Source of the DNA: Streptomyces sp. NBC_01408
Lineage (GTDB): Bacteria > Actinomycetota > Actinomycetes > Streptomycetales > Streptomycetaceae
Direction of reading: 5' to 3'
DNA length: 64,000 nt
NCBI RefSeq assembly: GCF_026340255.1
Contig: NZ_JAPEPJ010000001.1
Span: 3,651,001-3,715,000 of the forward strand
Below, piece by piece: positions 1 to 64,000 of the stretch; the first letter of the stretch is position 1; each line of letters begins with the position of its first letter. A program made the translations under genes and the position numbers. The notes below the pieces were generated by a model. The model made no database searches. It saw nothing but the letters and a program-made list of their open reading frames with translations, and was not told the DNA's origin.

Positions 1-1
1 C

Positions 2-67
2 GTACCCGTATACCCCGTAAAGATCGAAGGGGACGACGTGCTCGTCTCCCTCACCCAGGAGTCCTGA
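2..67 (+). CDS. Rieske-type ferredoxin of the suf operon (3' end only)
   Basis: Only the last 21 codons are in the window. They read VPVYPVKIEGDDVLVSLTQES and then TGA. This tail and its place directly before sufC fit the non-haem iron oxygenase ferredoxin subunit (bifunctional Rieske protein) that sits between sufD and sufC in actinobacterial suf operons. The gap to sufC is 7 bases, so the two are co-transcribed. The Rieske cluster-binding motif lies upstream of the window and cannot be checked. Confidence 0.6.
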   Translation, partial: VPVYPVKIEGDDVLVSLTQES

Positions 68-74
68 GGTATCC

Positions 75-842
75 ATGGCAACGCTTGAAATCCACGACCT
101 GCACGTCTCCGTCGAGGCCGAGAACGGCGCCCGCGAGATCCTCAAGGGCGTCGACCTCACCGTCAAGCAGGGTGAGACGCACGCCATCATGGGTCCGAAC
201 GGCTCCGGCAAGTCCACCCTGGCCTACTCCCTGGCCGGTCACCCGAAGTACACCATCACCGGTGGCACCGTGACCCTCGACGGCGAGGACGTCCTCGAGA
301 TGTCCGTCGACGAGCGCGCCCGCGCCGGCGTCTTCCTCGCCATGCAGTACCCGGTCGAGGTCCCCGGTGTCTCGGTCTCCAACTTCCTGCGTACGTCGGC
401 CACCGCCATCCGCGGCGAGGCGCCGAAGCTGCGTACCTGGGTGAAGGAGGTCAAGTCCGCCATGGAGCAGCTCCAGATGGACCCGGCCTTCGCCGAGCGC
501 AACGTCAACGAGGGCTTCTCCGGCGGTGAGAAGAAGCGCCACGAGATCCTCCAGCTGGAGCTCCTGAAGCCGAAGATCGCGATCCTCGACGAGACCGACT
601 CCGGTCTCGACGTCGACGCCCTGCGCCAGGTCTCCGAAGGCGTCAACCGCGTCCGCGCGACCGGCGAGGTCGGCACGCTGCTGATCACGCACTACACGCG
701 GATCCTCCGCTACATCAAGCCCGACTTCGTCCACGTCTTCTCCGAAGGCCGCATCGTCGAGTCCGGCGGCGCCGAGCTCGCCGACAAGCTGGAGGCTGAA
801 GGCTACGAGGCGTACAGCACGAAGGGTGGCGCGACCGCGTGA
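75..842 (+). CDS. sufC: SufC, Fe-S cluster assembly ATPase
   Basis: SufC is the ABC-type ATPase of the SufBCD scaffold that builds Fe-S clusters in the cytoplasm. The 255-residue product has a Walker A motif GPNGSGKST near residue 40, the ABC signature FSGGEKKR, Walker B ending AILDETDSGLD, and a switch His in LLITHYTR. Length and motifs match the family closely. It starts 7 bases after the Rieske ferredoxin gene and its TGA overlaps the GTG of sufS, indicating translational coupling. SufB, SufD and a regulator would lie upstream of the window. Confidence 0.96.
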   Translation: MATLEIHDLHVSVEAENGAREILKGVDLTVKQGETHAIMGPNGSGKSTLAYSLAGHPKYTITGGTVTLDGEDVLEMSVDERARAGVFLAMQYPVEVPGVSVSNFLRTSATAIRGEAPKLRTWVKEVKSAMEQLQMDPAFAERNVNEGFSGGEKKRHEILQLELLKPKIAILDETDSGLDVDALRQVSEGVNRVRATGEVGTLLITHYTRILRYIKPDFVHVFSEGRIVESGGAELADKLEAEGYEAYSTKGGATA

Positions 843-2095
843 TTCAGCTGCCTGGCCTCCTCGACATCGAGGCGATCCGCAAGGACTTCCCCCTGCTGGA
901 TCGTGTGGTCCACGACGGGAAGAAGATCGTTTACCTGGACAACGCGGCGACCTCGCAGAAGCCGCGCCAGGTGCTCGACGCGCTGAACGAGTACTACGAG
1001 CAGCACAACGCCAATGTGCACCGCGGCGTACACGTGCTCGCCGAGGAGGCCACGGCGCTGTACGAGGGCGCTCGCGACAAGGTCGCCGCGTTCATCAACG
1101 CGCCGAGCCGCGACGAGGTCATCTTCACGAAGAACGCCTCGGAGTCGCTCAACCTGGTCGCGAACATGCTCGGCTGGGCGGACGAGCCCTACCGGGTCGA
1201 CCGCGAGACCGAGATCGCCATCACGGAGATGGAGCACCACTCCAACATCGTGCCGTGGCAGCTGCTCTCGCAGCGCACCGGCGCGAAGCTGAAGTGGTTC
1301 GGCCTCACCGACGACGGCCGGCTCGACCTGTCCAACATCGAAGAGGTCATCACGGAGAAGACGAAGATCGTCTCCTTCACGCTGGTCTCCAACATCATGG
1401 GCACGGTCAACCCCGTCGACGCGATCGTCCGGCGCGCCCAGGACGTCGGCGCCCTCGTGCTGATCGACGCCTCCCAGGCCGCTCCGCACATGCCGCTGGA
1501 CGTCCAGGCGCTCGGCGCCGACTTCGTGGCCTTCACCGGCCACAAGATGTGCGGCCCGACCGGCATCGGCGTCCTGTGGGGCCGCCAGGAGCTGCTGGAG
1601 GACCTGCCTCCGTTCCTCGGCGGCGGCGAGATGATCGAGACCGTGTCGATGCACGCCTCGACGTACGCCCCGGCGCCCCACAAGTTCGAGGCGGGTACCC
1701 CCCCGATCGCCCAGGCCGTCGGCCTCGGCGCGGCCGTGGACTACCTGACCGCGATCGGCATGGACAAGATCGCCGCGCACGAGCACGCGATCACCGAGTA
1801 CGCGATCAAGCGCCTCGCCGAGGTGCCCGACCTGCGGATCATCGGCCCCACCACGGCCGAGGACCGCGGAGCGGCGATCTCCTTCGTGCTGGGCGACATC
1901 CACCCGCACGACGTGGGCCAGGTACTGGACGAGCAGGGCATCGCCGTCCGCGTGGGCCACCACTGCGCGCGCCCGGTCTGCCTGCGGTACGGAATTCCCG
2001 CGACCACGCGAGCGTCTTTCTATCTGTACTCCTCTCCGGCCGAGGTCGACGCACTGATCGACGGGCTGGAACACGTACGGAACTTCTTCGGCTGA
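839..2095 (+). CDS. sufS: SufS, group II cysteine desulfurase
   Basis: This PLP enzyme takes sulfur from cysteine and hands it to SufU for Fe-S assembly. The 418-residue protein has the cofactor-binding Lys at about residue 236 (GHKMCGP) and the persulfide-carrying Cys at about residue 376 in RVGHHCARP, the pattern of SufS-type desulfurases. The start is the GTG at 839, which shares bases with the sufC stop (GTGA). It lies 19 bases before sufU, its partner sulfur acceptor. Confidence 0.96.
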   Translation: MIQLPGLLDIEAIRKDFPLLDRVVHDGKKIVYLDNAATSQKPRQVLDALNEYYEQHNANVHRGVHVLAEEATALYEGARDKVAAFINAPSRDEVIFTKNASESLNLVANMLGWADEPYRVDRETEIAITEMEHHSNIVPWQLLSQRTGAKLKWFGLTDDGRLDLSNIEEVITEKTKIVSFTLVSNIMGTVNPVDAIVRRAQDVGALVLIDASQAAPHMPLDVQALGADFVAFTGHKMCGPTGIGVLWGRQELLEDLPPFLGGGEMIETVSMHASTYAPAPHKFEAGTPPIAQAVGLGAAVDYLTAIGMDKIAAHEHAITEYAIKRLAEVPDLRIIGPTTAEDRGAAISFVLGDIHPHDVGQVLDEQGIAVRVGHHCARPVCLRYGIPATTRASFYLYSSPAEVDALIDGLEHVRNFFG

Positions 2096-2114
2096 CGGCG
2101 AGGGCGACGAAGCA

Positions 2115-2576
2115 GTGAAACTGGATTCGATGTACCAGGAACTGATCCTGGACCACTACAAGCACCCGCACGGGCGTGGCCTGCGCGACGGCGACGCCGA
2201 GGTGCACCACGTCAACCCGACCTGCGGTGACGAGATCACGCTGCGCGTGAAGTACGACGGCGAGACGCTGACCGACGTCTCGTACGAGGGTCAGGGCTGC
2301 TCCATCAGCCAGGCCAGCGCGTCCGTGCTGAACGAGCTGCTCGTGGGCAAGGACCTCGCCGAGGCGCAGAAGATCCAGAGCGTGTTCCTGGAGCTGATGC
2401 AGTCCAAGGGCAAGGTCGAGCCCGACGAGGCGATGGAGGAGGTGCTGGAGGACGCGATCGCGTTCGCCGGTGTCTCCAAGTATCCCGCGCGCGTGAAATG
2501 TGCTCTGCTGAGTTGGATGGCGTGGAAGGACGCGACGGCCCAGGCACTGGGCGACGCGGAGAGGAAGACGGCATGA
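2115..2576 (+). CDS. sufU: SufU, zinc-dependent sulfurtransferase
   Basis: SufU accepts sulfur from SufS and passes it to the SufBCD scaffold. The 153-residue protein shows the three Cys ligands of the SufU/IscU fold: PTCGDE near residue 36, GQGCSIS near residue 61, and VKCALLSW near residue 127. It has the insert between the second and third Cys typical of SufU rather than IscU. The start is GTG. The stop overlaps the ATG of the next gene (ATGA), so the pair is translationally coupled. Confidence 0.95.
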   Translation: MKLDSMYQELILDHYKHPHGRGLRDGDAEVHHVNPTCGDEITLRVKYDGETLTDVSYEGQGCSISQASASVLNELLVGKDLAEAQKIQSVFLELMQSKGKVEPDEAMEEVLEDAIAFAGVSKYPARVKCALLSWMAWKDATAQALGDAERKTA

Positions 2577-2917
2577 CCGAGAACGCGGCGCCCGAGGCGT
2601 CGATCAAGCCGGCCACCGAGGAAGAGGTCCGCGAGGCCCTCTACGACGTGGTCGACCCGGAGCTGGGCATCGACGTCGTCAACCTGGGCCTGATCTACGG
2701 CATCCACATCGACGACGCGAACATCGCCACCCTCGACATGACGCTCACCTCGGCGGCCTGCCCGCTGACCGACGTCATCGAGGACCAGGCGAAGTCGGCG
2801 ACGGACGGCATCGTCAACGAACTCCGCATCAACTGGGTCTGGATGCCCCCGTGGGGCCCGGACAAGATCACGGACGACGGCCGCGAGCAGCTTCGCGCGC
2901 TCGGCTTCAACGTCTGA
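2573..2917 (+). CDS. SufT-like metal-sulfur cluster factor (DUF59/MIP18)
   Basis: The 114-residue product belongs to the DUF59/PaaD family, which helps mature Fe-S proteins and often closes actinobacterial suf operons. Visible hallmarks are VDPELGIDVVNLGLIYG near residues 28-44 and TSAACPLTDVIE, holding the conserved Cys. I start it at the ATG overlapping the sufU stop, because an upstream in-frame GTG would overlap sufU much further. A strong terminator hairpin follows 13 bases after the stop, ending the operon. Confidence 0.9.
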   Translation: MTENAAPEASIKPATEEEVREALYDVVDPELGIDVVNLGLIYGIHIDDANIATLDMTLTSAACPLTDVIEDQAKSATDGIVNELRINWVWMPPWGPDKITDDGREQLRALGFNV

Positions 2918-2930
2918 TCGTCTGCGTGTG

Positions 2931-2962
2931 AGGGCCCCCGGCACGGTCGTGCCGGGGGCCCT
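2931..2962 (+). terminator. Terminator of the suf operon
   Basis: Perfect 14-bp inverted repeat AGGGCCCCCGGCAC with its complement around a 4-base loop (2945-2948), 13 bases after the last suf stop codon. There is no T-run, as is usual for Streptomyces hairpin terminators. Confidence 0.85.
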
Positions 2963-3028
2963 CCCTGTCGGGTCGGCGGCGCACCGGCCACCCGCTACCT
3001 GACCGGCTCCTCGGACGCCTCCGCCGCG

Positions 3029-3949
3029 GTGGACGTGGGCGGCGGGCACGTGCTGGTCGCCGACGACGAGTCCAACGTGCTGCGCCTGTACGACCGTTCC
3101 CGCTCGGGTGCTCCCGTCAGGACCTGGGACCTGGGCCCCGCGCTGGGCTGGAAGAAGGAGGCCGACATCGAGGCCGCCGCCCGGGTCGGGGACACCGTCT
3201 ACTGGACGGGCTCGCTGGGCAACAACAAGGACGGCAAGTACAAGGCCGAGCGGAACACCGTCTTCACCACGCGGATCACCGGCTCCGGGGCGGCCACCGA
3301 GGTCGTCTTCGGCAGTGCCTACAAGGGCCTGCGCGAGGACCTGGTCGCCTGGGACGCGGAGCACGGCAACCGCTACGGCTTCGCGGCCGGGACCGCGGCC
3401 GGGCAGACGCCGAAGCAGATCGACGGGTTCAACGTGGAGGGCCTGGAGTTCGCGCCCGGCTCCACGAGCACCGCCTACCTGGGCTTCCGTGCCCCCCTTG
3501 CGCCGACGGTGCCCGGTGGGAAGGCCCTGGTCGTACCGGTCGTCAACATCGACCGGGTCCTCGCGCAGGGCGCCGGGGCGGTGTTCGGCGAGCCGATCGA
3601 GATGGACCTGGGCGGGCTCGCCGTCCGCGACATCCGCAAGAACGCGGCCGGCCAGTACCTGATCCTGGCCGGCTCCTTCGCCGCCGACGACAACTCCGAC
3701 CCGTACGCCCTCTACCAGTGGGACGGGGTCCCCGGCCACGCCCCGAAGAAGCGGGTGGACCTGCCCACCACCGACCCCGGCGGCTGGGAGGCCGTGGTGG
3801 ACGTGCCCGACCTGCGGGTTCCCGGGGCCCGCGTCCAGCTGATCACCGACAGCGGAGCCGCCGACCTGTACGGCGACGGCAAGGAGGCCAAGGACCTCGA
3901 CCACCCGGAGTGGAAGAAGGTCCGCGCGGCCTGGTTCACCCTCCGCTGA
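3029..3949 (+). CDS. DUF3616-like protein, apparently truncated at the 5' end
   Basis: The 306-residue frame resembles DUF3616 proteins, beta-propeller-like secreted proteins of unknown function. The frame stays open and family-like upstream of the GTG at 3029 (TRYLTGSSDASAAVDVGGG, from about 2990), yet it has no ATG, GTG or TTG there and no signal peptide. It runs back through the suf terminator to the stop of the preceding gene. The gene has therefore probably lost its 5' end and promoter, or uses the internal GTG to make a shortened cytoplasmic product. Its 3' end overlaps the convergent next gene by 14 bases. Confidence 0.6.
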   Translation: MDVGGGHVLVADDESNVLRLYDRSRSGAPVRTWDLGPALGWKKEADIEAAARVGDTVYWTGSLGNNKDGKYKAERNTVFTTRITGSGAATEVVFGSAYKGLREDLVAWDAEHGNRYGFAAGTAAGQTPKQIDGFNVEGLEFAPGSTSTAYLGFRAPLAPTVPGGKALVVPVVNIDRVLAQGAGAVFGEPIEMDLGGLAVRDIRKNAAGQYLILAGSFAADDNSDPYALYQWDGVPGHAPKKRVDLPTTDPGGWEAVVDVPDLRVPGARVQLITDSGAADLYGDGKEAKDLDHPEWKKVRAAWFTLR

Positions 3950-4796
3950 CGCCCGGCCGCGCCGCGAGGACCTCGGTGAGGTGCTCGCGGCGCAGCCGCA
4001 GGTCCAGGTAGAGCAGGCCCGCCGCCAGCCGGGGGAAGGTCAGCAGCAGGGCCGCCCCGAGCAGCGCGCCGGGCGGGCCGAACCACACCTGGGCGGCGTA
4101 CGCGGCCCCCAGCGCGAGCGCCCAGGCGGGAGCCGTGCGGCCCAGGGTCCGCCACCAGGCCCCGCGCACCAGACGGGCCGAGCGGCCCAGGGCCGCCACC
4201 GGGCCGATCCCCTCGTACCCGGCGGCCGTGGGGGCCAGGGCGAAGAGCACCCCGAGCCACAGCGAGACCGGGGCGAGGACGAGCAGCGTCAGCGGCGGCA
4301 GGCCCGCGGCGAGGGCGGCCGCGCCCGGACCGGCGACGGCGAGCAGAGCGGCCAGCTGGGCCCCGAGCACCGCCGGGACGCGGGGCGCGGCGGCCCGCAG
4401 CAGGCCGGGCGCGGTCACGGGCCCGCCGAGGACGGCAGGCCGGAGCAGGGCCGCGGCCAGTGCGGTGGCCAGCGCCCGGCCGAACAGCAGGAACAGGGCC
4501 GCGGCCGGGACGAGGGCGTGGCCGAAGGGCCTGTCGCCGGCCGCGAGGGCGGCGGGGCCCGCGAGCACGCCGGCCACCAGCAGCCCGCCGAGCAGCCCGC
4601 CGGCCACCAGCAGCCCGCCGAGCAGCCCGCCGGCCACCAGCAGCCCGCCGATCTGGCCGAGGAGCAGGGCGCCGAGCAGCCGCCCGCCGTGGCGGCCGAG
4701 GGCGGTGAGGGCGCCCCCGAGGATCTCCCCGCGCCCCAGCGGGCGCAGGGGCACCACGCCCGGCCCGCCGCCGTGGTGGGTCCATTGCTGCGCCAT
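3936..4796 (-). CDS. Multi-pass membrane protein of unknown function
   Basis: The 286-residue product begins MAQQWTHHGGGPGVVPLRPLGRGEILGG-like. A short polar head followed by VPLRPLGxGEIL is typical of actinobacterial membrane proteins resembling the membrane domain of glycerophosphodiester phosphodiesterases. About six hydrophobic segments follow. Residues roughly 48-75 are low complexity because the DNA has a 30-bp tandem repeat (4571-4650), giving repeated GGLLVAGGLL. I chose the ATG at 4796, where the family-like sequence begins. The gene converges on the DUF3616-like gene. No function can be assigned. Confidence 0.7.
   Translation of the reverse strand: MAQQWTHHGGGPGVVPLRPLGRGEILGGALTALGRHGGRLLGALLLGQIGGLLVAGGLLGGLLVAGGLLGGLLVAGVLAGPAALAAGDRPFGHALVPAAALFLLFGRALATALAAALLRPAVLGGPVTAPGLLRAAAPRVPAVLGAQLAALLAVAGPGAAALAAGLPPLTLLVLAPVSLWLGVLFALAPTAAGYEGIGPVAALGRSARLVRGAWWRTLGRTAPAWALALGAAYAAQVWFGPPGALLGAALLLTFPRLAAGLLYLDLRLRREHLTEVLAARPGVSGG
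4571..4650. repeat. 30-bp tandem repeat inside the membrane-protein gene
   Basis: A 30-bp unit beginning CGGCCACCAGCAGCCCGCCG is repeated 2.7 times (4571-4600, 4601-4630, 4631-4650) with no mismatch. It adds multiples of ten residues to a transmembrane stretch, so copy number may vary without breaking the frame. Confidence 0.9.
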
Positions 4797-4900
4797 CCGC
4801 GGGCCCCCTGTCCGTCGAGGCGGACACGGTAGCTCCGAAGGGCGCAGGAGTCCCGGGGCGTGCGGGCCTGGACGGGTGAGCCCAGATCCGCATGCAGCCG

Positions 4901-4942
4901 ATGTGTACAGGTGTACGCAACGATGTGTACTCTTGTACACAT
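4901..4942. promoter_or_regulatory. Double TetR-type operator over the SMR start codon
   Basis: Two sites with the same half-site ATGTGTAC start 22 bp apart, about two helical turns. The right-hand site (4923-4942) is a perfect palindrome, ATGTGTAC-TCTT-GTACACAT, and its last two bases are the first two of the SMR ATG. The left-hand site (4901-4919) keeps the left half and the GTAC core, with an imperfect right half. The likely ligand is the TetR regulator encoded two genes on. Confidence 0.75.
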
Positions 4943-5261
4943 GCCATACGTACTGCTCGCCGCGGCCATCGTCGCCGAGGTCGCCGGGACCACCGCCATG
5001 AAGTACAGCGACGGCTTCACGAAGCTGTGGCCCTCGCTGGGCACTCTGCTGGGCTACGTCATCGCCTTCACCCTGCTCGCGCAGACGCTGAAGTCGATGT
5101 CGGTCGGCACGGCGTACGCGATCTGGGCCGGCGTCGGCACGGCCGCCGTCGCCGGCATCGGCATGGTCTTCCTGGGTGAGGCGGCCACGGCCGCGAAGCT
5201 CGCCGGGATAGCGCTGGTGATAGGCGGGGTGGTCCTGCTGAACCTGGGCGGGGCCCACTGA
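4941..5261 (+). CDS. SMR-family multidrug exporter (EmrE/QacE type)
   Basis: A 106-residue four-helix small multidrug resistance protein that would exchange protons for cationic drugs across the membrane as a dimer. The membrane-embedded Glu is in the first helix (IVAEVAGTTAMKYS, near residue 12), and later helices carry the family motifs AYAIWAGVGTA and GIALVIGGVVLLNL. The length is normal. I start at ATG 4941, because longer frames would begin inside the operator. The stop overlaps the TetR start by one base, so transporter and regulator form one autoregulated unit. Confidence 0.92.
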   Translation: MPYVLLAAAIVAEVAGTTAMKYSDGFTKLWPSLGTLLGYVIAFTLLAQTLKSMSVGTAYAIWAGVGTAAVAGIGMVFLGEAATAAKLAGIALVIGGVVLLNLGGAH

Positions 5262-5815
5262 TGGCCCCCGGCGCGCGCCGCCGGTACGACCCCGAGCGGC
5301 GGCAGCGGATCATCGACGCGGCGATCCGGGTCGTGGGCGCCAAGGGCATCGCGGGGCTGAGCCACCGCAGCGCGGCCGCGGAGGCCGACGTACCGCTCGG
5401 GTCGACCACCTACCACTTCAAGACCCTCGACGATCTGCTCGTCGCGGCGCTGCACCAGGCCAACCAGGCTTTCGCGCAGGCCGTGGCCGCCTCGCCGGCC
5501 CTGGCCGATCCGGAGGCGGACCTGGCGGGGGCGCTGGCCCGGCTACTGGGCGAGTTCCTCGCCGGGGACCGGAGCCGGGTGGAGCTGGAGTACGAGCTCT
5601 ACCTCGCCGCTCTGCGCCGCCCCGCGCTGCGGCCGGTGGCGGCCCAGTGGTGCGAGGCCGTCTCCGAGGCGCTGACCCCGCGGACCGACCCGGTGACGGC
5701 GCGGGCGCTGGTGGCGGTCATGGACGGCATCAGCCTGCAGGTCCTGCTGACGGACGCCACGTACGACGAGCCGTACGCCCGCGAGGTCCTGGGCCGGGTG
5801 CTCCGCCGGACCTAG
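5261..5815 (+). CDS. TetR-family repressor of the SMR exporter
   Basis: The 184-residue protein has an N-terminal HTH (GLSHRSAAAEADVPLGSTTYHFKT, about residues 31-54) with the TetR signature TYHF, and a helical ligand-binding C-terminal domain. It is translationally coupled to the SMR gene (TGATG), so it probably represses that operon through the double palindrome at 4901-4942 and is released by exporter substrates. Its stop codon TAG is also the CTAG end of a family A repeat (5812-5879). Confidence 0.88.
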   Translation: MAPGARRRYDPERRQRIIDAAIRVVGAKGIAGLSHRSAAAEADVPLGSTTYHFKTLDDLLVAALHQANQAFAQAVAASPALADPEADLAGALARLLGEFLAGDRSRVELEYELYLAALRRPALRPVAAQWCEAVSEALTPRTDPVTARALVAVMDGISLQVLLTDATYDEPYAREVLGRVLRRT

Positions 5816-5879
5816 TGCTGTGGCCGGAAAGGTTTGCCGGGCGGCGCGACCCGGTGGACCTTTCCGGTCACAGCACTAG
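5812..5879. repeat. Family A inverted-repeat element, copy A1
   Basis: A 68-bp element with 22-bp inverted ends. The left end starts CTAGTGCTGTGGCCGG (5812) and the right end finishes at CTAG (5879), with one G/T mismatch between arms and a 24-base centre. Its first CTAG contains the TAG stop of the TetR gene. It lies between convergent genes and could form a large hairpin. Related copies are at 30693, 47475 and 54879. Confidence 0.85.
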
Positions 5880-5887
5880 GGGGTGTT

Positions 5888-5936
5888 CCAGCCCCGCCGG
5901 CGTTTGAGGCGCGGGGTCTGGGGCGGAGCCCCAGGG
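5888..5936. repeat. Family B GC-rich repeat, copy B1
   Basis: Contains CCCCGCCGGCGTTTGAGGCG followed by GGGGTCTGGGGCGGAGCCCC. It is one arm of a repeat found again at 36310, 39916 and 52469, and common in Streptomyces intergenic DNA. It lies directly beside copy A1 in the same convergent gap. Confidence 0.8.
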
Positions 5937-5957
5937 TCTTCCAGCCTGGCCGGTCCG

Positions 5958-6833
5958 TCAGGCGGCGCCGCGGACGGCAGTCAGGGCCGTGGCCACGCTC
6001 GCCTCGATGTCCCCGATCGGGTAGATCACCTCGCGGACCGTGCGGTCGCGGTCCAGTACCAGGGTCAGGCGCTTGATCCGGCTCACCCCCGCCGCCCGGA
6101 AGGTGGGCAGCCGCAGCGCCGCCGTCAGGGACAGGTCCGCGTCCGACAGGAGGGGGAAGCGCAGCCGTTCCTGCTCCGCGAACTCCCGCTGCTCGTCCGG
6201 CCGCTGGGTCGAGACCCCGTGCACCGCGGCCCCCGCCGCCGTGAACTGCGCGAGCTGGTCGCGGTACGTGCACGACTCCAGCGTGCAGCCCCTGGCGCCC
6301 GGGATCCCGGCCCAGTCCGGAGGGTAGGACTCGGCGCGGGCGTACGCGCCCGGGAAGCAGTACAGGACGGTGAAGGGCGTGTCCGCCACCGGGTCGCGGA
6401 GCTCGCCGAAACGGTCCGGCAGCAGCAGCTCCGGCAGCCGGGTGCCGCGCAGTGCGTGGCCCCGTTCCGCCTCCCGCGAGGCCTCTTCGGTCGTCGCCGT
6501 CATCTCTCCGTCTCCCAGGACCCAGGTGTCCCCCCAGTCCTGGAGGGCCACCAGGACCGGCAGCAGCGCCCGCCCGCGCGGGGTCAGCCGGTACTCGTGC
6601 CGCACCGGGCGTTCCTGGTACGGCTCGCGCGTCAGGACCCCGGCTTCCACCAGCAGCTTCAGCCGTTCGGCCAGCACCTTCCGGGACATGCCCAACTCGC
6701 GCTGGAGCTCGTCGAAACGGTGCAGGCCGCGCGCGGCGTCGCGCACGATCAGCAGCGTCCACCAGTCGCCCACGACGTCGAGGGCCTGCGCGATGGAGCA
6801 GTCGGCGTCGCCGAGGTGGGTGCGCTGGGCCAT
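5958..6833 (-). CDS. HxlR-type regulator fused to a PrxQ-like peroxiredoxin
   Basis: A 291-residue two-domain protein. Residues 1 to about 110 are an HxlR winged helix, with the family Cys near residue 12 (DADCSIAQAL) and MSRKVLAERLKLLVEAGVL as the recognition region. Residues about 130-290 are a peroxiredoxin-like domain with GCTLESCTYRD: Cys183 and Cys188 in the PrxQ/BCP spacing of peroxidatic and resolving Cys. It is divergent from an MFS exporter across a 25-bp palindrome. The layout suggests a DNA-binding protein that senses peroxide or thiol stress with its own peroxiredoxin module. The domains are read from sequence; the role is inferred. Confidence 0.85.
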   Translation of the reverse strand: MAQRTHLGDADCSIAQALDVVGDWWTLLIVRDAARGLHRFDELQRELGMSRKVLAERLKLLVEAGVLTREPYQERPVRHEYRLTPRGRALLPVLVALQDWGDTWVLGDGEMTATTEEASREAERGHALRGTRLPELLLPDRFGELRDPVADTPFTVLYCFPGAYARAESYPPDWAGIPGARGCTLESCTYRDQLAQFTAAGAAVHGVSTQRPDEQREFAEQERLRFPLLSDADLSLTAALRLPTFRAAGVSRIKRLTLVLDRDRTVREVIYPIGDIEASVATALTAVRGAA

Positions 6834-6876
6834 GGGAACTCCTTCGTCCGTTGACCCCAGGCTGCCATGCTGACAT

Positions 6877-6901
6877 AGTCCGTTCCCAAAGGGAACTGAC
6901 T
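6877..6901. promoter_or_regulatory. 25-bp palindromic operator between HxlR-Prx and MFS genes
   Basis: AGTC-C-GTTCCC-AAA-GGGAAC-T-GACT is palindromic except for one position per arm, and the inner 15 bp are perfect. It lies in the 75-bp divergent intergenic region, 8 bases before the MFS start, so a bound regulator would block expression of at least the exporter. The HxlR-Prx protein is the obvious candidate. Confidence 0.75.
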
Positions 6902-6908
6902 ACCGGAT

Positions 6909-8156
6909 GTGGGGGGCACGGGTGTGCTGCAGGGGTTCAAGGACGTACCGAGGGTCGTGTGGCTGCTGGCTGCGGGGATCTTCGTCAACACCGTCGCCAG
7001 TTTCACCGTCGTCTTCGTCTTCCTCTACCTGACCGGCCCGCGCGGCCTCGGCACCACCCAGGCGGGCCTGATCGTCGGCATCGGCGGCATCGGCCTGGTC
7101 GCCGGCAACTTCACCGGCGGCTGGTACGGCGACCGCTTCGGCCACCGCCGGGTGCTGCTCACTGCCTCGGCCCTCGGCGGATCCGCCCTCGTCGCCCTGC
7201 CGGCGGTCCCCACCATCCTGCTGGCCCTCCTCCTGCCGCTTGCCCAGTACGCCTCCGGGGTGATCCGCGCTGCCAACTCCGCGCTGGTCGCCGTCACCGT
7301 GCCGGAAGGTTCCCGCCGCCAGGCCTTCGCCGTCACCCGCTGCCTGTCCAACGGCGGCTTCGCGGTGGGCGGACCGCTCGGGGCCCTCATCGCGACCGGA
7401 CTCTCGTACGACTGGCTCTTCGTCGCGGACGGCATCGGCACCCTCTTCTTCGCCCTCTGGACCGCCCGGGTCGTCCCGGCCAGGGCCGCCACCGGCCCTT
7501 CCGCGGCCCCGGACGGGGGTCTGGGCCGCGGAGGGCTGTGGCGGGAGTTGCGTGCGCGGCCGGCGGTACTGGTCCTGCTCGGGGCGATCGTCGTCATCGA
7601 CATCGTCTACCGGCAGCACCTCACGACCTTCCCCGTCTACCTCGCCGACCACGGTCTGGACACCCGCGCGTACGGATGGCTCATCGCGGTCAACTGCGGC
7701 GTCATCCTGCTCCTGGAGATCCCCGCCGCCCTCGCCCTGCGCCGGCGCTCCCCGCTGCACGTCATCGGCAGCGGACTGGTTCTGGTGGGCAGCGGCTACG
7801 CGATGCTGATGCTCGGGGTCGGTACCGCAACAGCCGTCGCGATGATGCTGCTGCTCACCCTTGGCGAGATCCTCTACAAGACCACCGCCATGGCGTACGT
7901 CGCGGACGAGTCGCCCGAGCACGCCATCGGCCGCTTCCAGAGCCTGTACGCGGGTGTCTCCATCAGCGGCTTCGTCCTCGCCGCGCCCCTCGGCGGAGCC
8001 CTGTACGACAACGCGCCGGAACTGCTCTGGCCACTGTGCGCGGCACTCGGCGCGGCTGCCGGAGGGATCGTGCTGGTCGCGGGTGCGCGGGGAGTGCGGC
8101 GACCCGCGCGACCGTCACATGAGACCGGTTCGCAACCGAAGGCCGTCGCCGGTTAG
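6909..8156 (+). CDS. MFS exporter
   Basis: A 415-residue, 12-helix major facilitator protein. The loop GGWYGDRFGHRRVLL (near residue 75) is the conserved MFS motif between helices 2 and 3, and ALYDNAP near the end matches the drug-exporter group. The start is GTG at 6909, with GTG at 6924 as an alternative. It is divergent from the HxlR-Prx gene, whose palindrome lies just upstream, so it is probably an inducible efflux pump. The substrate is not readable. dapD follows after 9 bases on the same strand. Confidence 0.88.
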   Translation: MGGTGVLQGFKDVPRVVWLLAAGIFVNTVASFTVVFVFLYLTGPRGLGTTQAGLIVGIGGIGLVAGNFTGGWYGDRFGHRRVLLTASALGGSALVALPAVPTILLALLLPLAQYASGVIRAANSALVAVTVPEGSRRQAFAVTRCLSNGGFAVGGPLGALIATGLSYDWLFVADGIGTLFFALWTARVVPARAATGPSAAPDGGLGRGGLWRELRARPAVLVLLGAIVVIDIVYRQHLTTFPVYLADHGLDTRAYGWLIAVNCGVILLLEIPAALALRRRSPLHVIGSGLVLVGSGYAMLMLGVGTATAVAMMLLLTLGEILYKTTAMAYVADESPEHAIGRFQSLYAGVSISGFVLAAPLGGALYDNAPELLWPLCAALGAAAGGIVLVAGARGVRRPARPSHETGSQPKAVAG

Positions 8157-8165
8157 GTTTCAGAT

Positions 8166-9146
8166 ATGACTGCTACGCGTACCACCGGCGCCGTCGCCGC
8201 CGGACTTGCCACCATCACCGCCGACGGCACCGTCCTCGACACCTGGTTCCCCGCCCCCCAGCTCGTCGCCGAGCCCGGCCCGGCCGGCACCGAGCGCCTC
8301 ACCGCCGACCAGGCCGTGGAGCTGCTGGGCGCCGCCGCGCAGAAGGCGATCCGCTCGGACGCGGTGCGCGGCGTCGAGGTCGTAGCCGTCCGCACGGTGA
8401 TCTCCTCCCTCGAGGACAAGCCGCTGGACGCGCACGATGCGTACCTGCGCCTGCACCTGCTCAGCCACCGCCTGGTCAAGCCGCACGGCCAGAACCTCGA
8501 CGGGGTCTTCGGCCTGCTGGCCAACGTGGCGTGGACCTCGCTGGGCCCGGTCGCGGTCGACCAGGTCGAGACCGTCCGCCTGAACGCGCGCGCCGAGGGC
8601 CTGCACCTCCAGGTCACCTCGATCGACAAGTTCCCGCGGATGACGGACTACGTCGCCCCCAAGGGCGTGCGCATCGCCGACGCGGACCGCGTCCGCCTCG
8701 GCGCGCACCTCGCCGAGGGCACCACCGTCATGCACGAGGGCTTCGTCAACTTCAACGCCGGCACCCTCGGCACCTCCATGGTCGAGGGCCGCATCTCCGC
8801 GGGCGTCGTGGTCGGCGACGGCTCCGACATCGGCGGCGGCGCCTCCACCATGGGCACCCTGTCGGGCGGCGGCAAGCAGATCATCTCGATCGGCGAGCGC
8901 TGCCTGATCGGCGCCGAGGCGGGCGTCGGCATCGCGCTGGGCGACGAGTGCATCGTCGAGGCCGGCCTGTACGTGACCGCGGGCACCCGCGTCACCCTGC
9001 CGGACGGCCAGATCGTCAAGGCCCTGGAGCTCTCCGGCGCCGGCAACATCCTCTTCCGCCGCAACTCGGTCACCGGCGCCGTCGAGGCCCGCCCGAACAA
9101 TGCGGTCTGGGGCGGCCTGAACGAGGTCCTCCACAGCCACAACTGA
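8166..9146 (+). CDS. dapD: DapD, tetrahydrodipicolinate N-succinyltransferase
   Basis: DapD adds a succinyl group to tetrahydrodipicolinate in the succinylase branch of lysine and diaminopimelate synthesis. The 326-residue product matches the long actinobacterial form: an N-terminal alpha/beta domain, then a left-handed beta-helix of hexapeptide-like repeats ([26 protein letters not shown] through [18 protein letters not shown]). The start is ATG 8166. A 16-bp hairpin terminator follows 22 bases after the stop. It may also receive read-through from the MFS gene. Confidence 0.95.
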
Positions 9147-9168
9147 CCCCCGCGGTCCGGCTGCCACA

Positions 9169-9206
9169 GCGCCCTCCCGCCCCGGACGAACGGGGCGGGA
9201 GGGCGC
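9169..9206 (+). terminator. Terminator after dapD
   Basis: Perfect 16-bp stem (GCGCCCTCCCGCCCCG at 9169-9184 with its complement at 9191-9206) around a 6-base loop, just after the dapD stop. Confidence 0.88.
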
Positions 9207-9306
9207 TCACCGTGCTGATGACGCCTGCTCCCGTTCGCGACGGAAATGGTCCCGGACATCGCATTCGGAAAAGACGTCCACGGTGAATGGTCGGTGGAGC
9301 GGCTCG

Positions 9307-9336
9307 GGCGGGAGGGCGATCGGCCGCCCTCCCGCC
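9307..9336 (-). terminator. Hairpin downstream of the 58-aa Cys/His protein gene
   Basis: Perfect 12-bp stem GGCGGGAGGGCG (9307-9318) with its complement at 9325-9336 and a 6-base loop. It lies 59 bases beyond the stop of the leftward small gene at 9396, and shares the GCGGGAGGGC core with the dapD terminator. Confidence 0.65.
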
Positions 9337-9395
9337 GCGTCCGGGGCAGGAGGGCGTACATCGGCTGGCCAAGCCGGCCGTGCCGGCCGTACCGT

Positions 9396-9572
9396 CTAGG
9401 ACTTCTTGCGCAGGGCGCGGAGCCTGGCCTGGGCGGCCTTCTTCTGTTCCCTGGCCATGCCGTAAGCGGTCCACTTGCCCCGGTGCTGGTAGCAGCGGGA
9501 GTGGCCCACCATCGCGGGGTTGCGGCAGTGGCCGCTGGGCTCGAGCGGTGCCCCGCACTTCGGCTGTGTCAT
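9396..9572 (-). CDS. Small Cys/His protein, possible zinc knuckle
   Basis: A 58-residue basic protein. Its N-terminal half has C6-x9-C16-x10-C27-x2-H30 (KCGAPLEPSGHCRNP, then GHSRCYQH), a spacing seen in small actinobacterial and phage proteins thought to bind zinc. The C-terminal half is Lys/Arg-rich and helical (MAREQKKAAQARLRALRKKS), suggesting nucleic-acid contact. ATG 9572 was chosen because upstream sequence is low-complexity Arg/Pro. Function unknown. Confidence 0.7.
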   Translation of the reverse strand: MTQPKCGAPLEPSGHCRNPAMVGHSRCYQHRGKWTAYGMAREQKKAAQARLRALRKKS

Positions 9573-9685
9573 GGTCGTGCCCCCTCGACGGGCCCTCGGG
9601 CGGGGCCCCGGTCCACCCTGGAGGAGGGCGGGGCGGGCGCGGGAGGCGCGGCGAGGTGGTGCCGGGGGCACGGCCCGCGCGCGGG

Positions 9686-9940
9686 TCAGCGCAGGGGGAG
9701 GGTGCGGATCACTTCGGCGAAGGCCTGCTGCTCCGCCTCGGTCAGCTCCACCGTCTCCATCGGGTGGGCGGCGGCTCCGCGCTGGCCCGGGATCACCGGC
9801 AGCCCCTCGACGGCGGCTGGCTCCGGGTGGTGGAAGCGGCTGTCCCACAGCTTGTGGCCGAGGCCGACGAACCAGACGAGAGCGGCCACGAGTAGGACGG
9901 CGAGGCCGATTTCCTGGGCGAGGGAGATGGAGGGGAACAT
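9686..9940 (-). CDS. Small single-pass membrane protein
   Basis: An 84-residue protein with one N-terminal transmembrane segment (EIGLAVLLVAALVWFVGLGHKLW, about residues 9-31) and a cytoplasmic tail ending EAEQQAFAEVIRTLPLR. The ATG at 9940 is preferred to one 57 bases upstream because GGAGG lies 5 bases before it. No family is recognised. It stands alone between two other leftward genes. Confidence 0.6.
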   Translation of the reverse strand: MFPSISLAQEIGLAVLLVAALVWFVGLGHKLWDSRFHHPEPAAVEGLPVIPGQRGAAAHPMETVELTEAEQQAFAEVIRTLPLR

Positions 9941-10086
9941 CCGGTCCTCCGGGGTTGCGGACGGTACAAGCCGGGGCAAGATCGGGCGTGCAGACACTCA
10001 ACACCACAACCGGCCGATTCGGCAGGGATGTGGCGAGCCTCACGCCAGGGCCGAAAGTCCCGACCTTGGCCCGAGGGGACCGCGGG

Positions 10087-10542
10087 TCACGGCTCCAGGA
10101 GGAGCTTGAAGCCCTCGTGGCTGCGCGCGAAGCCCAGGCGTTCGTAGAAGCGGTGTGCGGCCGTGCGCCGCTTGTTGCTGGTGAGCTGGACCAGGCCGCA
10201 GCCGCGCTTCCGGGCCCGTTCGACGGCCAGCTCCATCAGCTCCGCGCCCAGCCCGCCGCCCCGCCGGTCCGCGCGGATCCGTACCGCCTCCACCAGCGCC
10301 CGCTCCTGGCCGCCCTGCCCCAGGCCCGGTATGTACGTCAGCTGGAGGCAGCCCAGGACCACCTCGTCCGCGTCGTCCGTCAGGACCAGCATCTCGTTGC
10401 GGGCGTCCGCCCCGATGGCGGCGAAGGCCCGCTCGTGCGCCTCTCCGACGACGACCGAGGCCGGGTCCACGACCCGGTCCTCGTCGGCCAGCAGGGCGAG
10501 CACGGCCGGCAGGTCCGCGCGCGTGGCGGTACGGAAGATCAT
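10087..10542 (-). CDS. GNAT-family N-acetyltransferase
   Basis: A 151-residue GCN5-type acetyltransferase that would move an acetyl group from acetyl-CoA to an amine. The acetyl-CoA-binding motif is visible as VRIRADRRGGGLGAELMELAVERA (about residues 86-109), and the C-terminal strand region reads HRFYERLGFARSHEGFKL. Start ATG 10542. The substrate cannot be deduced. Its promoter must lie in the short gap holding the hairpin of the next leftward gene. Confidence 0.88.
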   Translation of the reverse strand: MIFRTATRADLPAVLALLADEDRVVDPASVVVGEAHERAFAAIGADARNEMLVLTDDADEVVLGCLQLTYIPGLGQGGQERALVEAVRIRADRRGGGLGAELMELAVERARKRGCGLVQLTSNKRRTAAHRFYERLGFARSHEGFKLLLEP

Positions 10543-10558
10543 GGCCAGGAGTGTGGCA

Positions 10559-10590
10559 GGGGGCCCGGCCGGGACGGCGGCCGGGCCCCC
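10559..10590 (-). terminator. Terminator of the secreted nuclease gene
   Basis: Perfect 13-bp stem GGGGGCCCGGCCG with its complement (10559-10571 and 10578-10590) and a 6-base loop, 13 bases past the stop of the leftward nuclease gene. Confidence 0.85.
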
Positions 10591-10603
10591 TGCGGCCTTG
10601 GAA

Positions 10604-12445
10604 CTACGGGCGGAAGCGCAGCACCTGCGGGTCGTGGTCGCTGTTCTGGGCCGCGAACTCCGCGTTGATGTGCACGCTGTCGTACGTGAACTTCTTGATC
10701 GCCGGGCTGGTCAGGATCTGGTCCAGCACCTGCGCGTTGCCCTGGAAGACGTACGAGTAGCGTTCCGACTTCGGCAGCGACTTGATCGCCGGGTACAGGG
10801 CCCCGCCGTCCGCCAGCGCCTCCGTGGTCGCGGAGAACTCGAAGTCGTTGATGTCACCGAGGACGAGGACGTTCGCGTTCTTCTCCGCCGCCAGGATCTC
10901 CTTCACGAAGCCGTTCACGGCCTGCGCCTGGAGCAGTCGCTTCTCCTCCGACTTGCGCACCGGCGGCTGGTGGTGCGCGGCCAGGCCCTCGTCGCCGCCC
11001 TTGGAGCCGAAGTGGTTGGCGATCACGAAGACCGTCTTGCCGCGGAAGACGAACTCGCCGGCCAGCGGCTTGCGGCTGTCCGCCCACGCCGGGTTCGCGG
11101 GGTCGATGCGGCCGGGGGAGTGGGTCAGGGCGGCCTTGCCCTGCTCCTTGACCACGCCGGTCGCCGTCACCGCGTCGCCCGGGGCGCGCTCGGTGAAGGA
11201 GACCCGCGCCGGGTTGAAGAGGAAGACCTGGCGGATGTTGCCGCCGGGCTCGCCGCCGTCCTTCTTGTCCTCCGGGTTGATGGTCCGCCACTGGTAGGCC
11301 GGGCCGCCCGCGGCCGTGATCGCCGCGGTGAACTTCGTCAGCGTCTGCTCGGCCGAGACGGTGCCGTCGTTCTTGGCGCCGTTGTCGTCCTGGATCTCCT
11401 CCAGGGCGATGATGTCGGGCGAGGCCAGGTTCTCGACGACGGCCTTCCCCAGCGCGTCGAACTTCTCCTGCGGGTCGGTCGGGTCGAGGTTCTCGACGTT
11501 GTACGTGGCCACCGCGAGCTCCTGCTCGGCCTGCGGCTTGGTCTTCTCGGGGGCGAGGGTGCCCGCCTTGACGGTGCCCAGGGTGCGGGCCACCAGGGTG
11601 TAGCCGCCGAACTGGTTGAAGTCCAGCGGGCCCTCGGTGGTGCCCGTCAGCTTGTCGCCGACGTTGGCCACCGGGAAGGGCTGCTGCGCGAGGGGCGCGA
11701 GCTGCTGGATCTGGAGGCGGCCGGTGTTCTGGGACTCGTAGGAGCCGTAGACCGTGCCGCCGCGCTTGGCGGCGTTCTCCCAGCCCTTCACCGTGACCCA
11801 CAGCTCGGAGTACGGGTCGGTCGCGCCGACGACGCGGGAGGTGCCGATCTTGACGTTCATGCCCTCCAGGGACTCGTAGAAGTCCAGGGCGAAGCGGGAG
11901 GGGTCCAGGGTCAGGCCGTTGACGCTGCCGCCGGCGGCCGGGTCGCCGGCCGGGGCGTACTCGGCGGGCACGGTGTACTCGTTGATGGCGGCGGCCTGCG
12001 GCAGCGCGTTGCCCGAGGAGACCACGGTGACCGTCGGCTTGGAGATCTGCGTCACCGACTGGTTGCCGGAGTTGACGCCGCCCGGGATGTACTCGCCGAC
12101 CGTGCCGGAGACCTTGACCGCGTCGCCCACGGCGACGGTCGGGACCGAGCTGGTGAAGACGAACACGCCCTCGCTGGTGGCCTCGTTGTCGTCGGCGTCC
12201 GGGTCCTGGATCCAGAAGCCGCGCGAGCCGTACGTACGCACGCCCGTCACGATGCCCTCGACGTCGGCTACCTGCTTGCCGTTGAGCGGGGATATCCGGG
12301 TGGTGCCCTGGATGTCGTGGATGCGTACCGGATCGGCGGACGCGCCGCCCTCGGCCGCGTCGGCGGATCCCACGAGCAGGCCGGTGGCCAGGGCGGTGGC
12401 GACGAGGGCCGCGACGGCGGCGGAACGGGGATGCGTGGAGCGCAT
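10604..12445 (-). CDS. Secreted endonuclease/exonuclease/phosphatase-family nuclease
   Basis: A 613-residue exported protein. A Sec signal peptide (about residues 1-30, ending GSADAAEG) leads into an OB-fold-like region (GIVTGVRTYGSRGFWIQDPD). From about residue 320 comes an exonuclease-endonuclease-phosphatase domain with ATYNVENL, IALEEIQDD, VIANHFGSKGGDE, VLGDINDFEF and SDHDPQVLRF, the metal-binding and catalytic Asn, Glu, His and Asp of the family. It resembles ExeM/NucH-type extracellular nucleases that release phosphate from extracellular DNA. With PhoX nearby this fits phosphate scavenging, although I see no clear PHO box at this gene. Confidence 0.88.
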   Translation of the reverse strand: MRSTHPRSAAVAALVATALATGLLVGSADAAEGGASADPVRIHDIQGTTRISPLNGKQVADVEGIVTGVRTYGSRGFWIQDPDADDNEATSEGVFVFTSSVPTVAVGDAVKVSGTVGEYIPGGVNSGNQSVTQISKPTVTVVSSGNALPQAAAINEYTVPAEYAPAGDPAAGGSVNGLTLDPSRFALDFYESLEGMNVKIGTSRVVGATDPYSELWVTVKGWENAAKRGGTVYGSYESQNTGRLQIQQLAPLAQQPFPVANVGDKLTGTTEGPLDFNQFGGYTLVARTLGTVKAGTLAPEKTKPQAEQELAVATYNVENLDPTDPQEKFDALGKAVVENLASPDIIALEEIQDDNGAKNDGTVSAEQTLTKFTAAITAAGGPAYQWRTINPEDKKDGGEPGGNIRQVFLFNPARVSFTERAPGDAVTATGVVKEQGKAALTHSPGRIDPANPAWADSRKPLAGEFVFRGKTVFVIANHFGSKGGDEGLAAHHQPPVRKSEEKRLLQAQAVNGFVKEILAAEKNANVLVLGDINDFEFSATTEALADGGALYPAIKSLPKSERYSYVFQGNAQVLDQILTSPAIKKFTYDSVHINAEFAAQNSDHDPQVLRFRP

Positions 12446-12828
12446 GGTCAGGAACTCCGGTGTGTGGATGAGGGATGGGGAAGCTGGATGGTGCGGCTAC
12501 TGCAAGTGGTGCAAGGCGCACAAGTGGTGCATGTGGCACGTGCGATGGGGGTGATCTGCGGAAACCTCGGGGGTCGCCATATGTCTACGCGCGTCAATTT
12601 CCTGTGTGGCCAGCAAAGTTGTCAAGGCCTCCAGGGGATACGAATGCTGACTGTGGGATGAACCAAAGGGGATGGCCCGGCGGGAGCGCCCGAAATGCGT
12701 CTACGCTGGGGCGCCGCAAGACCGTCACCACCGCTCCACAGCCCCACCGCCGTACCGCTCCACAACCCCACTGCTGCACAGCCCCACCGCCTCACAAGCC
12801 CCACCGCGTCCGCGAGGAGAACCGCCCC
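12446..12828. other. Divergent intergenic region with direct repeats
   Basis: A 383-bp gap between the leftward nuclease and the rightward 508-aa protein, so it must hold both promoters. Two exact 11-bp copies of CAAGTGGTGCA lie at 12503-12513 and 12521-12531. A 24-bp unit starting ACCGCTCCACAGCCCCACCG is repeated about 2.7 times at 12730-12805, just before the RBS (GAGGAGA, 12813-12820). I see no gene, RNA or recognised operator here. Confidence 0.6.
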
Positions 12829-14355
12829 ATGTCCGCAGAGCCGCACCCCTCGCTGCCGCCGGTACGGCTGCACTCCGATGCGGAACTGGCCCGCGACGCC
12901 CTCGTCGCCCCGCTGTTCGCCCGGGCCGTGCGGCTCGCCCGCTGGGCCGGACCCGACACCCGCGTCGACACCGGCGGCGAACTCGTCGCCGCACAGCTGC
13001 CCGAAGCGGTCCGGGTGCTCGGCCTCGACGCCGCCGACGCGGACGCCACGGCGTACGCGAGCCAGGCCTGGCGGGTGGCCGTGGACAGCGGCCTCGTCGA
13101 CGTGACCGAGCCGGAGGAGGACAGCGGGGCGGACGCCGAGGCGCAGTTCGGCACCGCCGCGCCCGGCGAGGACCTGGCCCTGGTGACGAGCGGTGCGCCC
13201 GGCGACGTGCTCGACCTGTGGCTGGCCGCGGTGGACACCGTGCTCGCGGACGCGGCGGTACCCGATCTCGAGGACCTCGTCGACGCTCTCGACGAGGGCG
13301 GGGAGATCGACTTCGACCAGCTGGACTGGAACCCGCGCCGCGAGGCGGACTTCCTCGACGGGGTCCTCGCCAACCTCTACCTGCTCACCGTCGCCGAGGG
13401 CCGGGCGGCGGAAGCGCCCGTTCCGCTGCCCGTGCTCGCCGCGTCGATGGTCGTGCCCGAGGGCATGGGCGAGCCGACCGACGCCGTGCTGGAGCAGGTC
13501 TCGGACGCGATGATGCGCCTGGACGACCAGTTCCGGCAGCTGGAGCCGATCGGGCTGGTCGAGTTCCGTCCCGTCGACGAGGAGCTGATGGCGGAGGCCG
13601 ATGAGCCGCGCCAAGGCAAGGGCAAGGGCAGGGGCGCGGGCAAGGGCCCGGACAGGAGCGCGGACGAGGACGAGGACGTCTCCCGCTACGGGATGGTCCG
13701 CCTGACCCCCCTCGGCCTGTACGGGATCCGCGCCCGGATGCTGGAGGCGGGCGTCGAGGCCCCCGCCGTCGGCGAACTCGCAGGCAAGGGCGCGGACGCC
13801 CTGCTCGACGCGGTCGCCTCCTACCCCGAGGGCGCCGCCCAGGCCGAGATCGAGCAGTGGCTGGCGGGCCGCGAACTGCCCGTGGCGGCCGCCGAACTGC
13901 TGGCGGCGGCCCGCGGCGACGACGAGGCCGCCCCGCTGCGCCGGCTGCGCTGCCAGCAGGCCCTCGCGCCGGCCGGGCCGGAGGCCGAGCCCGCGGTCCG
14001 CGCGGTGCTGGACGACGCGGAACTCGGGGGCCTGGCGCGCGTCTGGCTGGCCGAGCGCGGGGTGACCGACGTACCGGCCCCGGACCCGGCGATGGTGTTC
14101 TGGCTGACGGTCGACACGATCGCGGCGCAGCTCGCGGCGGACGGGGAGACGGAGGAGCTCCCGCTCCTGATGGAGAGTCTGACGGCCCACCACGCGGGTT
14201 TCTTCGACGAGGTGTGGCGGGTGGAGCACCCGGCGACGGCGTACGTCCTGGAGTCGATGGGCAGGCTGCACCCGGACAAGAAGTCGGCGAAGGAGGCCCG
14301 CAAGGCCGCGTTCAAGGCGCGGTCGCGGCAGCCCTGGCCGGGGAGCTACTCCTGA
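12829..14355 (+). CDS. Conserved 508-aa protein of unknown function (paralogue of 46075-47478)
   Basis: A 508-residue acidic, largely helical soluble protein with no family I can name. A Lys/Gly linker (RQGKGKGRGAGKGPDRS, about residues 260-276) separates an N-terminal region from a C-terminal half that starts VRLTPLGLYGIRARMLEAG and resembles helical repeats ending in a basic tail (KKSAKEARKAAFKARSRQ). ATG 12829 is preceded by GAGGAGA. The gene at 46075-47478 has the same plan: RLxRW near the N-terminus, a central LTPLG segment, VWLAERGV against LWLAEHDGV, and FWLTVDTIAA against LWVDTAAA. The two belong to one undescribed family. Confidence 0.75.
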   Translation: MSAEPHPSLPPVRLHSDAELARDALVAPLFARAVRLARWAGPDTRVDTGGELVAAQLPEAVRVLGLDAADADATAYASQAWRVAVDSGLVDVTEPEEDSGADAEAQFGTAAPGEDLALVTSGAPGDVLDLWLAAVDTVLADAAVPDLEDLVDALDEGGEIDFDQLDWNPRREADFLDGVLANLYLLTVAEGRAAEAPVPLPVLAASMVVPEGMGEPTDAVLEQVSDAMMRLDDQFRQLEPIGLVEFRPVDEELMAEADEPRQGKGKGRGAGKGPDRSADEDEDVSRYGMVRLTPLGLYGIRARMLEAGVEAPAVGELAGKGADALLDAVASYPEGAAQAEIEQWLAGRELPVAAAELLAAARGDDEAAPLRRLRCQQALAPAGPEAEPAVRAVLDDAELGGLARVWLAERGVTDVPAPDPAMVFWLTVDTIAAQLAADGETEELPLLMESLTAHHAGFFDEVWRVEHPATAYVLESMGRLHPDKKSAKEARKAAFKARSRQPWPGSYS

Positions 14356-14361
14356 GCCGGG

Positions 14362-14440
14362 ATGTGAGCCGGGACCGGACCCGGGACCGGACCCGGGACC
14401 GGATCCGGGACGTGAGCCCGGACGTGAGCCGGGAACTGAT
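14362..14440. repeat. 12-bp tandem repeats after the 508-aa gene
   Basis: Units of GGGACCGGACCC repeat about three times and then decay into GGGACGTGAGCC-like copies. It lies directly after the stop codon and is self-complementary in places, so it may also end transcription. Confidence 0.65.
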
Positions 14441-14582
14441 CCGGAGCGCGATCCTGAGCCCGGTCCGGTGGGCGTCCCCGAGCGTGCCCCGGGGCTGACA
14501 GCGGGCGTCGACAACGCGCCGTTCCCAGGGCGGACTTGGCCATTCCGGCCACCGGCAAGGGGTCCGCCTCTCTTCGTGGGTA

Positions 14583-14604
14583 GTTCAGCCGCCGTTCACG
14601 TGCG
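14583..14604 (+). promoter_or_regulatory. PHO box upstream of the PhoX-type phosphatase
   Basis: Two adjacent 11-nt direct repeats, GTTCAGCCGCC and GTTCACGTGCG, with the conserved GTTCA start that PhoP binds in Streptomyces. It lies 64-85 bases before the phosphatase start, so induction by phosphate starvation through PhoR-PhoP is expected. Confidence 0.8.
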
Positions 14605-14667
14605 GGCGGGAACGTGTCCGCCGACGACCGCACGACAGGCGCACCACTCCCCACCCCTGGAGACCCG

Positions 14668-16107
14668 ATGCCGCTCAGCCGTAGAGACTTCACCTCCCGT
14701 ACCGTCCTCGCCGGCGCGGGCGTCGCGCTCACCGGGACGGTCGGAGCCCTCGCCACCGCTCCGGGGGCGCTGGCGGCCGAGGACAGCACGGGACGCGACG
14801 AGAACGGCCGGCCCTGCGAGCCCGGCTACGGCCCCCTCGTCCCCGATCCGGCCGGACTGCTCGCGCTCCCCGCGGGCTTCGCCTACCGCGTGATCACCCA
14901 CAGCGGTGTGACGAAGCTGGAGTCGGGCGAGACCACCCCGTCCAACCACGACGGCACGGCCGCCTTCGAGGGCCACCGCGGGGTCACCCTCCTCGTCAAC
15001 AACCACGAGCTCAAGGGCAAGCGGGCCGACTGGGACCGCCCCGTCCCGCTCACCGAGGGCCTGGTCTACGACCCGGCCGCGGCAGGCGGCTGCACGGTCG
15101 TCGAGGTCCGGCGCGGCGGAGAGGTCGCCGAATGGGTGGGCATCGCCGGTACGTCGACCAACTGCGCGGGCGGCTCCACGGCCTGGGGCACCTGGCTGAC
15201 CTGCGAGGAGAACTCGGACCTCGCGGGCAAGAACGGGATGACCAAGGACCACGGCTACGTCTTCGAGGTCGACCCGCACGACCGCCGCGCCAACCGCGAC
15301 CCGCGCCCGGTCAAGGCCTTCGGGCGCTACGACCACGAGGCCGTCGTCATCGACCCGCGCCAGGGCCACGCCTACCTGACCGAGGACGCCTCCGGCCCCA
15401 ACGGGCTGCTCTACCGCTGGACCCCGCCGCACGGCTTCCGCCACGGCCGCGGCCGCCTGCGTACCCTCGCGGCGGACGCGGGCACGCTGCAGGCCGCGAA
15501 GTGCTTCGACAGCTCGGGCCGGTTCGTCGACGACTTCTCGCGCGCGACCAGGACCGGCACCGTGTACGGGGTCGACTGGGTGGACGTGACGGACCGCGAC
15601 GCGCGGACCGTGCCGGTGCGCAAGCAGTTCGGGGACAACGCGGTGACCCGGGGGCGCAAGCTGGAGGGCATGTGGTGGGCCGACGGCGGCGCGTACTTCG
15701 TCTCCTCCTACGCCCGTGAGGAGAGCCCGGGCGCGGCGCACGACGGCCAGGTGTGGTTCTACGACCCCAAGCGGCGCACGATCCGGCTCACCGTCCTCAT
15801 CGGAGTGAACGCCGACCCGTCGGCCGACGGCGGCTACGACGGTCCCGACAACATCACCGTGTCGCCCTACGGCGGCCTCGTCATCGCCGAGGACGGCTCG
15901 GGCCTCCAGCACCTGTTCGGCGCGACCGAGTCCGGCCGCACCTACCCGCTGGCGCGCAACGAGCTGAACATCGGGTCGGCCGAGGAGCCGGAGTACTCCG
16001 AATTCACCGGGGTCTGCTTCTCCCCGGACGGGCGGACGCTGTACGCCAACATCCAGGACCCGGGGATCATGCTGGCGATCACCGGTCCGTGGCGGCGCGG
16101 CCGCTGA
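14668..16107 (+). CDS. PhoX-family (DUF839) secreted phosphatase
   Basis: A 479-residue exported protein with a Tat signal: SRRDFTSR at residues 4-11, a hydrophobic stretch and an AxA-like end GALAAED. The mature part is a DUF839/PhoX beta-propeller (STNCAGGSTAWGTWLTCEEN, RYDHEAVVIDP, AYLTEDASGPNGLLYRW, KLEGMWWADGGAYFVSSY). PhoX enzymes use iron and calcium to free phosphate from phosphomonoesters outside the cell, and Tat export fits folding in the cytoplasm. ATG 14668 has GGAGA just upstream, and a further in-frame GTG at 14614 is less likely. The PHO box at 14583 supports the phosphate role. Confidence 0.88.
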   Translation: MPLSRRDFTSRTVLAGAGVALTGTVGALATAPGALAAEDSTGRDENGRPCEPGYGPLVPDPAGLLALPAGFAYRVITHSGVTKLESGETTPSNHDGTAAFEGHRGVTLLVNNHELKGKRADWDRPVPLTEGLVYDPAAAGGCTVVEVRRGGEVAEWVGIAGTSTNCAGGSTAWGTWLTCEENSDLAGKNGMTKDHGYVFEVDPHDRRANRDPRPVKAFGRYDHEAVVIDPRQGHAYLTEDASGPNGLLYRWTPPHGFRHGRGRLRTLAADAGTLQAAKCFDSSGRFVDDFSRATRTGTVYGVDWVDVTDRDARTVPVRKQFGDNAVTRGRKLEGMWWADGGAYFVSSYAREESPGAAHDGQVWFYDPKRRTIRLTVLIGVNADPSADGGYDGPDNITVSPYGGLVIAEDGSGLQHLFGATESGRTYPLARNELNIGSAEEPEYSEFTGVCFSPDGRTLYANIQDPGIMLAITGPWRRGR

Positions 16108-16140
16108 TCCCGCGGGACCTGCCGGCCCCCTGATTCCGCG

Positions 16141-16203
16141 GGTCCGCGAGCCGGGGGTCCGCGAGCCGGGGTCCGCCGGTCCGCGGTTCTGCGGGTCCGA
16201 AGG
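16141..16203. repeat. 15-bp tandem repeat after the PhoX gene
   Basis: GGTCCGCGAGCCGGG occurs twice head to tail (16141-16170) and degenerates to about 16203. No gene overlaps it. Confidence 0.7.
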
Positions 16204-16253
16204 TCTAGGGGGCTCGCAGGTCTACGAATCCGCCGGCTCAGTGGCCACAGGCG

Positions 16254-16430
16254 TCACTGAGCCGCGGGAACGTCCGGGCGACTGGCCGCGGTCCACTCCT
16301 CGAGCAGGAATTCGTAGGCCTCGGAGGGCCACTCGTCGTCCACCCGGGTTTCGACGAGGTGCCGGATCGCCTCGTTCGCCTCTGCGGCGGACGGGCGGGC
16401 AGGACCCGCGGGCCGGAGTGTCTGATGCAT
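16254..16430 (-). CDS. Small acidic protein of unknown function (58 aa)
   Basis: A short leftward frame. It starts at ATG 16430 (MHQTLRPAGPARPSAAEANE) and ends at TGA 16254, with a hydrophilic helical core IRHLVETRVDDEWPSEAYEF followed by LLEEWTAASRPD. Amino-acid balance and codon use look like a real gene, with GC-rich third positions, while the two other leftward frames across it are Arg/Pro-rich shadows. I do not recognise a family. It could be a small regulator or adaptor. Confidence 0.6.
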   Translation of the reverse strand: MHQTLRPAGPARPSAAEANEAIRHLVETRVDDEWPSEAYEFLLEEWTAASRPDVPAAQ

Positions 16431-16443
16431 GTTTCAAGGCTAC

Positions 16444-16525
16444 GGGCGGGCACTGACAGCCACTGCCGGATCACGGGTGGCATCCATCACCCGGTCCGGC
16501 ACCTGGCGGCGCCACGTGCCCGCCC
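16444..16525 (-). terminator. Extended nested hairpin downstream of the TerD gene
   Basis: GGGCGGGCAC (16444-16453) pairs with GTGCCCGCCC (16516-16525). Inside it TGCCGGA pairs with TCCGGCA and GGGTG with CACCC, giving one long interrupted stem just past the leftward TerD stop. Confidence 0.7.
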
Positions 16526-16531
16526 ACCTGC

Positions 16532-17794
16532 TCAGAGTGCCTGCGAGGCGGGCTTGACCATGCCGCGCACTGTGCGGGACTTCACAAACTCGCCGATGGC
16601 CGTCATCTCCCACTCACCGGTGAACTGCTTGATCAGCTTCGCCATCATCACGCCGGTCTGCGGTTCGGCGCCCGTGAGGTCGAAGCGCACCAGCTCCTCG
16701 CCGCTCGCCGCGTCGATCAGGCGGCAGTACGCCTTGGCCACCTCGCTGAACTTCTGGCCGGAGAAGGAGTTGACCGTGAAGACCAGGCCGGTGGCCTCGG
16801 CGGGCAGCCGGCCGAGGTCCACGACGATCACCTCGTCGTCCCCGGCGCCCTCGCCCGTGAGGTTGTCGCCGGAGTGCTTGATCGAGCCGTTCAGGATGGA
16901 CAGCTTGCCGAAGTAGCAGCTGTCGAGGTGGTTGCGCTGCGGGCCGTACGCGATGACGGAGGCGTCGAGGTCGATGTCCTTGCCGCGGAACGCGGGCTCC
17001 CAGCCCAGGCCCATCTTGACCTGCGAGAGCAGCGGACGGCCGCCCTTGACCAGGGAGACGGTCTGGTTCTTCTGGAGGCTGACCCGGCCCTTGTCGAGGT
17101 TGATCTTCCCCGCGCCGAGGGGCGCGGCCGCGGCCGCGGCGGGAGCGGGGGCCGCCGGGACCGGCGCGGCCGGGGTGGGCGTCGTGGCTCCGCCGAGCCA
17201 GGGGGAGGGCGGCCGGGAGGCGGGCGGGGCGGGCGGCGCCGGGGGCATGGGCGGGGCGACGGGTGCGGGCGCGGCGGCCGCCGGGGCCGGCTCCTCGTCC
17301 ACCGAGACCCCGAAGTCGGTGGCGATGCCCGCGAGGCCGTTCGCGTACCCCTGGCCGACCGCGCGGACCTTCCACACGCCGCCGCGCTGGTACACCTCGA
17401 CCACGACGAGCGCGGTCTCGCCGCCCAGCTGCGGAGGGGTGAACGTGGCGATCACCGAGCCACCGTCCGCGTTCCGCACGGTGGCGGTGGGCTCTACGCC
17501 CTGGAAGGTCTGCCCTGCGGCGTCAGGGCTGGCGGTGACCACGATCCGCTCGATGCCGGGCGGTACCGCGCCGGTGTCCACGGTGATCGAGTCCGGCGCG
17601 GAGCCACCGCCGGACCGGTAGCTGACACCGGGCCCGGACGGCTGGTTGTAGAAGATGAAGTCGGCATCGGAGCGCACCTTGCCGTCTGCCGCAAGGAGGA
17701 GCCCCGATACGTCGAGTCGTACCGGGGCGGCCACGTCCACCGTCACGCGGACGGCATTGAGCGGCAGATTGGAACCAGGGGTCATAGCGGTCAT
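16532..17794 (-). CDS. Two-domain TerD-family stress protein
   Basis: A 420-residue protein with two TerD folds. Domain 1 (about residues 1-165) has VRLDVSGLLLAADGKVRSDADFIFYNQP and the calcium-site region. A Pro/Ala-rich linker follows (about 166-230). Domain 2 (about 231-420) has LGWEPAFRGKDIDLDASVIAYG and HSGDNLTGEGAGDDEVIVVDL. TerD proteins bind calcium and act in tellurite and general stress responses, and Streptomyces carries many. The start may be ATG 17794 or the ATG at 17785, and neither has a clear RBS. Single-domain paralogues normally sit in ter clusters; this one is alone. Confidence 0.9.
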   Translation of the reverse strand: MTAMTPGSNLPLNAVRVTVDVAAPVRLDVSGLLLAADGKVRSDADFIFYNQPSGPGVSYRSGGGSAPDSITVDTGAVPPGIERIVVTASPDAAGQTFQGVEPTATVRNADGGSVIATFTPPQLGGETALVVVEVYQRGGVWKVRAVGQGYANGLAGIATDFGVSVDEEPAPAAAAPAPVAPPMPPAPPAPPASRPPSPWLGGATTPTPAAPVPAAPAPAAAAAAPLGAGKINLDKGRVSLQKNQTVSLVKGGRPLLSQVKMGLGWEPAFRGKDIDLDASVIAYGPQRNHLDSCYFGKLSILNGSIKHSGDNLTGEGAGDDEVIVVDLGRLPAEATGLVFTVNSFSGQKFSEVAKAYCRLIDAASGEELVRFDLTGAEPQTGVMMAKLIKQFTGEWEMTAIGEFVKSRTVRGMVKPASQAL

Positions 17795-17847
17795 GCCGGG
17801 AGAACGACCGGAGGTGCTTTGCCGTTCCCTTACCTTCGCGGGAGATT

Positions 17848-18069
17848 TCAGCGCCGGTTGCGCGGGTGGTCCTTCGCCGTGCGCTCATTGCCGAACTTGT
17901 ACGCGCCGGTCCAGCGGGCCATCACGAGCTGCGCGTCGCCGGACTCCACCTCGGCCAGGAACCTGTCGGCCCGGCCCCCGCGCAGGGTGCCCGCGGCGCG
18001 ACCCCGGTGGGTGATGACGACGGAACGGTCGGCGCGCGTCTCGTACGAGAATCCGTGGGGCTTCGGCAT
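17848..18069 (-). CDS. Small conserved Streptomyces protein
   Basis: A 73-residue basic protein: MPKPHGFSYETRADRSVVIT, then HRGRAAGTLRGGRADRFLAE and a tail RWTGAYKFGNERTAKDHPRN. Similar short proteins are common in Streptomyces genomes, but their role is unknown to me. ATG 18069 is chosen over an upstream in-frame ATG because the extra residues (MRCLPRSRRGRLRP) look non-coding. It lies upstream of the terD-like gene on the same strand but is probably a separate unit. Confidence 0.7.
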   Translation of the reverse strand: MPKPHGFSYETRADRSVVITHRGRAAGTLRGGRADRFLAEVESGDAQLVMARWTGAYKFGNERTAKDHPRNRR

Positions 18070-18135
18070 GGGCCGCAGCCTGCCCCGCCGCGAGCGGGGC
18101 AGGCAACGCATTTAGGGCGGGCAACGCGTTCAAGG

Positions 18136-18165
18136 GGGTGTCCGGCGACCGGGTGTCCGGCGACC
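18136..18165. repeat. 15-bp tandem repeat
   Basis: GGGTGTCCGGCGACC occurs twice in direct succession in the gap between the aldehyde dehydrogenase and the 73-aa protein genes, followed by a GC-rich potential hairpin (GGGCCC pairs near 18176-18200). Confidence 0.75.
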
Positions 18166-18217
18166 GGGCGGGCCGGGGCCCAGGCGGGCGGCCCGGGCCC
18201 CCGACGGGCCGTCGTGC

Positions 18218-19741
18218 TCAGCCCCCGGTGACCCGGCGCGGCAGCCCCAGTGGGTTGGCCTCGCGCAGCTCCGCCGGAAGGAGGGCGTCCGGCACCGACT
18301 GGTAGGCCACCGGCCGCAGCCAGCGCTCGATCGCCGTGCCGCCGACCGAGGTGGAGTGGGAGGTGGCCGCCGGGTACGGCCCGCCGTGGTGCTGAGCCGG
18401 GGCCACGGCGACCCCGGTCGGCCAGCCGTTGACCACGATCCGGCCGGCCAGCCCCGTGACCTGGCCGATCAGCTCGGCGGCGGGGCCCGGCGCGCCCCCG
18501 GTCTCGGCGGCGGACAGCTGGAGGGTGGCGCTCAGGTTCCCGGGCAGGAGCCCGAGGACGGCCGCGGCCTCGCCCTGGTCCGCGTACCGCACGACGACGG
18601 TGACGGGACCGAAGCACTCCTCCAGGAGCAGCCCGTACGCCCCGCCCTCCAGGAGGACGCGGGCCGCCACGGTCAGGTAGCCGGCGCCCACGGTGTGCTC
18701 CCCGCCGGAGCCCGGGGTGACGGGCGCGGCGACGCCGGGCAGGGCGGCCCGCCCGCCCACTCCGGAGATGAAGTTCTCCCGCATCCGGTGGTCCAGGAGC
18801 ACCCCCGGCTCGGTCTCCCCGAGCGCCTTGGTGAGGGCGCCGGTGAGCCGGTCACCGTCCGCTCCCTCGGGGACGAGGACCAGGCCCGGCTTGACGCAGA
18901 ACTGGCCGACGCCGAGGGTGACCGCGCCCGCGAGCCCGCCGCCGATCTCCTCGGCGCGTTCGGCGGCCGCGGCCGGGGTGACCACGACGGGGTTGAGCGA
19001 GCCCAGTTCCCCGTGGAAGGGGATGGGGACGGGCCGGGCGGCCGCCGCGTCGAACAGGGCCCGCCCGCCCCGGACCGACCCGGTGAACCCGGCGGCGGCC
19101 ACCAGCGGGTGGCGGATCAGCTCCAGGCCGGCGTCGAACCCGTGGACCACGCCGACCACGTCGGCCGGGAGCCCGGTCGCGACGGCCGCCCGGCGCAGCA
19201 GCGAGGCGCACAGCTCGGAGGTGGCCGGGTGGTCGGGGTGCGCCTTGACGACCACCGGGCAGCCGGCGGCCAGCGCGCTGGCGGTGTCGCCGCCGGGGAC
19301 GGAGAAGGCGAGCGGGAAGTTCGAGGCGGCGTAGACCGCGACCACGCCCAGCGGCACCTTGTAGCGGCGCAGTTCGGGGCGCGGCGGGCTGAGGGAGGCA
19401 TCGGCGCGGTCGATGCGGATGTCGAGGTAGGCCCCCTCGTCCACGGCGTCGGCGAAGGCGCGCAGCTGGCCGGTGGTGCGGGCCAGTTCGCCGGTGAGCC
19501 GGCCCGGACCGAGCGCGGTCTCTGCGTCGGCGGCCTCGATGACGTGGGCGGCGGCCTCGTCGAGCAGTGCGGCGGCCGCGCGCAGGAAGGCGGCGCGGGC
19601 GGGGGCGTCGGCCAGCGCGGCCCGGGCCGCGTGGGCCGCGCGTACGGCCTCGTCCACCTCCCGGGGTGTGGCCTCCGCCGCAACCTGCTCGCGCTGCTTC
19701 CCGGTGCGGGGGTCCACACTCCAGACTGGTGTCGCTGTCAT
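18218..19741 (-). CDS. Aldehyde dehydrogenase (2,5-dioxovalerate dehydrogenase-like)
   Basis: A 507-residue NAD(P)-dependent aldehyde dehydrogenase. The catalytic Cys is residue 282 (GQFCVKPG), the general base Glu is in FHGELGS, and the cofactor loop is in GFTGSVRGG. The layout resembles alpha-ketoglutaric semialdehyde (2,5-dioxovalerate) dehydrogenases of sugar-acid and hydroxyproline breakdown, but the exact substrate is inferred. It is divergent from an IclR regulator with a perfect palindrome just before its start, a common arrangement for sugar-acid catabolism genes. Confidence 0.88.
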   Translation of the reverse strand: MTATPVWSVDPRTGKQREQVAAEATPREVDEAVRAAHAARAALADAPARAAFLRAAAALLDEAAAHVIEAADAETALGPGRLTGELARTTGQLRAFADAVDEGAYLDIRIDRADASLSPPRPELRRYKVPLGVVAVYAASNFPLAFSVPGGDTASALAAGCPVVVKAHPDHPATSELCASLLRRAAVATGLPADVVGVVHGFDAGLELIRHPLVAAAGFTGSVRGGRALFDAAAARPVPIPFHGELGSLNPVVVTPAAAAERAEEIGGGLAGAVTLGVGQFCVKPGLVLVPEGADGDRLTGALTKALGETEPGVLLDHRMRENFISGVGGRAALPGVAAPVTPGSGGEHTVGAGYLTVAARVLLEGGAYGLLLEECFGPVTVVVRYADQGEAAAVLGLLPGNLSATLQLSAAETGGAPGPAAELIGQVTGLAGRIVVNGWPTGVAVAPAQHHGGPYPAATSHSTSVGGTAIERWLRPVAYQSVPDALLPAELREANPLGLPRRVTGG

Positions 19742-19760
19742 GGCCCGCTGCCTCCTGGAT

Positions 19761-19778
19761 CGTTCAGTATTCTGAACG
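19761..19778. promoter_or_regulatory. IclR-type operator upstream of the aldehyde dehydrogenase
   Basis: Perfect palindrome CGTTCAG-TATT-CTGAACG, 20 bases before the dehydrogenase start and in the divergent gap shared with the iclR gene. IclR regulators typically bind such short inverted repeats. Confidence 0.75.
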
Positions 19779-19867
19779 CCGTTCCGGTGGATGAATGATC
19801 ACATCTGCTGCGGACTCTATTTCCGCGCCCTGCGCGTGACAAGGGGCGAGCAGAGGAGAGCAGGGGT

Positions 19868-20650
19868 ATGACGACGACCGAGCCGGCGGGCCCGATCACG
19901 GCGGCGCCGGTCAAATCGGCGGTGCGCACGGTCCTGTTGCTGGAGCACTTCGCGGCGCATCCGGGACTGCACAGCCTGGCCGACATCCAGAACGATCTCT
20001 CCCTGCCCAAGTCCAGCCTGTACATGCTGCTGCGCACCCTGGTGAACCTGGGGTGGGTGGAGACGGACGCCACGGGGACGCGGTACGGGATCGGCGTACG
20101 GGCCCTGCTGGTCGGGAGCTCGTACATCGACGGCGACGAGGTGGTCGCCGCGGCCCGGCCCACCCTGGACCGGCTCTCCGACGACACGACCGAGACCATC
20201 CACCTGGCCAGGATGGACGGGACCAGCGTGGTCTACCTCGCCACCCGGCAGTCCCAGCACTACCTGCGGCCCTTCACCCGCGTCGGGCGGCGGCTGCCCG
20301 TGCACTCGACGGCCCTCGGCAAGGCGCTGCTGGCCACGCACACGGACGAAGAGGTGCGCAGACTGCTGCCGCGGCGGCTGGAGGCGGTCACCGAGCGCAC
20401 CGTCACGGACCGGGAGCAGCTGATCGAGGAGCTGGCGCTGGTGCGGGAGCAGGGGTACGCGGTGGACCGGGAGGAGAACACGCTGGGGCTGCGCTGCTTC
20501 GGGGTGGCCGTGCCGTACCGGACGCCGGCGCGGGACGCGGTGAGCTGCTCGGTGCCGGTGGCCCGGCTGACGCCGGGGCACGAGCAGGTGATCAAGGCGG
20601 CGCTGTTCGAGGCGCGGGACCGGCTGTCGGTGGTGACGCGCCGCATGTGA
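19868..20650 (+). CDS. IclR-family transcriptional regulator
   Basis: A 260-residue protein with an N-terminal winged helix (SLADIQNDLSLPKSSLYMLLRTLVNLGWV, about residues 36-64) and a C-terminal GAF-like IclR effector domain (LPVHSTALGKALLA and YAVDREENTLGLRCFGVAVP). It is divergent from the aldehyde dehydrogenase and probably controls it through the palindrome at 19761-19778, responding to a pathway intermediate. A 22-bp palindromic terminator follows. Confidence 0.9.
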   Translation: MTTTEPAGPITAAPVKSAVRTVLLLEHFAAHPGLHSLADIQNDLSLPKSSLYMLLRTLVNLGWVETDATGTRYGIGVRALLVGSSYIDGDEVVAAARPTLDRLSDDTTETIHLARMDGTSVVYLATRQSQHYLRPFTRVGRRLPVHSTALGKALLATHTDEEVRRLLPRRLEAVTERTVTDREQLIEELALVREQGYAVDREENTLGLRCFGVAVPYRTPARDAVSCSVPVARLTPGHEQVIKAALFEARDRLSVVTRRM

Positions 20651-20675
20651 GGCGCGGACGGCCTCGGATGAGGCA

Positions 20676-20697
20676 GTCTCCCCCGCGCGGGGGAGAC
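20676..20697 (+). terminator. Terminator after the iclR gene
   Basis: A perfect 22-bp palindrome, GTCTCCCCC-GCGC-GGGGGAGAC, 26 bases after the stop. A second weaker C/G-run hairpin follows at about 20700-20717. Confidence 0.75.
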
Positions 20698-20750
20698 GGT
20701 TCCCCATCACGGGGGACGTGGTGGGGCCGCGCGCACGGGACCGTTGGGTC

Positions 20751-21803
20751 ATGACCAAACGAGCCGTTCACACGATGCGCACACTGCACTCGGAGCACTC
20801 GGAGCACTCGGAGCACTCGGGGCACTCGGGGCACTCGGACTACGCGCCGCGGCCGGTGCGGTCCGTCCCCGGGCAGGGGGCGTGGCGGCGGGCCCTGGCG
20901 GTGGCGGCGCTGGCGGCCACGGTCCCCTACCTCACCCTCAAGACCGCCTGGCTGGCGGGGAGCCGGATCGGCATACCGGACGGCAGCGTGCTGCTCGACC
21001 CGGAACCGTTCCTCATCGCGGCGAACGCCGTCACGGTGGTGATGGACGCCTGCGTGATCCTGCTCGTGCTGGTCCTCACCAGACCCTGGGGGCTGCGGGT
21101 GCCTGCCTGGCTGCTGACCGTCCCGGTGTTCGTGGCGACCGGGCTGCTGGCCCCGATCGTCACCGGGTTCCCGGGCCAACTCCTCGTACGCCTGCTCGGC
21201 TTCGGGGAGGACCCCGCCGCGAAGGCGCTCCGCGAGCCCTTCCTGGACCCCTGGGTGTTCAACGTCGTCTACACCGGATTCGGCATCCAAGGACTCGCCC
21301 TGGCCGGGCTGTTCGTGCCCTATGCGCGGGAGCGCTGGGGCCGGCGGTGGCAGGGCGTGCTGGGGCCCCGGCTGCCGTCGTCCACGGGGGTGGTGGCGGC
21401 AGCCGCGGCAGCGGCCGGCCTGGCGGTGGCGGCGGTGTACGTCTACTGGGCCCTCGGGGGGACGGCCGGTCTGGGAGCCGAGCGGGCGGCAGCCCACTCG
21501 GCGGACACGGCCATGGTTTCCGGGATCCACGCGATGTGCGCGCTCGCCGCCGGAGCGGGGGCGCTGATCCTGGCCCGCGGCGGGGCGCTCCGCGCGCGGT
21601 GGCCGCTCGGCCTCGCCTGGATCGGTGCGGGGGCGGCCCTGAGCTGGGGGACCTGGATGCTCGCCGTGTCGGGGGGACCGCAGCTGGACGGTGGCGAAGG
21701 GCCCCCGGCTGCGGCCCTGTTGACCTACGCTGGCCAGATGATCACCGGATCGCTCGCCGTCGCAGTCCTCACCCGGTTCCTCATATCCCGTCGCGAGGGG
21801 TGA
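20751..21803 (+). CDS. Membrane protein with a His/Ser/Glu-repeat head, first gene of a two-component operon
   Basis: A 350-residue protein with about eight transmembrane helices. The N-terminus holds HSEHSEHSEHSGHSGHSDY (about residues 13-31), encoded by six tandem 9-bp units (20787-20840). The rest reads as a conserved Streptomyces integral membrane protein of unknown role. Its TGA overlaps the ATG of the histidine kinase (TGATG), so the two are translationally coupled. It may feed the kinase a signal or be its regulated partner. The His-rich head could bind metal, which is speculation. Confidence 0.7.
   Translation: MTKRAVHTMRTLHSEHSEHSEHSGHSGHSDYAPRPVRSVPGQGAWRRALAVAALAATVPYLTLKTAWLAGSRIGIPDGSVLLDPEPFLIAANAVTVVMDACVILLVLVLTRPWGLRVPAWLLTVPVFVATGLLAPIVTGFPGQLLVRLLGFGEDPAAKALREPFLDPWVFNVVYTGFGIQGLALAGLFVPYARERWGRRWQGVLGPRLPSSTGVVAAAAAAAGLAVAAVYVYWALGGTAGLGAERAAAHSADTAMVSGIHAMCALAAGAGALILARGGALRARWPLGLAWIGAGAALSWGTWMLAVSGGPQLDGGEGPPAAALLTYAGQMITGSLAVAVLTRFLISRREG
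20787..20840 (+). repeat. 9-bp coding tandem repeat (His-Ser-Glu/Gly)
   Basis: Six units of CACTCGGAG or the variant CACTCGGGG, each encoding His-Ser-Glu or His-Ser-Gly; the sixth ends in GAC. The first three copies are identical. Confidence 0.9.
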
Positions 21804-23125
21804 TGCGTGCGGGCCTGGGCGGGTTGCTGGGGGCGCGGGCCAGGCTGCGCTGGGTCCACCTGATACTCGGCGGGGCCCTGCTGATGCCGTACTTCCTCCT
21901 CACCCAGGTGGGGGTCGGAATGGTGGCCGGCGGGGTCAACGCCCTCAACTCCTTCCCGCTGGCCCTCGCCGCCTACGCGGCCGCCCTGCCGCTCGCCGCG
22001 GCCACCGCCGTCTTCGGACTGGTACGGCCGCTGTCGGTGACGGCCGTCCGGGCCATGTGCGGGGTGCCGGGGGACCGGTTGGCCGAGGGGCCGGCGAGGT
22101 CCTGGGCCGCCCGGGGCCGGACCTCCGCCTGGTGGACCCTGCACCTCGGGGTCGGCGCCCTGGTCAGCGGGCTCACGCTCGCGGTGCCGCCCATGGGGGT
22201 CGTGTTGATCGCGCTCCCGTTCGTGAGCGGGCTGCAGGAGGCCCGGCTGGGGCTCGGCTGGTTCTCCACCGGCGCCCAGCCGTACGTGGCACCGCTGCTC
22301 GGGATCGGCCTGCTGGCGGGGCTGGCGCTCTGCGCCGCCGGGGCCGCGGCGCTGCTGGCCCGGCTGGCCCCCGTACTGCTGGGCCCGACTGCGGCGGACC
22401 GGTTGGCGGCGGCCGAGGAGCGGGCCGCCGACCTGGCCGTGCGCAACCGGCTGGCCCGGGAGCTGCACGACGCGGTCGGGCACGCGCTGAGCGCCGTCAC
22501 CCTCCAGGCGGTCGCCGCCCGGCGGGTGCTGGAGCGCGACCCCGAGTTCGTCCGGGAGGCACTGGCCGCGATCGAGGACACCACCCGGCGGACGGTGGGC
22601 GAGCTGGACGCCGTGCTGGGCCTGCTGCGGGACGGGGACCCGGCCCGGCCGGACGCCGCGTTCGCGCCGACGCTGGCCGCCGACCTCGACGGGCTGCTGG
22701 CACGTACCCGGGCGGCGGGCACCACCGTCACCGCCCACCAGGACCCCGGGCCCGCCGGGAACTGGGCGCAGCTCCCGGAGATCGTCTCCCGCGAGGCGTA
22801 CCGGATCGTCCAGGAGGGCCTCAGCAACGCCCTGCGGCACGGCTCGGGCCCCGTGGAACTGCGGATATCCGTACGGGGCGGAGAGGGCAGCGGCCACCCC
22901 GTACCCACTGACCGGCGCGAACACCCTGAACAGCGTGAACTGGAGATCAGCATGACCAACCCACCGGCCGCACCCGAAGCCCGGGAGGCCCGCACCACCG
23001 GGGGCCGCGGGCTGCGCGGCGCGGCGGAACGGGCCGCGCTGCTCGGCGGCCGCGTCGAGGCGGGCCCGTACGAGGGCCGCTGGCGGCTGCGGGCCGTCCT
23101 CCCGCTCGCCGGGGGCAAGCGGTGA
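21803..23125 (+). CDS. Sensor histidine kinase (HisKA_3 type)
   Basis: A 440-residue membrane sensor kinase. About five transmembrane helices fill the first 200 residues. The dimerisation/phosphoacceptor motif is RNRLARELHDAVGHALSAVT (His near residue 222), and the ATPase domain has EGLSNALRHG (N box) and TTGGRGLRGAAERAALLGG (G box). This is the NarX/DesK-like class that pairs with LuxR-type regulators, and the next gene encodes one (GTGA overlap). A short insert rich in charged residues sits between the N and G boxes. The signal is unknown. Confidence 0.9.
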   Translation: MRAGLGGLLGARARLRWVHLILGGALLMPYFLLTQVGVGMVAGGVNALNSFPLALAAYAAALPLAAATAVFGLVRPLSVTAVRAMCGVPGDRLAEGPARSWAARGRTSAWWTLHLGVGALVSGLTLAVPPMGVVLIALPFVSGLQEARLGLGWFSTGAQPYVAPLLGIGLLAGLALCAAGAAALLARLAPVLLGPTAADRLAAAEERAADLAVRNRLARELHDAVGHALSAVTLQAVAARRVLERDPEFVREALAAIEDTTRRTVGELDAVLGLLRDGDPARPDAAFAPTLAADLDGLLARTRAAGTTVTAHQDPGPAGNWAQLPEIVSREAYRIVQEGLSNALRHGSGPVELRISVRGGEGSGHPVPTDRREHPEQRELEISMTNPPAAPEAREARTTGGRGLRGAAERAALLGGRVEAGPYEGRWRLRAVLPLAGGKR

Positions 23126-23802
23126 CCCCGGCGGGAGCGGCGCCCCGGCCGCCGCTGCGCATCGTGCTCTGCGACGACGAGCGGATGGTCCGCACCGCCC
23201 TGCGCGTCATCCTCGACGCCGAGCCCGACCTGGAGGTCGTGGGCGAGGCGGCGACCGGGGCCGAGGCCGTGCCGCTGGTCCGCTCACTGGCCCCCGACGT
23301 GGTGCTGATGGACGTCCGGATGCCCGAGATCGACGGCATCCGGGCCACCGAGCAGATCCTCGCCACCATGGCCGAGCCGCCCCGCATCGTGGTCGTCACC
23401 ACCTTCGAGAACGACGACTACGTCTACGACGCGCTGCGGGCGGGAGCCTCGGGTTTCCTCCTCAAGCGGGCCGAACCCGACGAGCTGACCGGCGCGGTCC
23501 GGCTCGTCGCCCGCGGGGACTCGCTGCTCTTCCCGGCCGCCGTCCGCTCCCTGGCCTCGGCCCGCGCGGAAGCCGCCCGGCCCGCCGCCGCGCCCTGGGT
23601 GGCCCGGCTCACGGACCGCGAGGCCGAGGTGCTGCGCCTGATGGCCGCCGGACTGTCCAACCAGGAGATGAGCGGGAGCCTGGGAGTGGGAGCGCAGACG
23701 GTCAAGACGCACGTCGCCTCCGTGCTCGCCAAGACCGGCTCCCGGGACCGCACCCAGGCCGTCATCGCCGCGTACGAGGGGGGCTTCATGAAGAAAAGCT
23801 GA
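23122..23802 (+). CDS. NarL/FixJ-type response regulator
   Basis: A 226-residue protein. The receiver domain has the acidic pair CDDERMV, the phospho-acceptor Asp in VVLMDVRMPEIDG, and Lys in FLLKRAEPDE. A LuxR-type HTH closes it (LTDREAEVLRLMAAGLSNQEM, then GVGAQTVKTHVASVLAKTG). The GTG start overlaps the kinase stop by 4 bases. It would be phosphorylated by that kinase. Its targets are not evident but may include its own operon. Confidence 0.93.
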   Translation: MTPAGAAPRPPLRIVLCDDERMVRTALRVILDAEPDLEVVGEAATGAEAVPLVRSLAPDVVLMDVRMPEIDGIRATEQILATMAEPPRIVVVTTFENDDYVYDALRAGASGFLLKRAEPDELTGAVRLVARGDSLLFPAAVRSLASARAEAARPAAAPWVARLTDREAEVLRLMAAGLSNQEMSGSLGVGAQTVKTHVASVLAKTGSRDRTQAVIAAYEGGFMKKS

Positions 23803-23864
23803 GAACCCCGCCACAAACGGGGCAGAGCGGAACGGCTGGGGCCGCTGAAGCGTCTTTCCGGGGG

Positions 23865-25313
23865 ATGAACAAGACGATCAGGCGTGCGTCGGTCTTCTGT
23901 CTGCTTCTGGTGCTGGCCCTGCTGGTCCGTGTCACCTGGGTGCAGGCATACCAAGGCCAGGCCCTCGCAGACGACAAGCACAACCGGCGGAATCTCATCG
24001 GGCAGTACGAGAACCCGCTGGGCAACATCATCGTGGGCGGGGAGGCGGTCACCGGTTCGACGAAGACGGGCGGCAAGGACTTCGGGTACAAGCGGACGTA
24101 CACCGACGGTCCGCTGTACGCGCCGATCACCGGCTACAGCTCCCAGGCCTTCGGCACGAGCATGCTGGAGGGCGTCTACAAGAACGTCCTCAACGGCTCG
24201 GACAGCCGGCTGAAGACCGTGATGGACATGCTCACGAACAAGCGGGCCGATCCGGGTGACGTACTGACCACCATCGACCGCGACGTGCAGAAGGCCGGTT
24301 ACGACGCGCTCCAGGGCAAGCAGGGCGCCGCCGTGGCCATCGACCCCGCGACGGGCCAGATCCTCGCCGTGGTGAACAACCCCTCCTTCGACCCGGGGCG
24401 CATCGCCGGGGCCAATGACGACAAGGCCTGGCAGGAACTCTCGGCCGACAAGGGCAAGGCCATGGAGAACGTGGCGCTGCGCAAGCCGCAGGCGCCCGGC
24501 TCCACCTTCAAGCTGGTCACCCTCGCCGCCGCGATCGAGAACGGCCTCGTCACCAGCGTCGACCAGCAGACCGGAATCCCGGCCCCCTACACGATTCCCG
24601 GCACCACCACCAAGCTGCCCAGCGAGGCCGGGGACGAGGCCTGCAACAACGTTTCAGCGCGCACGGCCCTCAAGCTGTCCTGCAACAACGTCTTCGCGGA
24701 GCTCGCGTACAAGCTCGGCCAGGACAAGATGCGCGCGATGGCCGAGAAGCTCGGGTTCAACACGCAGATCGACACCCCGGTCCGCACCAACCCGCCGAGC
24801 AAGTACCCGTCGAAGAAGATGTCGATCGACCAGGTCGCGCAGACGGGCATCGGCCAGTTCGACGTGCAGGCCACCCCGCTCCAGATGGCGATGGTGACGG
24901 CCGCGATCGAGAACGGCGGCAAGCTCGTCGCCCCGCACATGGTCTCCGAGGTCACCGACGCCAACGGCAATGTGCTGGAGAGCTTCAAGAACCCCAAGTC
25001 CCAGCAGGTCATGAGCGAGAAGACCGCCTCGATGCTCCAGGACGCCATGAGGACGGTCGCCACCGAGGGCGGCGGCAAGCCGGCCCAGGTGGCGGGCGCC
25101 GAGGTGGGCGGCAAGACCGGCACCGCCCAGCGCGGTGTCAACAACAGCCTCGCGCCGCTGGCCTGGTTCACCTCGTACGGGAAGGTGAACGGCAAGCAGA
25201 TCGCCGTGGCCGTGGTGATCGAGAACTCGGACACCGACCGCTCCGAGATCGGCGGCGGCAAGCTGGCGGCCCCGATCGCCCAGAAGATGATGGCGGCGTG
25301 GCTGAAGAAGTAG
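23865..25313 (+). CDS. Class B penicillin-binding protein (PbpA/PBP2-like)
   Basis: A 482-residue membrane-anchored transpeptidase that cross-links peptidoglycan. One N-terminal signal-anchor helix (residues 8-25) precedes a short dimerisation region. The transpeptidase domain has S213-x-x-K216 (PGSTFK), S272-C-N274 and K417-T-G419, all in the usual order. It resembles the actinobacterial PbpA group but sits away from the division gene cluster, as many Streptomyces paralogues do. A hairpin terminator with a T-rich tail follows. Confidence 0.92.
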   Translation: MNKTIRRASVFCLLLVLALLVRVTWVQAYQGQALADDKHNRRNLIGQYENPLGNIIVGGEAVTGSTKTGGKDFGYKRTYTDGPLYAPITGYSSQAFGTSMLEGVYKNVLNGSDSRLKTVMDMLTNKRADPGDVLTTIDRDVQKAGYDALQGKQGAAVAIDPATGQILAVVNNPSFDPGRIAGANDDKAWQELSADKGKAMENVALRKPQAPGSTFKLVTLAAAIENGLVTSVDQQTGIPAPYTIPGTTTKLPSEAGDEACNNVSARTALKLSCNNVFAELAYKLGQDKMRAMAEKLGFNTQIDTPVRTNPPSKYPSKKMSIDQVAQTGIGQFDVQATPLQMAMVTAAIENGGKLVAPHMVSEVTDANGNVLESFKNPKSQQVMSEKTASMLQDAMRTVATEGGGKPAQVAGAEVGGKTGTAQRGVNNSLAPLAWFTSYGKVNGKQIAVAVVIENSDTDRSEIGGGKLAAPIAQKMMAAWLKK

Positions 25314-25333
25314 CCACGCGGGCGGCACAGCCG

Positions 25334-25366
25334 ACGCGCCGGGAACCGCCGAGGCTCCCGGCGCGT
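25334..25366 (+). terminator. Terminator after the penicillin-binding protein gene
   Basis: An 11-bp stem, ACGCGCCGGGA with TCCCGGCGCGT, an 11-base loop and a T/C-rich tail (TTCCCTTTCC). It ends 10 bases before the next start codon. Confidence 0.85.
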
Positions 25367-25376
25367 TTCCCTTTCC

Positions 25377-25871
25377 ATGATCAGAGCTGCGCACGCCGCC
25401 GACCTCGACGCCATCGCCGCACTGCACACCCGGGCCCGTGCCACCTACTACCAGGGCCACATCCCCGAGCAGGCCTACGCGGGTGACGCCGAGATCCGGC
25501 GGACCCGCGAGGGCTGGTCCCGCGCCGTCGCCCGCACCACCGCCGACGGCGGCGGGGTGCTCTGCGCCGAGCGGGACGGCGCCCTCACCGGGGTCGCCGC
25601 CTTCCGCACGGAGGACGGCCAGACCACGCTCACCCAGCTCCACGTGGACCCGGACCACTGGCGCCGTGGCACCGGGGCCGCCCTGCACGCGGCCTGCCTG
25701 GACGCCTGGCGCCGCGCCGGGATACGCCGGGTCCGCCTCGAGGTCTACGAGAAGAACCTCCGCGCCCAGGCCTTCTACGCGGCCCACGGCTGGCGCCCGG
25801 ACCCCGCCGCACCCGGCACCGGCTCCCACCGCGTCCTCTGGCTCACGGTCCCGGAGCCGTCCGGGCAATGA
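25377..25871 (+). CDS. GNAT-family N-acetyltransferase
   Basis: A 164-residue acetyltransferase with LTQLHVDPDHWRRGTGAALHAACLDAW (acetyl-CoA binding, about residues 85-111) and VYEKNLRAQAFYAAHGWRPD near the end. It resembles the RimI/PhnO-like group. The substrate is unknown. The frame stays open for 43 codons after the stop, across a GCC-ACC repeat, which may be the remnant of another gene. Start ATG 25377 follows the previous terminator closely, so the promoter must lie within or just before that hairpin. Confidence 0.85.
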   Translation: MIRAAHAADLDAIAALHTRARATYYQGHIPEQAYAGDAEIRRTREGWSRAVARTTADGGGVLCAERDGALTGVAAFRTEDGQTTLTQLHVDPDHWRRGTGAALHAACLDAWRRAGIRRVRLEVYEKNLRAQAFYAAHGWRPDPAAPGTGSHRVLWLTVPEPSGQ

Positions 25872-26003
25872 GAGGCTCCGGCCTTCCTCGCCACCGCCAC
25901 CGCCACGGCCACCGCCACGGCCGCCGAGCAGTTGCTGACACATGCGCTCGGGGTGCGGACACCGGCCTTCGCGGAGAAGCTGGAAGCGACCGGCACTCCG
26001 TAG
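25872..26003 (+). other. Open tail after the GNAT stop, possible gene remnant
   Basis: In frame with the GNAT gene after its TGA, 43 sense codons read EAPAFLATATATATATAAEQ, then LLTHALGVRTPAFAEKLEAT and GTP before a stop. The last part looks like the C-terminal end of an NAD-binding Rossmann protein (ALGVRTPAFAEKLEATG). No start or RBS is visible. It may be debris of a deleted gene. Confidence 0.3.
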
Positions 26004-26015
26004 AGAGGACCTCCC

Positions 26016-26219
26016 ATGTCCATGCTCGACAAGCTCAAAGGTCTGATCAAGGGACACCCTGACCAAGCCAGCCAAGGAGTCGAGAAGGCCGGAGACGCCT
26101 TCGACGCGAAGACCGGTAACAAGTACCAAAGCCAGGTCGACACGGCACAGCAGAAGCTCAACGAGCAGATCGGCAACGAGCCCCCCACCCCCGGGGAGAG
26201 CCGGCCGCCGCAGAGCTGA
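26016..26219 (+). CDS. Antitoxin-like protein (MT0933 family)
   Basis: A 67-residue helical protein, MSMLDKLKGLIKGHPDQASQ followed by GVEKAGDAFDAKTGNKYQSQ, matching the MT0933-like antitoxin family. The start has AGAGAGGA a few bases upstream. No toxin gene adjoins it, since the next gene encodes a DsbA-like enzyme after 175 bases with a strong terminator. Solitary copies are frequent in Streptomyces and may not act as antitoxins. An internal ATG two codons on is an alternative start. Confidence 0.8.
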   Translation: MSMLDKLKGLIKGHPDQASQGVEKAGDAFDAKTGNKYQSQVDTAQQKLNEQIGNEPPTPGESRPPQS

Positions 26220-26262
26220 CACAACTTCCGGACCTGCGTGTCCGAGTGGGTGAACGGGTACG

Positions 26263-26310
26263 AACACGGGGACCGCGCGCGGCTACGTGGTGGCGCGGTC
26301 CCCTCGTGTT
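26263..26310 (+). terminator. Terminator after the antitoxin-like gene
   Basis: AACACGGGGACCGCGC pairs with GCGCGGTCCCC and, after a 2-base bulge, GTGTT. The stem is about 16 bp, 43 bases after the stop. Confidence 0.8.
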
Positions 26311-26349
26311 GCCCGTCCGGGGAATGAGACGCTCCGCCGGGTGGTTGAA

Positions 26350-26372
26350 GGGGGAACTGTATTGGTTCCCCC
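26350..26372. promoter_or_regulatory. Inverted repeat before the DsbA-family gene
   Basis: GGGGGAAC (26350-26357) and GTTCCCCC (26365-26372) form a perfect 8-bp inverted repeat with a 7-base centre, 22 bases before the start codon. It could be an operator or a hairpin in the leader. Confidence 0.5.
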
Positions 26373-26394
26373 GGACCCGGAGAGAAGAAGGATC

Positions 26395-27102
26395 ATGCGC
26401 GTCGAGATCTGGAGCGACATCGCCTGCCCGTGGTGCTACATCGGCAAGGCCCGTTTCACCAAGGGACTGGCCGAGTTCGCGCACCGCGACGAGGTGGAGG
26501 TCGTCTTCCGGTCCTTCGAGCTCGACCCGAACGGCCCCAGGACCTCCCCGGTGCCCGTGGTGGAGATGCTCGCCAAGAAGTACGGCCGCACCCTGGAGGA
26601 GGCGCGCGGCATGGAGGAGCACGTCGCGGGCAGCGCCCGCGCCGAGGGGCTGGTCTACCGCACCGACGGGCGTGACCACGGGAACACCTTCGACATCCAC
26701 CGCCTGCTGCACCTGGCCGCCGCGCGCGGCCGCCAGGAGGAGCTGCTCGACCTGGCCTACCGGGCCAACTTCGGCGAGGAGCGGTCCGTCTTCGACCCCG
26801 AGGTGCTGGTCGCCCTCGCCGTGGAGGCCGGGCTCGACGAGGCCGAGGCCCGCGCCGTGCTCGCCGACGGGTCCGCGTACGCCGCCGAGGTCCGGGCCGA
26901 CGAGCGGGAGGCGGCCGAGCTGGGCGCCAACGCCGTGCCGTTCTTCGTCCTCGACCGCCGCTACGGGATCTCCGGCGGCCAGCCCGCCGAGGTGTTCACC
27001 CGGGCCCTGGAGCAGGCGTGGGCCGGGCGCGAGGTCGCGGAGCCGGCGGCCGGGGCCGAGGCCTGCGAGCCCGACGGGGCGTGCGCGGTCCCGCGTTCCT
27101 GA
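26395..27102 (+). CDS. DsbA-family (FrnE-like) thiol oxidoreductase
   Basis: A 235-residue thioredoxin-fold protein with the active site CPWC at residues 11-14 (SDIACPWCYIGKARF) and the family's helical insertion (NTFDIHRLLHLAAARGRQEE). The cis-Pro region is NAVPFFVLDRRYGISGGQP. This group is cytoplasmic and acts as an oxidoreductase or isomerase in stress or polyketide-related reactions. No signal peptide is present. The C-terminal tail has two further Cys (EACEPDGACAVP), which may form an extra redox pair. Start ATG 26395 is preceded by AGAGAAGAAGGA. Confidence 0.88.
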   Translation: MRVEIWSDIACPWCYIGKARFTKGLAEFAHRDEVEVVFRSFELDPNGPRTSPVPVVEMLAKKYGRTLEEARGMEEHVAGSARAEGLVYRTDGRDHGNTFDIHRLLHLAAARGRQEELLDLAYRANFGEERSVFDPEVLVALAVEAGLDEAEARAVLADGSAYAAEVRADEREAAELGANAVPFFVLDRRYGISGGQPAEVFTRALEQAWAGREVAEPAAGAEACEPDGACAVPRS

Positions 27103-27208
27103 CCCGCTCCGGGAGTGGGGCCTGCGACCCACCCATAAGGATGCCTTGGGTGGATCACGGAAAACTAGGCAATGGACTTTGGGTCGATCCTGGCGCAGAG
27201 TGGACGGC

Positions 27209-28267
27209 ATGGATCTTTCGCTCCCCGAAGCGGCCCGTGCCGAGTTCGCACATTCCACCACCTACCTCAACACCGCCACGTGCGGGATCCTCCCGCGTTC
27301 CGCCGTCGCGGCCGTACGGGAACTGGCCGAGGCGGCCGGGGCCGGACTCCCCGCCGGATTCGGCGACTTCGACCGGGTGAACCGGGTCCGGGCCGCCTTC
27401 GCCCGGCTGGTCGGGGTGGACGAGCAGCGGGTCGCCGTCGGCTCGGCCGTGTCCACCCATGTTGGCCTCGTCGCGGCGTCCCTCCCCCCGGGCGCCGAAG
27501 TCCTGTGCCCCGAAGGGGAGTTCGCCTCGGTCATCAACCCCTTTGTGGTCCGGGGCGACCTCAAGGTCCGCTTCGCGCCGCTGGAGGCCATCGCCGAGAA
27601 CGTCGGCCCGGGCACCGCCCTGGTCGCGCTGAGCGTCGTACAGTCCGCGGACGGACGTACGGCGGACCTCGCCGCGGTGCGCGCCGCGACGACCGCGCAC
27701 GGGGCCCGGATGCTGGTGGACGCGACGCAGGCGGCGGGCTGGCTGCCCTTCGACGCCTCGCCCTACGAGTACACGGTCACCGCCGGGTACAAGTGGCTGC
27801 TCGCCACCCGCGGGGTCTCCTACCTGACCGTCTCCGAGGAGGCCCAGGACACCCTCACCCCGCTGCACGCCGGCTGGGTGGCGGCCGAGTCGATGTGGGA
27901 CGCCACCTACGGCCCGATGCCGCAACTGGCCCACGGGGCAAGGCGGTTCGACGAGTCCCCGGCCTTCCTCGCCTACCACGCGGCCGAACCCTCCCTGGCC
28001 CTGCTGGAGCGGATCGGCATCGAGGCCGTGCACGCGCACGACACCGCCCTCGCCGCCCGCTACCGGGCCGGACTCGCCCGCCTGGGCCACGAGCCCGTGC
28101 CGGGCGACGCGCCCATCGTCGCGGTCCCGGGGCTCGCCGACCGGCAGCCCGCCCTGCTGGCCGCCGGGATCGCCACCGCCGCCCGCGCGGGCGCCCTGCG
28201 GGCCTCGTTCCACCTCTACACCACCGAGGCGGACGTCGACCGCCTCCTGGACGCCCTGTCGGGCTGA
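27209..28267 (+). CDS. Class V aminotransferase-fold PLP enzyme
   Basis: A 352-residue PLP enzyme of the cysteine-desulfurase/class V group. It shows YLNTATCGILPRSAV near the N-terminus, a cofactor Asp-x-x-Gln in LVDATQAAGW and the PLP Lys in TAGYKWLLATRGVSYL. It lacks the reactive Cys loop of SufS, so desulfurase activity is unlikely, and lyase or aminotransferase roles are possible. It is transcribed alone from a 106-bp gap with an imperfect inverted repeat (CACCCATAAGG and CCTTGGGTG, 27127-27150). Confidence 0.82.
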   Translation: MDLSLPEAARAEFAHSTTYLNTATCGILPRSAVAAVRELAEAAGAGLPAGFGDFDRVNRVRAAFARLVGVDEQRVAVGSAVSTHVGLVAASLPPGAEVLCPEGEFASVINPFVVRGDLKVRFAPLEAIAENVGPGTALVALSVVQSADGRTADLAAVRAATTAHGARMLVDATQAAGWLPFDASPYEYTVTAGYKWLLATRGVSYLTVSEEAQDTLTPLHAGWVAAESMWDATYGPMPQLAHGARRFDESPAFLAYHAAEPSLALLERIGIEAVHAHDTALAARYRAGLARLGHEPVPGDAPIVAVPGLADRQPALLAAGIATAARAGALRASFHLYTTEADVDRLLDALSG

Positions 28268-28332
28268 AGGGCTGAAGCGCGGAAGGGCTGAGGGCCTGAC
28301 GGGCCGCCGGGCAGGGGCGGTCCGGCTCGCCC

Positions 28333-28383
28333 GCCCCGCTACGCCGCCCCCGACCCCGCCCCGCTACGCCGCCCCCCGACCCC
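28333..28383. repeat. 25-bp tandem repeat between two aminotransferase genes
   Basis: GCCCCGCTACGCCGCCCCC with flanking GACCC is present twice, differing by one inserted C, in the gap between two genes whose 3' ends face each other. Confidence 0.75.
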
Positions 28384-28409
28384 GCCCCTCCGCGGCGGCC
28401 CCGAGCAGG

Positions 28410-29501
28410 TCAGAACAGGGTGTCCGCCCAGGCCGACTCCGCCGCCGCCAGGGCGGTCTCCACCGCCCCCGCGGGCGCCGACAGCGCGGCCCCCAGGGCC
28501 CTCAGGCAGTCCCGGACCACCGCGACGGAGGCCGCCGGGCCGTAGTGGTTGACCCGGATCATCTCCTGGGCCAGCGCCCCGCCCCCGGCCGCGAGGGGCA
28601 GGGCCGGGTCGGCGGCCAGCGCCTTGGCCGCCACCAGCGAGGCCTCGGCCACGCGCAGGGTGGTGGCCACCGGGGCGGCCTCCGGCACCCGGCCCACGTA
28701 CGGGGTCACGCCCAGCGCCTGCGCGCCCGCGCGGGTCGCCGCCGCCGCGGCCGCGTGGCGGGCCATCACCGCGGGCAGCCCCTCGGCCGCGATCCGGTCG
28801 AGGCAGGCCTCCAGGGCGAGCATCTCCAGCTGCGCCGGAGCGTGCAGCAGCGTCTTGCGCCCGCCGTCGATCCAGCGCTCCTTCCAGTCCAGCAGGGAGA
28901 GGTACGAACGGCGCGGCGCCGCCGGGTTCTCGGCGAACCGGGCCCAGGCACGGTCCGACACCGACACCGCCGACACGCCGGCGGGGCCGCCCATCGCCTT
29001 CTGTGCGCCGATCACGCACAGGTCCACGCCCCAGGCGTCCGGCAGCAGCGGCTCTGCGCCCACCGAGGCCACCGCGTCCAGCATGAACAGCGCACCGTGC
29101 TCCCGTACGGCCTCGCCGATCTCGGCGACCGGGTTGGTGTTGCCCGTCGCCGCCTCCGCGTGGACGAGCGAGACGAAGTCGATCCGCGGGTGGTCGGCCA
29201 TCGCCCGGGCCACCTGACCGGCCGTCACCGCCGTGTCGAAGGGCACCTCCAGGTCCACCACGGTCGCCCCGCAGTCGCGCAGCCAGTTGCCGAAGGTGGT
29301 CCCGTAGGGGCCGGTGACCACGTTCAGGGCCGTCGAACCGGGCCGCGCGCCCGAGCGGATGCAGCCCTCCAGGGGGAGCAGCGCCTCGCCCTGGGTGATC
29401 ACCACGTCCTGCTGGGTGGACAGCAGGTCCGCGACCCCCTGTTCGATCGACGCGAAGCGCTCCGCGGTCAGCGGCGGGAGGTCCAGGAGGGGGTGGGTCA
29501 C
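28410..29501 (-). CDS. Class V aminotransferase (alanine-glyoxylate type)
   Basis: A 363-residue PLP aminotransferase resembling alanine-glyoxylate and serine-pyruvate enzymes: VHAEAATGNTNPVAEIGEAV, LFMLDAVASVGAEPL, and the PLP Lys in VIGAQKAMGGPAGVS. I place the start at the GTG at 29501, which has GAGAG upstream, although an ATG 66 bases further up also keeps the frame. It is divergent from the amidohydrolase gene with only 64 bases between the starts, so the two may be co-regulated. The substrate pair is unknown. Confidence 0.82.
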   Translation of the reverse strand: MTHPLLDLPPLTAERFASIEQGVADLLSTQQDVVITQGEALLPLEGCIRSGARPGSTALNVVTGPYGTTFGNWLRDCGATVVDLEVPFDTAVTAGQVARAMADHPRIDFVSLVHAEAATGNTNPVAEIGEAVREHGALFMLDAVASVGAEPLLPDAWGVDLCVIGAQKAMGGPAGVSAVSVSDRAWARFAENPAAPRRSYLSLLDWKERWIDGGRKTLLHAPAQLEMLALEACLDRIAAEGLPAVMARHAAAAAATRAGAQALGVTPYVGRVPEAAPVATTLRVAEASLVAAKALAADPALPLAAGGGALAQEMIRVNHYGPAASVAVVRDCLRALGAALSAPAGAVETALAAAESAWADTLF

Positions 29502-29565
29502 GGTGGTGCTCTCTTCGTCCGGGGCTACCCGCAGAGCGTACCGAGCACGCCCGTACAGTGCCGAC

Positions 29566-30687
29566 ATGAGCGATGTGAGCGACGGGACCGGCGTGAGCGG
29601 CGTGAGCGACGTGCTGCACGTGAAGGGGCGGGTGCTGGTCGGGCCCGACGAGGTCCGCGACGAACTCTGGGTGGTCGGCGGGCGGATCTCCTACGAGCGC
29701 CCGCCCACCGCCCGCGACGTCACCACGGTAACCGGCTGGGCGCTGCCCGGCCTGGTCGACGCGCACTGCCACGTGGGCCTGGACTCCCACGGCCCGGTCG
29801 ACGCCGGGACCGCCGAGCGGCAGGCCCTCGCCGACCGCGACGCGGGCACCCTCCTCATCCGCGACGCGGGATCCCCCTCCGACACCCGGTGGATCGACGA
29901 CCGCGAGGACCTCCCGAAGATCATCCGGGCCGGCCGGCACATCGCCCGCACCCGGCGCTACATCCGCAACTACGCGCACGAGATCGAGCCCGCCGACCTC
30001 GTCGCGTACGTCGGCCGCGAGGCCCGGCGCGGCGACGGCTGGGTGAAGCTGGTGGGGGACTGGATCGACCGCGAGGTGGGCGACCTGACGGCCTGCTGGC
30101 CGCGCGCCGAGGTCGAGGCTGCCATCGCCGAGGCCCACCGGCTGGGCGCCAGGGTCACCGCGCACTGCTTCTCCGAGGACTCGCTGCGCGACCTGGTCGA
30201 GGCGGGCATCGACTGCATCGAGCACGCCACCGGGCTCACCGAGGAGGCCATCCCGCTGTTCGCGGAGCGCGGGGTCGCCATCGTTCCGACGCTGGTGAAC
30301 ACCGCGACCTTCCCCACGCTGGCGGCGTCCGGCGAGGGGAAGTTCCCGAAGTGGTCGGCGCACATGCGAAGGCTCCACGAGCGGCGCTACGACACCGTCC
30401 GGGCGGCCCACGACGCGGGCATCGCGGTGTACGTCGGCACCGACGCGGGCGGCTCCCTGCCGCACGGCCTGGTCGCGGCGGAGGTCGCGGAGCTGGTGAA
30501 GGCCGGGATCCCGCCGCTGGACGCCCTGTCGGCGACGGCCTGGGCGGCCCGCGCCTGGCTGGGCCGGCCCGGGCTGACCGAGGGGGCACCGGCGGACCTC
30601 GTGGTCTACGGGGCCGATCCGCGGGCCGACGTACGGGCGCTCGCGCAGCCGCTCCGGGTCGTCGTGAACGGCGCCGTCCGGGCCTGA
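29566..30687 (+). CDS. Metal-dependent amidohydrolase
   Basis: A 373-residue amidohydrolase of the imidazolonepropionase/prolidase-like superfamily group. The metal-binding pattern is visible: HCHVGLD (the HxH region, after GLVDA), Lys in GDGWVKLVGDW, H in TAHCFSEDS, H in CIEHATGL, and Asp in YVGTDAGGSLPHG. The first 15 residues are a Gly/Ser/Val repeat (VSDGTGVSGVSDV), probably unstructured. It is divergent from an aminotransferase and may share a catabolic role with it. The substrate is unknown. A family A repeat begins 6 bases after its stop. Confidence 0.85.
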   Translation: MSDVSDGTGVSGVSDVLHVKGRVLVGPDEVRDELWVVGGRISYERPPTARDVTTVTGWALPGLVDAHCHVGLDSHGPVDAGTAERQALADRDAGTLLIRDAGSPSDTRWIDDREDLPKIIRAGRHIARTRRYIRNYAHEIEPADLVAYVGREARRGDGWVKLVGDWIDREVGDLTACWPRAEVEAAIAEAHRLGARVTAHCFSEDSLRDLVEAGIDCIEHATGLTEEAIPLFAERGVAIVPTLVNTATFPTLAASGEGKFPKWSAHMRRLHERRYDTVRAAHDAGIAVYVGTDAGGSLPHGLVAAEVAELVKAGIPPLDALSATAWAARAWLGRPGLTEGAPADLVVYGADPRADVRALAQPLRVVVNGAVRA

Positions 30688-30692
30688 AGCTC

Positions 30693-30733
30693 CTAGTGCT
30701 GTGGCCGGCAAACCTTTCCGGCCACACCACTAG
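30693..30733. repeat. Family A inverted-repeat element, copy A2 (compact)
   Basis: A 41-bp version with both CTAG ends and 16-bp arms (CTAGTGCTGTGGCCGG at left), but almost no centre. The left inner AAAGGT is missing. It lies 5 bases beyond the amidohydrolase stop. The remaining 287 bases up to the next start hold no gene I can support, only a small CACCCC-TT-GGGGTG hairpin at 30881-30894. Confidence 0.8.
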
Positions 30734-31020
30734 GCGGCGCCCGCGTTGACCGCGCGTGACATCGGCGGCCCGGCAGTCGTTATCAACGTCCGCACGGGCG
30801 GCCCGTGTCGGCCGTCCGTGTGAGACGAGGGAACTCGCGTTCCTCCTGAGGCGTAGAGATTCGAAAATATGAGTGGAAACCACCCCTTGGGGTGAACTCA
30901 CGCCAGGTTGCCGCCCGTTCACTCTCGGTGCGTAAAGATTCCGGGGTCGAGGCCGTCGGCGCGCGCAATGTCCCCCATTGGCGGCGCGACGGCACCCATC
31001 TCCCTGGGGGTTCCACCATC

Positions 31021-31956
31021 TTGAACAGCAACACCTTCCGCATGCCCGCGGCCGTCCTGCTCGCCACGGGGGCGTTAGCCCTGCTCACCGCTCCGCCCGC
31101 CCTCGCCACGGGCGGCGCCGGCGCCGGGAGCGAGGGCAAGGCGGGCGCCGTCGTCCTGCGCGCCGGACTGGACGTGGGCCTGCTCAACAAGACCGTGCAC
31201 GTCCCGCTGAAGACCACGCTCAACGAGGTCAGTGCCCCGGCGACGGCCGAGAAGACGGCGCTGACCGTGACCCTGGACGGGGTCGAGGGAGGCGCGCCGG
31301 TCCGCGTCCTGAAGGCCGACGTGGCCACCTCCAAGGCGACCGCGGACAAGAACCGGGCCGAGGCGGAAGCCACCCTCGCCAAGGCCAGGGTGCACGTTCC
31401 GGGTCTGCCGTCCCTCTCCCTCATCGAGGTGGAGAAGGTCACCTCCAAGGCCGTCTGCGAGGCCGGCAAGAAGCCCGTGGCCAGCTCGAACGTCCTCGGG
31501 ACGGTGACCGCGCTGGGCAAGAAGGTCACCCTGTCGGCGGGCGGCCCCACCAAGGTCGAGGTCCCGGGCGTCGGCCTGGTCAGCCTGGAGCTGTCCGGTA
31601 CGGAGACCACCTCCACCACCGCCGCCGCGGCCGCGCTGCGCCTGAAGGTGTCGGTGAACCCGCTGAACCTGAACGTGGCGCAGGTCGACGGCGAGGTCGT
31701 GCTCGCCGAGGCGCACTGCGAGTCCCCGAAGGGCCCCGCCCCCACCCCCTCCGCCACGCCGGACGCCAAGCCCGACATCAAGCCCCAGACGGGCACCGGG
31801 ACGGGAAGCGGAACCGGGGCGGGTATCACCACCGACGCCAACCTGGCCGAGACCGGCGGCGGTTCGCTGACCCCGTACGTCGCGGGCGGGGCGCTGGTCC
31901 TGCTGGGGATCGGCGCGAGCGCCCTCGTCGTGACCCGCCGGAACAGGGCCTCGTAG
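31021..31956 (+). CDS. LAETG sortase-anchored surface protein with a TTA codon
   Basis: A 311-residue cell-wall protein of the SCO1860 type. A signal peptide (residues 1-29, ending PPALA) leads into a repetitive Ala/Val/Lys-rich extracellular domain, a Pro/Thr linker, and a sorting signal LAETGGGS followed by a hydrophobic helix and RRNRAS, as used by class E sortases. The start appears to be TTG 31021 with GGGGG upstream, and ATG 31042 is an alternative. Codon 19 (31075-31077) is TTA, the rare codon read by the developmentally controlled bldA tRNA. It is the only in-frame TTA I found in the window. Confidence 0.85.
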   Translation: MNSNTFRMPAAVLLATGALALLTAPPALATGGAGAGSEGKAGAVVLRAGLDVGLLNKTVHVPLKTTLNEVSAPATAEKTALTVTLDGVEGGAPVRVLKADVATSKATADKNRAEAEATLAKARVHVPGLPSLSLIEVEKVTSKAVCEAGKKPVASSNVLGTVTALGKKVTLSAGGPTKVEVPGVGLVSLELSGTETTSTTAAAAALRLKVSVNPLNLNVAQVDGEVVLAEAHCESPKGPAPTPSATPDAKPDIKPQTGTGTGSGTGAGITTDANLAETGGGSLTPYVAGGALVLLGIGASALVVTRRNRAS

Positions 31957-31971
31957 CGGTGGACCGCGGGG

Positions 31972-33195
31972 TCAGCGCTCCGCGCGCGTCAGCCCCTGTC
32001 CGCCCGCGCCGCGTGACATCACGGCCTCGGTGACCTGCTTGTCGATCCGGGCGTACTCGGCGCGCTTGGCCTCCGGGAGCGTGGTGTCGGAGGCCGAGCA
32101 GGAGGCGCAGACGACGCGGAAGGGCGGGCCCATGTCCGAGTACTGCGTGAGGTATTCGGCCTTCACCACCTCCCAGCGGCCCGGATGCGCCGCCGCCGGG
32201 GCGAAGGTGAAGCGGGGGACCGAGGACTGGTTGCCGCGCAGTTTGTCGGCCGGTACGAAGCTCGCGACCTGGTCGCCCATGCCGAAGACCACCCAGGTGC
32301 CGTTGATCTTCTCGTAGGGCTGCGGCACGTGGTTGTGCGTGCCGATGATCAGGTCGATGTCGGCGAGCCCGTCGGCCGACCGCGAAGCGGTCAGCGCCTG
32401 TGCCAGGTCACGCTGTTGCTGGTCGGGTGCTGTCTGCCACTCGGTCCCCCAGTGGACGCTGAGCACCACCACCTGCGCGCCCGCGGCCCGGGCGGCGCGG
32501 GCGTCGGCGATGATCCGGTCCTGGTCGATGAGGTTGACCGCCCACGGCTTGTCCTGGGGGAGCGGGATGCCGTTCGTGCCGTAGGTGTACGACAGCTGGG
32601 CGACCTTGGCGCCGCCGGCCGCGAGCAGGGCGGGGGCCTTGGCCTCCTCCGCGCTGCGGGCGGACCCGACGTGCGGGATGCCGACCCGGTCGAGGTGTTC
32701 CAGGGTGCGGGCGAGGCCCTCGTAGCCGTCGTCCAGGGTGTGGTTCGAGGCGGTGGAGCAGCTGTCGTACCCGGCGTCCTTGAGGGCGTCGGCCAGCTGG
32801 TGCGGGGCCTTGAAGGTGGGGTAGCCGGTGTAGGGGCCGCCGGGCCGCCCGTACGGTATCTCGTGGTGGCATATCGCCAGGTCGGCGGCGGACACCAGGG
32901 GTTTGACCCCCGCGAGTATCTTTCGGAAGTCGTACTCCCCGGCCTTCTCCGCGTCCTGCGCGGACCGCTGGACGATCGACGGGTACGGGATGATGTCGCC
33001 GGTCGCCACCAGGGTGAACGGCTGCCGGGCGGGGGCGGTCGCGCCCGGCTCCGCGGATCCGGCCCCGGGCTTTGCCCCGAGCCGCTGCTCCGTGGCCGGG
33101 GAGCCGCGGTCGAGCAGCTTCGGGACGGCGTAGATCCCGCCGCCCACGAGGGCCAGCCCCGCCACGGCGGCGCCTATGCGCGCGGATGCCTTCAT
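31972..33195 (-). CDS. CapA/PgsA-family metallophosphatase-fold protein
   Basis: A 407-residue exported protein. A signal or anchor helix (about residues 5-27) is followed by a CapA domain: FTLVATGDIIPYP, ASNHTLDDGYEG, VLSVHWGTEW and IIGTHNHVPQPYEKING carry the Asp, Asn and His of the calcineurin-like metal site. CapA proteins act in polyglutamate capsule systems, but solitary actinobacterial forms have unknown roles. The start could also be ATG 33204; I prefer 33195 on RBS spacing. It converges on the LAETG gene with 15 bases between the stops. Confidence 0.82.
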   Translation of the reverse strand: MKASARIGAAVAGLALVGGGIYAVPKLLDRGSPATEQRLGAKPGAGSAEPGATAPARQPFTLVATGDIIPYPSIVQRSAQDAEKAGEYDFRKILAGVKPLVSAADLAICHHEIPYGRPGGPYTGYPTFKAPHQLADALKDAGYDSCSTASNHTLDDGYEGLARTLEHLDRVGIPHVGSARSAEEAKAPALLAAGGAKVAQLSYTYGTNGIPLPQDKPWAVNLIDQDRIIADARAARAAGAQVVVLSVHWGTEWQTAPDQQQRDLAQALTASRSADGLADIDLIIGTHNHVPQPYEKINGTWVVFGMGDQVASFVPADKLRGNQSSVPRFTFAPAAAHPGRWEVVKAEYLTQYSDMGPPFRVVCASCSASDTTLPEAKRAEYARIDKQVTEAVMSRGAGGQGLTRAER

Positions 33196-33279
33196 GATCG
33201 CCATTGCCCCCTGTTGTCGCACCGCTCGGTGCGCGGCCCCTGCCGCCCCGCCGCGCAGGCGTCATCGTAGGCACGCCGT

Positions 33280-33375
33280 CCCGCATACGCCGTCCGGGGC
33301 ACGCCGTTCGAGCCAGGCCGTCCGGGGTACGCCGCCCGGGGTATGCCGTCCGGTGGGCCAGGCCGTCCCGGGTCC
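33280..33375. repeat. Degenerate 18-bp repeats upstream of the CapA gene
   Basis: Several imperfect copies around GCCGTCCGGGGTACGCC, from about 33280 to 33375, between capA and the cobC fusion gene. No gene or palindrome explains them. Confidence 0.6.
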
Positions 33376-33384
33376 GGCGGCAGG

Positions 33385-34806
33385 TCAGGGCGCGGCCAGC
33401 GCGAGGGCGTGGTCCATGGCCTGGAGCAGCCGGCCCGTCGTCGCCCGGTCGCGGACCGCCAGGCGCAGCCAGGAGTGGTCCAGCCCCGGGAAGGTGTCCC
33501 CGCGGCGCACCGCGAAGCCCAGGGCGCGCAGCCGGACCCGTACCTCGGCGGCGCCCGCCACCTGGATCAGGACGAACGGGCCCTGCGCCACCCCCGTCAC
33601 CTGGATCTCGTCGAACTCCGCGAGCCCGGCCAGCAGGTGCGCCCGGTCCACCGCGATCTGCCGCGCGGCCTCCTCCGCCTCGGCCAGCGCCGCCGGGGCC
33701 ATACAGGCCTCGGCCGCCACCAGCGCCGGGGTCGACACCGGCCACAGCGGCTGTGCGGCCGCCAGCTTCGCGATCACCTCGGGCTCGGCCAGCACGTAGC
33801 CGATCCGCAGCCCCGCCAGCCCCCAGGTCTTCGTCAGGCTCCGCAGCACCACCAGCCCCGGCAGGTCCATCCGCCCGGCCAGGGCCTCCCGCTCGCCCGG
33901 GACGGCGTCCATGAAGGCCTCGTCCACCACCAGGATCCGGCCCGGCCGGGCCAGCGCGGCCAGGGTGTCCGCCGGGTGCAGGACGGAGGTCGGGTTGGTC
34001 GGGTTGCCGATCACCACGAGGTCGGCGTCCTCCGGCACCGCCGCCGGGTCCAGCCGGAAGCCGTCGGCCGCCCGGAGCACCACCCGTCCCACCCGGTGGC
34101 CCGCGTCCCGCAGGGCCGCCTCCGGCTCGGTGAACTGCGGATGCACCACCACCGGCCGTACGGCGCCCAGGGCGCGTGCGATCAGCACGAAGGCCTCCGC
34201 GGCCCCGGCCGTCAGCAGCACCCGCTCGACGGGCAGCCCGTGCCGGGCGGCCACCGCCGCGCGGGCCGCCCGTCCGTCGGGGTACGCGGCGAGATCGCCC
34301 AGGGAGGCCGCGATCCGCTGCTCGAGCCAGGCCGGGGGCGTGTCCGCCCGTACGTTGACCGCGAGGTCCACCAGCGCGGCGCCCGCGTCCACCACCTCGG
34401 CGTCCCCGTGGTGGCGCAGGTCGTGCGCGCAGACCGTGGCCACCGCGCAGGTCGCCGCCACCGAGCGCCGCTTCGGTACGAGGAGCTCCCCGCCCCCGGC
34501 GAGCGCGGCCGCCTCCGCGACGGACCGGGTCCCGGCCGCCTCGCGAGCGGCCTCCGAGGGGTGCGGCACCTCGATCGCCGCCAGCTCGTCGGCCGGGTAG
34601 CTGAGGAGGGGCACGCCGAAACGTTTCGCCGCGCCGGTGATCCCCGCCTCTCCCGCCTTCGACTCCACCGTCGCCAGCGCCGTCACCGCCCCCGGGGCCA
34701 GCCCGGCCCCCCGCAGCGTCTCCTCGACCAGGGCGCAGACCTCCGCCACGGAAACCCCCGCGCGTCCGCCGACCCCGACCACCAGCTGCGTCGCGTACTC
34801 GCCCAC
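33385..34806 (-). CDS. cobC: CobE/CbiG-C domain fused to CobC aminotransferase
   Basis: A 473-residue fusion. Residues about 1-125 match the CobE/CbiG C-terminal domain of cobalamin synthesis (LVVGVGGRAGVS, ATVESKAGEAGI). Residues about 140-473 are a class I aminotransferase fold of the threonine-phosphate decarboxylase CobC group, with VIGNPTNPTSVLHP, the PLP Lys at residue 326 (RSLTKTWGLAGLRIGY) and RLRALGFAVRRGDTFPGLD. CobC makes the aminopropanol arm of B12. GTG 34806 is chosen for the GGAGG 6 bases upstream. It lies near the other cob genes but outside the riboswitch-led unit, with a ZIP gene between. Confidence 0.87.
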   Translation of the reverse strand: MGEYATQLVVGVGGRAGVSVAEVCALVEETLRGAGLAPGAVTALATVESKAGEAGITGAAKRFGVPLLSYPADELAAIEVPHPSEAAREAAGTRSVAEAAALAGGGELLVPKRRSVAATCAVATVCAHDLRHHGDAEVVDAGAALVDLAVNVRADTPPAWLEQRIAASLGDLAAYPDGRAARAAVAARHGLPVERVLLTAGAAEAFVLIARALGAVRPVVVHPQFTEPEAALRDAGHRVGRVVLRAADGFRLDPAAVPEDADLVVIGNPTNPTSVLHPADTLAALARPGRILVVDEAFMDAVPGEREALAGRMDLPGLVVLRSLTKTWGLAGLRIGYVLAEPEVIAKLAAAQPLWPVSTPALVAAEACMAPAALAEAEEAARQIAVDRAHLLAGLAEFDEIQVTGVAQGPFVLIQVAGAAEVRVRLRALGFAVRRGDTFPGLDHSWLRLAVRDRATTGRLLQAMDHALALAAP

Positions 34807-34829
34807 CGGGGGTCCTCCCTCCGTAGTCA

Positions 34830-34895
34830 CCGTCACCGGAACCTCACCGACACCTCACCGCCACCGGAACTCACCGACGCCTCACCGTCACCGGC
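34830..34895. repeat. 12-bp repeats upstream of the cobC fusion
   Basis: Imperfect units of CCTCACCGACAC and GTCACCGGAA repeat about five times at 34830-34895, in the short divergent gap before the ZIP gene. Confidence 0.6.
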
Positions 34896-34971
34896 CGCTC
34901 GTCAACAGTGCGAAGCCCGCCACCCGCGCCGGGACGTGCACGCGGAGCGCGGAGTCGGTATTCAGGGGCAC

Positions 34972-35697
34972 ATGGCCGTGATCGTGGCGTTGGGCGCGTT
35001 CCTGATGACCCTGGCGGGCGGATGGACGGCGCAACGCGTCACCGACCGCCGCCACCTCGTGCTGGGCCTGGCCGGCGGGCTGATGCTCGGCGTGGTCGGC
35101 CTCGATCTGCTCCCGGAGGCGCTGCACGCGGCGGGCACCGAGGCATTCGGAGTCCCGCTCGCCCTGCTGCTGTTCGTGGCCGGGTTCCTGGTCGCGCACG
35201 TCGTGGAACGCGTACTGGCCGTCCGCCAGGCCGCGCACGGCGCCGAGGACGGCGCCCGCGTCCCCCAGGTCGGGCTCACCGCGGCCTCCGCGATGGTCGG
35301 CCACAGCTTCGCCGACGGCGTGGCGCTGGGCGCGGCCTTCCAGGTCGGCGGCGGAATGGGCGTAGCCGTGGCACTGGCCGTCATCACCCACGACTTCGCC
35401 GACGGGTTCAACACGTACACCCTCACCAGCCTGTACGGGAACGCCCGCCGCAAGGCCCTGCTGATGCTCTTCGCGGACGCCGTCGCCCCTGTCGTGGGGG
35501 CGGCGTCCACTCTGCTCTTCACCCTTCCGGAGGAAGCGCTCGGCGCGTACCTGGGCTTCTTCGGAGGAGTCCTGCTGTACCTGGCCGCCGCCGAGATCCT
35601 CCCCGAGGCGCACCACAAGCACCCCGCCCTGTCCACGCTGATGTGCACGGTGGGCGGAGTGGCCGGGATCTGGCTCGTGGTGGGCATCGCGGAGTGA
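34972..35697 (+). CDS. ZIP-family metal transporter
   Basis: A 241-residue membrane protein with about eight helices and the ZIP metal path: MVGHSFADGVALGAAF (helix 4) and VITHDFADGFNTYTL (helix 5), plus the polar ends EALHAAG and ILPEAHHKHP. ZIP proteins bring divalent metal ions into the cytoplasm. Placed inside a cobalamin gene block, cobalt is an attractive substrate, but that is inference. Start ATG 34972. Its stop is 2 bases from the stop of the convergent cobB gene. Confidence 0.85.
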   Translation: MAVIVALGAFLMTLAGGWTAQRVTDRRHLVLGLAGGLMLGVVGLDLLPEALHAAGTEAFGVPLALLLFVAGFLVAHVVERVLAVRQAAHGAEDGARVPQVGLTAASAMVGHSFADGVALGAAFQVGGGMGVAVALAVITHDFADGFNTYTLTSLYGNARRKALLMLFADAVAPVVGAASTLLFTLPEEALGAYLGFFGGVLLYLAAAEILPEAHHKHPALSTLMCTVGGVAGIWLVVGIAE

Positions 35698-35699
35698 TC

Positions 35700-37148
35700 T
35701 CACGGCCGGTCCGCCGCCGCTGCCACGAACCGGAGGGCGACGGAAGGCTCCGCAGCCCAGTGCGTGTGCAGGTAGCTGGCGTGCACACCCTGCTGTACGA
35801 AGCCCTCGACGCGCCGCTCGGGATGCGTGAAGCCCCAGGCCGGCGCGGCCCCCGCGCCCGGCTCGATCACCGTCCGGTGGAACTCGTGCCCGCGCAGCCG
35901 GGTCCCGGCCGCCGCGAGCGTGCTGTCGGACACCGCCACCGCCTCGCGGTAGCCCAGCGTGAGGCGCTCCGACATCCGCGCGTCGGCGTCCAGCACCCCG
36001 CACATCGGCTTCCCGTCCAGCGACTGCGCGAGGTACAGCAGCCCTGCGCATTCGGCGGCCACGGGGGCGCCCTGCGCGGCGAAGCGGGCCACGGCCTTGC
36101 GCAGCGGCTCGTTGGCCGACAGCTCGGGCGCGTACACCTCGGGGAACCCGCCGCCGATCACCAGGCCGGCGGCTCCCTCGGGGAGCGCCTCGTCCCGGAG
36201 CGGGTCGAAGGTGACGACGTCCGCCCCTGCGGCTTGCAGCAGCTCGGCGTGCTCGGCGTACGAGAACGTGAACGCGGCCCCGCCTGCGACGGCGACGACC
36301 GGTCGTGCACCGGGGCTCCGCCCCGGACCCCGCGCCTCAAACGCCGGCGGGGCTGGATTCGGCTGACGCAGTCCGCCTGGATGGACGTTGCCGCGCAGCG
36401 GCACTTCCAGAGCCTCTTGCGGAGACCAGGCTTCGCAAGACAATGCCGGGGCCGTCCGGGCCAAGGCCATCAGGGCGTCCAGGTCGCACCCCGCCCGGAC
36501 CTGCTCCGCCAGCGCGGCAACCGCGGCGAGCGCGTCCGACCGCCGCTCGGCGACCGGCACCAGCCCCAGGTGCCGCGAGGGCGCGGCCACCTGCGGAGCC
36601 CGCCGCAGGACGCCGAGCACCGGCATCCCCGCCTCCTCCAGCGCCTCGCGAAGCATCGTCTCGTGCCGGTCGGAGCCGACCTTGTTCAGGATCACGCCCC
36701 CCAGCCGCACCTGCGGGTCGAAGGAGGCGAAGCCGTGCACCAGCGCCGCCACCGACCGCGACTGCGAGGAGGCGTCGACCACCAGCACCACCGGCGCCCG
36801 CAGCAGCTTTGCGACGTGCGCGGTCGAAGCGAGCTCGCCCCGCCCGGCGGCCCCGTCGTAGAGCCCCATCACGCCCTCGACCACGGCGAGGTCGCACCCG
36901 GCCGCCCCGTGCGCGAACAGCGGGGCGACCAGCTCCGGCCCGCACATGAAGGCGTCGAGGTTGCGCCCCGGGCGGCCGGTGGCCAGCGCGTGGTAGCCGG
37001 GGTCGATGTAGTCGGGCCCGGCCTTGTGCGGGGACACGGCGAGGCCGCGCTCCGCGAAGGCCGCCATCAGGCCCGTCGCGACGGTCGTCTTGCCGCTGCC
37101 GGACGAGGGCGCGGTGACGACCAGCCGCGGGATGTGGAGCGAGGTCAC
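35700..37148 (-). CDS. cobB: CobB, (hydrogeno)cobyrinic acid a,c-diamide synthase, with an in-frame repeat
   Basis: A 482-residue ATP-dependent amidotransferase that amidates the a and c side chains of the corrin ring. The N-terminal dethiobiotin-synthetase-like domain starts VVTAPSSGSGKTTVATGL with DYIDPGYH and VVEGVMGLYDG. The C-terminal glutaminase domain has AAECAGLLYL (nucleophile Cys) and GHEFHRT. Between them, residues about 262-280 (QPNPAPPAFEARGPGRSPGA) come from family B repeat DNA inserted in frame (36310-36360). The GTG start overlaps the cobO stop by 4 bases. The insert sits in the interdomain linker, so the enzyme may stay active. Confidence 0.88.
   Translation of the reverse strand: MTSLHIPRLVVTAPSSGSGKTTVATGLMAAFAERGLAVSPHKAGPDYIDPGYHALATGRPGRNLDAFMCGPELVAPLFAHGAAGCDLAVVEGVMGLYDGAAGRGELASTAHVAKLLRAPVVLVVDASSQSRSVAALVHGFASFDPQVRLGGVILNKVGSDRHETMLREALEEAGMPVLGVLRRAPQVAAPSRHLGLVPVAERRSDALAAVAALAEQVRAGCDLDALMALARTAPALSCEAWSPQEALEVPLRGNVHPGGLRQPNPAPPAFEARGPGRSPGARPVVAVAGGAAFTFSYAEHAELLQAAGADVVTFDPLRDEALPEGAAGLVIGGGFPEVYAPELSANEPLRKAVARFAAQGAPVAAECAGLLYLAQSLDGKPMCGVLDADARMSERLTLGYREAVAVSDSTLAAAGTRLRGHEFHRTVIEPGAGAAPAWGFTHPERRVEGFVQQGVHASYLHTHWAAEPSVALRFVAAAADRP
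36310..36360. repeat. Family B repeat inside cobB, copy B2
   Basis: CCGGGGCTCCGCCCCGGACC, then CCGCGCCTCAAACGCCGGCG and GGGCTGGATT: the same sequence as the intergenic copies at 39916 and 52469, but here within the cobB reading frame and without a stop. Confidence 0.88.
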
Positions 37149-37744
37149 CACTCGATGCCCTTCTGGCCCTTCTGGCCGGCGTCCATCGGGTGCTTGACCT
37201 TGGTCATCTCGGTGACCAGGTCCGCGAACTCCACCAGCTTCTCGGGGGCGTTGCGCCCCGTGATCACCACGTGCTGGGTGCCGGGCCGGTCGCGCAGCAC
37301 CTGGATGACCTCGTCGACGTCGATCCAGCCCCAGTGCATCGGGTACGCGAACTCGTCGAGCACGTACAGCTTGTGCGTCTCGGCGGCCAGGTCGCGCTTG
37401 ACCTGCTCCCAGCCCTCCTTGGCCGCCTGCTCGTTGTCGAGCTGCGCGTCCCGCTGGACCCAGGACCAGCCCTCGCCCATCTTGTGCCAGACGACCGGGC
37501 CGCCCTCGCCGGAGGCGCCGAGCACCTTGAGCGCGTTCTCCTCGCCGACCTTCCACTTCGCCGACTTGACGAACTGGAACACCCCGATCGACCAGCCCTG
37601 GTTCCAGGCGCGCAGCGCCAGCCCGAAGGCCGCCGTCGACTTGCCCTTGCCGGGGCCGGTGTGGACGAAGACGAGCGGGCGGTTGCGGCGCTGGCGCGTC
37701 GTGAGTCCGTCGTCCGGAACGACGGACGGCTGTCCCTGCGGCAT
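37145..37744 (-). CDS. cobO: CobO, corrinoid adenosyltransferase
   Basis: A 199-residue CobA/CobO-type enzyme that transfers the adenosyl group from ATP to the cobalt of the corrinoid. The P-loop variant GPGKGKSTAAFGLALRAW lies near residues 30-47, followed by FVKSAKWKVGEENAL, LYVLDEFAYPMHWGWID and HVVITGRNAPEKLVEFADLV. The product length is usual for the family. It is translationally coupled on both sides: its ATG overlaps the chelatase stop (TAATG) and its stop overlaps the cobB start (GTGA). Confidence 0.95.
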   Translation of the reverse strand: MPQGQPSVVPDDGLTTRQRRNRPLVFVHTGPGKGKSTAAFGLALRAWNQGWSIGVFQFVKSAKWKVGEENALKVLGASGEGGPVVWHKMGEGWSWVQRDAQLDNEQAAKEGWEQVKRDLAAETHKLYVLDEFAYPMHWGWIDVDEVIQVLRDRPGTQHVVITGRNAPEKLVEFADLVTEMTKVKHPMDAGQKGQKGIEW

Positions 37745-39885
37745 TACGCGGCCCTCCTGTTGCTGGTGTGCGAAGCGGGAGATGTCACTGATGTACGTAC
37801 GTTCTTCACGAGTCCGGCCAGCGAGTCGGCCCGCAGCCCGTCGAGCGTGACGGCGGGTGCGCCGAGGTCGCCGGCCAGTACCCCTGCCAGTCCCAGCCGG
37901 ACCGGCCCGGACTCACAGTCCACCACCACGGACGTGACCCCTTCGGAGGCCAGCAGCCGGGCGCTGCGGGACGAGAGGGCGCGCGGGTCGCCGCCGAGCG
38001 AACCGGCGGAGGTGGCCCGGCCGTCGGTGACCACCACGAGGAGCGGGCGCCTGCTCGGATCCCGCAGCCGCTCGATGCGCAGCACCTCGCGGGCCTTCAG
38101 CAGTCCGGCGGCCAGCGGGGTGCGGCCGCCGGTGGGCAGCCGCTCCAGCCGGGCCGCGGCCGCGTCCACGGAGGAGGTGGGCGGCAGCGCCAGCTCGGCG
38201 CCGGAGCCGCGGAAGGTGACCAGGCCGACCTTGTCCCGGCGCTGGTAGGCGTCCAGCAGCAGGGACAGCACGGCGCCCTTGACGGCGCCCATGCGCTGCC
38301 GGGCGGCCATGGAACCGGAGGCGTCGACGAGGAAGAGGACGAGGTTGCCCTCGCGGCCCTCCCGCGTCGCCTGCCGCAGGTCGTCCTTGCGCACGACGAG
38401 ACCGCGGCCGGTGCGCCCGCGGGCCTTCTGGTGCGGGGCGGCCGCGTGGACGGTGGCCGCCAGGTGCAGCTTCGTCAGATGCCCGCGGGGGCGCTGGGCG
38501 CCGGTGGTCCGGCCGTGCGCGGTACGGGCGCGCGAACGCCGCCCGGCCGCGCCCTCGCCCAGGCCGGGCACGCTCAGCATCTTGGTGCGGAACGGCTCGG
38601 TGGCCCGTACGGCGGCCTGCTCGGGCCCGCCGGCCTCCTGGGCGGAGGGCTGGGTGGCCCCGGGGGCGTCCGACGGGGCCTCGGCGCTCTCCGGCGGGGA
38701 CTCCGGGGGCGCGGAGTCCGACGGGGCTTCCGGGGCCTTGGGGCCCTCACCCTGCGGGGGCACCCCGCCGCCGCCGTCGGGGCCGCCGCCGTCGTCGTCC
38801 GGATCGGTTTCCGGGTCGGTCTGCGGATCGGGGTCCGGGCCGCTCGAGGGGTCGGGCTCGTCCTGCGGTTCCTCGTCGGCGAACTGGTCGAGGATCTCGT
38901 CCAGCTTGTCCTCGTCCAGGCCCGGCGCGTCGAACGGCGCCCGCCTGCGGCGGTGGGGGAGCGCCAGCAGGGCTGCCTGCCGTACGTCCTCCTTGCGCAC
39001 CTCGGTCCGCCCGGCCCAGGCCGCCAGAGCGGTCGCGGTACGGGCCATCACGATGTCGGCCCGCATCCCGTCGACCTCGAAGCCCGCGCAGGCCGCGGCG
39101 ATCTGCAGCAGCGCGGTGTCCCCGAGCCGCACGCTCGGCAGCAGCGCCCGCGCCGCCACCACCCGGTCGCGCACCTCGTGCTCGTCACCGGCCCAGCGGG
39201 TCGCGAAACCGGCCGGGTCGTCCTCGTAGGCGAGCCGGCGGCGGACCACCTCGACCCGCTGCGCGGGCTCGCGGGAGGCGGCCACCTCCACCGTGAGCCC
39301 GAAGCGGTCCAGGAGCTGCGGCCGCAGCTCGCCCTCCTCCGGGTTCATCGTGCCGACGAGCAGGAAGCGGGCCGCGTGACGTACGGAGACGCCCTCGCGC
39401 TCGACGTAGGACGCGCCCATCGCGGCCGCGTCCAGGAGCAGGTCGATCAGGTGGTCGTGGAGGAGGTTGACCTCGTCCACGTACAGGATCCCGCGGTGGG
39501 CATCGGCCAGCAGGCCCGGCTCGAAGGCCTTCACGCCCTCCGCGAGGGCCCGTTCGATGTCGAGCGCGCCGACGAGACGGTCCTCGGAGGCGCCCACCGG
39601 CAGCTCCACCATCCGGGCCGGCCGCGCCGTCCCCGGTCCGGCCTCGTGCGGGCCGTCCGGGCAGGCCGGGTCCGGCGCAACGGGCGCGCACGAGAACCGG
39701 CATCCGGAGACGACGGCCACCTGCGGCAGCAGCGCCGACAGCGCGCGCACGGCCGTGGACTTGGCGGTCCCCTTCTCGCCGCGCACGAGTACACCACCGA
39801 CCGCGGGGCTGACAGCGTTCAGCAGCAGTGCCAGCCGGAGGTCGGCCTGGCCGACCACTGCGGTGAACGGATAGGGCGTACTCAT
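37744..39885 (-). CDS. Fused ChlI/ChlD-type cobaltochelatase subunit
   Basis: A 713-residue AAA+ plus integrin-I (VWA) protein. The ATPase part (about residues 1-330) has VRGEKGTAKSTAVRAL, GILYVDEVNLLHDHLID and VGTMNPEEGELRPQLLDRFG. An acidic Pro/Asp linker with EPQDEPDPSSGPDPDPQTDP follows (about 355-440). The VWA domain has LVLFLVDASGSMAARQRM, the MIDAS motif. Such proteins work with CobN to insert cobalt in aerobic B12 synthesis, and its place before cobO and cobB supports that over a magnesium role. ATG 39885 is chosen because upstream residues come from family B repeat DNA. Confidence 0.9.
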   Translation of the reverse strand: MSTPYPFTAVVGQADLRLALLLNAVSPAVGGVLVRGEKGTAKSTAVRALSALLPQVAVVSGCRFSCAPVAPDPACPDGPHEAGPGTARPARMVELPVGASEDRLVGALDIERALAEGVKAFEPGLLADAHRGILYVDEVNLLHDHLIDLLLDAAAMGASYVEREGVSVRHAARFLLVGTMNPEEGELRPQLLDRFGLTVEVAASREPAQRVEVVRRRLAYEDDPAGFATRWAGDEHEVRDRVVAARALLPSVRLGDTALLQIAAACAGFEVDGMRADIVMARTATALAAWAGRTEVRKEDVRQAALLALPHRRRRAPFDAPGLDEDKLDEILDQFADEEPQDEPDPSSGPDPDPQTDPETDPDDDGGGPDGGGGVPPQGEGPKAPEAPSDSAPPESPPESAEAPSDAPGATQPSAQEAGGPEQAAVRATEPFRTKMLSVPGLGEGAAGRRSRARTAHGRTTGAQRPRGHLTKLHLAATVHAAAPHQKARGRTGRGLVVRKDDLRQATREGREGNLVLFLVDASGSMAARQRMGAVKGAVLSLLLDAYQRRDKVGLVTFRGSGAELALPPTSSVDAAAARLERLPTGGRTPLAAGLLKAREVLRIERLRDPSRRPLLVVVTDGRATSAGSLGGDPRALSSRSARLLASEGVTSVVVDCESGPVRLGLAGVLAGDLGAPAVTLDGLRADSLAGLVKNVRTSVTSPASHTSNRRAA

Positions 39886-39915
39886 GTGCTCACTCCTTCG
39901 TGGGTGCGGACCGTG

Positions 39916-39965
39916 CCTGGGGCTCCGCCCCGGACCCCGCGCCTCAAACGGCGGCGGGGCTGGAT
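39916..39965. repeat. Family B repeat upstream of the chelatase gene, copy B3
   Basis: The same core as the other B copies with one change (AAACGGCGGCGG). A decayed reverse arm follows at about 39988-40030, and a small perfect palindrome GGATTGC-GCA-GCAATCC lies between at 39976-39992. Confidence 0.8.
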
Positions 39966-40042
39966 CTGTGCGGCCGGATTGCGCAGCAATCCCAGCCCGC
40001 GCGGCGTTTGAGCGCACGGGCGCGAAGCGCACGTATGGGGGT

Positions 40043-40061
40043 CCGGGGGCGCAGCCCCCGG
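40043..40061 (-). terminator. Hairpin between cobQ and the chelatase gene
   Basis: CCGGGGGC-GCA-GCCCCCGG, an 8-bp perfect stem, 48 bases past the cobQ stop. It may end or weaken transcription from the riboswitch promoter before the chelatase-cobO-cobB part. Confidence 0.55.
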
Positions 40062-40108
40062 TTTCGGGAAGGGGCGGGTGGGGGAACAGCCCCGCAGGGC
40101 CAGGCCCC

Positions 40109-41716
40109 TCACGGCGCGCCCGGGGGGAGGAAGGGGAGCCCGGCCGGGGCTCCGGTCTCGATCAGGCGGAGCAGCGCAGCGGTATCGGCGTGCTCCTCGA
40201 TCAGGTCGCCGAGCAGGTCCAGTTGCTCCTCCCGCAGGGAGGCGAAGGACGTGTCCGGGGCAGGCACGAACCGGCGACCCGCGGCCGCCGCCACCTCCCG
40301 CAGGAACGCGCGGCGGAAGCCGTCCGACTCCAGCGAGCCGTGCCAGTGGGTGCCCCACACCGACCCGACGCGGCAGCCGTCCAGACCGCGTCCGTTGTCA
40401 TCGGACATGAACGTCTCCCCGCCGAGCACTTCGGCCACGCCGTGGTGGATCTCGTAGCCCTCGACCGGCTCCCCCAGCGCCGAACCCACCGGCCGTGCCA
40501 GGGTCTTCTCCCGTTCGAAGCGGACCCGTACGGGGAGGAGTCCGAGGCCGTCGACCTCGCCCGCCCGCGATTCGACCTCGTCCGAGATCCGCTCGCCCAG
40601 CAGCTGGAACCCGCCGCAGATGCCCAGCACCGGCCGCCCCTCGGCGGCCCGCCGCGCCAGCGCGTCCGCGAGCCCGCGCTCGCGCAGCCAGGCCAGGGCC
40701 TTCACCGTGCCGCGGGTGCCCGGTACGACGACCAGGTCCGCGTCGGCCAGTTCCTCGGCCCGGTCCACGAACCGCACCACGACACCCGGTTCGGCCGCCA
40801 GCGCGTCGACGTCCGTGAAGTTGGACATCAGCGGCACCGCGCACACCGCGACCCGCAGCACGTCCTCGCCGACCGGCGGGGCCACCACGGACTCGCGTAC
40901 GGCGCCCCGCAGGGAGACCCGCAGGCCGTCCTCCTCGTCGATGCCCAGCCCGTGCTGGAAGGGCAGCACCCCGTACGTCGCCCGCCCGGTCAGGCCGCGC
41001 AGCATCTCCATGCCCGGCTCCAGCAGCGAGACGTCGCCGCGGAACTTGTTGACCAGGTAGCCGGCGATCAGGGACTGGTCCTCGGGCGACAGCAGCGCCG
41101 TGGTCCCGAAGAAGGACGCGAAGACCCCGCCGCGGTCGATGTCGCCGACCACGACCACCGGGAACCGTGCGGCCCGCGCGATGCCCATGTTCACGATGTC
41201 GGTCCGGCGCAGGTTGATCTCGGCCGGACTGCCCGCCCCCTCGCAGATCACGGCGTCATACGTGCCCCGCAGCTGCTCCAGACAGTCCGTGACGACGCCC
41301 AGCAACTGCTCCTGCCGCCCGCCGTGCAGCGCCTTCCCGGGGGACACGGCGCCTGATGGCGACCGCGTCGCGGCCCCGGCCTCCCCGAAGAACCCCCGGG
41401 CGCTCATCTCGCCCACCGGCTTGCCCAGCAGCACCACCTGGCTGCTGCGGTCACTGCCGGGCTTGAGCAGCACCGGGTTCATCAGCGCGGTGGGCTCCAC
41501 GCGGGCCGCCTGCGCCTGCATCGCCTGGGCGCGCCCGATCTCGGCGCCCTCCCGCGTCACGAACGAGTTCAGCGACATGTTCTGCGCCTTGAAGGGCGCC
41601 ACCTTCACGCCCTGGCGGGCCAGCCAGCGGCAGATGCCGGCCGTGACCACGCTCTTGCCGGCGTCCGACGTGGTTCCGGCGACGAGCAGTCCGCCGCCGC
41701 GCTTCGCGCCGCTCAT
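40109..41716 (-). CDS. cobQ: CobQ, cobyric acid synthase
   Basis: A 535-residue glutamine-dependent amidotransferase that amidates side chains b, d, e and g of adenosylcobyrinic acid a,c-diamide. N-terminal motifs: LVAGTTSDAGKSVVTAGICRW, PFKAQNMSLNSFVT, CEGAGSPAEINLR and VGDIDRGGVFAS. The glutaminase part has VLGICGGFQLLGERI, with the nucleophile Cys, and VWGTHWHG near the end. ATG 41716 overlaps the cbiB stop by 4 bases. A short Arg/Ser-rich insert (AATRSPSGAVSPGKALHGGR) is typical of actinobacterial forms. Confidence 0.95.
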   Translation of the reverse strand: MSGAKRGGGLLVAGTTSDAGKSVVTAGICRWLARQGVKVAPFKAQNMSLNSFVTREGAEIGRAQAMQAQAARVEPTALMNPVLLKPGSDRSSQVVLLGKPVGEMSARGFFGEAGAATRSPSGAVSPGKALHGGRQEQLLGVVTDCLEQLRGTYDAVICEGAGSPAEINLRRTDIVNMGIARAARFPVVVVGDIDRGGVFASFFGTTALLSPEDQSLIAGYLVNKFRGDVSLLEPGMEMLRGLTGRATYGVLPFQHGLGIDEEDGLRVSLRGAVRESVVAPPVGEDVLRVAVCAVPLMSNFTDVDALAAEPGVVVRFVDRAEELADADLVVVPGTRGTVKALAWLRERGLADALARRAAEGRPVLGICGGFQLLGERISDEVESRAGEVDGLGLLPVRVRFEREKTLARPVGSALGEPVEGYEIHHGVAEVLGGETFMSDDNGRGLDGCRVGSVWGTHWHGSLESDGFRRAFLREVAAAAGRRFVPAPDTSFASLREEQLDLLGDLIEEHADTAALLRLIETGAPAGLPFLPPGAP

Positions 41717-42675
41717 CCGCGCCGCCCCCTCTTCCTCGTACCGGATACCAGCAGCCTGGCGGCCACACAGGCGCCCAGGGCCAGCCAGGTCACCTGCCGC
41801 GACAGCCGTACCGCCCGCTCGATGTCCGCGACCTCCACCGGCCGCCCCGACCCGCCGTTCAGCACGGCCCGGTGCTCGACCCGGCCGCCGTACGCCAGGG
41901 TCCCGCCCAGTCTGACGCCGAGGGCCCCGGCGAAGGAGGCCTCCACGGGTCCGGCGTTCGGGCTGGGGTGCTGGGCGGCGTCCGCGCGCCAGGCCCGCAG
42001 GGCCCCGCGCCGGTCGGGGCCCGCGGCCACGGCGGCGAGGGCCGTCAGCCGGGCGCCCGGCCAGCCCGCCAGGTCGTCGAGCCGGGCGGAGGCCCAGCCG
42101 TAGCGCAGGTAGCGGGGCGACTTGTGGCCGACCATCGCGTCCAGGGTGTTCACGGCGCGGAAGGCCAGCAGCCCGGGGACACCGGCGACGGCGCCCCACA
42201 CCAGGGCCCCGACCACCGCGTCGGAGGTGTTCTCCGCGACCGACTCCACGACGGCGCGGGCCATCTGCTGCTCGTCCAGGGCCTGCGGATCGCGTCCGCA
42301 CAGGTGGGGCAGGCGCTCGCGGGCCACTTCGGCGTCCCCGGCGGCGAGGGCTCCGCCGATGGCGCGGGCCTCCCGGCCCAGTGAGGTGCCTCCGACGACG
42401 GCCCAGGTGGCGGCGGCGGTCAGGGCGATCCGGGCCGCCGCGGGCCGGGCGCGCACGGCGCGGGCGCCCAGCGCGCCCACGGCGGTGGCGCCCCCGGCGC
42501 ATATCAGGGTGTGCAGGACGCCCCGGGCGCGGTCGTCGCGCCACAGGGCGCGCTCGACAGCGGAGGCGGCTCGTCCGAAGGCGGCCACGGGGTGCCCTCG
42601 GCGCGGATCCCCGAGGATCCGGTCGCCGATCAGGCCCGCCGCGGCGCCGTACGCGAAGACGCGGTCGGCACGCAT
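41713..42675 (-). CDS. cbiB: CbiB/CobD, adenosylcobinamide-phosphate synthase
   Basis: A 320-residue membrane protein that joins aminopropanol (phosphate) to adenosylcobyric acid. Family motifs: LIGDRILGDPRRGHPVAAFG near the N-terminus, SVAENTSDAVVGALVWGAVAG, RAVNTLDAMVGHKSPRYLRYG, and HPSPNAGPVEASFAGALGVRLGG. ATG 42675 starts the family-like sequence. It is the first gene after the B12 riboswitch, so its expression should fall when adenosylcobalamin is plentiful. It is coupled to cobQ by an ATGA overlap. Confidence 0.94.
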   Translation of the reverse strand: MRADRVFAYGAAAGLIGDRILGDPRRGHPVAAFGRAASAVERALWRDDRARGVLHTLICAGGATAVGALGARAVRARPAAARIALTAAATWAVVGGTSLGREARAIGGALAAGDAEVARERLPHLCGRDPQALDEQQMARAVVESVAENTSDAVVGALVWGAVAGVPGLLAFRAVNTLDAMVGHKSPRYLRYGWASARLDDLAGWPGARLTALAAVAAGPDRRGALRAWRADAAQHPSPNAGPVEASFAGALGVRLGGTLAYGGRVEHRAVLNGGSGRPVEVADIERAVRLSRQVTWLALGACVAARLLVSGTRKRGRRG

Positions 42676-42721
42676 GGTGGCAGGTATGTCCTCACTCAGG
42701 GTCCGCGCCCTGGTTCGACGT

Positions 42722-42870
42722 GACGGGCGGCGAGAGTTCCTGGCTCCCGGGACGCGCGTGGTGCGTGCTCCCCGGTGACAGTGGCGGGACCGCGCCGGAT
42801 TCGCACCGGACTTCCTCTCCATGCCGCCGTACTGGCGTGGGCAGTCCACCACGCAGCGCGAATGCCCGTC
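42722..42870 (-). promoter_or_regulatory. Cobalamin (B12) riboswitch controlling cbiB-cobQ
   Basis: Read on the minus strand, it has the conserved aptamer core GGAAGTCCGGTGCGAATCCG (from 42815), then GCGCGGTCCCGCCACTGTCA, and a B12-box-like GAGCCAGGAACTCTCGCC at 42746-42729. It lies 47 bases before the cbiB start. A small AGGGC/GCCCT-type hairpin near 42698-42714 may link ligand binding to access to the ribosome-binding site. Exact ends are approximate. Confidence 0.88.
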
Positions 42871-42900
42871 AACTCGCCGTTGACCTGCGGCGGGGCATAC

Positions 42901-42936
42901 GAAAGCTCCCTCCGGGACAACCCGGAGGGAGCTTTC
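42901..42936 (-). terminator. Terminator between the pit operon and the cob operon
   Basis: Perfect 16-bp stem GAAAGCTCCCTCCGGG with its complement and a 4-base loop. It is 27 bases past the stop of the small gene behind pit, and insulates the riboswitch promoter from pit transcription. Confidence 0.92.
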
Positions 42937-42963
42937 ATGCCGTATGCGCCGCAGGGCGGCGGA

Positions 42964-43185
42964 TCAGGCGACGATCAGGTAGATCCCGTAGCCCACGGCC
43001 GCCGTGACGAGCGCGAAGCAGGCGTACGCGCCGCTGCGGGCCAGGGTGGCGGCGCCTCCCTGCTCGGTGGCGGCCTCGTGCTTGGACAGGCCCACCAGGC
43101 CCAGGGTGAAGAGGGCCACGAGGGCGACGGTGGCGGAGAGGCTGACTCCGAACACGGAGCCGAGTGCTGCCCAGTCGATCTTCAT
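42964..43185 (-). CDS. Small two-helix membrane protein behind pit
   Basis: A 73-residue protein with two transmembrane helices (GSVFGVSLSATVALVALFTLGLVGL and YACFALVTAAVGYGIYLIV) and a short charged loop KHEAATEQGG. It follows the Pit phosphate transporter by 28 bases on the same strand and ends at a strong terminator, so it is the second gene of that operon. Such small proteins accompany pit in other Streptomyces. It may be a transporter subunit, which is inference. Confidence 0.8.
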   Translation of the reverse strand: MKIDWAALGSVFGVSLSATVALVALFTLGLVGLSKHEAATEQGGAATLARSGAYACFALVTAAVGYGIYLIVA

Positions 43186-43213
43186 ACCGCTGATTCCTCT
43201 GTCGTTCTCGGGG

Positions 43214-44497
<1,284 letters not shown>

Positions 44498-44544
44498 TTA
44501 CCCAGGCTTCTGTTTGACGTCAGTGGCTCGGCGACCGTAGGCAA

Positions 44545-44566
44545 CCTGGATGAACGGAAGATGAAC
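44545..44566 (-). promoter_or_regulatory. PHO box of the pit operon
   Basis: On the minus strand, two adjacent 11-nt direct repeats GTTCATCTTCC and GTTCATCCAGG, the PhoP-binding arrangement. A further single GTTCATTCACC unit lies at 44661-44671 in the same 311-bp intergenic region, which otherwise contains only AT-richer promoter-like DNA. Confidence 0.82.
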
Positions 44567-44808
44567 TGACACGGGCCGATCGGTGTACTCGGCTTCCATG
44601 GAATCAGGCCCCTTGTCCTGATTCTGACTTAGATCTGACGATTAATGCACGTCAAAGCCGGGTGAATGAACGACTCCGCCCCGGACCCCCGGTGCGTCGG
44701 CCCGCCCTCCGGGGGCGTCGGGTGAGACGGGGATCACTCCGCTCGGGTCCCGGTGCGGAGCGATCGCCTCCGGTGGCCCGCCGGAGCCCGCGCCCCGACA
44801 CTGGAGCC

Positions 44809-45939
44809 GTGCGTACCGCCACAGCGACGGCAGCAGCCGTCACCACCGCCCTCCTGGGTGCCGGCGCGGCCGCGGTCGCGGCCGGCCGGTACGCAGCCGA
44901 CGCCGCCCTGCGGCCCGAGCCGGGCCGCCCCCTGCCTGGCGAACCCCGGCTCAGCGTCCACTCCGCGGCCGACGGCCGGATCGCCCTGACCCGCTCCCTG
45001 GGTTCCCTGCGCCCCGGCACCTACGGCCTGACCGCGCCCGGGGTGCACGCCGTCGTGGGCCCCGTACTCACCGACGCCCTGCACGGCCCCGACACCGTCG
45101 TGCGGCGCCTCCTCTCCGTCACCCACGGCACCCTCGGGCCCGGCACCCGGGTCAGGCTCACCCCCCAGGTCCACCTCGGCAATCCGCGCACCGCCCTCGG
45201 GCTCGACCACGCCGACGTGGACGTCCCCGGGGAGCTCGGCGGCCTGCCCGCCTGGTTCGTACCCGCCGCCCGGGACACCTGGGTCATCACCGTGCACGGG
45301 CTCGGCGGCAGCCGCGAGCACCCGATGGTGGTCATGCCCTTCCTGCACCGCCACCAGCTCCCCGTCCTGGACCTCGGCTACCGGGGCGACCTCGGCGCCC
45401 CCTCCTCCCCGGACGGCCTCGGCCACCTCGGCGAATCGGAGTGGCGGGACCTGGACGCCGCCATCCGCTACGCCCTGCGCTACGGGGCCCGGCGCGTGAT
45501 CCTGCACGGCTGGTCCACCGGAGCCACCATGGCCCTGTACGCCGCCGAACGCTCCGCGCTCGCCGGCAAGATCGCCGGGCTGGTGCTGGACTCGCCCGTG
45601 CTCGACTGGCACGCCACCCTGCGCGGGCTCGCCGCGGCCCGCCGGACCCCGGCCGCGCTGCTGCCGCTCGCCGTCCGGGCCGCCGAGGGCCGGGCCGGAC
45701 TGCGCGCCGACCACAGGGCCCCGGGCGCCGACCCGCGGGCCCTGCACATGCCCGTACTGATCTTCCACGGGCCGGACGACGCGCTCGCCCCCTGGGAGCC
45801 CTCCCGCCGGCTCGCCGCCGCCCGCCCCGACCTCGTCACCCTGCACACCGTGCGCGAGGCCGGGCACGGCGCGATGTGGAACGCCGACCCGGCCGGATAC
45901 GAGGAAACCCTGCGCCGCTTCCTCACTCCCCTGATGTGA
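44809..45939 (+). CDS. Exported or membrane-anchored alpha/beta hydrolase
   Basis: A 376-residue protein. An N-terminal signal or anchor (TAAAVTTALLGAGAAAVAAGRY) is followed by an alpha/beta-hydrolase domain with VITVHGLGGSREHPM, the nucleophile Ser in LHGWSTGATMALY (GxSxG), Asp in FHGPDDALAPWEP and His in REAGHGAMW. It would hydrolyse an ester or peptide bond, substrate unknown. GTG 44809 has CTGGAG upstream; a longer frame from 44662 would add Arg/Pro-rich residues. It is divergent from pit. Confidence 0.82.
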   Translation: MRTATATAAAVTTALLGAGAAAVAAGRYAADAALRPEPGRPLPGEPRLSVHSAADGRIALTRSLGSLRPGTYGLTAPGVHAVVGPVLTDALHGPDTVVRRLLSVTHGTLGPGTRVRLTPQVHLGNPRTALGLDHADVDVPGELGGLPAWFVPAARDTWVITVHGLGGSREHPMVVMPFLHRHQLPVLDLGYRGDLGAPSSPDGLGHLGESEWRDLDAAIRYALRYGARRVILHGWSTGATMALYAAERSALAGKIAGLVLDSPVLDWHATLRGLAAARRTPAALLPLAVRAAEGRAGLRADHRAPGADPRALHMPVLIFHGPDDALAPWEPSRRLAAARPDLVTLHTVREAGHGAMWNADPAGYEETLRRFLTPLM

Positions 45940-46074
45940 AGGGCCGTCACATGTGAAGGCCGTGTGCCGGACCAGGGGCAAGCGGGCGGCTTGTCCGGGT
46001 CTGTCGTGCCGTCGTCCAGCGGAAACGGCCGGTTCCGTTTGGGCTTTCGGCCAGTGACGGGCGAGACTGCTTCC

Positions 46075-47478
46075 GTGACGTCCCGAAAGCCTGATGAGCA
46101 GTTGGCTCGCGACTCCAGACTCCGCCTCGTCTCCCCGCGTTCCGTCGCCACGGCCCGCAAGGCGGTGACCGACCGGCGCACCCGGACGGCCCCGCGGCCT
46201 CCGGCGGGCACGCCCGCCACGGCCGACCTCGCGAACCGGGCCCGCGCCTCGCTGGCCGACGCCGTACGCCTGACCCGCTGGGCCGAGCTCCACCTCGGCG
46301 CCGGAGACGGCGGCCGGCCCGCACCGACGGGCGCCCTGCCCGCCGAGGACGTCGAACGGGCCGCCGCGGAACTCCACCTGACGCACGGCCAGATCATGGT
46401 CGGCTGGGACCGCGCCCGGCTCGCCGGACTCGTCGAGGTGCACGGCGGGCATGCCCGGCCCGGCTGGCGGCTGCGCGCCTGGGACCGCGACGACGCCGCC
46501 GTACTGCGCGGCTGGGTCGCCCTCTTCGACGCCTGGTCGCTGGTCCACCCGGCCCCCGCCGACATCGCCCCCTCGGCCGTCGCCGAGGTGGTCGAGGCCA
46601 TGCCCCAGCTGCTCTCCCTGCTCCAGCTGTCGGCCGGGCCCGTGACCGTCCCCGACCTGCTCGACCTGCTCGGACAGCGGGTCACCGAACTGCGCGACGA
46701 ACGGTGCGAGATCCCCTACGACGCGGCGCCGCTGCCCGCGCTCGACGCACCCCCCGTCCCGCTCGCCCGCCTGCTGCGCTGGGCCCTCGGCGGACTCGCC
46801 GCCGTGGACGCCGTCACCCTCGGCCCCGCCCAGGCCGCCCTCACCCCGCTGGGCAGCTGGGCCGTCTGGGTCAAGCTGGAGCAGATCTGCGTCGCCGCGC
46901 AGAGCACCGCCGGGAACATCGAGCAGTCCGCCGCCGCCATGCTGCACGGCTGCGCCCGGCTCACCCCGGGCCCGGCCCGCGCCGAGTACCGGGCCTGGCT
47001 CGCCGCCCGGCCCGTCGGCCACGCCGTCAGCGAGCTGCTGCACGCCGCCCGGGGCGAGGACGCCCTGTTGCGCGGCCTGGCCTTCGAGGCCCTGCGCGTG
47101 GTCGGCGCCCCCGCCGAGCCCGAGGTGCGCGCGGCCGTGCGCGAGCCCGCCCTGCGCCCCTACGCCCTGCTCTGGCTCGCCGAGCACGACGGGGTCGACC
47201 CCGACGAGGCCCAGGACGTCCTCACCGCCGAGGAGCAGACCTGGCTCTGGGTGGACACCGCCGCAGCCATCGCCGACCACGGCGAGGCCGAGCTGCTGGC
47301 CCGCCACCTGGACTCGGCCGTGCGGACCACCGTCCCCCGGCTGCTGGACGAGGTCCGGGCGGTCGGCCACCCGCGCACCGTGCAGGTCCTGGTCGCACTG
47401 GCCGCGGCCCACCCCGACCCGGCCCTGGCCAAGGCCGTCCGCCGGGCTGCCTTCCAGGTCCACACCGGGGGCGTCTAG
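46075..47478 (+). CDS. Conserved 467-aa protein of unknown function (paralogue of 12829-14355)
   Basis: A helical, Ala/Leu-rich soluble protein, 467 residues from GTG 46075. The first 60 residues are basic (VTSRKPDEQLARDSRLRLVS). The core shares with the 508-aa protein an early RLTRWAE element, a central LTPLGSWAVWVKLEQ, and a C-terminal run AFEALRVVGAPAEPEVRAAV, LWLAEHDGVDP, WLWVDTAAAIADHGE, ending in a basic helix. No domain with a known function is recognisable. Its TAG stop lies inside the CTAG end of family A copy A3. Confidence 0.72.
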   Translation: MTSRKPDEQLARDSRLRLVSPRSVATARKAVTDRRTRTAPRPPAGTPATADLANRARASLADAVRLTRWAELHLGAGDGGRPAPTGALPAEDVERAAAELHLTHGQIMVGWDRARLAGLVEVHGGHARPGWRLRAWDRDDAAVLRGWVALFDAWSLVHPAPADIAPSAVAEVVEAMPQLLSLLQLSAGPVTVPDLLDLLGQRVTELRDERCEIPYDAAPLPALDAPPVPLARLLRWALGGLAAVDAVTLGPAQAALTPLGSWAVWVKLEQICVAAQSTAGNIEQSAAAMLHGCARLTPGPARAEYRAWLAARPVGHAVSELLHAARGEDALLRGLAFEALRVVGAPAEPEVRAAVREPALRPYALLWLAEHDGVDPDEAQDVLTAEEQTWLWVDTAAAIADHGEAELLARHLDSAVRTTVPRLLDEVRAVGHPRTVQVLVALAAAHPDPALAKAVRRAAFQVHTGGV

Positions 47479-47639
47479 TGCTGTGACCGGAAAGGTCCAC
47501 CGGGTCGCGCCGCCCGGTACGGCGCCTCGCCGCGTTGTCGGACCGCGCCGGTACGTCCAGTACGAGCCGCGGCCCTCCGCCTTGCGATGCACCGCACCGG
47601 ACGACGCGACCCGGCAGACCTTTCCGGCCACAGCACTAG
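47475..47639. repeat. Family A inverted-repeat element, copy A3 (long)
   Basis: A 165-bp copy with 22-bp ends that match except for one base, flanked by CTAG on both sides. Sub-terminal CCGGGTCGCG and CGCGACCCGG extend the pairing. The centre has no transposase frame. It starts on the TAG stop of the 467-aa gene and lies between convergent genes. Confidence 0.87.
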
Positions 47640-47737
47640 GCGAGTAGGTCCGAGGTGGTGCACGGTCCGGAGGTACGGGAGCCCGCACGGTCACCCGTAC
47701 GGGCTCCCGTACCGCCGGACCCGGTACGGCTCGCGCC

Positions 47738-48133
47738 CTATACCTGGGGCGCGTACGTTCCGAAGCTCCAGATGTTGCCCTCGGCGTCCCGGGCCATGTA
47801 GTCCCGGGAGCCGTAGTCCTGGTCGGTGGGCTCCATCAGGATCTCCGCGCCGTGTTCCGCGGCCCGCCGGTGGTGGGCGTCCACGTCCTCCACGACTACG
47901 TACACCCCCGACGGTCCCGCGTCCCCCATGGCCTTGTCGAAGACCCCGCCCGTTCCCTTGCTGCCCAGCATCACCACGCCGTTGCCGTAGGCCAGCTCAG
48001 CATGCGCCACGGAGCCGTCCTCACCCTCGTACACGGCGACCTGGCTGAACCCGAAGGCCTCGGTGAGCAGCTTGATCGCCCCCTTCGCATCGCGGTAGAC
48101 CAGCGTGGGGCAGATGGACGGAACGCCTGCCAT
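47738..48133 (-). CDS. VOC-superfamily (glyoxalase-like) protein
   Basis: A 131-residue protein of the vicinal oxygen chelate fold, made of two beta-alpha-beta-beta-beta halves: TLVYRDAKGAIKLLTEAFGF, then VYVVVEDVDAHHRRAAEHGA and SRDYMARDAEGNIWSFGTY. Members include PhnB-like proteins, glyoxalases and dioxygenases, and the substrate cannot be read here. ATG 48133 has GGGAG 8 bases upstream. It converges on the 467-aa gene, with copy A3 between. Confidence 0.86.
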   Translation of the reverse strand: MAGVPSICPTLVYRDAKGAIKLLTEAFGFSQVAVYEGEDGSVAHAELAYGNGVVMLGSKGTGGVFDKAMGDAGPSGVYVVVEDVDAHHRRAAEHGAEILMEPTDQDYGSRDYMARDAEGNIWSFGTYAPQV

Positions 48134-48193
48134 GACGATCACTCCCTCTCGTTGTGGTGACCCACGTCACAGCATGGCAGGCGCCACCGGCAG

Positions 48194-49084
48194 TCAGCGG
48201 AAGGTGTTGCACCGGGCCATGTCGCCGGTGCGGTAGCCCTCGTAGAACCACTGCTGGCGCTGCTCGGCCGACCCGTGCGTCCAGGACTCCGGGGTCACCC
48301 GGCCCTGGAACTTCTCCTGGATCCGGTCGTCGCCGACCGCGGCCGCCGCGTCCAGCCCGTCCCGGATGTCCTGGTCGGTCAGGCTGGTGATCAGCGGCCG
48401 GCCCGTGGACTCGTCCGGGGTCCTCGTCGCGTTGTGCGCCCACACCCCGGCGTAGCAGTCGGCCTGGAGCTCGACCCTGACCGCGTTGCTGTCCGCGCCC
48501 TGCCGTCCGTCCTGGGACCGCTGGAGCGTTCCCGTCAGGTTCTGGATGTGGTGCCCGTACTCGTGGGCGACGACGTACGCCTGGGCGAAGGGGCCGCCGC
48601 TCGCGCCGAACTTCGTCCGCAGGTCGTCGAAGAAGTCCAGGTCCAGGTAGACCTGCCGGTCGGCGGGGCAGTAGAAGGGGCCCACCGCCGAGGTGGCCGC
48701 GCCGCAGGCGGTGTTCACCCGGCCGGTGAAGAAGACCGTCGAAGCCCGGGAGTACGTGCCCGAGCGCCGGGTGAACTCCTGATTCCAGAAGTCCTGGGTG
48801 CTGTTCACCACCGCGACCAGCCGGCAGTCCTCCCGGGCGTTCGCGTCCTGCCCGGTCCTGCACGCCTGCTGCACCTGGTTGACGGAGGAGGCGGCCGGGC
48901 CCGGCTCCTGGTCCCCGGAGGACAGTCCCAGCTGCTCCGGCCCTACACCGAACAGCAGCCCCATGACCAGCGCGATGAAGCCGATGATGCCGCCGCCGAT
49001 CGTCGCCCTCCCGCCCGGGACCCGGCTCCCGCGCACGTCCTTGACCTCGGACGTGTCCAGATTGGCGTTGTCGTCGAACTGCAT
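48194..49084 (-). CDS. Membrane-anchored neutral zinc metallopeptidase (YpfJ family)
   Basis: A 296-residue protein of the YpfJ/KPN_02809 family. It has a cytoplasmic head, one transmembrane helix (ATIGGGIIGFIALVMGLLFG, about residues 27-46) and an extracytoplasmic peptidase domain with the zinc motif H174-E-Y-G-H178 (VAHEYGHHIQN), a further ligand region ELQADCYAGVWA, and paired Cys (VNTACGAATSAVGPFYCPADR). The role of the family is unclear. It is divergent from the ABC-F gene. Confidence 0.9.
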   Translation of the reverse strand: MQFDDNANLDTSEVKDVRGSRVPGGRATIGGGIIGFIALVMGLLFGVGPEQLGLSSGDQEPGPAASSVNQVQQACRTGQDANAREDCRLVAVVNSTQDFWNQEFTRRSGTYSRASTVFFTGRVNTACGAATSAVGPFYCPADRQVYLDLDFFDDLRTKFGASGGPFAQAYVVAHEYGHHIQNLTGTLQRSQDGRQGADSNAVRVELQADCYAGVWAHNATRTPDESTGRPLITSLTDQDIRDGLDAAAAVGDDRIQEKFQGRVTPESWTHGSAEQRQQWFYEGYRTGDMARCNTFR

Positions 49085-49259
49085 CCCGCACCGCCCTCCG
49101 TTCCTGAGGCCAGGGAGCCCGCCGGCCCTGCGGCGAGTATCAGCCCATTCATCCCGGTACGCCCCCTGACCTGCGGATGCGGCCGCTGGGCCGAACGGGG
49201 GACACGGGGACAGGGGCCCTGACCCCCGGGCGGCCCGGAAAGTAGTTGCGCACCCCCGG

Positions 49260-49265
49260 TAGAAT
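49260..49265 (+). promoter_or_regulatory. Possible -10 element of a leaderless transcript
   Basis: TAGAAT at 49260-49265 would place the transcription start at or next to the A of the ATG at 49273. No good -35 box is at the usual spacing, so the call is tentative. Confidence 0.4.
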
Positions 49266-49272
49266 GTCTGTC

Positions 49273-49296
49273 ATGGCAAATCTCCTCGCGGATTAG
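49273..49296 (+). CDS. Possible 7-codon leader peptide upstream of the ABC-F gene
   Basis: ATG 49273 opens a 7-codon frame reading MANLLAD followed by TAG, 60 bases before the ABC-F start. With a TAGAAT-like -10 box 7 bases upstream it could be translated as a leaderless mRNA. Short leader frames before ABC-F genes are known to sense stalled ribosomes in other bacteria. This one is a hypothesis from position only. Confidence 0.35.
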   Translation: MANLLAD

Positions 49297-49356
49297 CGGC
49301 GTCGAAGCTCGCGTCCTGCCCCCCTTCCGCCGTACCCACCGCCCTGGAGTATTTCC

Positions 49357-50955
<1,599 letters not shown>

Positions 50956-50984
50956 CCCGTCCCGGCGGGGTGATCCAGTTCCTT

Positions 50985-51013
50985 ATGGATCATTCGGCTC
51001 AGACGTGATCCAT
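50985..51013. promoter_or_regulatory. GATC-containing inverted repeat between abc-f and gbn
   Basis: ATGGATCA (50985-50992) and TGATCCAT (51006-51013) form a perfect 8-bp inverted repeat with a 13-base centre, each arm holding one GATC. Further GATC sites are at 50972 and 51267. Gbn, encoded just downstream, is a GATC-binding protein, so autoregulation is plausible. The rest of this 353-bp gap holds the ABC-F terminator and no other gene. Confidence 0.5.
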
Positions 51014-51052
51014 CATCTGAGTGAGACGGTCTCGTACCGTTGCACGCTGTAC

Positions 51053-51097
51053 GACGGCCCCGGCCGCGCCCGCGAGGGCGCGCGACCGGGGCCCGTC
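51053..51097 (+). terminator. Terminator after the ABC-F gene
   Basis: GACGGCCCCGGCCGCGCC pairs with GGCGCGCGACCGGGGCCCGTC, a roughly 18-bp stem with small bulges and a 6-base loop, in the gap after the ABC-F gene. Confidence 0.75.
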
Positions 51098-51308
51098 CGT
51101 TTCCGGCGTCCGGCCCCTGACCTGCCGATTCCCTGCGGGGGCGGGGGAGTGTGACGGAGGTCATGCAGCGGAAGAGAAGATTCCGTTCTGCTCGCGCGTC
51201 CACCCGTCGGGAAATGCGGTTGCACCGACCTTGCTGAATGGGTGGCCAGGAAGCGTGGGAGGGGTGATCATGAGAAGTCCAGAGCGCACTTCCCATGAGG
51301 AGGCACGG

Positions 51309-51530
51309 GTGGCCGAGACTCTGAAGAAGGGCAGCCGGGTAACCGGCGCCGCGCGCGACAAGCTCGCGGCAGACCTGAAGAAGAAGTACGACTCCGGTGC
51401 GAGTATCCGGGCGCTGGCCGAAGAGACCGGCCGGTCCTACGGATTCGTCCACCGGATGCTCAGTGAGTCCGGGGTTTCGTTGCGCGGCCGAGGTGGCGCG
51501 ACGCGTGGCAAGAAGGCGGCTGCGGCCTGA
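51309..51530 (+). CDS. gbn: Gbn, GATC-binding nucleoid-associated protein
   Basis: A 73-residue basic protein, VAETLKKGSRVTGAARDKLA followed by ADLKKKYDSGASIRALAEET and a HTH ending GRSYGFVHRMLSESG, then an Arg/Gly/Lys tail. It closely matches the small Streptomyces-specific protein described as Gbn (SCO1839 in S. coelicolor), which binds many GATC-containing sites across the chromosome and affects development. GTG 51309 has GAGGAGG 7 bases upstream, supporting this start over longer frames. The adjacent ABC-F and enoyl-CoA hydratase genes fit the S. coelicolor gene order as I recall it. Confidence 0.85.
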   Translation: MAETLKKGSRVTGAARDKLAADLKKKYDSGASIRALAEETGRSYGFVHRMLSESGVSLRGRGGATRGKKAAAA

Positions 51531-51672
51531 CCCTGGTCCAACCGTTCCAATGGCTTCACCTGTTCCAACGGTTCCTTCGGTGACCCCCGGTCGGCCCTGA
51601 GGTCGGCTGGGTGGTTACTGTGCAGTCACTTAAGGCCGAGTCCACGGCCGATTGCACACCGGAGGCATACAG

Positions 51673-52452
51673 ATGGCTCTGCTCGACAAGGACGGCGTAC
51701 GGCTCACCGTCGACGACACGGTCGCCACGGTGACACTGACCAATCCGGCCAAGCGAAACGCTCAATCCCCTGCGCTCTGGCGGGCTTTGGCGGAGGCCGG
51801 AAGGTTGTTGCCGGGCACCGTCCGGGTCGTGGTGCTGCGCGGCGAGGGCAAATCCTTCTCCGCGGGGCTGGACCGGCAGGCATTCACCCCCGAAGGCTTC
51901 GAGGGCGAGCCGTCCTTCCTCGACCTGGCGCGCGGTTCGGACGAGCTGCTCGACTCCACCATCGCCGAATACCAGGAGGCATTCACCTGGTGGCGGCGCA
52001 ATGACATCATCTCCGTCGCCGCCGTGCAGGGGCACGCCATCGGTGCCGGCTTCCAGCTCGCGCTCGCCTGCGACCTGCGCGTGGTCGCGGACGACGTGCA
52101 GTTCGCCATGCGCGAGACCAGCCTGGGCCTGGTCCCCGACCTGACCGGCACCCAGCCCCTGACCTCCCTGGTCGGCTACGCCCGCGCGCTGGAGATCTGC
52201 GCGACGGGCCGCTTCGTGCACGCCGAGGAGGCCGAGCGCGTCGGCCTCGCCAACCTCGTGGTCCCGGTGGACGAGCTCGACGCCGCCGTCCAGGACCTCA
52301 CCACCGCGCTGCTGGCTCCGCCGCGGGATGCCGTGACCGAGACCAAGGCACTGCTGCGCGGCGCGGGCTCCCGCCCGTACGACGAGCAGCGCGCCGCCGA
52401 GCGCGCGGCCCAGGCGCGCCGTCTGCGCGACCTGGCCGGCCTCTCGGACTGA
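51673..52452 (+). CDS. Enoyl-CoA hydratase/isomerase family protein
   Basis: A 259-residue crotonase-fold enzyme. The oxyanion-hole regions are GKSFSAGLDRQAF and AVQGHAIGAGFQLALACDLR, and the active-site segment is MRETSLGLVPDLTGTQPL. The second catalytic Glu of classic hydratases seems to be replaced by Asp in LVPDLTG, so the reaction may differ. ATG 51673 has GGAGG upstream. It probably acts on an acyl-CoA of unknown type and is followed by a long family B palindrome. Confidence 0.87.
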   Translation: MALLDKDGVRLTVDDTVATVTLTNPAKRNAQSPALWRALAEAGRLLPGTVRVVVLRGEGKSFSAGLDRQAFTPEGFEGEPSFLDLARGSDELLDSTIAEYQEAFTWWRRNDIISVAAVQGHAIGAGFQLALACDLRVVADDVQFAMRETSLGLVPDLTGTQPLTSLVGYARALEICATGRFVHAEEAERVGLANLVVPVDELDAAVQDLTTALLAPPRDAVTETKALLRGAGSRPYDEQRAAERAAQARRLRDLAGLSD

Positions 52453-52468
52453 CCTGCGGCCCGCCTTC

Positions 52469-52586
52469 CTGGGGCTCAGCCCCGGACCCCGCGCCTCAAA
52501 CGCCGGCGGGGCTGGATTCCGGCTGATGCCGTCTGCCAAATCCAGCCCCGCCGGCGTTTGAGGCGCGGGTCCGGGCGGAGCCCGGG
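52469..52586. repeat. Complete family B palindrome, copy B4
   Basis: Two nearly perfect inverted arms of about 40 bp: CCCCGGACCCCGCGCCTCAA onwards (52480-52518), and AATCCAGCCCCGCCGGCGTT onwards (52539-52577), around a 20-base centre. This is the only full two-armed copy in the window and shows that B1-B3 are single arms. It follows the enoyl-CoA hydratase gene and may act as its terminator. Confidence 0.88.
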
Positions 52587-52687
52587 AACCGAACCCATTC
52601 CGGCCGACCGGCGTAGTCCCGGGGCGGGGGCGGCCTCGCGCGCTTACCGTGGTGCGGAGTGAGTCCGCACGCGCGAAGGGACAAGCG

Positions 52688-53119
52688 ATGACCGAATCCG
52701 CATCGGGCAGCCACGGCAAGGCCCCCGCCGACCGGGGCCGCACGACCATCGCCGACGGGGTGGTCGAGAAGATCGCCGGGCTGGCCGCCCGCGAGGTCGT
52801 GGGCGTGCACGCCATGGGCAGCGGCAGCGGCCTCTCCCGTACCTTCGGGGCCGTCCGCGACCGGGTCCCCGGGGCCCAGCGGGCCTCCGTCAGCCGCGGG
52901 GTCAAGGCCGAGGTCGGCGAGGTCCAGACCGCCCTCGACCTGGAGATCGTCGTCGAGTACGGCGTGTCGATCCGCGAGGTCGCGCGGGCGGTCCGTGAGA
53001 ACGTCATCTCGGCCGTGGAGCGGATGACCGGCCTGGAGGTCGTCGAGGTCAACATCGCGGTCAGCGACGTGAAGCTGCCCGACGAGGAGGACGAGGAGCC
53101 GGAGTCCCGGCTCCAGTAA
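52688..53119 (+). CDS. Asp23/Gls24 envelope-stress protein 1
   Basis: A 143-residue cytoplasmic protein of the Asp23/Gls24 family: TTIADGVVEKIAGLAAREVVGVHAMGSG, VKAEVGEVQTALDLEIVVEYGVSI and VVEVNIAVSDVKLP. Asp23 proteins line the inside of the membrane through AmaP and take part in cell-envelope stress. It is the first gene of a five-gene operon (to 54882) that ends with amaP. ATG 52688 has GAAGGGA upstream. Confidence 0.9.
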   Translation: MTESASGSHGKAPADRGRTTIADGVVEKIAGLAAREVVGVHAMGSGSGLSRTFGAVRDRVPGAQRASVSRGVKAEVGEVQTALDLEIVVEYGVSIREVARAVRENVISAVERMTGLEVVEVNIAVSDVKLPDEEDEEPESRLQ

Positions 53120-53134
53120 CCGGGAGGAGCCCGG

Positions 53135-53356
53135 ATGAGCATGGCGGTCGTCGGCCTGTTGGCCGGCATGGCACTGGGGTTCGCCGGGTACTTCGGCGGC
53201 TTCGGGGCCTTCCTGCTGGTGGCGGCGCTCGGCGCCGTCGGCTTCGTCGTCGGCCGGGTGCTCGACGGGGACCTGGCACCGGGCGATCTGCTGCGGCCCC
53301 GTGACCGGGGCGACCGTGGTGACCGTGGTGACCGCGGCGACCGGCGCCCCCGATGA
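53135..53356 (+). CDS. Small membrane protein of the Asp23 operon
   Basis: A 73-residue protein with two hydrophobic helices (MAVVGLLAGMALGFAGYFGG and AFLLVAALGAVGFVVGRVLDG), resembling the DUF2273-like proteins common in Asp23 operons. The hydrophilic tail is a GDR repeat from five 9-bp units (53303-53347). Its stop overlaps the start of the next gene (ATGA). It probably anchors or organises the complex at the membrane. Confidence 0.82.
   Translation: MSMAVVGLLAGMALGFAGYFGGFGAFLLVAALGAVGFVVGRVLDGDLAPGDLLRPRDRGDRGDRGDRGDRRPR
53303..53347 (+). repeat. 9-bp coding tandem repeat (Asp-Arg-Gly)
   Basis: Five units of GACCGTGGT or close variants encode the repeated Asp-Arg-Gly tail of the small membrane protein. 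Confidence 0.85.
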
Positions 53357-53730
53357 CCACACCACGGGCCACCACACCCCGGTCCACACCGCCCAAGGTG
53401 CCCGCCGCCGACCGGGGGGCCACCCGCATCGCCGACCGGGTCGTCGCCAAGATCGCGGCCCAGGCCGCCCGGGAGGCGCTCACCGTCGAGCCGGGCGGGA
53501 TCCCGCACGCCACCGTCACCGTGCACCACGACATCGCACGCGTACGGATCAGCCTGGAGCTCGCCTACCCCTCCGACCTCGCCGCCCAGTGCGCCGCCGT
53601 ACGCCGCCAGGTCGCCCTGCGCATCGAGGAGTGCGCGTCCATGACGGTGCCCGAGGTGGACATCGACATCGAGCACCTGCACTCCGGGCCCGCGCGGTCC
53701 GCCGTCGGCCGGGACCGGCGGCTGCGGTGA
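53353..53730 (+). CDS. Asp23/Gls24 family protein 2
   Basis: A 125-residue second Asp23-like protein: TRIADRVVAKIAAQAAREAL, VTVHHDIARVRISLELAYPSDLA and MTVPEVDIDIEHLH. It differs from the first copy by a Pro/Thr-rich head and a basic tail. Both ends overlap neighbours by 4 bases, so it is translated in strict coupling. It may form mixed assemblies with protein 1. Confidence 0.85.
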   Translation: MTTPRATTPRSTPPKVPAADRGATRIADRVVAKIAAQAAREALTVEPGGIPHATVTVHHDIARVRISLELAYPSDLAAQCAAVRRQVALRIEECASMTVPEVDIDIEHLHSGPARSAVGRDRRLR

Positions 53731-54311
53731 CGGCCCCCGGCCCCCCGCCGCCGGCCCGGCGGGCGCACCGGTTCCGCTCCGCCCGGCGGATCCCCGCCGC
53801 ACTCACCGCCCTCCTCCTGCTGGCGGCGGCGGGCCTCTTCCTCTACGACCTGGCCGCCGTACGGGCCGACCGCCCCGGCATGAGCTGGCGCCGCGAACTC
53901 GCCGGGCAACTGGACCGGCACACCCCCGCCGACCTGCCGGTGCTCGTCGGCGGCGGGGTCCTCGCCGCGGCCGGGGCGGTGCTCCTGCTGCTGGCCCTCG
54001 CCCCGGGGGTCCGCGGCATCCTGCCCATGCGGACCCCGGACCAGGGCGCGGACCTGCGGGCCGGGCTCGGGCGCAAAGCCGCCGCGCAGGTGCTGCGGGA
54101 CCGGGCCATGGAGGTGTCGGGGGTGCGGACGGTACGGGTCACCGTGGGCCGGGCCCACGTCCGGGTGCGGGCCACCTCGCACTTCCGCGAGCTCGACGAC
54201 GTACGGGCCGACCTGGACGCGGTGCTCGCGGTCGGCATCGAGGAACTGGGCCTCGCCCACCCGCCGCGGCCACGCGTACGGGTCAGCCGGGCCGCCGACG
54301 CGAAGGGATGA
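53727..54311 (+). CDS. Membrane protein of the Asp23 operon (DUF6286-like)
   Basis: A 194-residue protein with two transmembrane helices (IPAALTALLLLAAAGLFLYDL and LPVLVGGGVLAAAGAVLLLLALAPG), then a cytoplasmic domain with VSGVRTVRVTVGRAHVRVRATSHFRELDDV. The two-helix plus small alpha/beta tail layout matches DUF6286 proteins that accompany AmaP in actinobacteria. GTG 53727 overlaps the previous stop. Function unknown, probably structural. Confidence 0.82.
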   Translation: MTAPGPPPPARRAHRFRSARRIPAALTALLLLAAAGLFLYDLAAVRADRPGMSWRRELAGQLDRHTPADLPVLVGGGVLAAAGAVLLLLALAPGVRGILPMRTPDQGADLRAGLGRKAAAQVLRDRAMEVSGVRTVRVTVGRAHVRVRATSHFRELDDVRADLDAVLAVGIEELGLAHPPRPRVRVSRAADAKG

Positions 54312-54315
54312 CGCG

Positions 54316-54882
54316 GTGACGGGAACGCTCGGAGCGGTGAACCGGATCCTGCTGGCGCTGGCCGGCCTGGTCCTGCTGGCGGCCGGGCTCTCGGTGCTCA
54401 CGGCCTCGTGGCCGCTCGGCGGCCGGCACGAACCGCTGCTGACGGCGCAGACCCGGAGCCGGTACTGGCACGCCGACGGCTGGGGCTGGTGGGCCCTGCT
54501 CGCCGGGCTCGCCCTGTGCGTACTGCTGGCCCTGTGGTGGCTGCTGTCCCAGCTGAGGCGGCCGAGGCTGGCCGCGGTGCTCGTGGACACCGGGGACGGT
54601 GCCTTCGCCCTGCTGCGCGGGCGGGCGCTGGAGGAGGCGGTGGCCGCGGAGGCCGGAGCCCTGGACGGGGTGGCCGGCTGCCGGGTCGCGCTGCGCGGCA
54701 AGCGGGGGGCGCCCGCGCTGCGGATCGCGCTGGAGCTGGAACCGTACGCCGTGCCGGCCGACGCCCTGGCCGGGCTGGCGGGCCCGGTCCTGACCCACGC
54801 CCGCAGCTCGGCGGGCCTCCCCGGACTCCCCACGGAGGCCCGCCTGCGCGTCGCTTCCCACCGCGCGCAGCGGGTTACCTAG
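54316..54882 (+). CDS. amaP: AmaP-like membrane anchor of Asp23
   Basis: A 188-residue protein with two transmembrane helices (ILLALAGLVLLAAGLSVLTA and WWALLAGLALCVLLALWWLL) and a cytoplasmic AmaP-type domain (VDTGDGAFALLRGRALEEAV, LDGVAGCRVALRGKRGAPAL). In Firmicutes AmaP anchors Asp23 to the membrane, and the same is expected here as last gene of the operon. Start GTG 54316. The TAG stop lies in the CTAG of family A copy A4. Confidence 0.85.
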   Translation: MTGTLGAVNRILLALAGLVLLAAGLSVLTASWPLGGRHEPLLTAQTRSRYWHADGWGWWALLAGLALCVLLALWWLLSQLRRPRLAAVLVDTGDGAFALLRGRALEEAVAAEAGALDGVAGCRVALRGKRGAPALRIALELEPYAVPADALAGLAGPVLTHARSSAGLPGLPTEARLRVASHRAQRVT

Positions 54883-54907
54883 TGCTGTGACCGCAAAGGT
54901 TTGCCGG
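54879..54907. repeat. Family A element, single end (copy A4)
   Basis: Only the left end is present: CTAGTGCTGTGACCGC and then AAAGGTTTGCCGG. No matching right end occurs before the next gene. The CTAG again contains the TAG stop of the upstream gene. Confidence 0.8.
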
Positions 54908-54920
54908 ATCGGACGCCGGA

Positions 54921-55676
54921 TCAGAAGCCGTGGCGGAAGCCGCCGTCGACCGGGAGCATGACGCCCGTCAGGTACGAGGCGGCCGGCGAGAGCAGGAAGG
55001 CCGCCGCGCGGCCGAACTCCTCCGGCCTGCCGTAGCGTCGCAGCGGGATGCGGGACTCGTTCGCGGCACGGGCGGCGTCCGTGTCGCCGGACAGCGCGTC
55101 GAGCTCGCGGACGCGGTCGGTGTCGATGCGGGCCGGCAGCAGGCCCACGACCCGGATCCCGCGCGGGCCGAGGTCCACCGAGAGGGACTTCGCGAAGCCC
55201 GCCAGGCCCGGGCGCAGGCCGTTGGAGACGGTCAGGCCCGGGATCGGCTCGTGGACCGAGCCCGAGAGGACGAAGCCGATGACCCCGCCTTCGCCCAGTT
55301 CGGCGGCGGCCGCTCGGGCGAGCCGGACCGCGCCCAGGAAGACGGCCTCGAAGGCCGCCGTCCACTGCTCGTCGGTGTTGTCGGCCGCGAGGCCCGGCGG
55401 CGGGCCGCCGACGCTGATGAGGATGCCGTCCAGGCGCCCGAACCGTTCGCGGGCCGCAGCGACGAGCCGCCCGGCCGCCGCCGGATCGGCGTTGTCGGCG
55501 GCCACCCCGACCGCGTGGGGGCCGAGGGCGGCGGCGGCGTCCGCCGCGCGCTTCTCGTCGCGGCCCGTCACGACGACCTTCGCGCCGTCGGCGGTCAGTT
55601 CGCGGGCGGCGGCGAAACCGAGGCCGCGCGTGGCCCCGGTGACGATGTACACACGGTCCTTCAGTCCAAGATCCAT
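54921..55676 (-). CDS. SDR-family protein without the usual Tyr/Lys catalytic pair
   Basis: A 251-residue Rossmann-fold short-chain dehydrogenase-like protein. The cofactor motif TGATRGLGFAAA is normal and Ser is present in VLSGSVHEPIPG. Where the catalytic YxxxK should stand it has LTVSNGLRPGLAGFAKSL, with no Tyr and Arg in place of Lys. A subgroup of FabG-like proteins shares this SNxLRxG pattern, and its chemistry is uncertain. It converges on the AmaP operon and is 9 bases after surf1 on the same strand. Confidence 0.85.
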   Translation of the reverse strand: MDLGLKDRVYIVTGATRGLGFAAARELTADGAKVVVTGRDEKRAADAAAALGPHAVGVAADNADPAAAGRLVAAARERFGRLDGILISVGGPPPGLAADNTDEQWTAAFEAVFLGAVRLARAAAAELGEGGVIGFVLSGSVHEPIPGLTVSNGLRPGLAGFAKSLSVDLGPRGIRVVGLLPARIDTDRVRELDALSGDTDAARAANESRIPLRRYGRPEEFGRAAAFLLSPAASYLTGVMLPVDGGFRHGF

Positions 55677-55685
55677 GCCGACACG

Positions 55686-56480
55686 TTACGCCGCCGTCGC
55701 GGGCTCGCGTCCGGCGGCTGCGGCCGCCGCCTCCGCGCGGTCGCGCTTCTCCCTGCGGACGAGGACGATCCAGCCCACCGGCACCGCGGACGCGAACAGC
55801 CACCACTGGACGGCGTACGCCATGTGCGCGCCGATCGAGTCGTGGTCGGGCTCGGGGATCGGCTCGGGGCCGCCCTCCGGCGGGGCCGGAGCGGTGAGTT
55901 CCAGGTAGCCGCCGAGGACGGCCCGGCCCAGGGACTCCGCCTGCTGACCGCTGTTGATCAGCATCACCTGGCGGTCCGGGAGGCCCTTGCGGTCCTTGAT
56001 GCCGCTGCCGCCGCTGGTCTCGTCGGCCTTCAGCCGCCCGGTGACCGTGACCTCGCCCGAGGGGGCGGCCGGCACCGGCGGGTAGGTGCGGGGGTCGTCG
56101 CCGCCCGGCACCCAGCCGCGGTTGACGAGCAGCGCCCGGCCGTCGGCGAGCACGAGCGGGGTCACGACGTGGAAGCCGACCTTGTCGTCGCCCGAGGTCC
56201 GCATCCGGACGACCACCTCGTGAGCGGAGTCGTAGGTGCCGGTCGCGGTGACGGCGCGCCAGTAGTCGGCGCGCGGGACCAGGTGGCCGGGGGAGGTGAC
56301 CTCGGTGACGGGGGCGGGCTGCGCCCGCAGGTTCGTGTCGATCAGCTCGTTCTGCGCGACCCGGTGCTCGTGGCGGTGGAACTGCCAGAACCCGAGCTTG
56401 ATCATCGCGGGGATGAGGGCGAGGGCGACGAGGGTGAGGCACACCCACTGCCGGGTCAGCACAAAGCGGTACACGCCCAC
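55686..56480 (-). CDS. SURF1-family cytochrome oxidase assembly protein
   Basis: A 264-residue membrane protein with one helix at each end (WVCLTLVALALIPAMIKLGFWQ and AYAVQWWLFASAVPVGWIVLV) around an extracytoplasmic domain containing the family strings GFWQFHRHEHR, VNRGWVP and HMAYAVQWWLFA. SURF1 helps insert haem a into cytochrome c oxidase. GTG 56480 is used; the next in-frame GTG is two codons on. It is followed closely by the atypical SDR gene. Confidence 0.9.
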   Translation of the reverse strand: MGVYRFVLTRQWVCLTLVALALIPAMIKLGFWQFHRHEHRVAQNELIDTNLRAQPAPVTEVTSPGHLVPRADYWRAVTATGTYDSAHEVVVRMRTSGDDKVGFHVVTPLVLADGRALLVNRGWVPGGDDPRTYPPVPAAPSGEVTVTGRLKADETSGGSGIKDRKGLPDRQVMLINSGQQAESLGRAVLGGYLELTAPAPPEGGPEPIPEPDHDSIGAHMAYAVQWWLFASAVPVGWIVLVRREKRDRAEAAAAAAGREPATAA

Positions 56481-56600
56481 GACGGTACCCCCAGCCGAGG
56501 CGACCCCGGCGGCCGGGTGGCCGTCCGGGGTCGTGGGGTACGGGACCGGGTACGGGGCGTCCGCGCGGGGATGCCGTGCGGGGTGGGGGGATCGGCTCGG

Positions 56601-56834
56601 TCAGACGTGGTCCTTGATGCCCACCTTCCCCTCCGCGCGGGCGCAGTGCGCCCCGCAGAACCACTGTCCCTCGACCTCGACGCCCTGCCCGATGATCTGG
56701 ACCCGGCAGTGCTCGCAGATGGGCGCCATGCGGTGGATGGCGCAGGAGAAGCAGTCGAAGACGTGCACGGCGCCCTGCGCGTGCACCTCGAAGGACATGC
56801 CGTAATCGTTTCCGCAGACCTCACAACGTGCCAT
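56601..56834 (-). CDS. Cys-rich small protein (metallothionein-like zinc ribbons)
   Basis: A 77-residue protein with ten Cys/His ligand candidates in pairs: CEVCGNDY (residues 4-7), FDCFSCAIH (near 29-34), CEHCR (near 41-44) and FCGAHC (near 62-66). The pattern resembles actinobacterial proteins labelled prokaryotic metallothionein, which probably bind zinc. ATG 56834 begins the Cys-rich sequence; upstream in-frame residues are basic and unlike it. It stands alone. Confidence 0.75.
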   Translation of the reverse strand: MARCEVCGNDYGMSFEVHAQGAVHVFDCFSCAIHRMAPICEHCRVQIIGQGVEVEGQWFCGAHCARAEGKVGIKDHV

Positions 56835-56976
56835 GCGCCGCATGCTGCGCACAGCGGCGGACCGGAACAAGATCCAGCGGGGTGAGTCGTCGCGCCTGCA
56901 CCCGGGCGGCGCAACGCGCGCCGTTCGGGCGGGCCGCGGGGCGGCCGTCGGGAGGGCCCCGGGACCCGGACCCGTC

Positions 56977-57945
56977 CTACTCCTCGGCCGCCGCCACGTC
57001 CCGCAGCAGTTGGGTGAAGGCCGCCTCGTCGACGACCGGAGTGCCGAAGGACTTCGCCTTGACCGTCTTGGACGTCGCCGAGTCGGGGTCGTTCGTCACC
57101 AGGAGGCTGGTGAGCCGCGACACGCTCGTCGCGATGTGCAGGCCCGCCTCCACCGCGCGGTCCTCCAGCAGCTCCCGGTCGACCGAGGTGTCACCGGAGA
57201 AGGCGATCCGCATGCCCTGCTTCAGCGGCTTGCCGTCCTGGAAGCGCCCCGGGTTCGGGTGCGGGCACGGCGGCCGCTTGCGCGAGGGTCGCCAGCTGCC
57301 CTGGTACGAGGCCTGGTAGCCCACGCGCGGTGTGACGGGGGAGTCCGACCACTCGGTCAGCGGCCGGCACTCCAGCAGCGGCAGCCGTACGCCGTCCCGC
57401 GCGGCCGCGTGCAGCGACGGACGGAAGGCCTCGGCCAGCACCCGGGCGTCGTCGAGCGCGTGGTGGGCGCGCTGCTGGACCACGCCGAAGTGCGCGGCGA
57501 GCGACTCGAGCTTGTGGTTGGGCAGCGGGAGGTTCAGTTCCTTCGACAGGGCGATGGTGCACAGCCGCTGACGGACGGGTGCGGTCTCGGCGGCACGCGC
57601 GTACTCCCGGGCGATCATCTGCCAGTCGAAGATGGCGTTGTGCGCGACCAGCACCCGGTCCGCGAGCCGGCCGGCGAACTCCTCGGCGACGTCCTTGAAG
57701 AGCGGCGCGTCCTGGAGCATGTCGCTGGTCAGACCGTGGATCCACACCGGTCCCGGGTCCCGCTGCGGGTTGACCAGGGTGTACCAGTGGTCTTCCACGT
57801 TGCCCTGGGCGTCGAGCCGGTAGACGGCGGCGGAGACTATCCGGTCGTCGCGAGCGAGCCCGGTGGTCTCCACGTCGACGACCGCGTACCCCTGTGGGTA
57901 CGCGGTCGGCCACATCGTCTCTGCGGTCGTACGGTCGTCGAGCAT
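56977..57945 (-). CDS. DnaQ-like DEDDh exonuclease with C-terminal BRCT domain
   Basis: A 322-residue protein. The exonuclease domain (about residues 15-180) shows the DEDDh residues in VVDVETTGL, LVAHNAIFDWQMI and HHALDDARVLAEAF. A basic linker with SWRPSRKRPPCPHPNPG follows (near 220-240). A BRCT-like domain (RIAFSGDTSVDRELLEDRAV through VVDEAAFTQLLRDV) closes it. Such proteins resemble polymerase epsilon subunits and are thought to act in DNA repair or proofreading. ATG 57945 is preferred to a GTG two codons before. Confidence 0.88.
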   Translation of the reverse strand: MLDDRTTAETMWPTAYPQGYAVVDVETTGLARDDRIVSAAVYRLDAQGNVEDHWYTLVNPQRDPGPVWIHGLTSDMLQDAPLFKDVAEEFAGRLADRVLVAHNAIFDWQMIAREYARAAETAPVRQRLCTIALSKELNLPLPNHKLESLAAHFGVVQQRAHHALDDARVLAEAFRPSLHAAARDGVRLPLLECRPLTEWSDSPVTPRVGYQASYQGSWRPSRKRPPCPHPNPGRFQDGKPLKQGMRIAFSGDTSVDRELLEDRAVEAGLHIATSVSRLTSLLVTNDPDSATSKTVKAKSFGTPVVDEAAFTQLLRDVAAAEE

Positions 57946-58137
57946 GGTCACAGAGGATATCGGCCCCGACTGACAGCCGTGGCCCCGATGTCCCTACGGC
58001 CCTCCCCGGACCGGGGCCCCGGAGGAGCTCAGCCCAGGGCCGCGCGAGGTCGCCCGCCGCCGGCCGTTCGAGACCGCAGCGGTCAACGGGCCCCGGCGGC
58101 AAGCTGCGACGACGGGGCACGGGCCCGAGCTCCCGGC

Positions 58138-58797
58138 TCATCGCGGCGGCGCGGACGGCGACAGAAGGGCCTGCACGAGGGCCCGTACGGACAGCAGGAA
58201 GAGCCGTTCCGGATCGGCCGGGCGGGCCAGGGCGCGGGCGAGCGCCGGGTCGTGGGGGGCGGCGGCCGGGTCCCAGAGTTCGCTCTCGGCGGGGGACTGG
58301 GCGGGGGCGCGTTCGCGGTTGCGCTCCACGAGCAGGAAGCCGACGATCTGGAACTGGACGGCGCGCACCGCGTCGGCCGCCCGGGCCCCGCGCAGTCCCG
58401 CGGCGTGCACCTCGTGGACGAGGGCCTGCTGGGCGGGCAGGAACATTCGCTCGGTGAGGCCGCGTTCGTGGACCATCGCGATCAGGTGCGGGCGCGCGCG
58501 CAGCTCGCGGCGCAGCACGCGGGCCACCGACAGGATCCGCTCGGCGGGGGTGCGTCCGGCGCCGGGGGTCCCACCGGACGCACTCTGGGGCAGGATCGCG
58601 CCCATCTCCTCGACCGTCCGCTCGACGAGGGCGTCCAGCAGTGACTCGCGGTTGCCGACGTGCCAGTAGATGGAGGTCACCGCGGTACCCAGCTCGGCGG
58701 CGAGCTTGCGCATCGTGAGGGCGGCCGGACCGTGCTGTCTGACCAGGGACGCGGCGGCGTCCAGGACCTCCGTACGGGTCAGCGCGGATCTGCTCAT
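58138..58797 (-). CDS. TetR-family regulator of the decarboxylase/amidohydrolase operon
   Basis: A 219-residue regulator with an N-terminal HTH (ALTMRKLAAELGTAVTSIYWHVGNRESLL, about residues 25-53) and a TetR C-terminal ligand domain. It is divergent from the acetoacetate decarboxylase-like operon across 124 bp that contain the palindrome TGTAAC-TGT-GTTACA, so it likely represses that operon and is released by a pathway compound. The ligand is unknown. Confidence 0.87.
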   Translation of the reverse strand: MSRSALTRTEVLDAAASLVRQHGPAALTMRKLAAELGTAVTSIYWHVGNRESLLDALVERTVEEMGAILPQSASGGTPGAGRTPAERILSVARVLRRELRARPHLIAMVHERGLTERMFLPAQQALVHEVHAAGLRGARAADAVRAVQFQIVGFLLVERNRERAPAQSPAESELWDPAAAPHDPALARALARPADPERLFLLSVRALVQALLSPSAPPR

Positions 58798-58870
58798 GGC
58801 GGACGCCCACCTATCTGTCGGTTCGTCAGTTCTCGTGCGTGCAGGGGTCTTTACCCTTCATCGGTGGCGG

Positions 58871-58885
58871 TGTAACTGTGTTACA
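58871..58885. promoter_or_regulatory. TetR-type operator upstream of the decarboxylase operon
   Basis: Perfect palindrome TGTAAC-TGT-GTTACA, 36 bases before the first start codon of the rightward operon and about 73 bases from the TetR start. Confidence 0.75.
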
Positions 58886-58921
58886 GAACCGACTCCGCTC
58901 ACGACGAGGAGGGTGCGATAC

Positions 58922-59719
58922 ATGGCACGCGTACGGTACGGAGCGCGCACCGAGGCAGAGATCGCGGCGGCGCGCGAGAAGAGTTCCAAACTCCCCGACA
59001 TCTGGTCCACCGGTGTCGTCGCCGTCTGGGAGAGCGACCCGGACGTGGTGGCGGCGGTCCTGCCGCCCCCGCTCAAGCCCGCCGGACGGCCCCTGGTGCG
59101 GGCCAACATCAGCAAGGTCGACCTGCCCGGCTACCCGCTCGGCGCCGGCTCGGTGGCCGTCGCCGCCCAGCACGGCGGGGTCGAGGGCTGGTACCCGCTG
59201 GTCATGCCGATGACCCTGGAGCGCGCCCTGACCGGAGGCCGCGAGGTCTTCGGCGAACCGAAGAAACTGGGCGCGGTCACCGTCGAGCGCGACGGTCTGG
59301 TCGTCCGTGCCTCCCTCGCGCGGCACGGCATCGCCTTCGTGGAGGTGCGCGGGGCGGTGGACCGCGCGCTGCCGCTGCCCGAGCCCGTCCAGAAGACCGA
59401 CTTCTACTTCAAGTTCCTGCCGGCCGTGGACGGTTCGGGCTTCGACGTGGATCCGGTCCTCGTGCACTGCACCCGCAACGAGAAGGTCCGCAAGCTGGAG
59501 CACATCACCGGGGACGTCGTCCTGCGGGAGTCCATGTTCGATCCGGTCGCGGACCTGCCCGTGCGCCGGCTCGTGGAGATCACCATCGGTGAGAAGACCA
59601 CCGACCAGAGGGGCAGGGTCGTGGAACGGGTCAGCGCCCAGGCCCTGCTCCCGTACATCCACCAGCGCTACGACGACCCGATGCAGATCCTCGACGGCCC
59701 GCCCGAGGGGAGCGTCTGA
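58922..59719 (+). CDS. Acetoacetate decarboxylase-like enzyme
   Basis: A 265-residue protein of the acetoacetate decarboxylase superfamily. The Schiff-base Lys region is conserved as GREVFGEPKKLGAVTVERDG (about residues 97-116), with YPLVMPMTLERAL just before it. Family members decarboxylate beta-keto acids or run aldol-type chemistry on keto acids. It is the first gene of a four-gene operon with an SDR and two amidohydrolases, all within a few bases of each other. ATG 58922 has GAGGAGG upstream. Confidence 0.85.
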   Translation: MARVRYGARTEAEIAAAREKSSKLPDIWSTGVVAVWESDPDVVAAVLPPPLKPAGRPLVRANISKVDLPGYPLGAGSVAVAAQHGGVEGWYPLVMPMTLERALTGGREVFGEPKKLGAVTVERDGLVVRASLARHGIAFVEVRGAVDRALPLPEPVQKTDFYFKFLPAVDGSGFDVDPVLVHCTRNEKVRKLEHITGDVVLRESMFDPVADLPVRRLVEITIGEKTTDQRGRVVERVSAQALLPYIHQRYDDPMQILDGPPEGSV

Positions 59720-59720
59720 C

Positions 59721-60605
59721 ATGCGGCTCGAACCAGGACAGGTGGCCGTGGTCACCGGCGCCGCAAGCGGCATCGGCCTCGCGATGGCCCGCCGCTTCGC
59801 CGCCGAGGGGCTGAAGGTCGTCCTCGCCGACGTGGAGGAGGGCGCCCTGGGCAAGGCCGCCGGTGAACTCGCCGCGCAGGGGGCGCAGGTCCTCGCCCGG
59901 ACCGTCGACGTCAGCGAGCGCGACTCGGTGGTCTCCCTCGCCGACGCTGCGTACGAGACCTTCGGCGCCGTGCACGTGCTGTGCAACAACGCGGGCGTCG
60001 GCTCCGGTGCCGAGGGCCGCATGTGGCAGCACGAGCCGAACGACTGGCAGTGGGCCTTCTCCGTCAACGTGTGGGGCGTCTTCCACGGCATCCAGGCCTT
60101 CGTCCCCCGCATGATCGAGGGCGGCGGCCCGGGCCACGTCGTCAACACCTCCTCCGGCGACGGCGGCATCGCCCCGCTGCCGACCGCCTCCGTGTACGCC
60201 GTCACCAAGGCGGCCGTGGTCACCATGACCGAGTCGCTGTACGCCCACCTCAAGGCGGAAGGCGCCTCCGTCGGCGCCTCCGTCCTCTTCCCCGGACCGC
60301 ACATGCTGCGCACGGGGCTGTGGGAGTCGCACCGCAACCGGCCCGAGCGCTACGCGAAGCAGCGGCCGCGCAGGACCCCGTACCGCAGCCTCGACCAGTA
60401 CGAGGCGGCGATGCGCGAGGCGGGGCACGAGGTCGAGTTCACCCCCGTCGAGGAGGTCGCCGAGCACGTGGTCGACGGCATCCGCGCCGACCGCTTCTGG
60501 ATGCTCCCCGAGAGCGAGCACAGCGACCGGCAGATCCGGGCCCGGTCGCAGTCGATGCTCGACCGGTCCAACCCCGCGTACCTGGAAAGCTTCATCCTCG
60601 ACTGA
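59721..60605 (+). CDS. SDR-family oxidoreductase
   Basis: A 294-residue classical short-chain dehydrogenase. The cofactor motif TGAASGIGLAMARRFA, NNAGVGSGAEG, Ser in VNTSSGDGG and the catalytic pair in YAVTK are all intact. The acidic residue in VVLADVEEG suggests NAD preference. The C-terminal extension (about 45 residues) is longer than in FabG. It starts 1 base after the decarboxylase stop. It may reduce or oxidise a keto/hydroxy intermediate of the operon's pathway. Confidence 0.9.
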   Translation: MRLEPGQVAVVTGAASGIGLAMARRFAAEGLKVVLADVEEGALGKAAGELAAQGAQVLARTVDVSERDSVVSLADAAYETFGAVHVLCNNAGVGSGAEGRMWQHEPNDWQWAFSVNVWGVFHGIQAFVPRMIEGGGPGHVVNTSSGDGGIAPLPTASVYAVTKAAVVTMTESLYAHLKAEGASVGASVLFPGPHMLRTGLWESHRNRPERYAKQRPRRTPYRSLDQYEAAMREAGHEVEFTPVEEVAEHVVDGIRADRFWMLPESEHSDRQIRARSQSMLDRSNPAYLESFILD

Positions 60606-60615
60606 GGGGCCTGAC

Positions 60616-61953
60616 GTGAGCGAGACGCACGAAGAACCGCACGAAGGACCGCACGAAGGACCGTCTGCGGACCAGTACGACGACCCGTACCTGATCATCT
60701 CCTCGGACTGCCACGCGGGCCTGCCCACGGAGCGGTACCGGCCCTACCTGGACTCGCGCTTCCACCCCCGGTTCGACGAGTTCCTCGGCGAGCGCGACGC
60801 CCGCCGCGCGGAGGCCACCCGGCTCGGCGTCCGCAACGAGGCCTTCGCCGAGAAGTGGTTCCACGACCACGAGGAGGGCCTCAAGGGCGGCTGGGACACG
60901 GCCCAGCGGCTGAAGGAGCTCGACGGCGACGGCGTGGCCGCCGAGGTCGTCTTCCCCGACGCGGACGCCGTCGACAGCCAGACCGCGGCCCCCTTCGGGG
61001 TGGGCCTGGGCCTCTCCGGCGACCAGGACCCGGAACTGGGCATGGCGGGCGCGCAGGCGCACAACCGCTGGCTGGCGGAGTTCGTGTCGCAGCATCCCGA
61101 GCGGCACTGCGGCGTCGCCCTGCTGCCCATCACGGGCGAGCCGGCCGCGGTCGTCGCGGAGATCCACCGGGCCAAGGAGTCCGGGCTCGGCGCGCTGATG
61201 ATCCCCGCCATGTGGGTGGACAAGGCGCCTTACCACGACCGGCGTTACGACCCCGTCTGGGCGGCGGCGGCCGAGACGCAGATGCCGATCGTCACCCACT
61301 CGGGGTCCTCTCCGCGCCACGAGTACGGCGACCACCTGGGAATCTTCGTCTCCGAGGTCACCTGGTGGCCGGCCCGCCCGCTGTGGTTCCTGCTCTGGTC
61401 GGGGGTCTTCGAACGGCACCCGGGCCTGAGGTTCGGCGTCGCCGAGTCGGGCTGCTGGTGGCTGCCCAACCAGCTGTGGTTCATGGACCGCCTCTACCTG
61501 GGCGCGCACGGCGGCAAGAAGCTCTCGCCGTTCGAGGAGCTCAAGCGGCCGCCGAGCGAGTACCTGGACCGGCAGGTGTTCGTCTGCGCGACGAACACCA
61601 AGCGCCGGGAACTGGCCCAGCGCTACGAGATCGGCGTGGACAACATCCTGTGGGGCTCCGACTTCCCGCACCCCGAGGGCACCTGGCCCGACACCCGCAA
61701 CTGGCTGCGCAAGACCTTCCACGACATCCCGGTGGCGGAGACCCGCCGGATGCTGGGGCTCGCGGCGGCCGAGGTCTTCGGCTTCGACACGCAGAAGCTC
61801 GCCCCGCTCGCCCGCCGGATCGGCCCCACCCCGGCCGAGCTGGGCCAGTCCCCGGACCAGGCCGCCGTGGAGGCCTCCTGGGCCCGCTCCCGCGAGACGG
61901 GCCGGCACTGGCTGACGGGCGAGGACTTCCCGGTCCTGGGGGTGTCCGGATGA
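60616..61953 (+). CDS. Amidohydrolase_2-family metalloenzyme 1
   Basis: A 445-residue TIM-barrel metal enzyme. Metal ligands: ISSDCHAG (DxH, residues 29-34), His in VTHSGSSPRHEY, and Asp in WGSDFPHPEG. The family includes decarboxylases such as ACMSD and gamma-resorcylate decarboxylase as well as lactonases. The N-terminus has an EPHEGPHEGP repeat from three 12-bp units (60628-60663). GTG 60616. The stop overlaps the start of the second amidohydrolase (ATGA), suggesting the two form a complex or act in turn. Confidence 0.87.
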   Translation: MSETHEEPHEGPHEGPSADQYDDPYLIISSDCHAGLPTERYRPYLDSRFHPRFDEFLGERDARRAEATRLGVRNEAFAEKWFHDHEEGLKGGWDTAQRLKELDGDGVAAEVVFPDADAVDSQTAAPFGVGLGLSGDQDPELGMAGAQAHNRWLAEFVSQHPERHCGVALLPITGEPAAVVAEIHRAKESGLGALMIPAMWVDKAPYHDRRYDPVWAAAAETQMPIVTHSGSSPRHEYGDHLGIFVSEVTWWPARPLWFLLWSGVFERHPGLRFGVAESGCWWLPNQLWFMDRLYLGAHGGKKLSPFEELKRPPSEYLDRQVFVCATNTKRRELAQRYEIGVDNILWGSDFPHPEGTWPDTRNWLRKTFHDIPVAETRRMLGLAAAEVFGFDTQKLAPLARRIGPTPAELGQSPDQAAVEASWARSRETGRHWLTGEDFPVLGVSG

Positions 61954-63176
61954 GCGGCGCCCCGGACCGCTACACGGTCATCTCGGCGGACTGCCACGCG
62001 GGCGCCGACCTGCTGGACTACAGGCCGTACCTGGAGAAGCGGCACCACGAGGACTTCGACGCCTGGGCCGCCTCGTACGTGAACCCGTACGAGGACCTCC
62101 TCGCCGACACGGCCGACCGGAACTGGAACTCCCGGCGCCGGCTCGCCGAGCTGGAGGCCGACGGCATCGTCGCCGAGGTGCTCTTCCCGAACACCATCCC
62201 GCCGTTCTTCCCGAACGCCTCCCTGATGGCGCAGCCGCCGGGCCCGCAGGAGTACGAGCAGCGCTGGGCCGGCCTCCAGGCGCACAACCGCTGGCTGGCG
62301 GACTTCTGCGCCGACGCCCCGGGCCGCCGGGCGGGCGTGGCCCAGATCCTGCTGAACGACGTGGACGCGGCGGTCCGCGAGATCCGCCGCACCAAGGAGG
62401 CGGGACTCACGGGCGGCATCCTCCTGCCCGGAGCCCCGCCCGGCTCGGGGATACCCGAGCTCTACTCGGCGGCGTACGACCCCATCTGGGCGGTCTGCGA
62501 CGAGCTGGACGTACCGGTCAACCACCACGGCGGGTCGGCGTCCCCGCCGCTCGGCGACGAACCGGCGGCCCGGGCGGTGTTCATGGTGGAGACCACCTGG
62601 TTCTCGCACCGGGCCCTGTGGCACCTCGTCTTCGGCGGGGCCTTCCGCCGCCACCCGGGGCTCAAGCTGGTCCTGACGGAGCAGGGCTCCGGCTGGATCC
62701 CGGGCGTGCTGGAGATGCTGGACTATTACCACGGCCGCCTGGTGGCGGCGTCGGCCACGGCCGAGTCCAAGTTCGGGGCGGGCCTGGCCGAGGCGATGGG
62801 CAAGGGCCCGAGCGAGGTCTGGCGGGACAACTGCTTCGTGGGCGCGAGCTTCATGCGGCCCCACGAGGTCCCGCTCCGGGAGCGGATCGGCCTCGACAAG
62901 ATCATGTGGGGCAGCGACTACCCCCACGACGAGGGCACCACCCCCTTCTCCCGCGAAGGCCTGCGCATCGCCTACGCGGGCCTCCCGAAGGAGGAGGTCG
63001 CCGCGATGGTCGGCGGCAACGCGGCCCGGGTCTACGGCTTCGACCTGCCCCTGCTGGACGCGGTGGCCGCGAAGTGCGGCCCCCGCGTCGAGGAGATCGC
63101 CGAACCCCTGACGCAGATCCCGCCCGAGGCCACGAGCCCGGCCTTCGCCCGCGGCGGCTCGGTCCGCGTCTGGTGA
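61950..63176 (+). CDS. Amidohydrolase_2-family metalloenzyme 2
   Basis: A 408-residue paralogue of the preceding enzyme. Metal ligands: ISADCHAG (DxH, near residues 10-15), His in VNHHGGSASPPLG, and Asp in WGSDYPHDEGTTPFS. It shares the HNRWLAxF segment with enzyme 1. Two adjacent, different amidohydrolases hint at a heterodimer or successive steps in one pathway. A strong terminator follows 8 bases after the stop and ends the operon. Confidence 0.87.
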   Translation: MSGAPDRYTVISADCHAGADLLDYRPYLEKRHHEDFDAWAASYVNPYEDLLADTADRNWNSRRRLAELEADGIVAEVLFPNTIPPFFPNASLMAQPPGPQEYEQRWAGLQAHNRWLADFCADAPGRRAGVAQILLNDVDAAVREIRRTKEAGLTGGILLPGAPPGSGIPELYSAAYDPIWAVCDELDVPVNHHGGSASPPLGDEPAARAVFMVETTWFSHRALWHLVFGGAFRRHPGLKLVLTEQGSGWIPGVLEMLDYYHGRLVAASATAESKFGAGLAEAMGKGPSEVWRDNCFVGASFMRPHEVPLRERIGLDKIMWGSDYPHDEGTTPFSREGLRIAYAGLPKEEVAAMVGGNAARVYGFDLPLLDAVAAKCGPRVEEIAEPLTQIPPEATSPAFARGGSVRVW

Positions 63177-63184
63177 CGCCGCTT

Positions 63185-63231
63185 CCCGCCGGGCGGATCA
63201 GCGGTCCGGGAACCTGATCCGCCCCGGCGGG
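63185..63231 (+). terminator. Terminator of the decarboxylase/amidohydrolase operon
   Basis: CCCGCCGGGCGGATCAG pairs with CTGATCCGCCCCGGCGGG, a 17-bp stem with one bulged C and a 12-base loop, directly after the last gene. Confidence 0.85.
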
Positions 63232-63323
63232 ACCGCGCTCTCGCGAACCCGCGGTAACCCCGATGGATACCGATCGGTAACAACCTCTAGCGGTGCCCCC
63301 GGGGGCGCCTCTATGGTGCCGTC

Positions 63324-64000
63324 ATGCCGAACCTGCCCGATGTCGTGCTGTGGTCCATACCGGCCTTCGTGCTGCTCACCGTCCTGGAGATGGTGAGCTA
63401 CCGGCTCCGTCCCGACGAGGACGCCGCCGGGTACGACACCAAGGACGCGGTCACCAGCGTCACCATGGGGCTCGGCAGCATCGGGTTCGACCTGCTGTGG
63501 AAGATCCCGGTCGTCGCGGTCTTCACCGCGGTCTACGAACTCACCCCGCTGCGGGTGCCGTTCCTGTGGTGGACCGCCCTGCTGATGCTGCTCGCCCAGG
63601 ACTTCCTCTACTACTGGCAGCACCGGCTCCACCACGTCATCCGCATCCTGTGGGCCTGCCACGTGGTCCACCACAGCAGCCGGCGGTTCAACCTCACCAC
63701 CGCCCTGCGCCAGCCCTGGACCAGCGCCACCACCTGGTGGTTCTACCTGCCGATGGTGGCCCTCGGCGTGCACCCCGCGGCGGTCCCGTTCTGCTACGGA
63801 ATCAACCTCCTGTACCAGTTCTGGGTCCACACCGAGCGCATCGGGAAGCTGCCCCGCGCCTATGAGTACGTCTTCAACACCCCCTCCCACCACCGCGTCC
63901 ACCACGCCTCCCAGGGCGGATACCTGGACCGCAACTTCGGCGGGATCCTGATCGTCTGGGACCGGATGTTCGGCTCCTGGGTGGGGGAGACGGAGCGGCC
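63324..64000 (+). CDS. Sterol desaturase/fatty acid hydroxylase family protein (partial)
   Basis: The first 225 residues are present and the gene runs past the window end. It is a membrane protein of the fatty acid hydroxylase superfamily with three His clusters: HRLHHVIR (near residue 107), HVVHHSSRRFN (near 119) and SHHRVHHAS (near 190), which would bind a di-iron centre. Members hydroxylate or desaturate sterols, carotenoids or lipids. The substrate here is unknown. Start ATG 63324. Confidence 0.87.
   Translation, partial: MPNLPDVVLWSIPAFVLLTVLEMVSYRLRPDEDAAGYDTKDAVTSVTMGLGSIGFDLLWKIPVVAVFTAVYELTPLRVPFLWWTALLMLLAQDFLYYWQHRLHHVIRILWACHVVHHSSRRFNLTTALRQPWTSATTWWFYLPMVALGVHPAAVPFCYGINLLYQFWVHTERIGKLPRAYEYVFNTPSHHRVHHASQGGYLDRNFGGILIVWDRMFGSWVGETER

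Follow-up and report, generated by a model that had tools for sequence, protein, structure and literature searches.

Probable MITE-like elements with IS630-type ends at CTAG stop codons of Streptomyces and their folded core

Introduction

The RUP repeat of Streptococcus pneumoniae is, like the elements described here, short and non-autonomous, carries the ends of an IS630-family element (IS630-Spn1) and inserts at TA (PMC2229807, PMC3049150). However, it is 107 bp long and has one end type, and the available parts of the descriptions, by which it was set apart, mention neither a core common to other ends nor a niche at stop codons. Duplication of TA was also reported for the IS630 of Shigella sonnei and for ISY100 (PMC2170065, available in part), which are autonomous and belong to other phyla. 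TnRErm46/ISRe46 of Rhodococcus equi, in turn, targets CTAG and gives a TAG stop to some of its target genes (PMC6794481), and it is a published precedent for the idea of insertion at stop codons. It is a composite transposon of the IS481 family with NCTAGN direct repeats, and the accessible part of that source describes no folded core. The Correia/NEMIS, ERIC and BOX sequences are small folded bacterial repeats as well, with TA in the termini of Correia and ERIC; they were likewise set apart by description, as far as the available text goes, for a core common to many end types is not described there.

Here, four inverted repeats (A1-A4, family A) were analyzed in the window, i.e., the whole stretch of 64,000 nucleotides of Streptomyces sp. 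NBC_01408. It was concluded that the copies are probably MITE-like elements with IS630 ends, inserted at TA mostly in CTAG and favouring stop codons, and that the full-length form probably contains a lasting folded core whose ends change.

Results and Discussion

An earlier note on this DNA had described four copies with a common end, three bounded by CTAG on both sides and one one-ended, and all of them were found (Table 1). The search for CTAGTGCTGTGRCCGG with up to 3 mismatches resulted in 8 matches in the window, a number reached in 0 of 100 shuffles (mean 1.64). Seven of these were the reported element ends, and the eighth (position 4457) was probably a chance match. CTAG was present at both ends of A1 (5812-5879), A2 (30693-30733) and A3 (47475-47639). 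As described earlier, A1, A3 and A4 start on the TAG stop of the upstream gene, in-frame in all three, and the CTAG of A2 begins 5 bases past a stop, namely TGA at 30685-30687. The TetR identity proposed for the protein upstream of A1 was supported by Pfam; no Pfam match was obtained for the proteins upstream of A3 and A4, labelled earlier as a 467-aa protein and AmaP.

Table 1. Coordinates of the family A copies, the folded core and the upstream genes in the window
Feature	Position	Strand	Evidence
A1, 62-nt short derivative	5813..5878 (inner 5815-5876)	.	TA at 5813-5814 and 5877-5878
A2, 35-nt palindromic derivative	30694..30732 (inner 30696-30730)	.	TA-flanked
A3, full-length 159-nt element	47476..47638 (inner 47478-47636)	-	TA at 47476-47477 and 47637-47638
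Folded core of A3	47501..47613	-	score of model R1
A4, one-ended remnant, CTAG from 54879	54880..54907	+	CTAGTGCTGTGRCCGG match, single end
TetR-like gene ending in A1	5261..5815	+	Pfam; in-frame TAG 5813-5815
Gene ending in A3	46102..47478 (start uncertain: 45964 or 46102)	+	in-frame TAG 47476-47478
Gene ending in A4	54316..54882	+	in-frame TAG 54880-54882

The elements had been supposed to be non-autonomous, and this was supported: family A copies are short (modal inner lengths of 160 and 157 nt), have no transposase gene and carry the ends of an IS630 element. The L004 protein (2953-4056) scored 166.7 bits for NF033545 (IS630; cut-off 100) and also matched DDE_3, and IS701 was absent from the Pfam and NCBIfam matches listed for it at E<=0.001. 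Further, CTAGTGCTGTGACCGG was present at both ends of L223:1431-2671 and L225:1434-2676, the transposases of which were 87% and 85% identical to that of L004. The terminal repeats of family A matched the ends of L223, L225 and L004, the homology of the L223 and L225 proteins being judged by identity.

The relation to IS701-type elements, suggested earlier along with a search for such a transposase between these ends, was therefore dropped, since the transposase found there was of the IS630 family. An IS701-type element duplicating a 4-bp CTAG would agree with the CTAG present on both sides of 44 of the 77 paired copies; however, it is very improbable given that transposase with its close relatives in L223 and L225, and the TTAG/TTAG or GTAG/CTAG flanks of the family B copies L374, L334 and L367 do not give its 4-bp direct repeats. 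Because of these flanks, and because IS630 elements duplicate TA (PMC2170065, available in part), duplication of TA is likelier than that of 4 bp, which the family B flanks would fit if an outer base had mutated later. We infer that the target is TA, mostly inside CTAG, and that TA is the duplicated unit in family A too, where by itself the TA and CTAG duplications look the same. Hence, of the proposed insertion at CTAG with its duplication, the CTAG target was retained and the 4-bp duplication was given up. An IS630 transposon reportedly prefers TA in CTAG, according to the title of a 1991 paper by Tenzen and Ohtsubo that PMC2170065 cites. The flanks of A1-A3 did not agree with the 6-bp NCTAGN repeats that IS481 elements have.

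The occupied sites were compared with those of relatives. At 8 of 11 sites the homologous stop with a single CTAG was found, i.e., one target in the empty site as for an IS630 MITE inserting at TA, and not the empty sites without a single CTAG that had been named as contrary evidence. The relatives were L156 for A3, L129 for A1, L256, L270 and L274 for L014, L294, L272, L273 and L295 for L006, L255 and L262 for L119, L299 for L002, L288 and L290 for L080, and L183 for A4, the last being doubtful because TGC follows there, like an element end. No such relative was found for A2, L057 and L064. L151 was ruled out as an empty site of A3, as it holds a family B element. Apart from A3 itself, this stop was hit separately by the family B copy in L151 and by an opposite-orientation family A copy in L152.

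The link of the copies to stop codons was also borne out. With genes called by a codon-based script made for this analysis, 46 of 76 two-ended copies were at stops, and of the 157 CTAGs in non-coding DNA 31 were stops (p=0.00075 within loci), in a family A survey of at least 120 loci. CTAG was rare, as had been presumed, amounting to 0.18 per kb outside the elements in the loci searched. A further genome (G042), the stretches of which were picked by the exact CTAG end, showed the same direction, 12/18 versus 16/37, which was not significant (p=0.15). Of the two-ended copies of family B, 25 out of 29 were at stops, 5 of these at both ends. Target supply alone does not account for the stop excess. 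Insertion at such stops leaves the protein unchanged, as had been claimed: where the TA belongs to a TAG or TAA stop, it is silent because the element starts with G (or, in another family, A), recreating TAG or TAA. The stops showed no bias towards one end type and were split evenly between the two element ends (26 versus 21), so nothing in the orientation points to a role as RNA at the 3' ends of genes.

Among the 121 genomes examined in the Streptomyces group, at least 98 contained the inner ~105 nt of A3 (up to 31 candidates scored per genome), and in the class, Streptomyces included, at least 35 of 197 genomes did (up to 19 candidates scored per genome). Model R1, the alignment of which contains the A3 copy, gave the A3 core 112.2 bits on the minus strand and 37.7 on the other. 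The core lies between about ten end types (the labels are ours), which form a graded series with clear extremes, and such sharing with families of other ends lay beyond what a first reading of the sequence could see. Covariation was recorded for 21 of 40 pairs over the ten end types and for 26 of 37 pairs in families A and B (0 of 500 shuffles in each case), the structures being predicted from the same alignments and long inverted repeats possibly covarying at the DNA level too. The core alignment named 'A4' comprised 24 of 26 chosen cores, with L035 and L355 omitted as partly non-homologous. Additionally, the core has a conserved GCAAGGCGGAG / GACAACGC internal loop. No Rfam match to the core reached the gathering score; the window held a cobalamin riboswitch elsewhere as its only such match, and microRNA matches were below the cut-off. 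Neither a description nor a published sequence of the core or the elements was found in the open-access literature; one Streptomyces paper considered there does no more than cite a fungal element.

Good pairing was observed on one strand only, with 158 G.U versus 5 A.C cells and folding energies of -71.4 versus -26.0 kcal/mol. The preference held in 79 of 81 oriented family A copies, the orientation being set by three positions which themselves differ between the arms. Within family A, Watson-Crick pairs changed to G.U in 15 pairs and to A.C in 13, or 12 versus 13 without three frequent G.U changes; single inserted copies are therefore without visible selection.

If the copies were ordinary IS630 MITEs, the stop excess would reflect target supply with purifying selection, and the fold would be a founder accident present in all copies. 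About 20% (31/157) to 43% (16/37) of non-coding CTAGs are already stops, only 6 of 64 copies lie between divergent genes, and the rare pairing changes are strand-symmetric. The within-locus stop excess nevertheless makes this explanation unlikely, as does the core lasting across many end types with compensatory changes, a persistence that a single founder accident does not predict.

The hairpins, suggested earlier as possible terminators between convergent genes, might be kept by the host to end transcription in both directions there. This reading draws on their high stability (folding z of -10.9, -6.5 and -11.3 for A1, A2 and A3) and on the finding that, among the 64 copies having two ends and a called gene on each side, 28 sit between genes pointing at them. 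It is equally doubtful: no T-run, the mark of an intrinsic terminator, was found on either side of the A1-A3 hairpins, convergent sites are also those at which an insertion does no harm, the stops are even on both ends, and a two-way terminator needs no one-strand pairing.

It is also conceivable, if rather unlikely, that the folded unit works as single-stranded DNA and that the strand bias comes from DNA recombination. Such a unit would resemble the attC sites of integrons or the hairpins of REP sequences. In single-stranded DNA, too, G.T is better tolerated than A.C, and the one-strand conservation of the fold would suit it. However, the matching transposases are of the DDE type, and the IS630-family ISY100 uses double-strand cleavage at its ends according to the available part of its description (PMC2170065).

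Type A ends are IS630-like, and other end types resemble the ends of IS5-type elements. Both ends of one insertion sequence with a PF13340 transposase (L488 866-1767), the only such IS, were close to type B, a comparison made with no shuffled control. Single ends similar to core end types were seen in L467, L469, L476, L478, L481, L483 and L489 of 30 loci, at up to 5 mismatches and also with no shuffled control. Family B was reached through L304, the single other CTAG-bounded hairpin that a generic scan gave. For end typing, 11 of 125 cores were excluded as poorly flanked or false and 3 more were classed as 'other'. Those excluded included L066 6807-6968, a real family A copy removed by locus name, and L401, L465, L461 and perhaps L460, which look like type F or B with misplaced boundaries. 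The boundary search rewards TA, so its flank counts are biased, and the class counts reflect the way the loci were collected.

Conclusions

We proposed that an IS630 (Tc1/mariner-type) transposase would move the copies in trans by a cut-and-paste mechanism, with TA as the target and CTAG as its main context. The first base after TA, G (A in another family), would restore a TAG or TAA stop, which may be the reason why insertion is tolerated; C-TAG stops would then be a target both common and tolerated. The full-length form (A3) would combine short terminal repeats for the transposase with the ~105-nt core, the fold of which is conserved on one strand. The core occurs with about ten end types, of which one matches IS630 and several resemble the ends of IS5-type elements, which likewise sit at CTAG. 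We read it as a mobile folded module with changing ends: the lasting unit would be the core rather than the ends, a folded molecule of RNA or single-stranded DNA that came under one transposase after another. The fuller form of this reading is tentative, with slightly less than even chances: an actinobacterial structured RNA, selfish or functional, or a folded single strand of DNA may outlive its ends. IS630- and IS5-type transposases would have moved it one after the other, in all cases into TA and with a preference for stops, which its first base repairs, and such a module would be characterized by the fold instead of the transposase. Confidence in this reading was lowered because the end types grade into one another: the ends may have changed by drift and not by exchange.

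A TA target together with a purine at the element end would make a safe harbour for mobile DNA. For this abundant hairpin of actinobacteria, which had no match in Rfam, a covariance model is now available. Should the core be an RNA under selection on one strand, a structured molecule would travel between unrelated transposases, and the classification of bacterial MITEs, today made by ends, would change. Such a role would mean that the GTACTGGACGTAC strand is transcribed into an RNA that folds, and the question would arise of what reads the GCAAGGCGGAG / GACAACGC loop.

Copies, stop codons and insertion sites

The positions of the four family-A copies in the window, which an earlier note had taken from the sequence alone, were borne out. 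The end motif that they were said to share matched 8 times in the window against 1.64 expected, far above chance, and three of the copies did start on an in-frame TAG stop. Copies outside the window were searched for by a pattern with the flanks left unconstrained. The family-A end was found in at least 120 loci; among the matches listed nearly all were from Streptomyces, and Streptosporangium, Yinghuangia and Streptacidiphilus also appeared. At a loose setting, these loci gave 148 single ends or pairs, 77 of them two-ended, with a modal spacing between CTAGs of 160 or 157 nt; forms of 60 nt, similar to A1, were also present. CTAG stood on both sides of 44 of the 77, and 15 of the other 33 were one TA transition away. 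In locus L072, two elements of equal length, with identical ends (TGCCGTGACCGGCAACGTTTGCCC) and flank stretches, look like a tandem duplication that included the flanks.

Genes for the stop counts were predicted by a custom codon-based caller. The stop of a predicted gene coincided exactly with 63 of 215 family-A ends. At least one stop end was recorded in 46 of 76 two-ended copies; for comparison, of the 157 CTAGs in non-coding DNA that belonged to no element, 31 were stops. The excess persisted when stratified by locus (40 observed versus 29.0 expected in 79 loci; odds ratio 2.9, p=0.00075). Another genome, G042, showed the same direction in the 20 stretches examined, though not significantly (12/18 copies versus 16/37 CTAGs). 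The nesting in stop codons would follow from TA insertion together with a purine at the end of the element. A copy in L119 carried stops at both ends, as expected if two convergent genes had formerly shared one CTAG for their stops.

Family B (ends GGCCGTCTCTTTCGGATCTTG) came to light at the A3 site of genome G010 (Streptomyces xanthophaeus, going by its locus) and when further hairpins bounded by CTAG were scanned for. Its inner ~105 nt were common with family A and its ends differed. A stop end was present in 25 of 29 two-ended copies, in 5 of them at both ends. The outer base varied, with CTAG at 47 ends, TTAG at 6 and GTAG at 3, a pattern consistent with TA being the repeated unit, provided that the base did not mutate afterwards.

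Insertion at a single CTAG had also been proposed. When 11 sites (four in the window, seven from named genomes) were compared with relatives, a single CTAG was the homologous stop in at least one relative at 8, the A4 witness being doubtful, since L183, its only one, has TGC after its CTAG as in the element end. The clearest empty sites were found for L014, in L256 and L270, and for L006, in L294; at these the sequence on either side aligned up to CTAG, and the alignment with L294 also suggests that CCAG at one L006 end was a later change. Several further relatives had GTAG, GTGA, CTGA or GTAA at the homologous stop without an element. The A3 stop received more than one insertion, with an opposite-orientation copy in L152 (its middle reads N) and a copy of another family in L151. 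Copies that may or may not be separate insertions occupied the stop of L119 in L283 and L286, and that of L006 in L293 and L276. A published precedent is TnRErm46, a CTAG-targeting transposon that supplies stop codons (PMC6794481).

Features of the window and of related loci
Feature	Location	Strand	Remarks
A1	5812-5879		
A2	30693-30733		
A3	47475-47639		full-length
A3 core, folded part	47501-47613	-	
A4	54879-54907		one-ended
TCCAGCCCCGCCGGCGTTTGAGGCGCGGGG... palindrome	5887-5935		
TCCAGCCCCGCCGGCGTTTGAGGCGCGGGG... palindrome	36312-36360		
TCCAGCCCCGCCGGCGTTTGAGGCGCGGGG... palindrome	39919-39967		
TCCAGCCCCGCCGGCGTTTGAGGCGCGGGG... palindrome	52471-52569		
Cobalamin riboswitch	42712-42861	-	Rfam RF00174, 40.5 bits
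Second palindrome	47663-47722		GTACGGGAGCCCG...CGGGCTCCCGTAC
Element pair	L072:5713-5871, 6012-6170		
IS with family-A ends	L223:1431-2671		transposase 87% identical to that of L004
IS with family-A ends	L225:1434-2676		transposase 85% identical to that of L004
IS630-type element	L323:1431-2930		genome G042
IS630-like element, related subfamily	L233:1409-2644		ends CTAGTGCCGGATCAGGCAACG; transposase 42% identical to that of L004

One TCCAGCCCCGCCGGCGTTTGAGGCGCGGGG palindrome occurred as an inverted pair; the repeat also adjoins A1 and matched in many relatives searched. The second palindrome directly follows A3, matches the core model weakly (E 0.014) and is possibly a terminator of convergent genes.

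A probable IS630-type parent

In L004, family-A ends 1.7 kb apart enclosed an IS630-family transposase (DDE_3, 51.9 bits; NF033545, 166.7 bits, cut-off 100). The cleanest complete elements with such ends were those of L223 and L225, the latter with an apparent interruption near the end of its transposase frame. The right end of the L323 element was closer to the MITE end than to the usual IS end, and a step between the IS parent and the MITE is possible. RUP is likewise a small repeat linked to IS630 (PMC2229807, PMC3049150).

A shared core with many ends

A model built from 44 cores matched (E<=1e-4) in 98 of the 121 genomes grouped with G010 at genus level; the exact family-A end occurred in 45 of 150 genomes. 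In the wider class including Streptomyces, matches were found in 35 of 197 genomes, some of 3 to 5 Mb. In the fetched loci, core-bearing elements were mostly 159 to 175 nt long and flanked by TA. About ten end types, labelled by us, framed the core there (A 50, B 22, F 21, C 5, D 3, E 3, H 3, G 2, J 1, K 1; 11 cores dropped, 3 unclassed, the counts depending on how loci were fetched). Types C, D, G, H, J and K formed a graded series with a GGNNNTGT-like beginning, some differing at just four of fifteen letters; A, B and F were far apart. The ends may have been swapped or have drifted. Some PF13340 (IS5-type) elements had ends similar to non-A types in a comparison without shuffled control, L488 alone at both ends.

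Among ten wider-class loci viewed, several had further ends and other apical loops with the same GCAAGGCGGAG-like internal loop; the core was not seen in one, L505. The apical loop varied (GTACTGGACGTAC, GATAGCAGCGCTATC, CGTGGCGGAGCCACG, e.g. L500, L501, L503) and the internal loop was constant and resembles a motif that a protein or RNA would contact. No publication of the core or of six sequences searched was found in the open-access literature.

Across the ten end types, 97.4% of alignment cells paired and 21 of 40 pairs had changed on both sides; the covariation score was 0.334 against 0.136 ± 0.009 in shuffles. The core folded with 40 pairs (−71.4 kcal/mol) on one strand and 23 pairs (−26.0 kcal/mol) on the other, because G.U on one strand reads A.C on the opposite one. 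G.U cells outnumbered A.C cells by 158 to 5, a count biased toward the favoured strand, on which the structure was chosen. Of the 81 family-A copies that were oriented, 79 agreed in strand, the orientation relying on three of the differing positions, and RNAalifold gave −106.5 versus −47.5 for 44 copies. When IS630 ends served as outgroup, the paired strand showed, in our reading, A-to-G as well as C-to-T changes, which a single strand-biased mutation type does not suffice to explain. Rare changes within family A were symmetric (12 pairs to G.U versus 13 to A.C, three frequent G.U changes excluded); hence any constraint on the fold seems to act on source copies rather than on individual insertions.

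The surprising element of the result is a one-strand fold kept across many end types; it may act at the RNA level or as a single folded strand of DNA. The grading of the end types is the reason why we give slightly less than even weight to the reading that the core is a selfish or functional structured RNA, or folded DNA strand, which would have outlived its transposon ends and been mobilised in turn by IS630- and IS5-type transposases.
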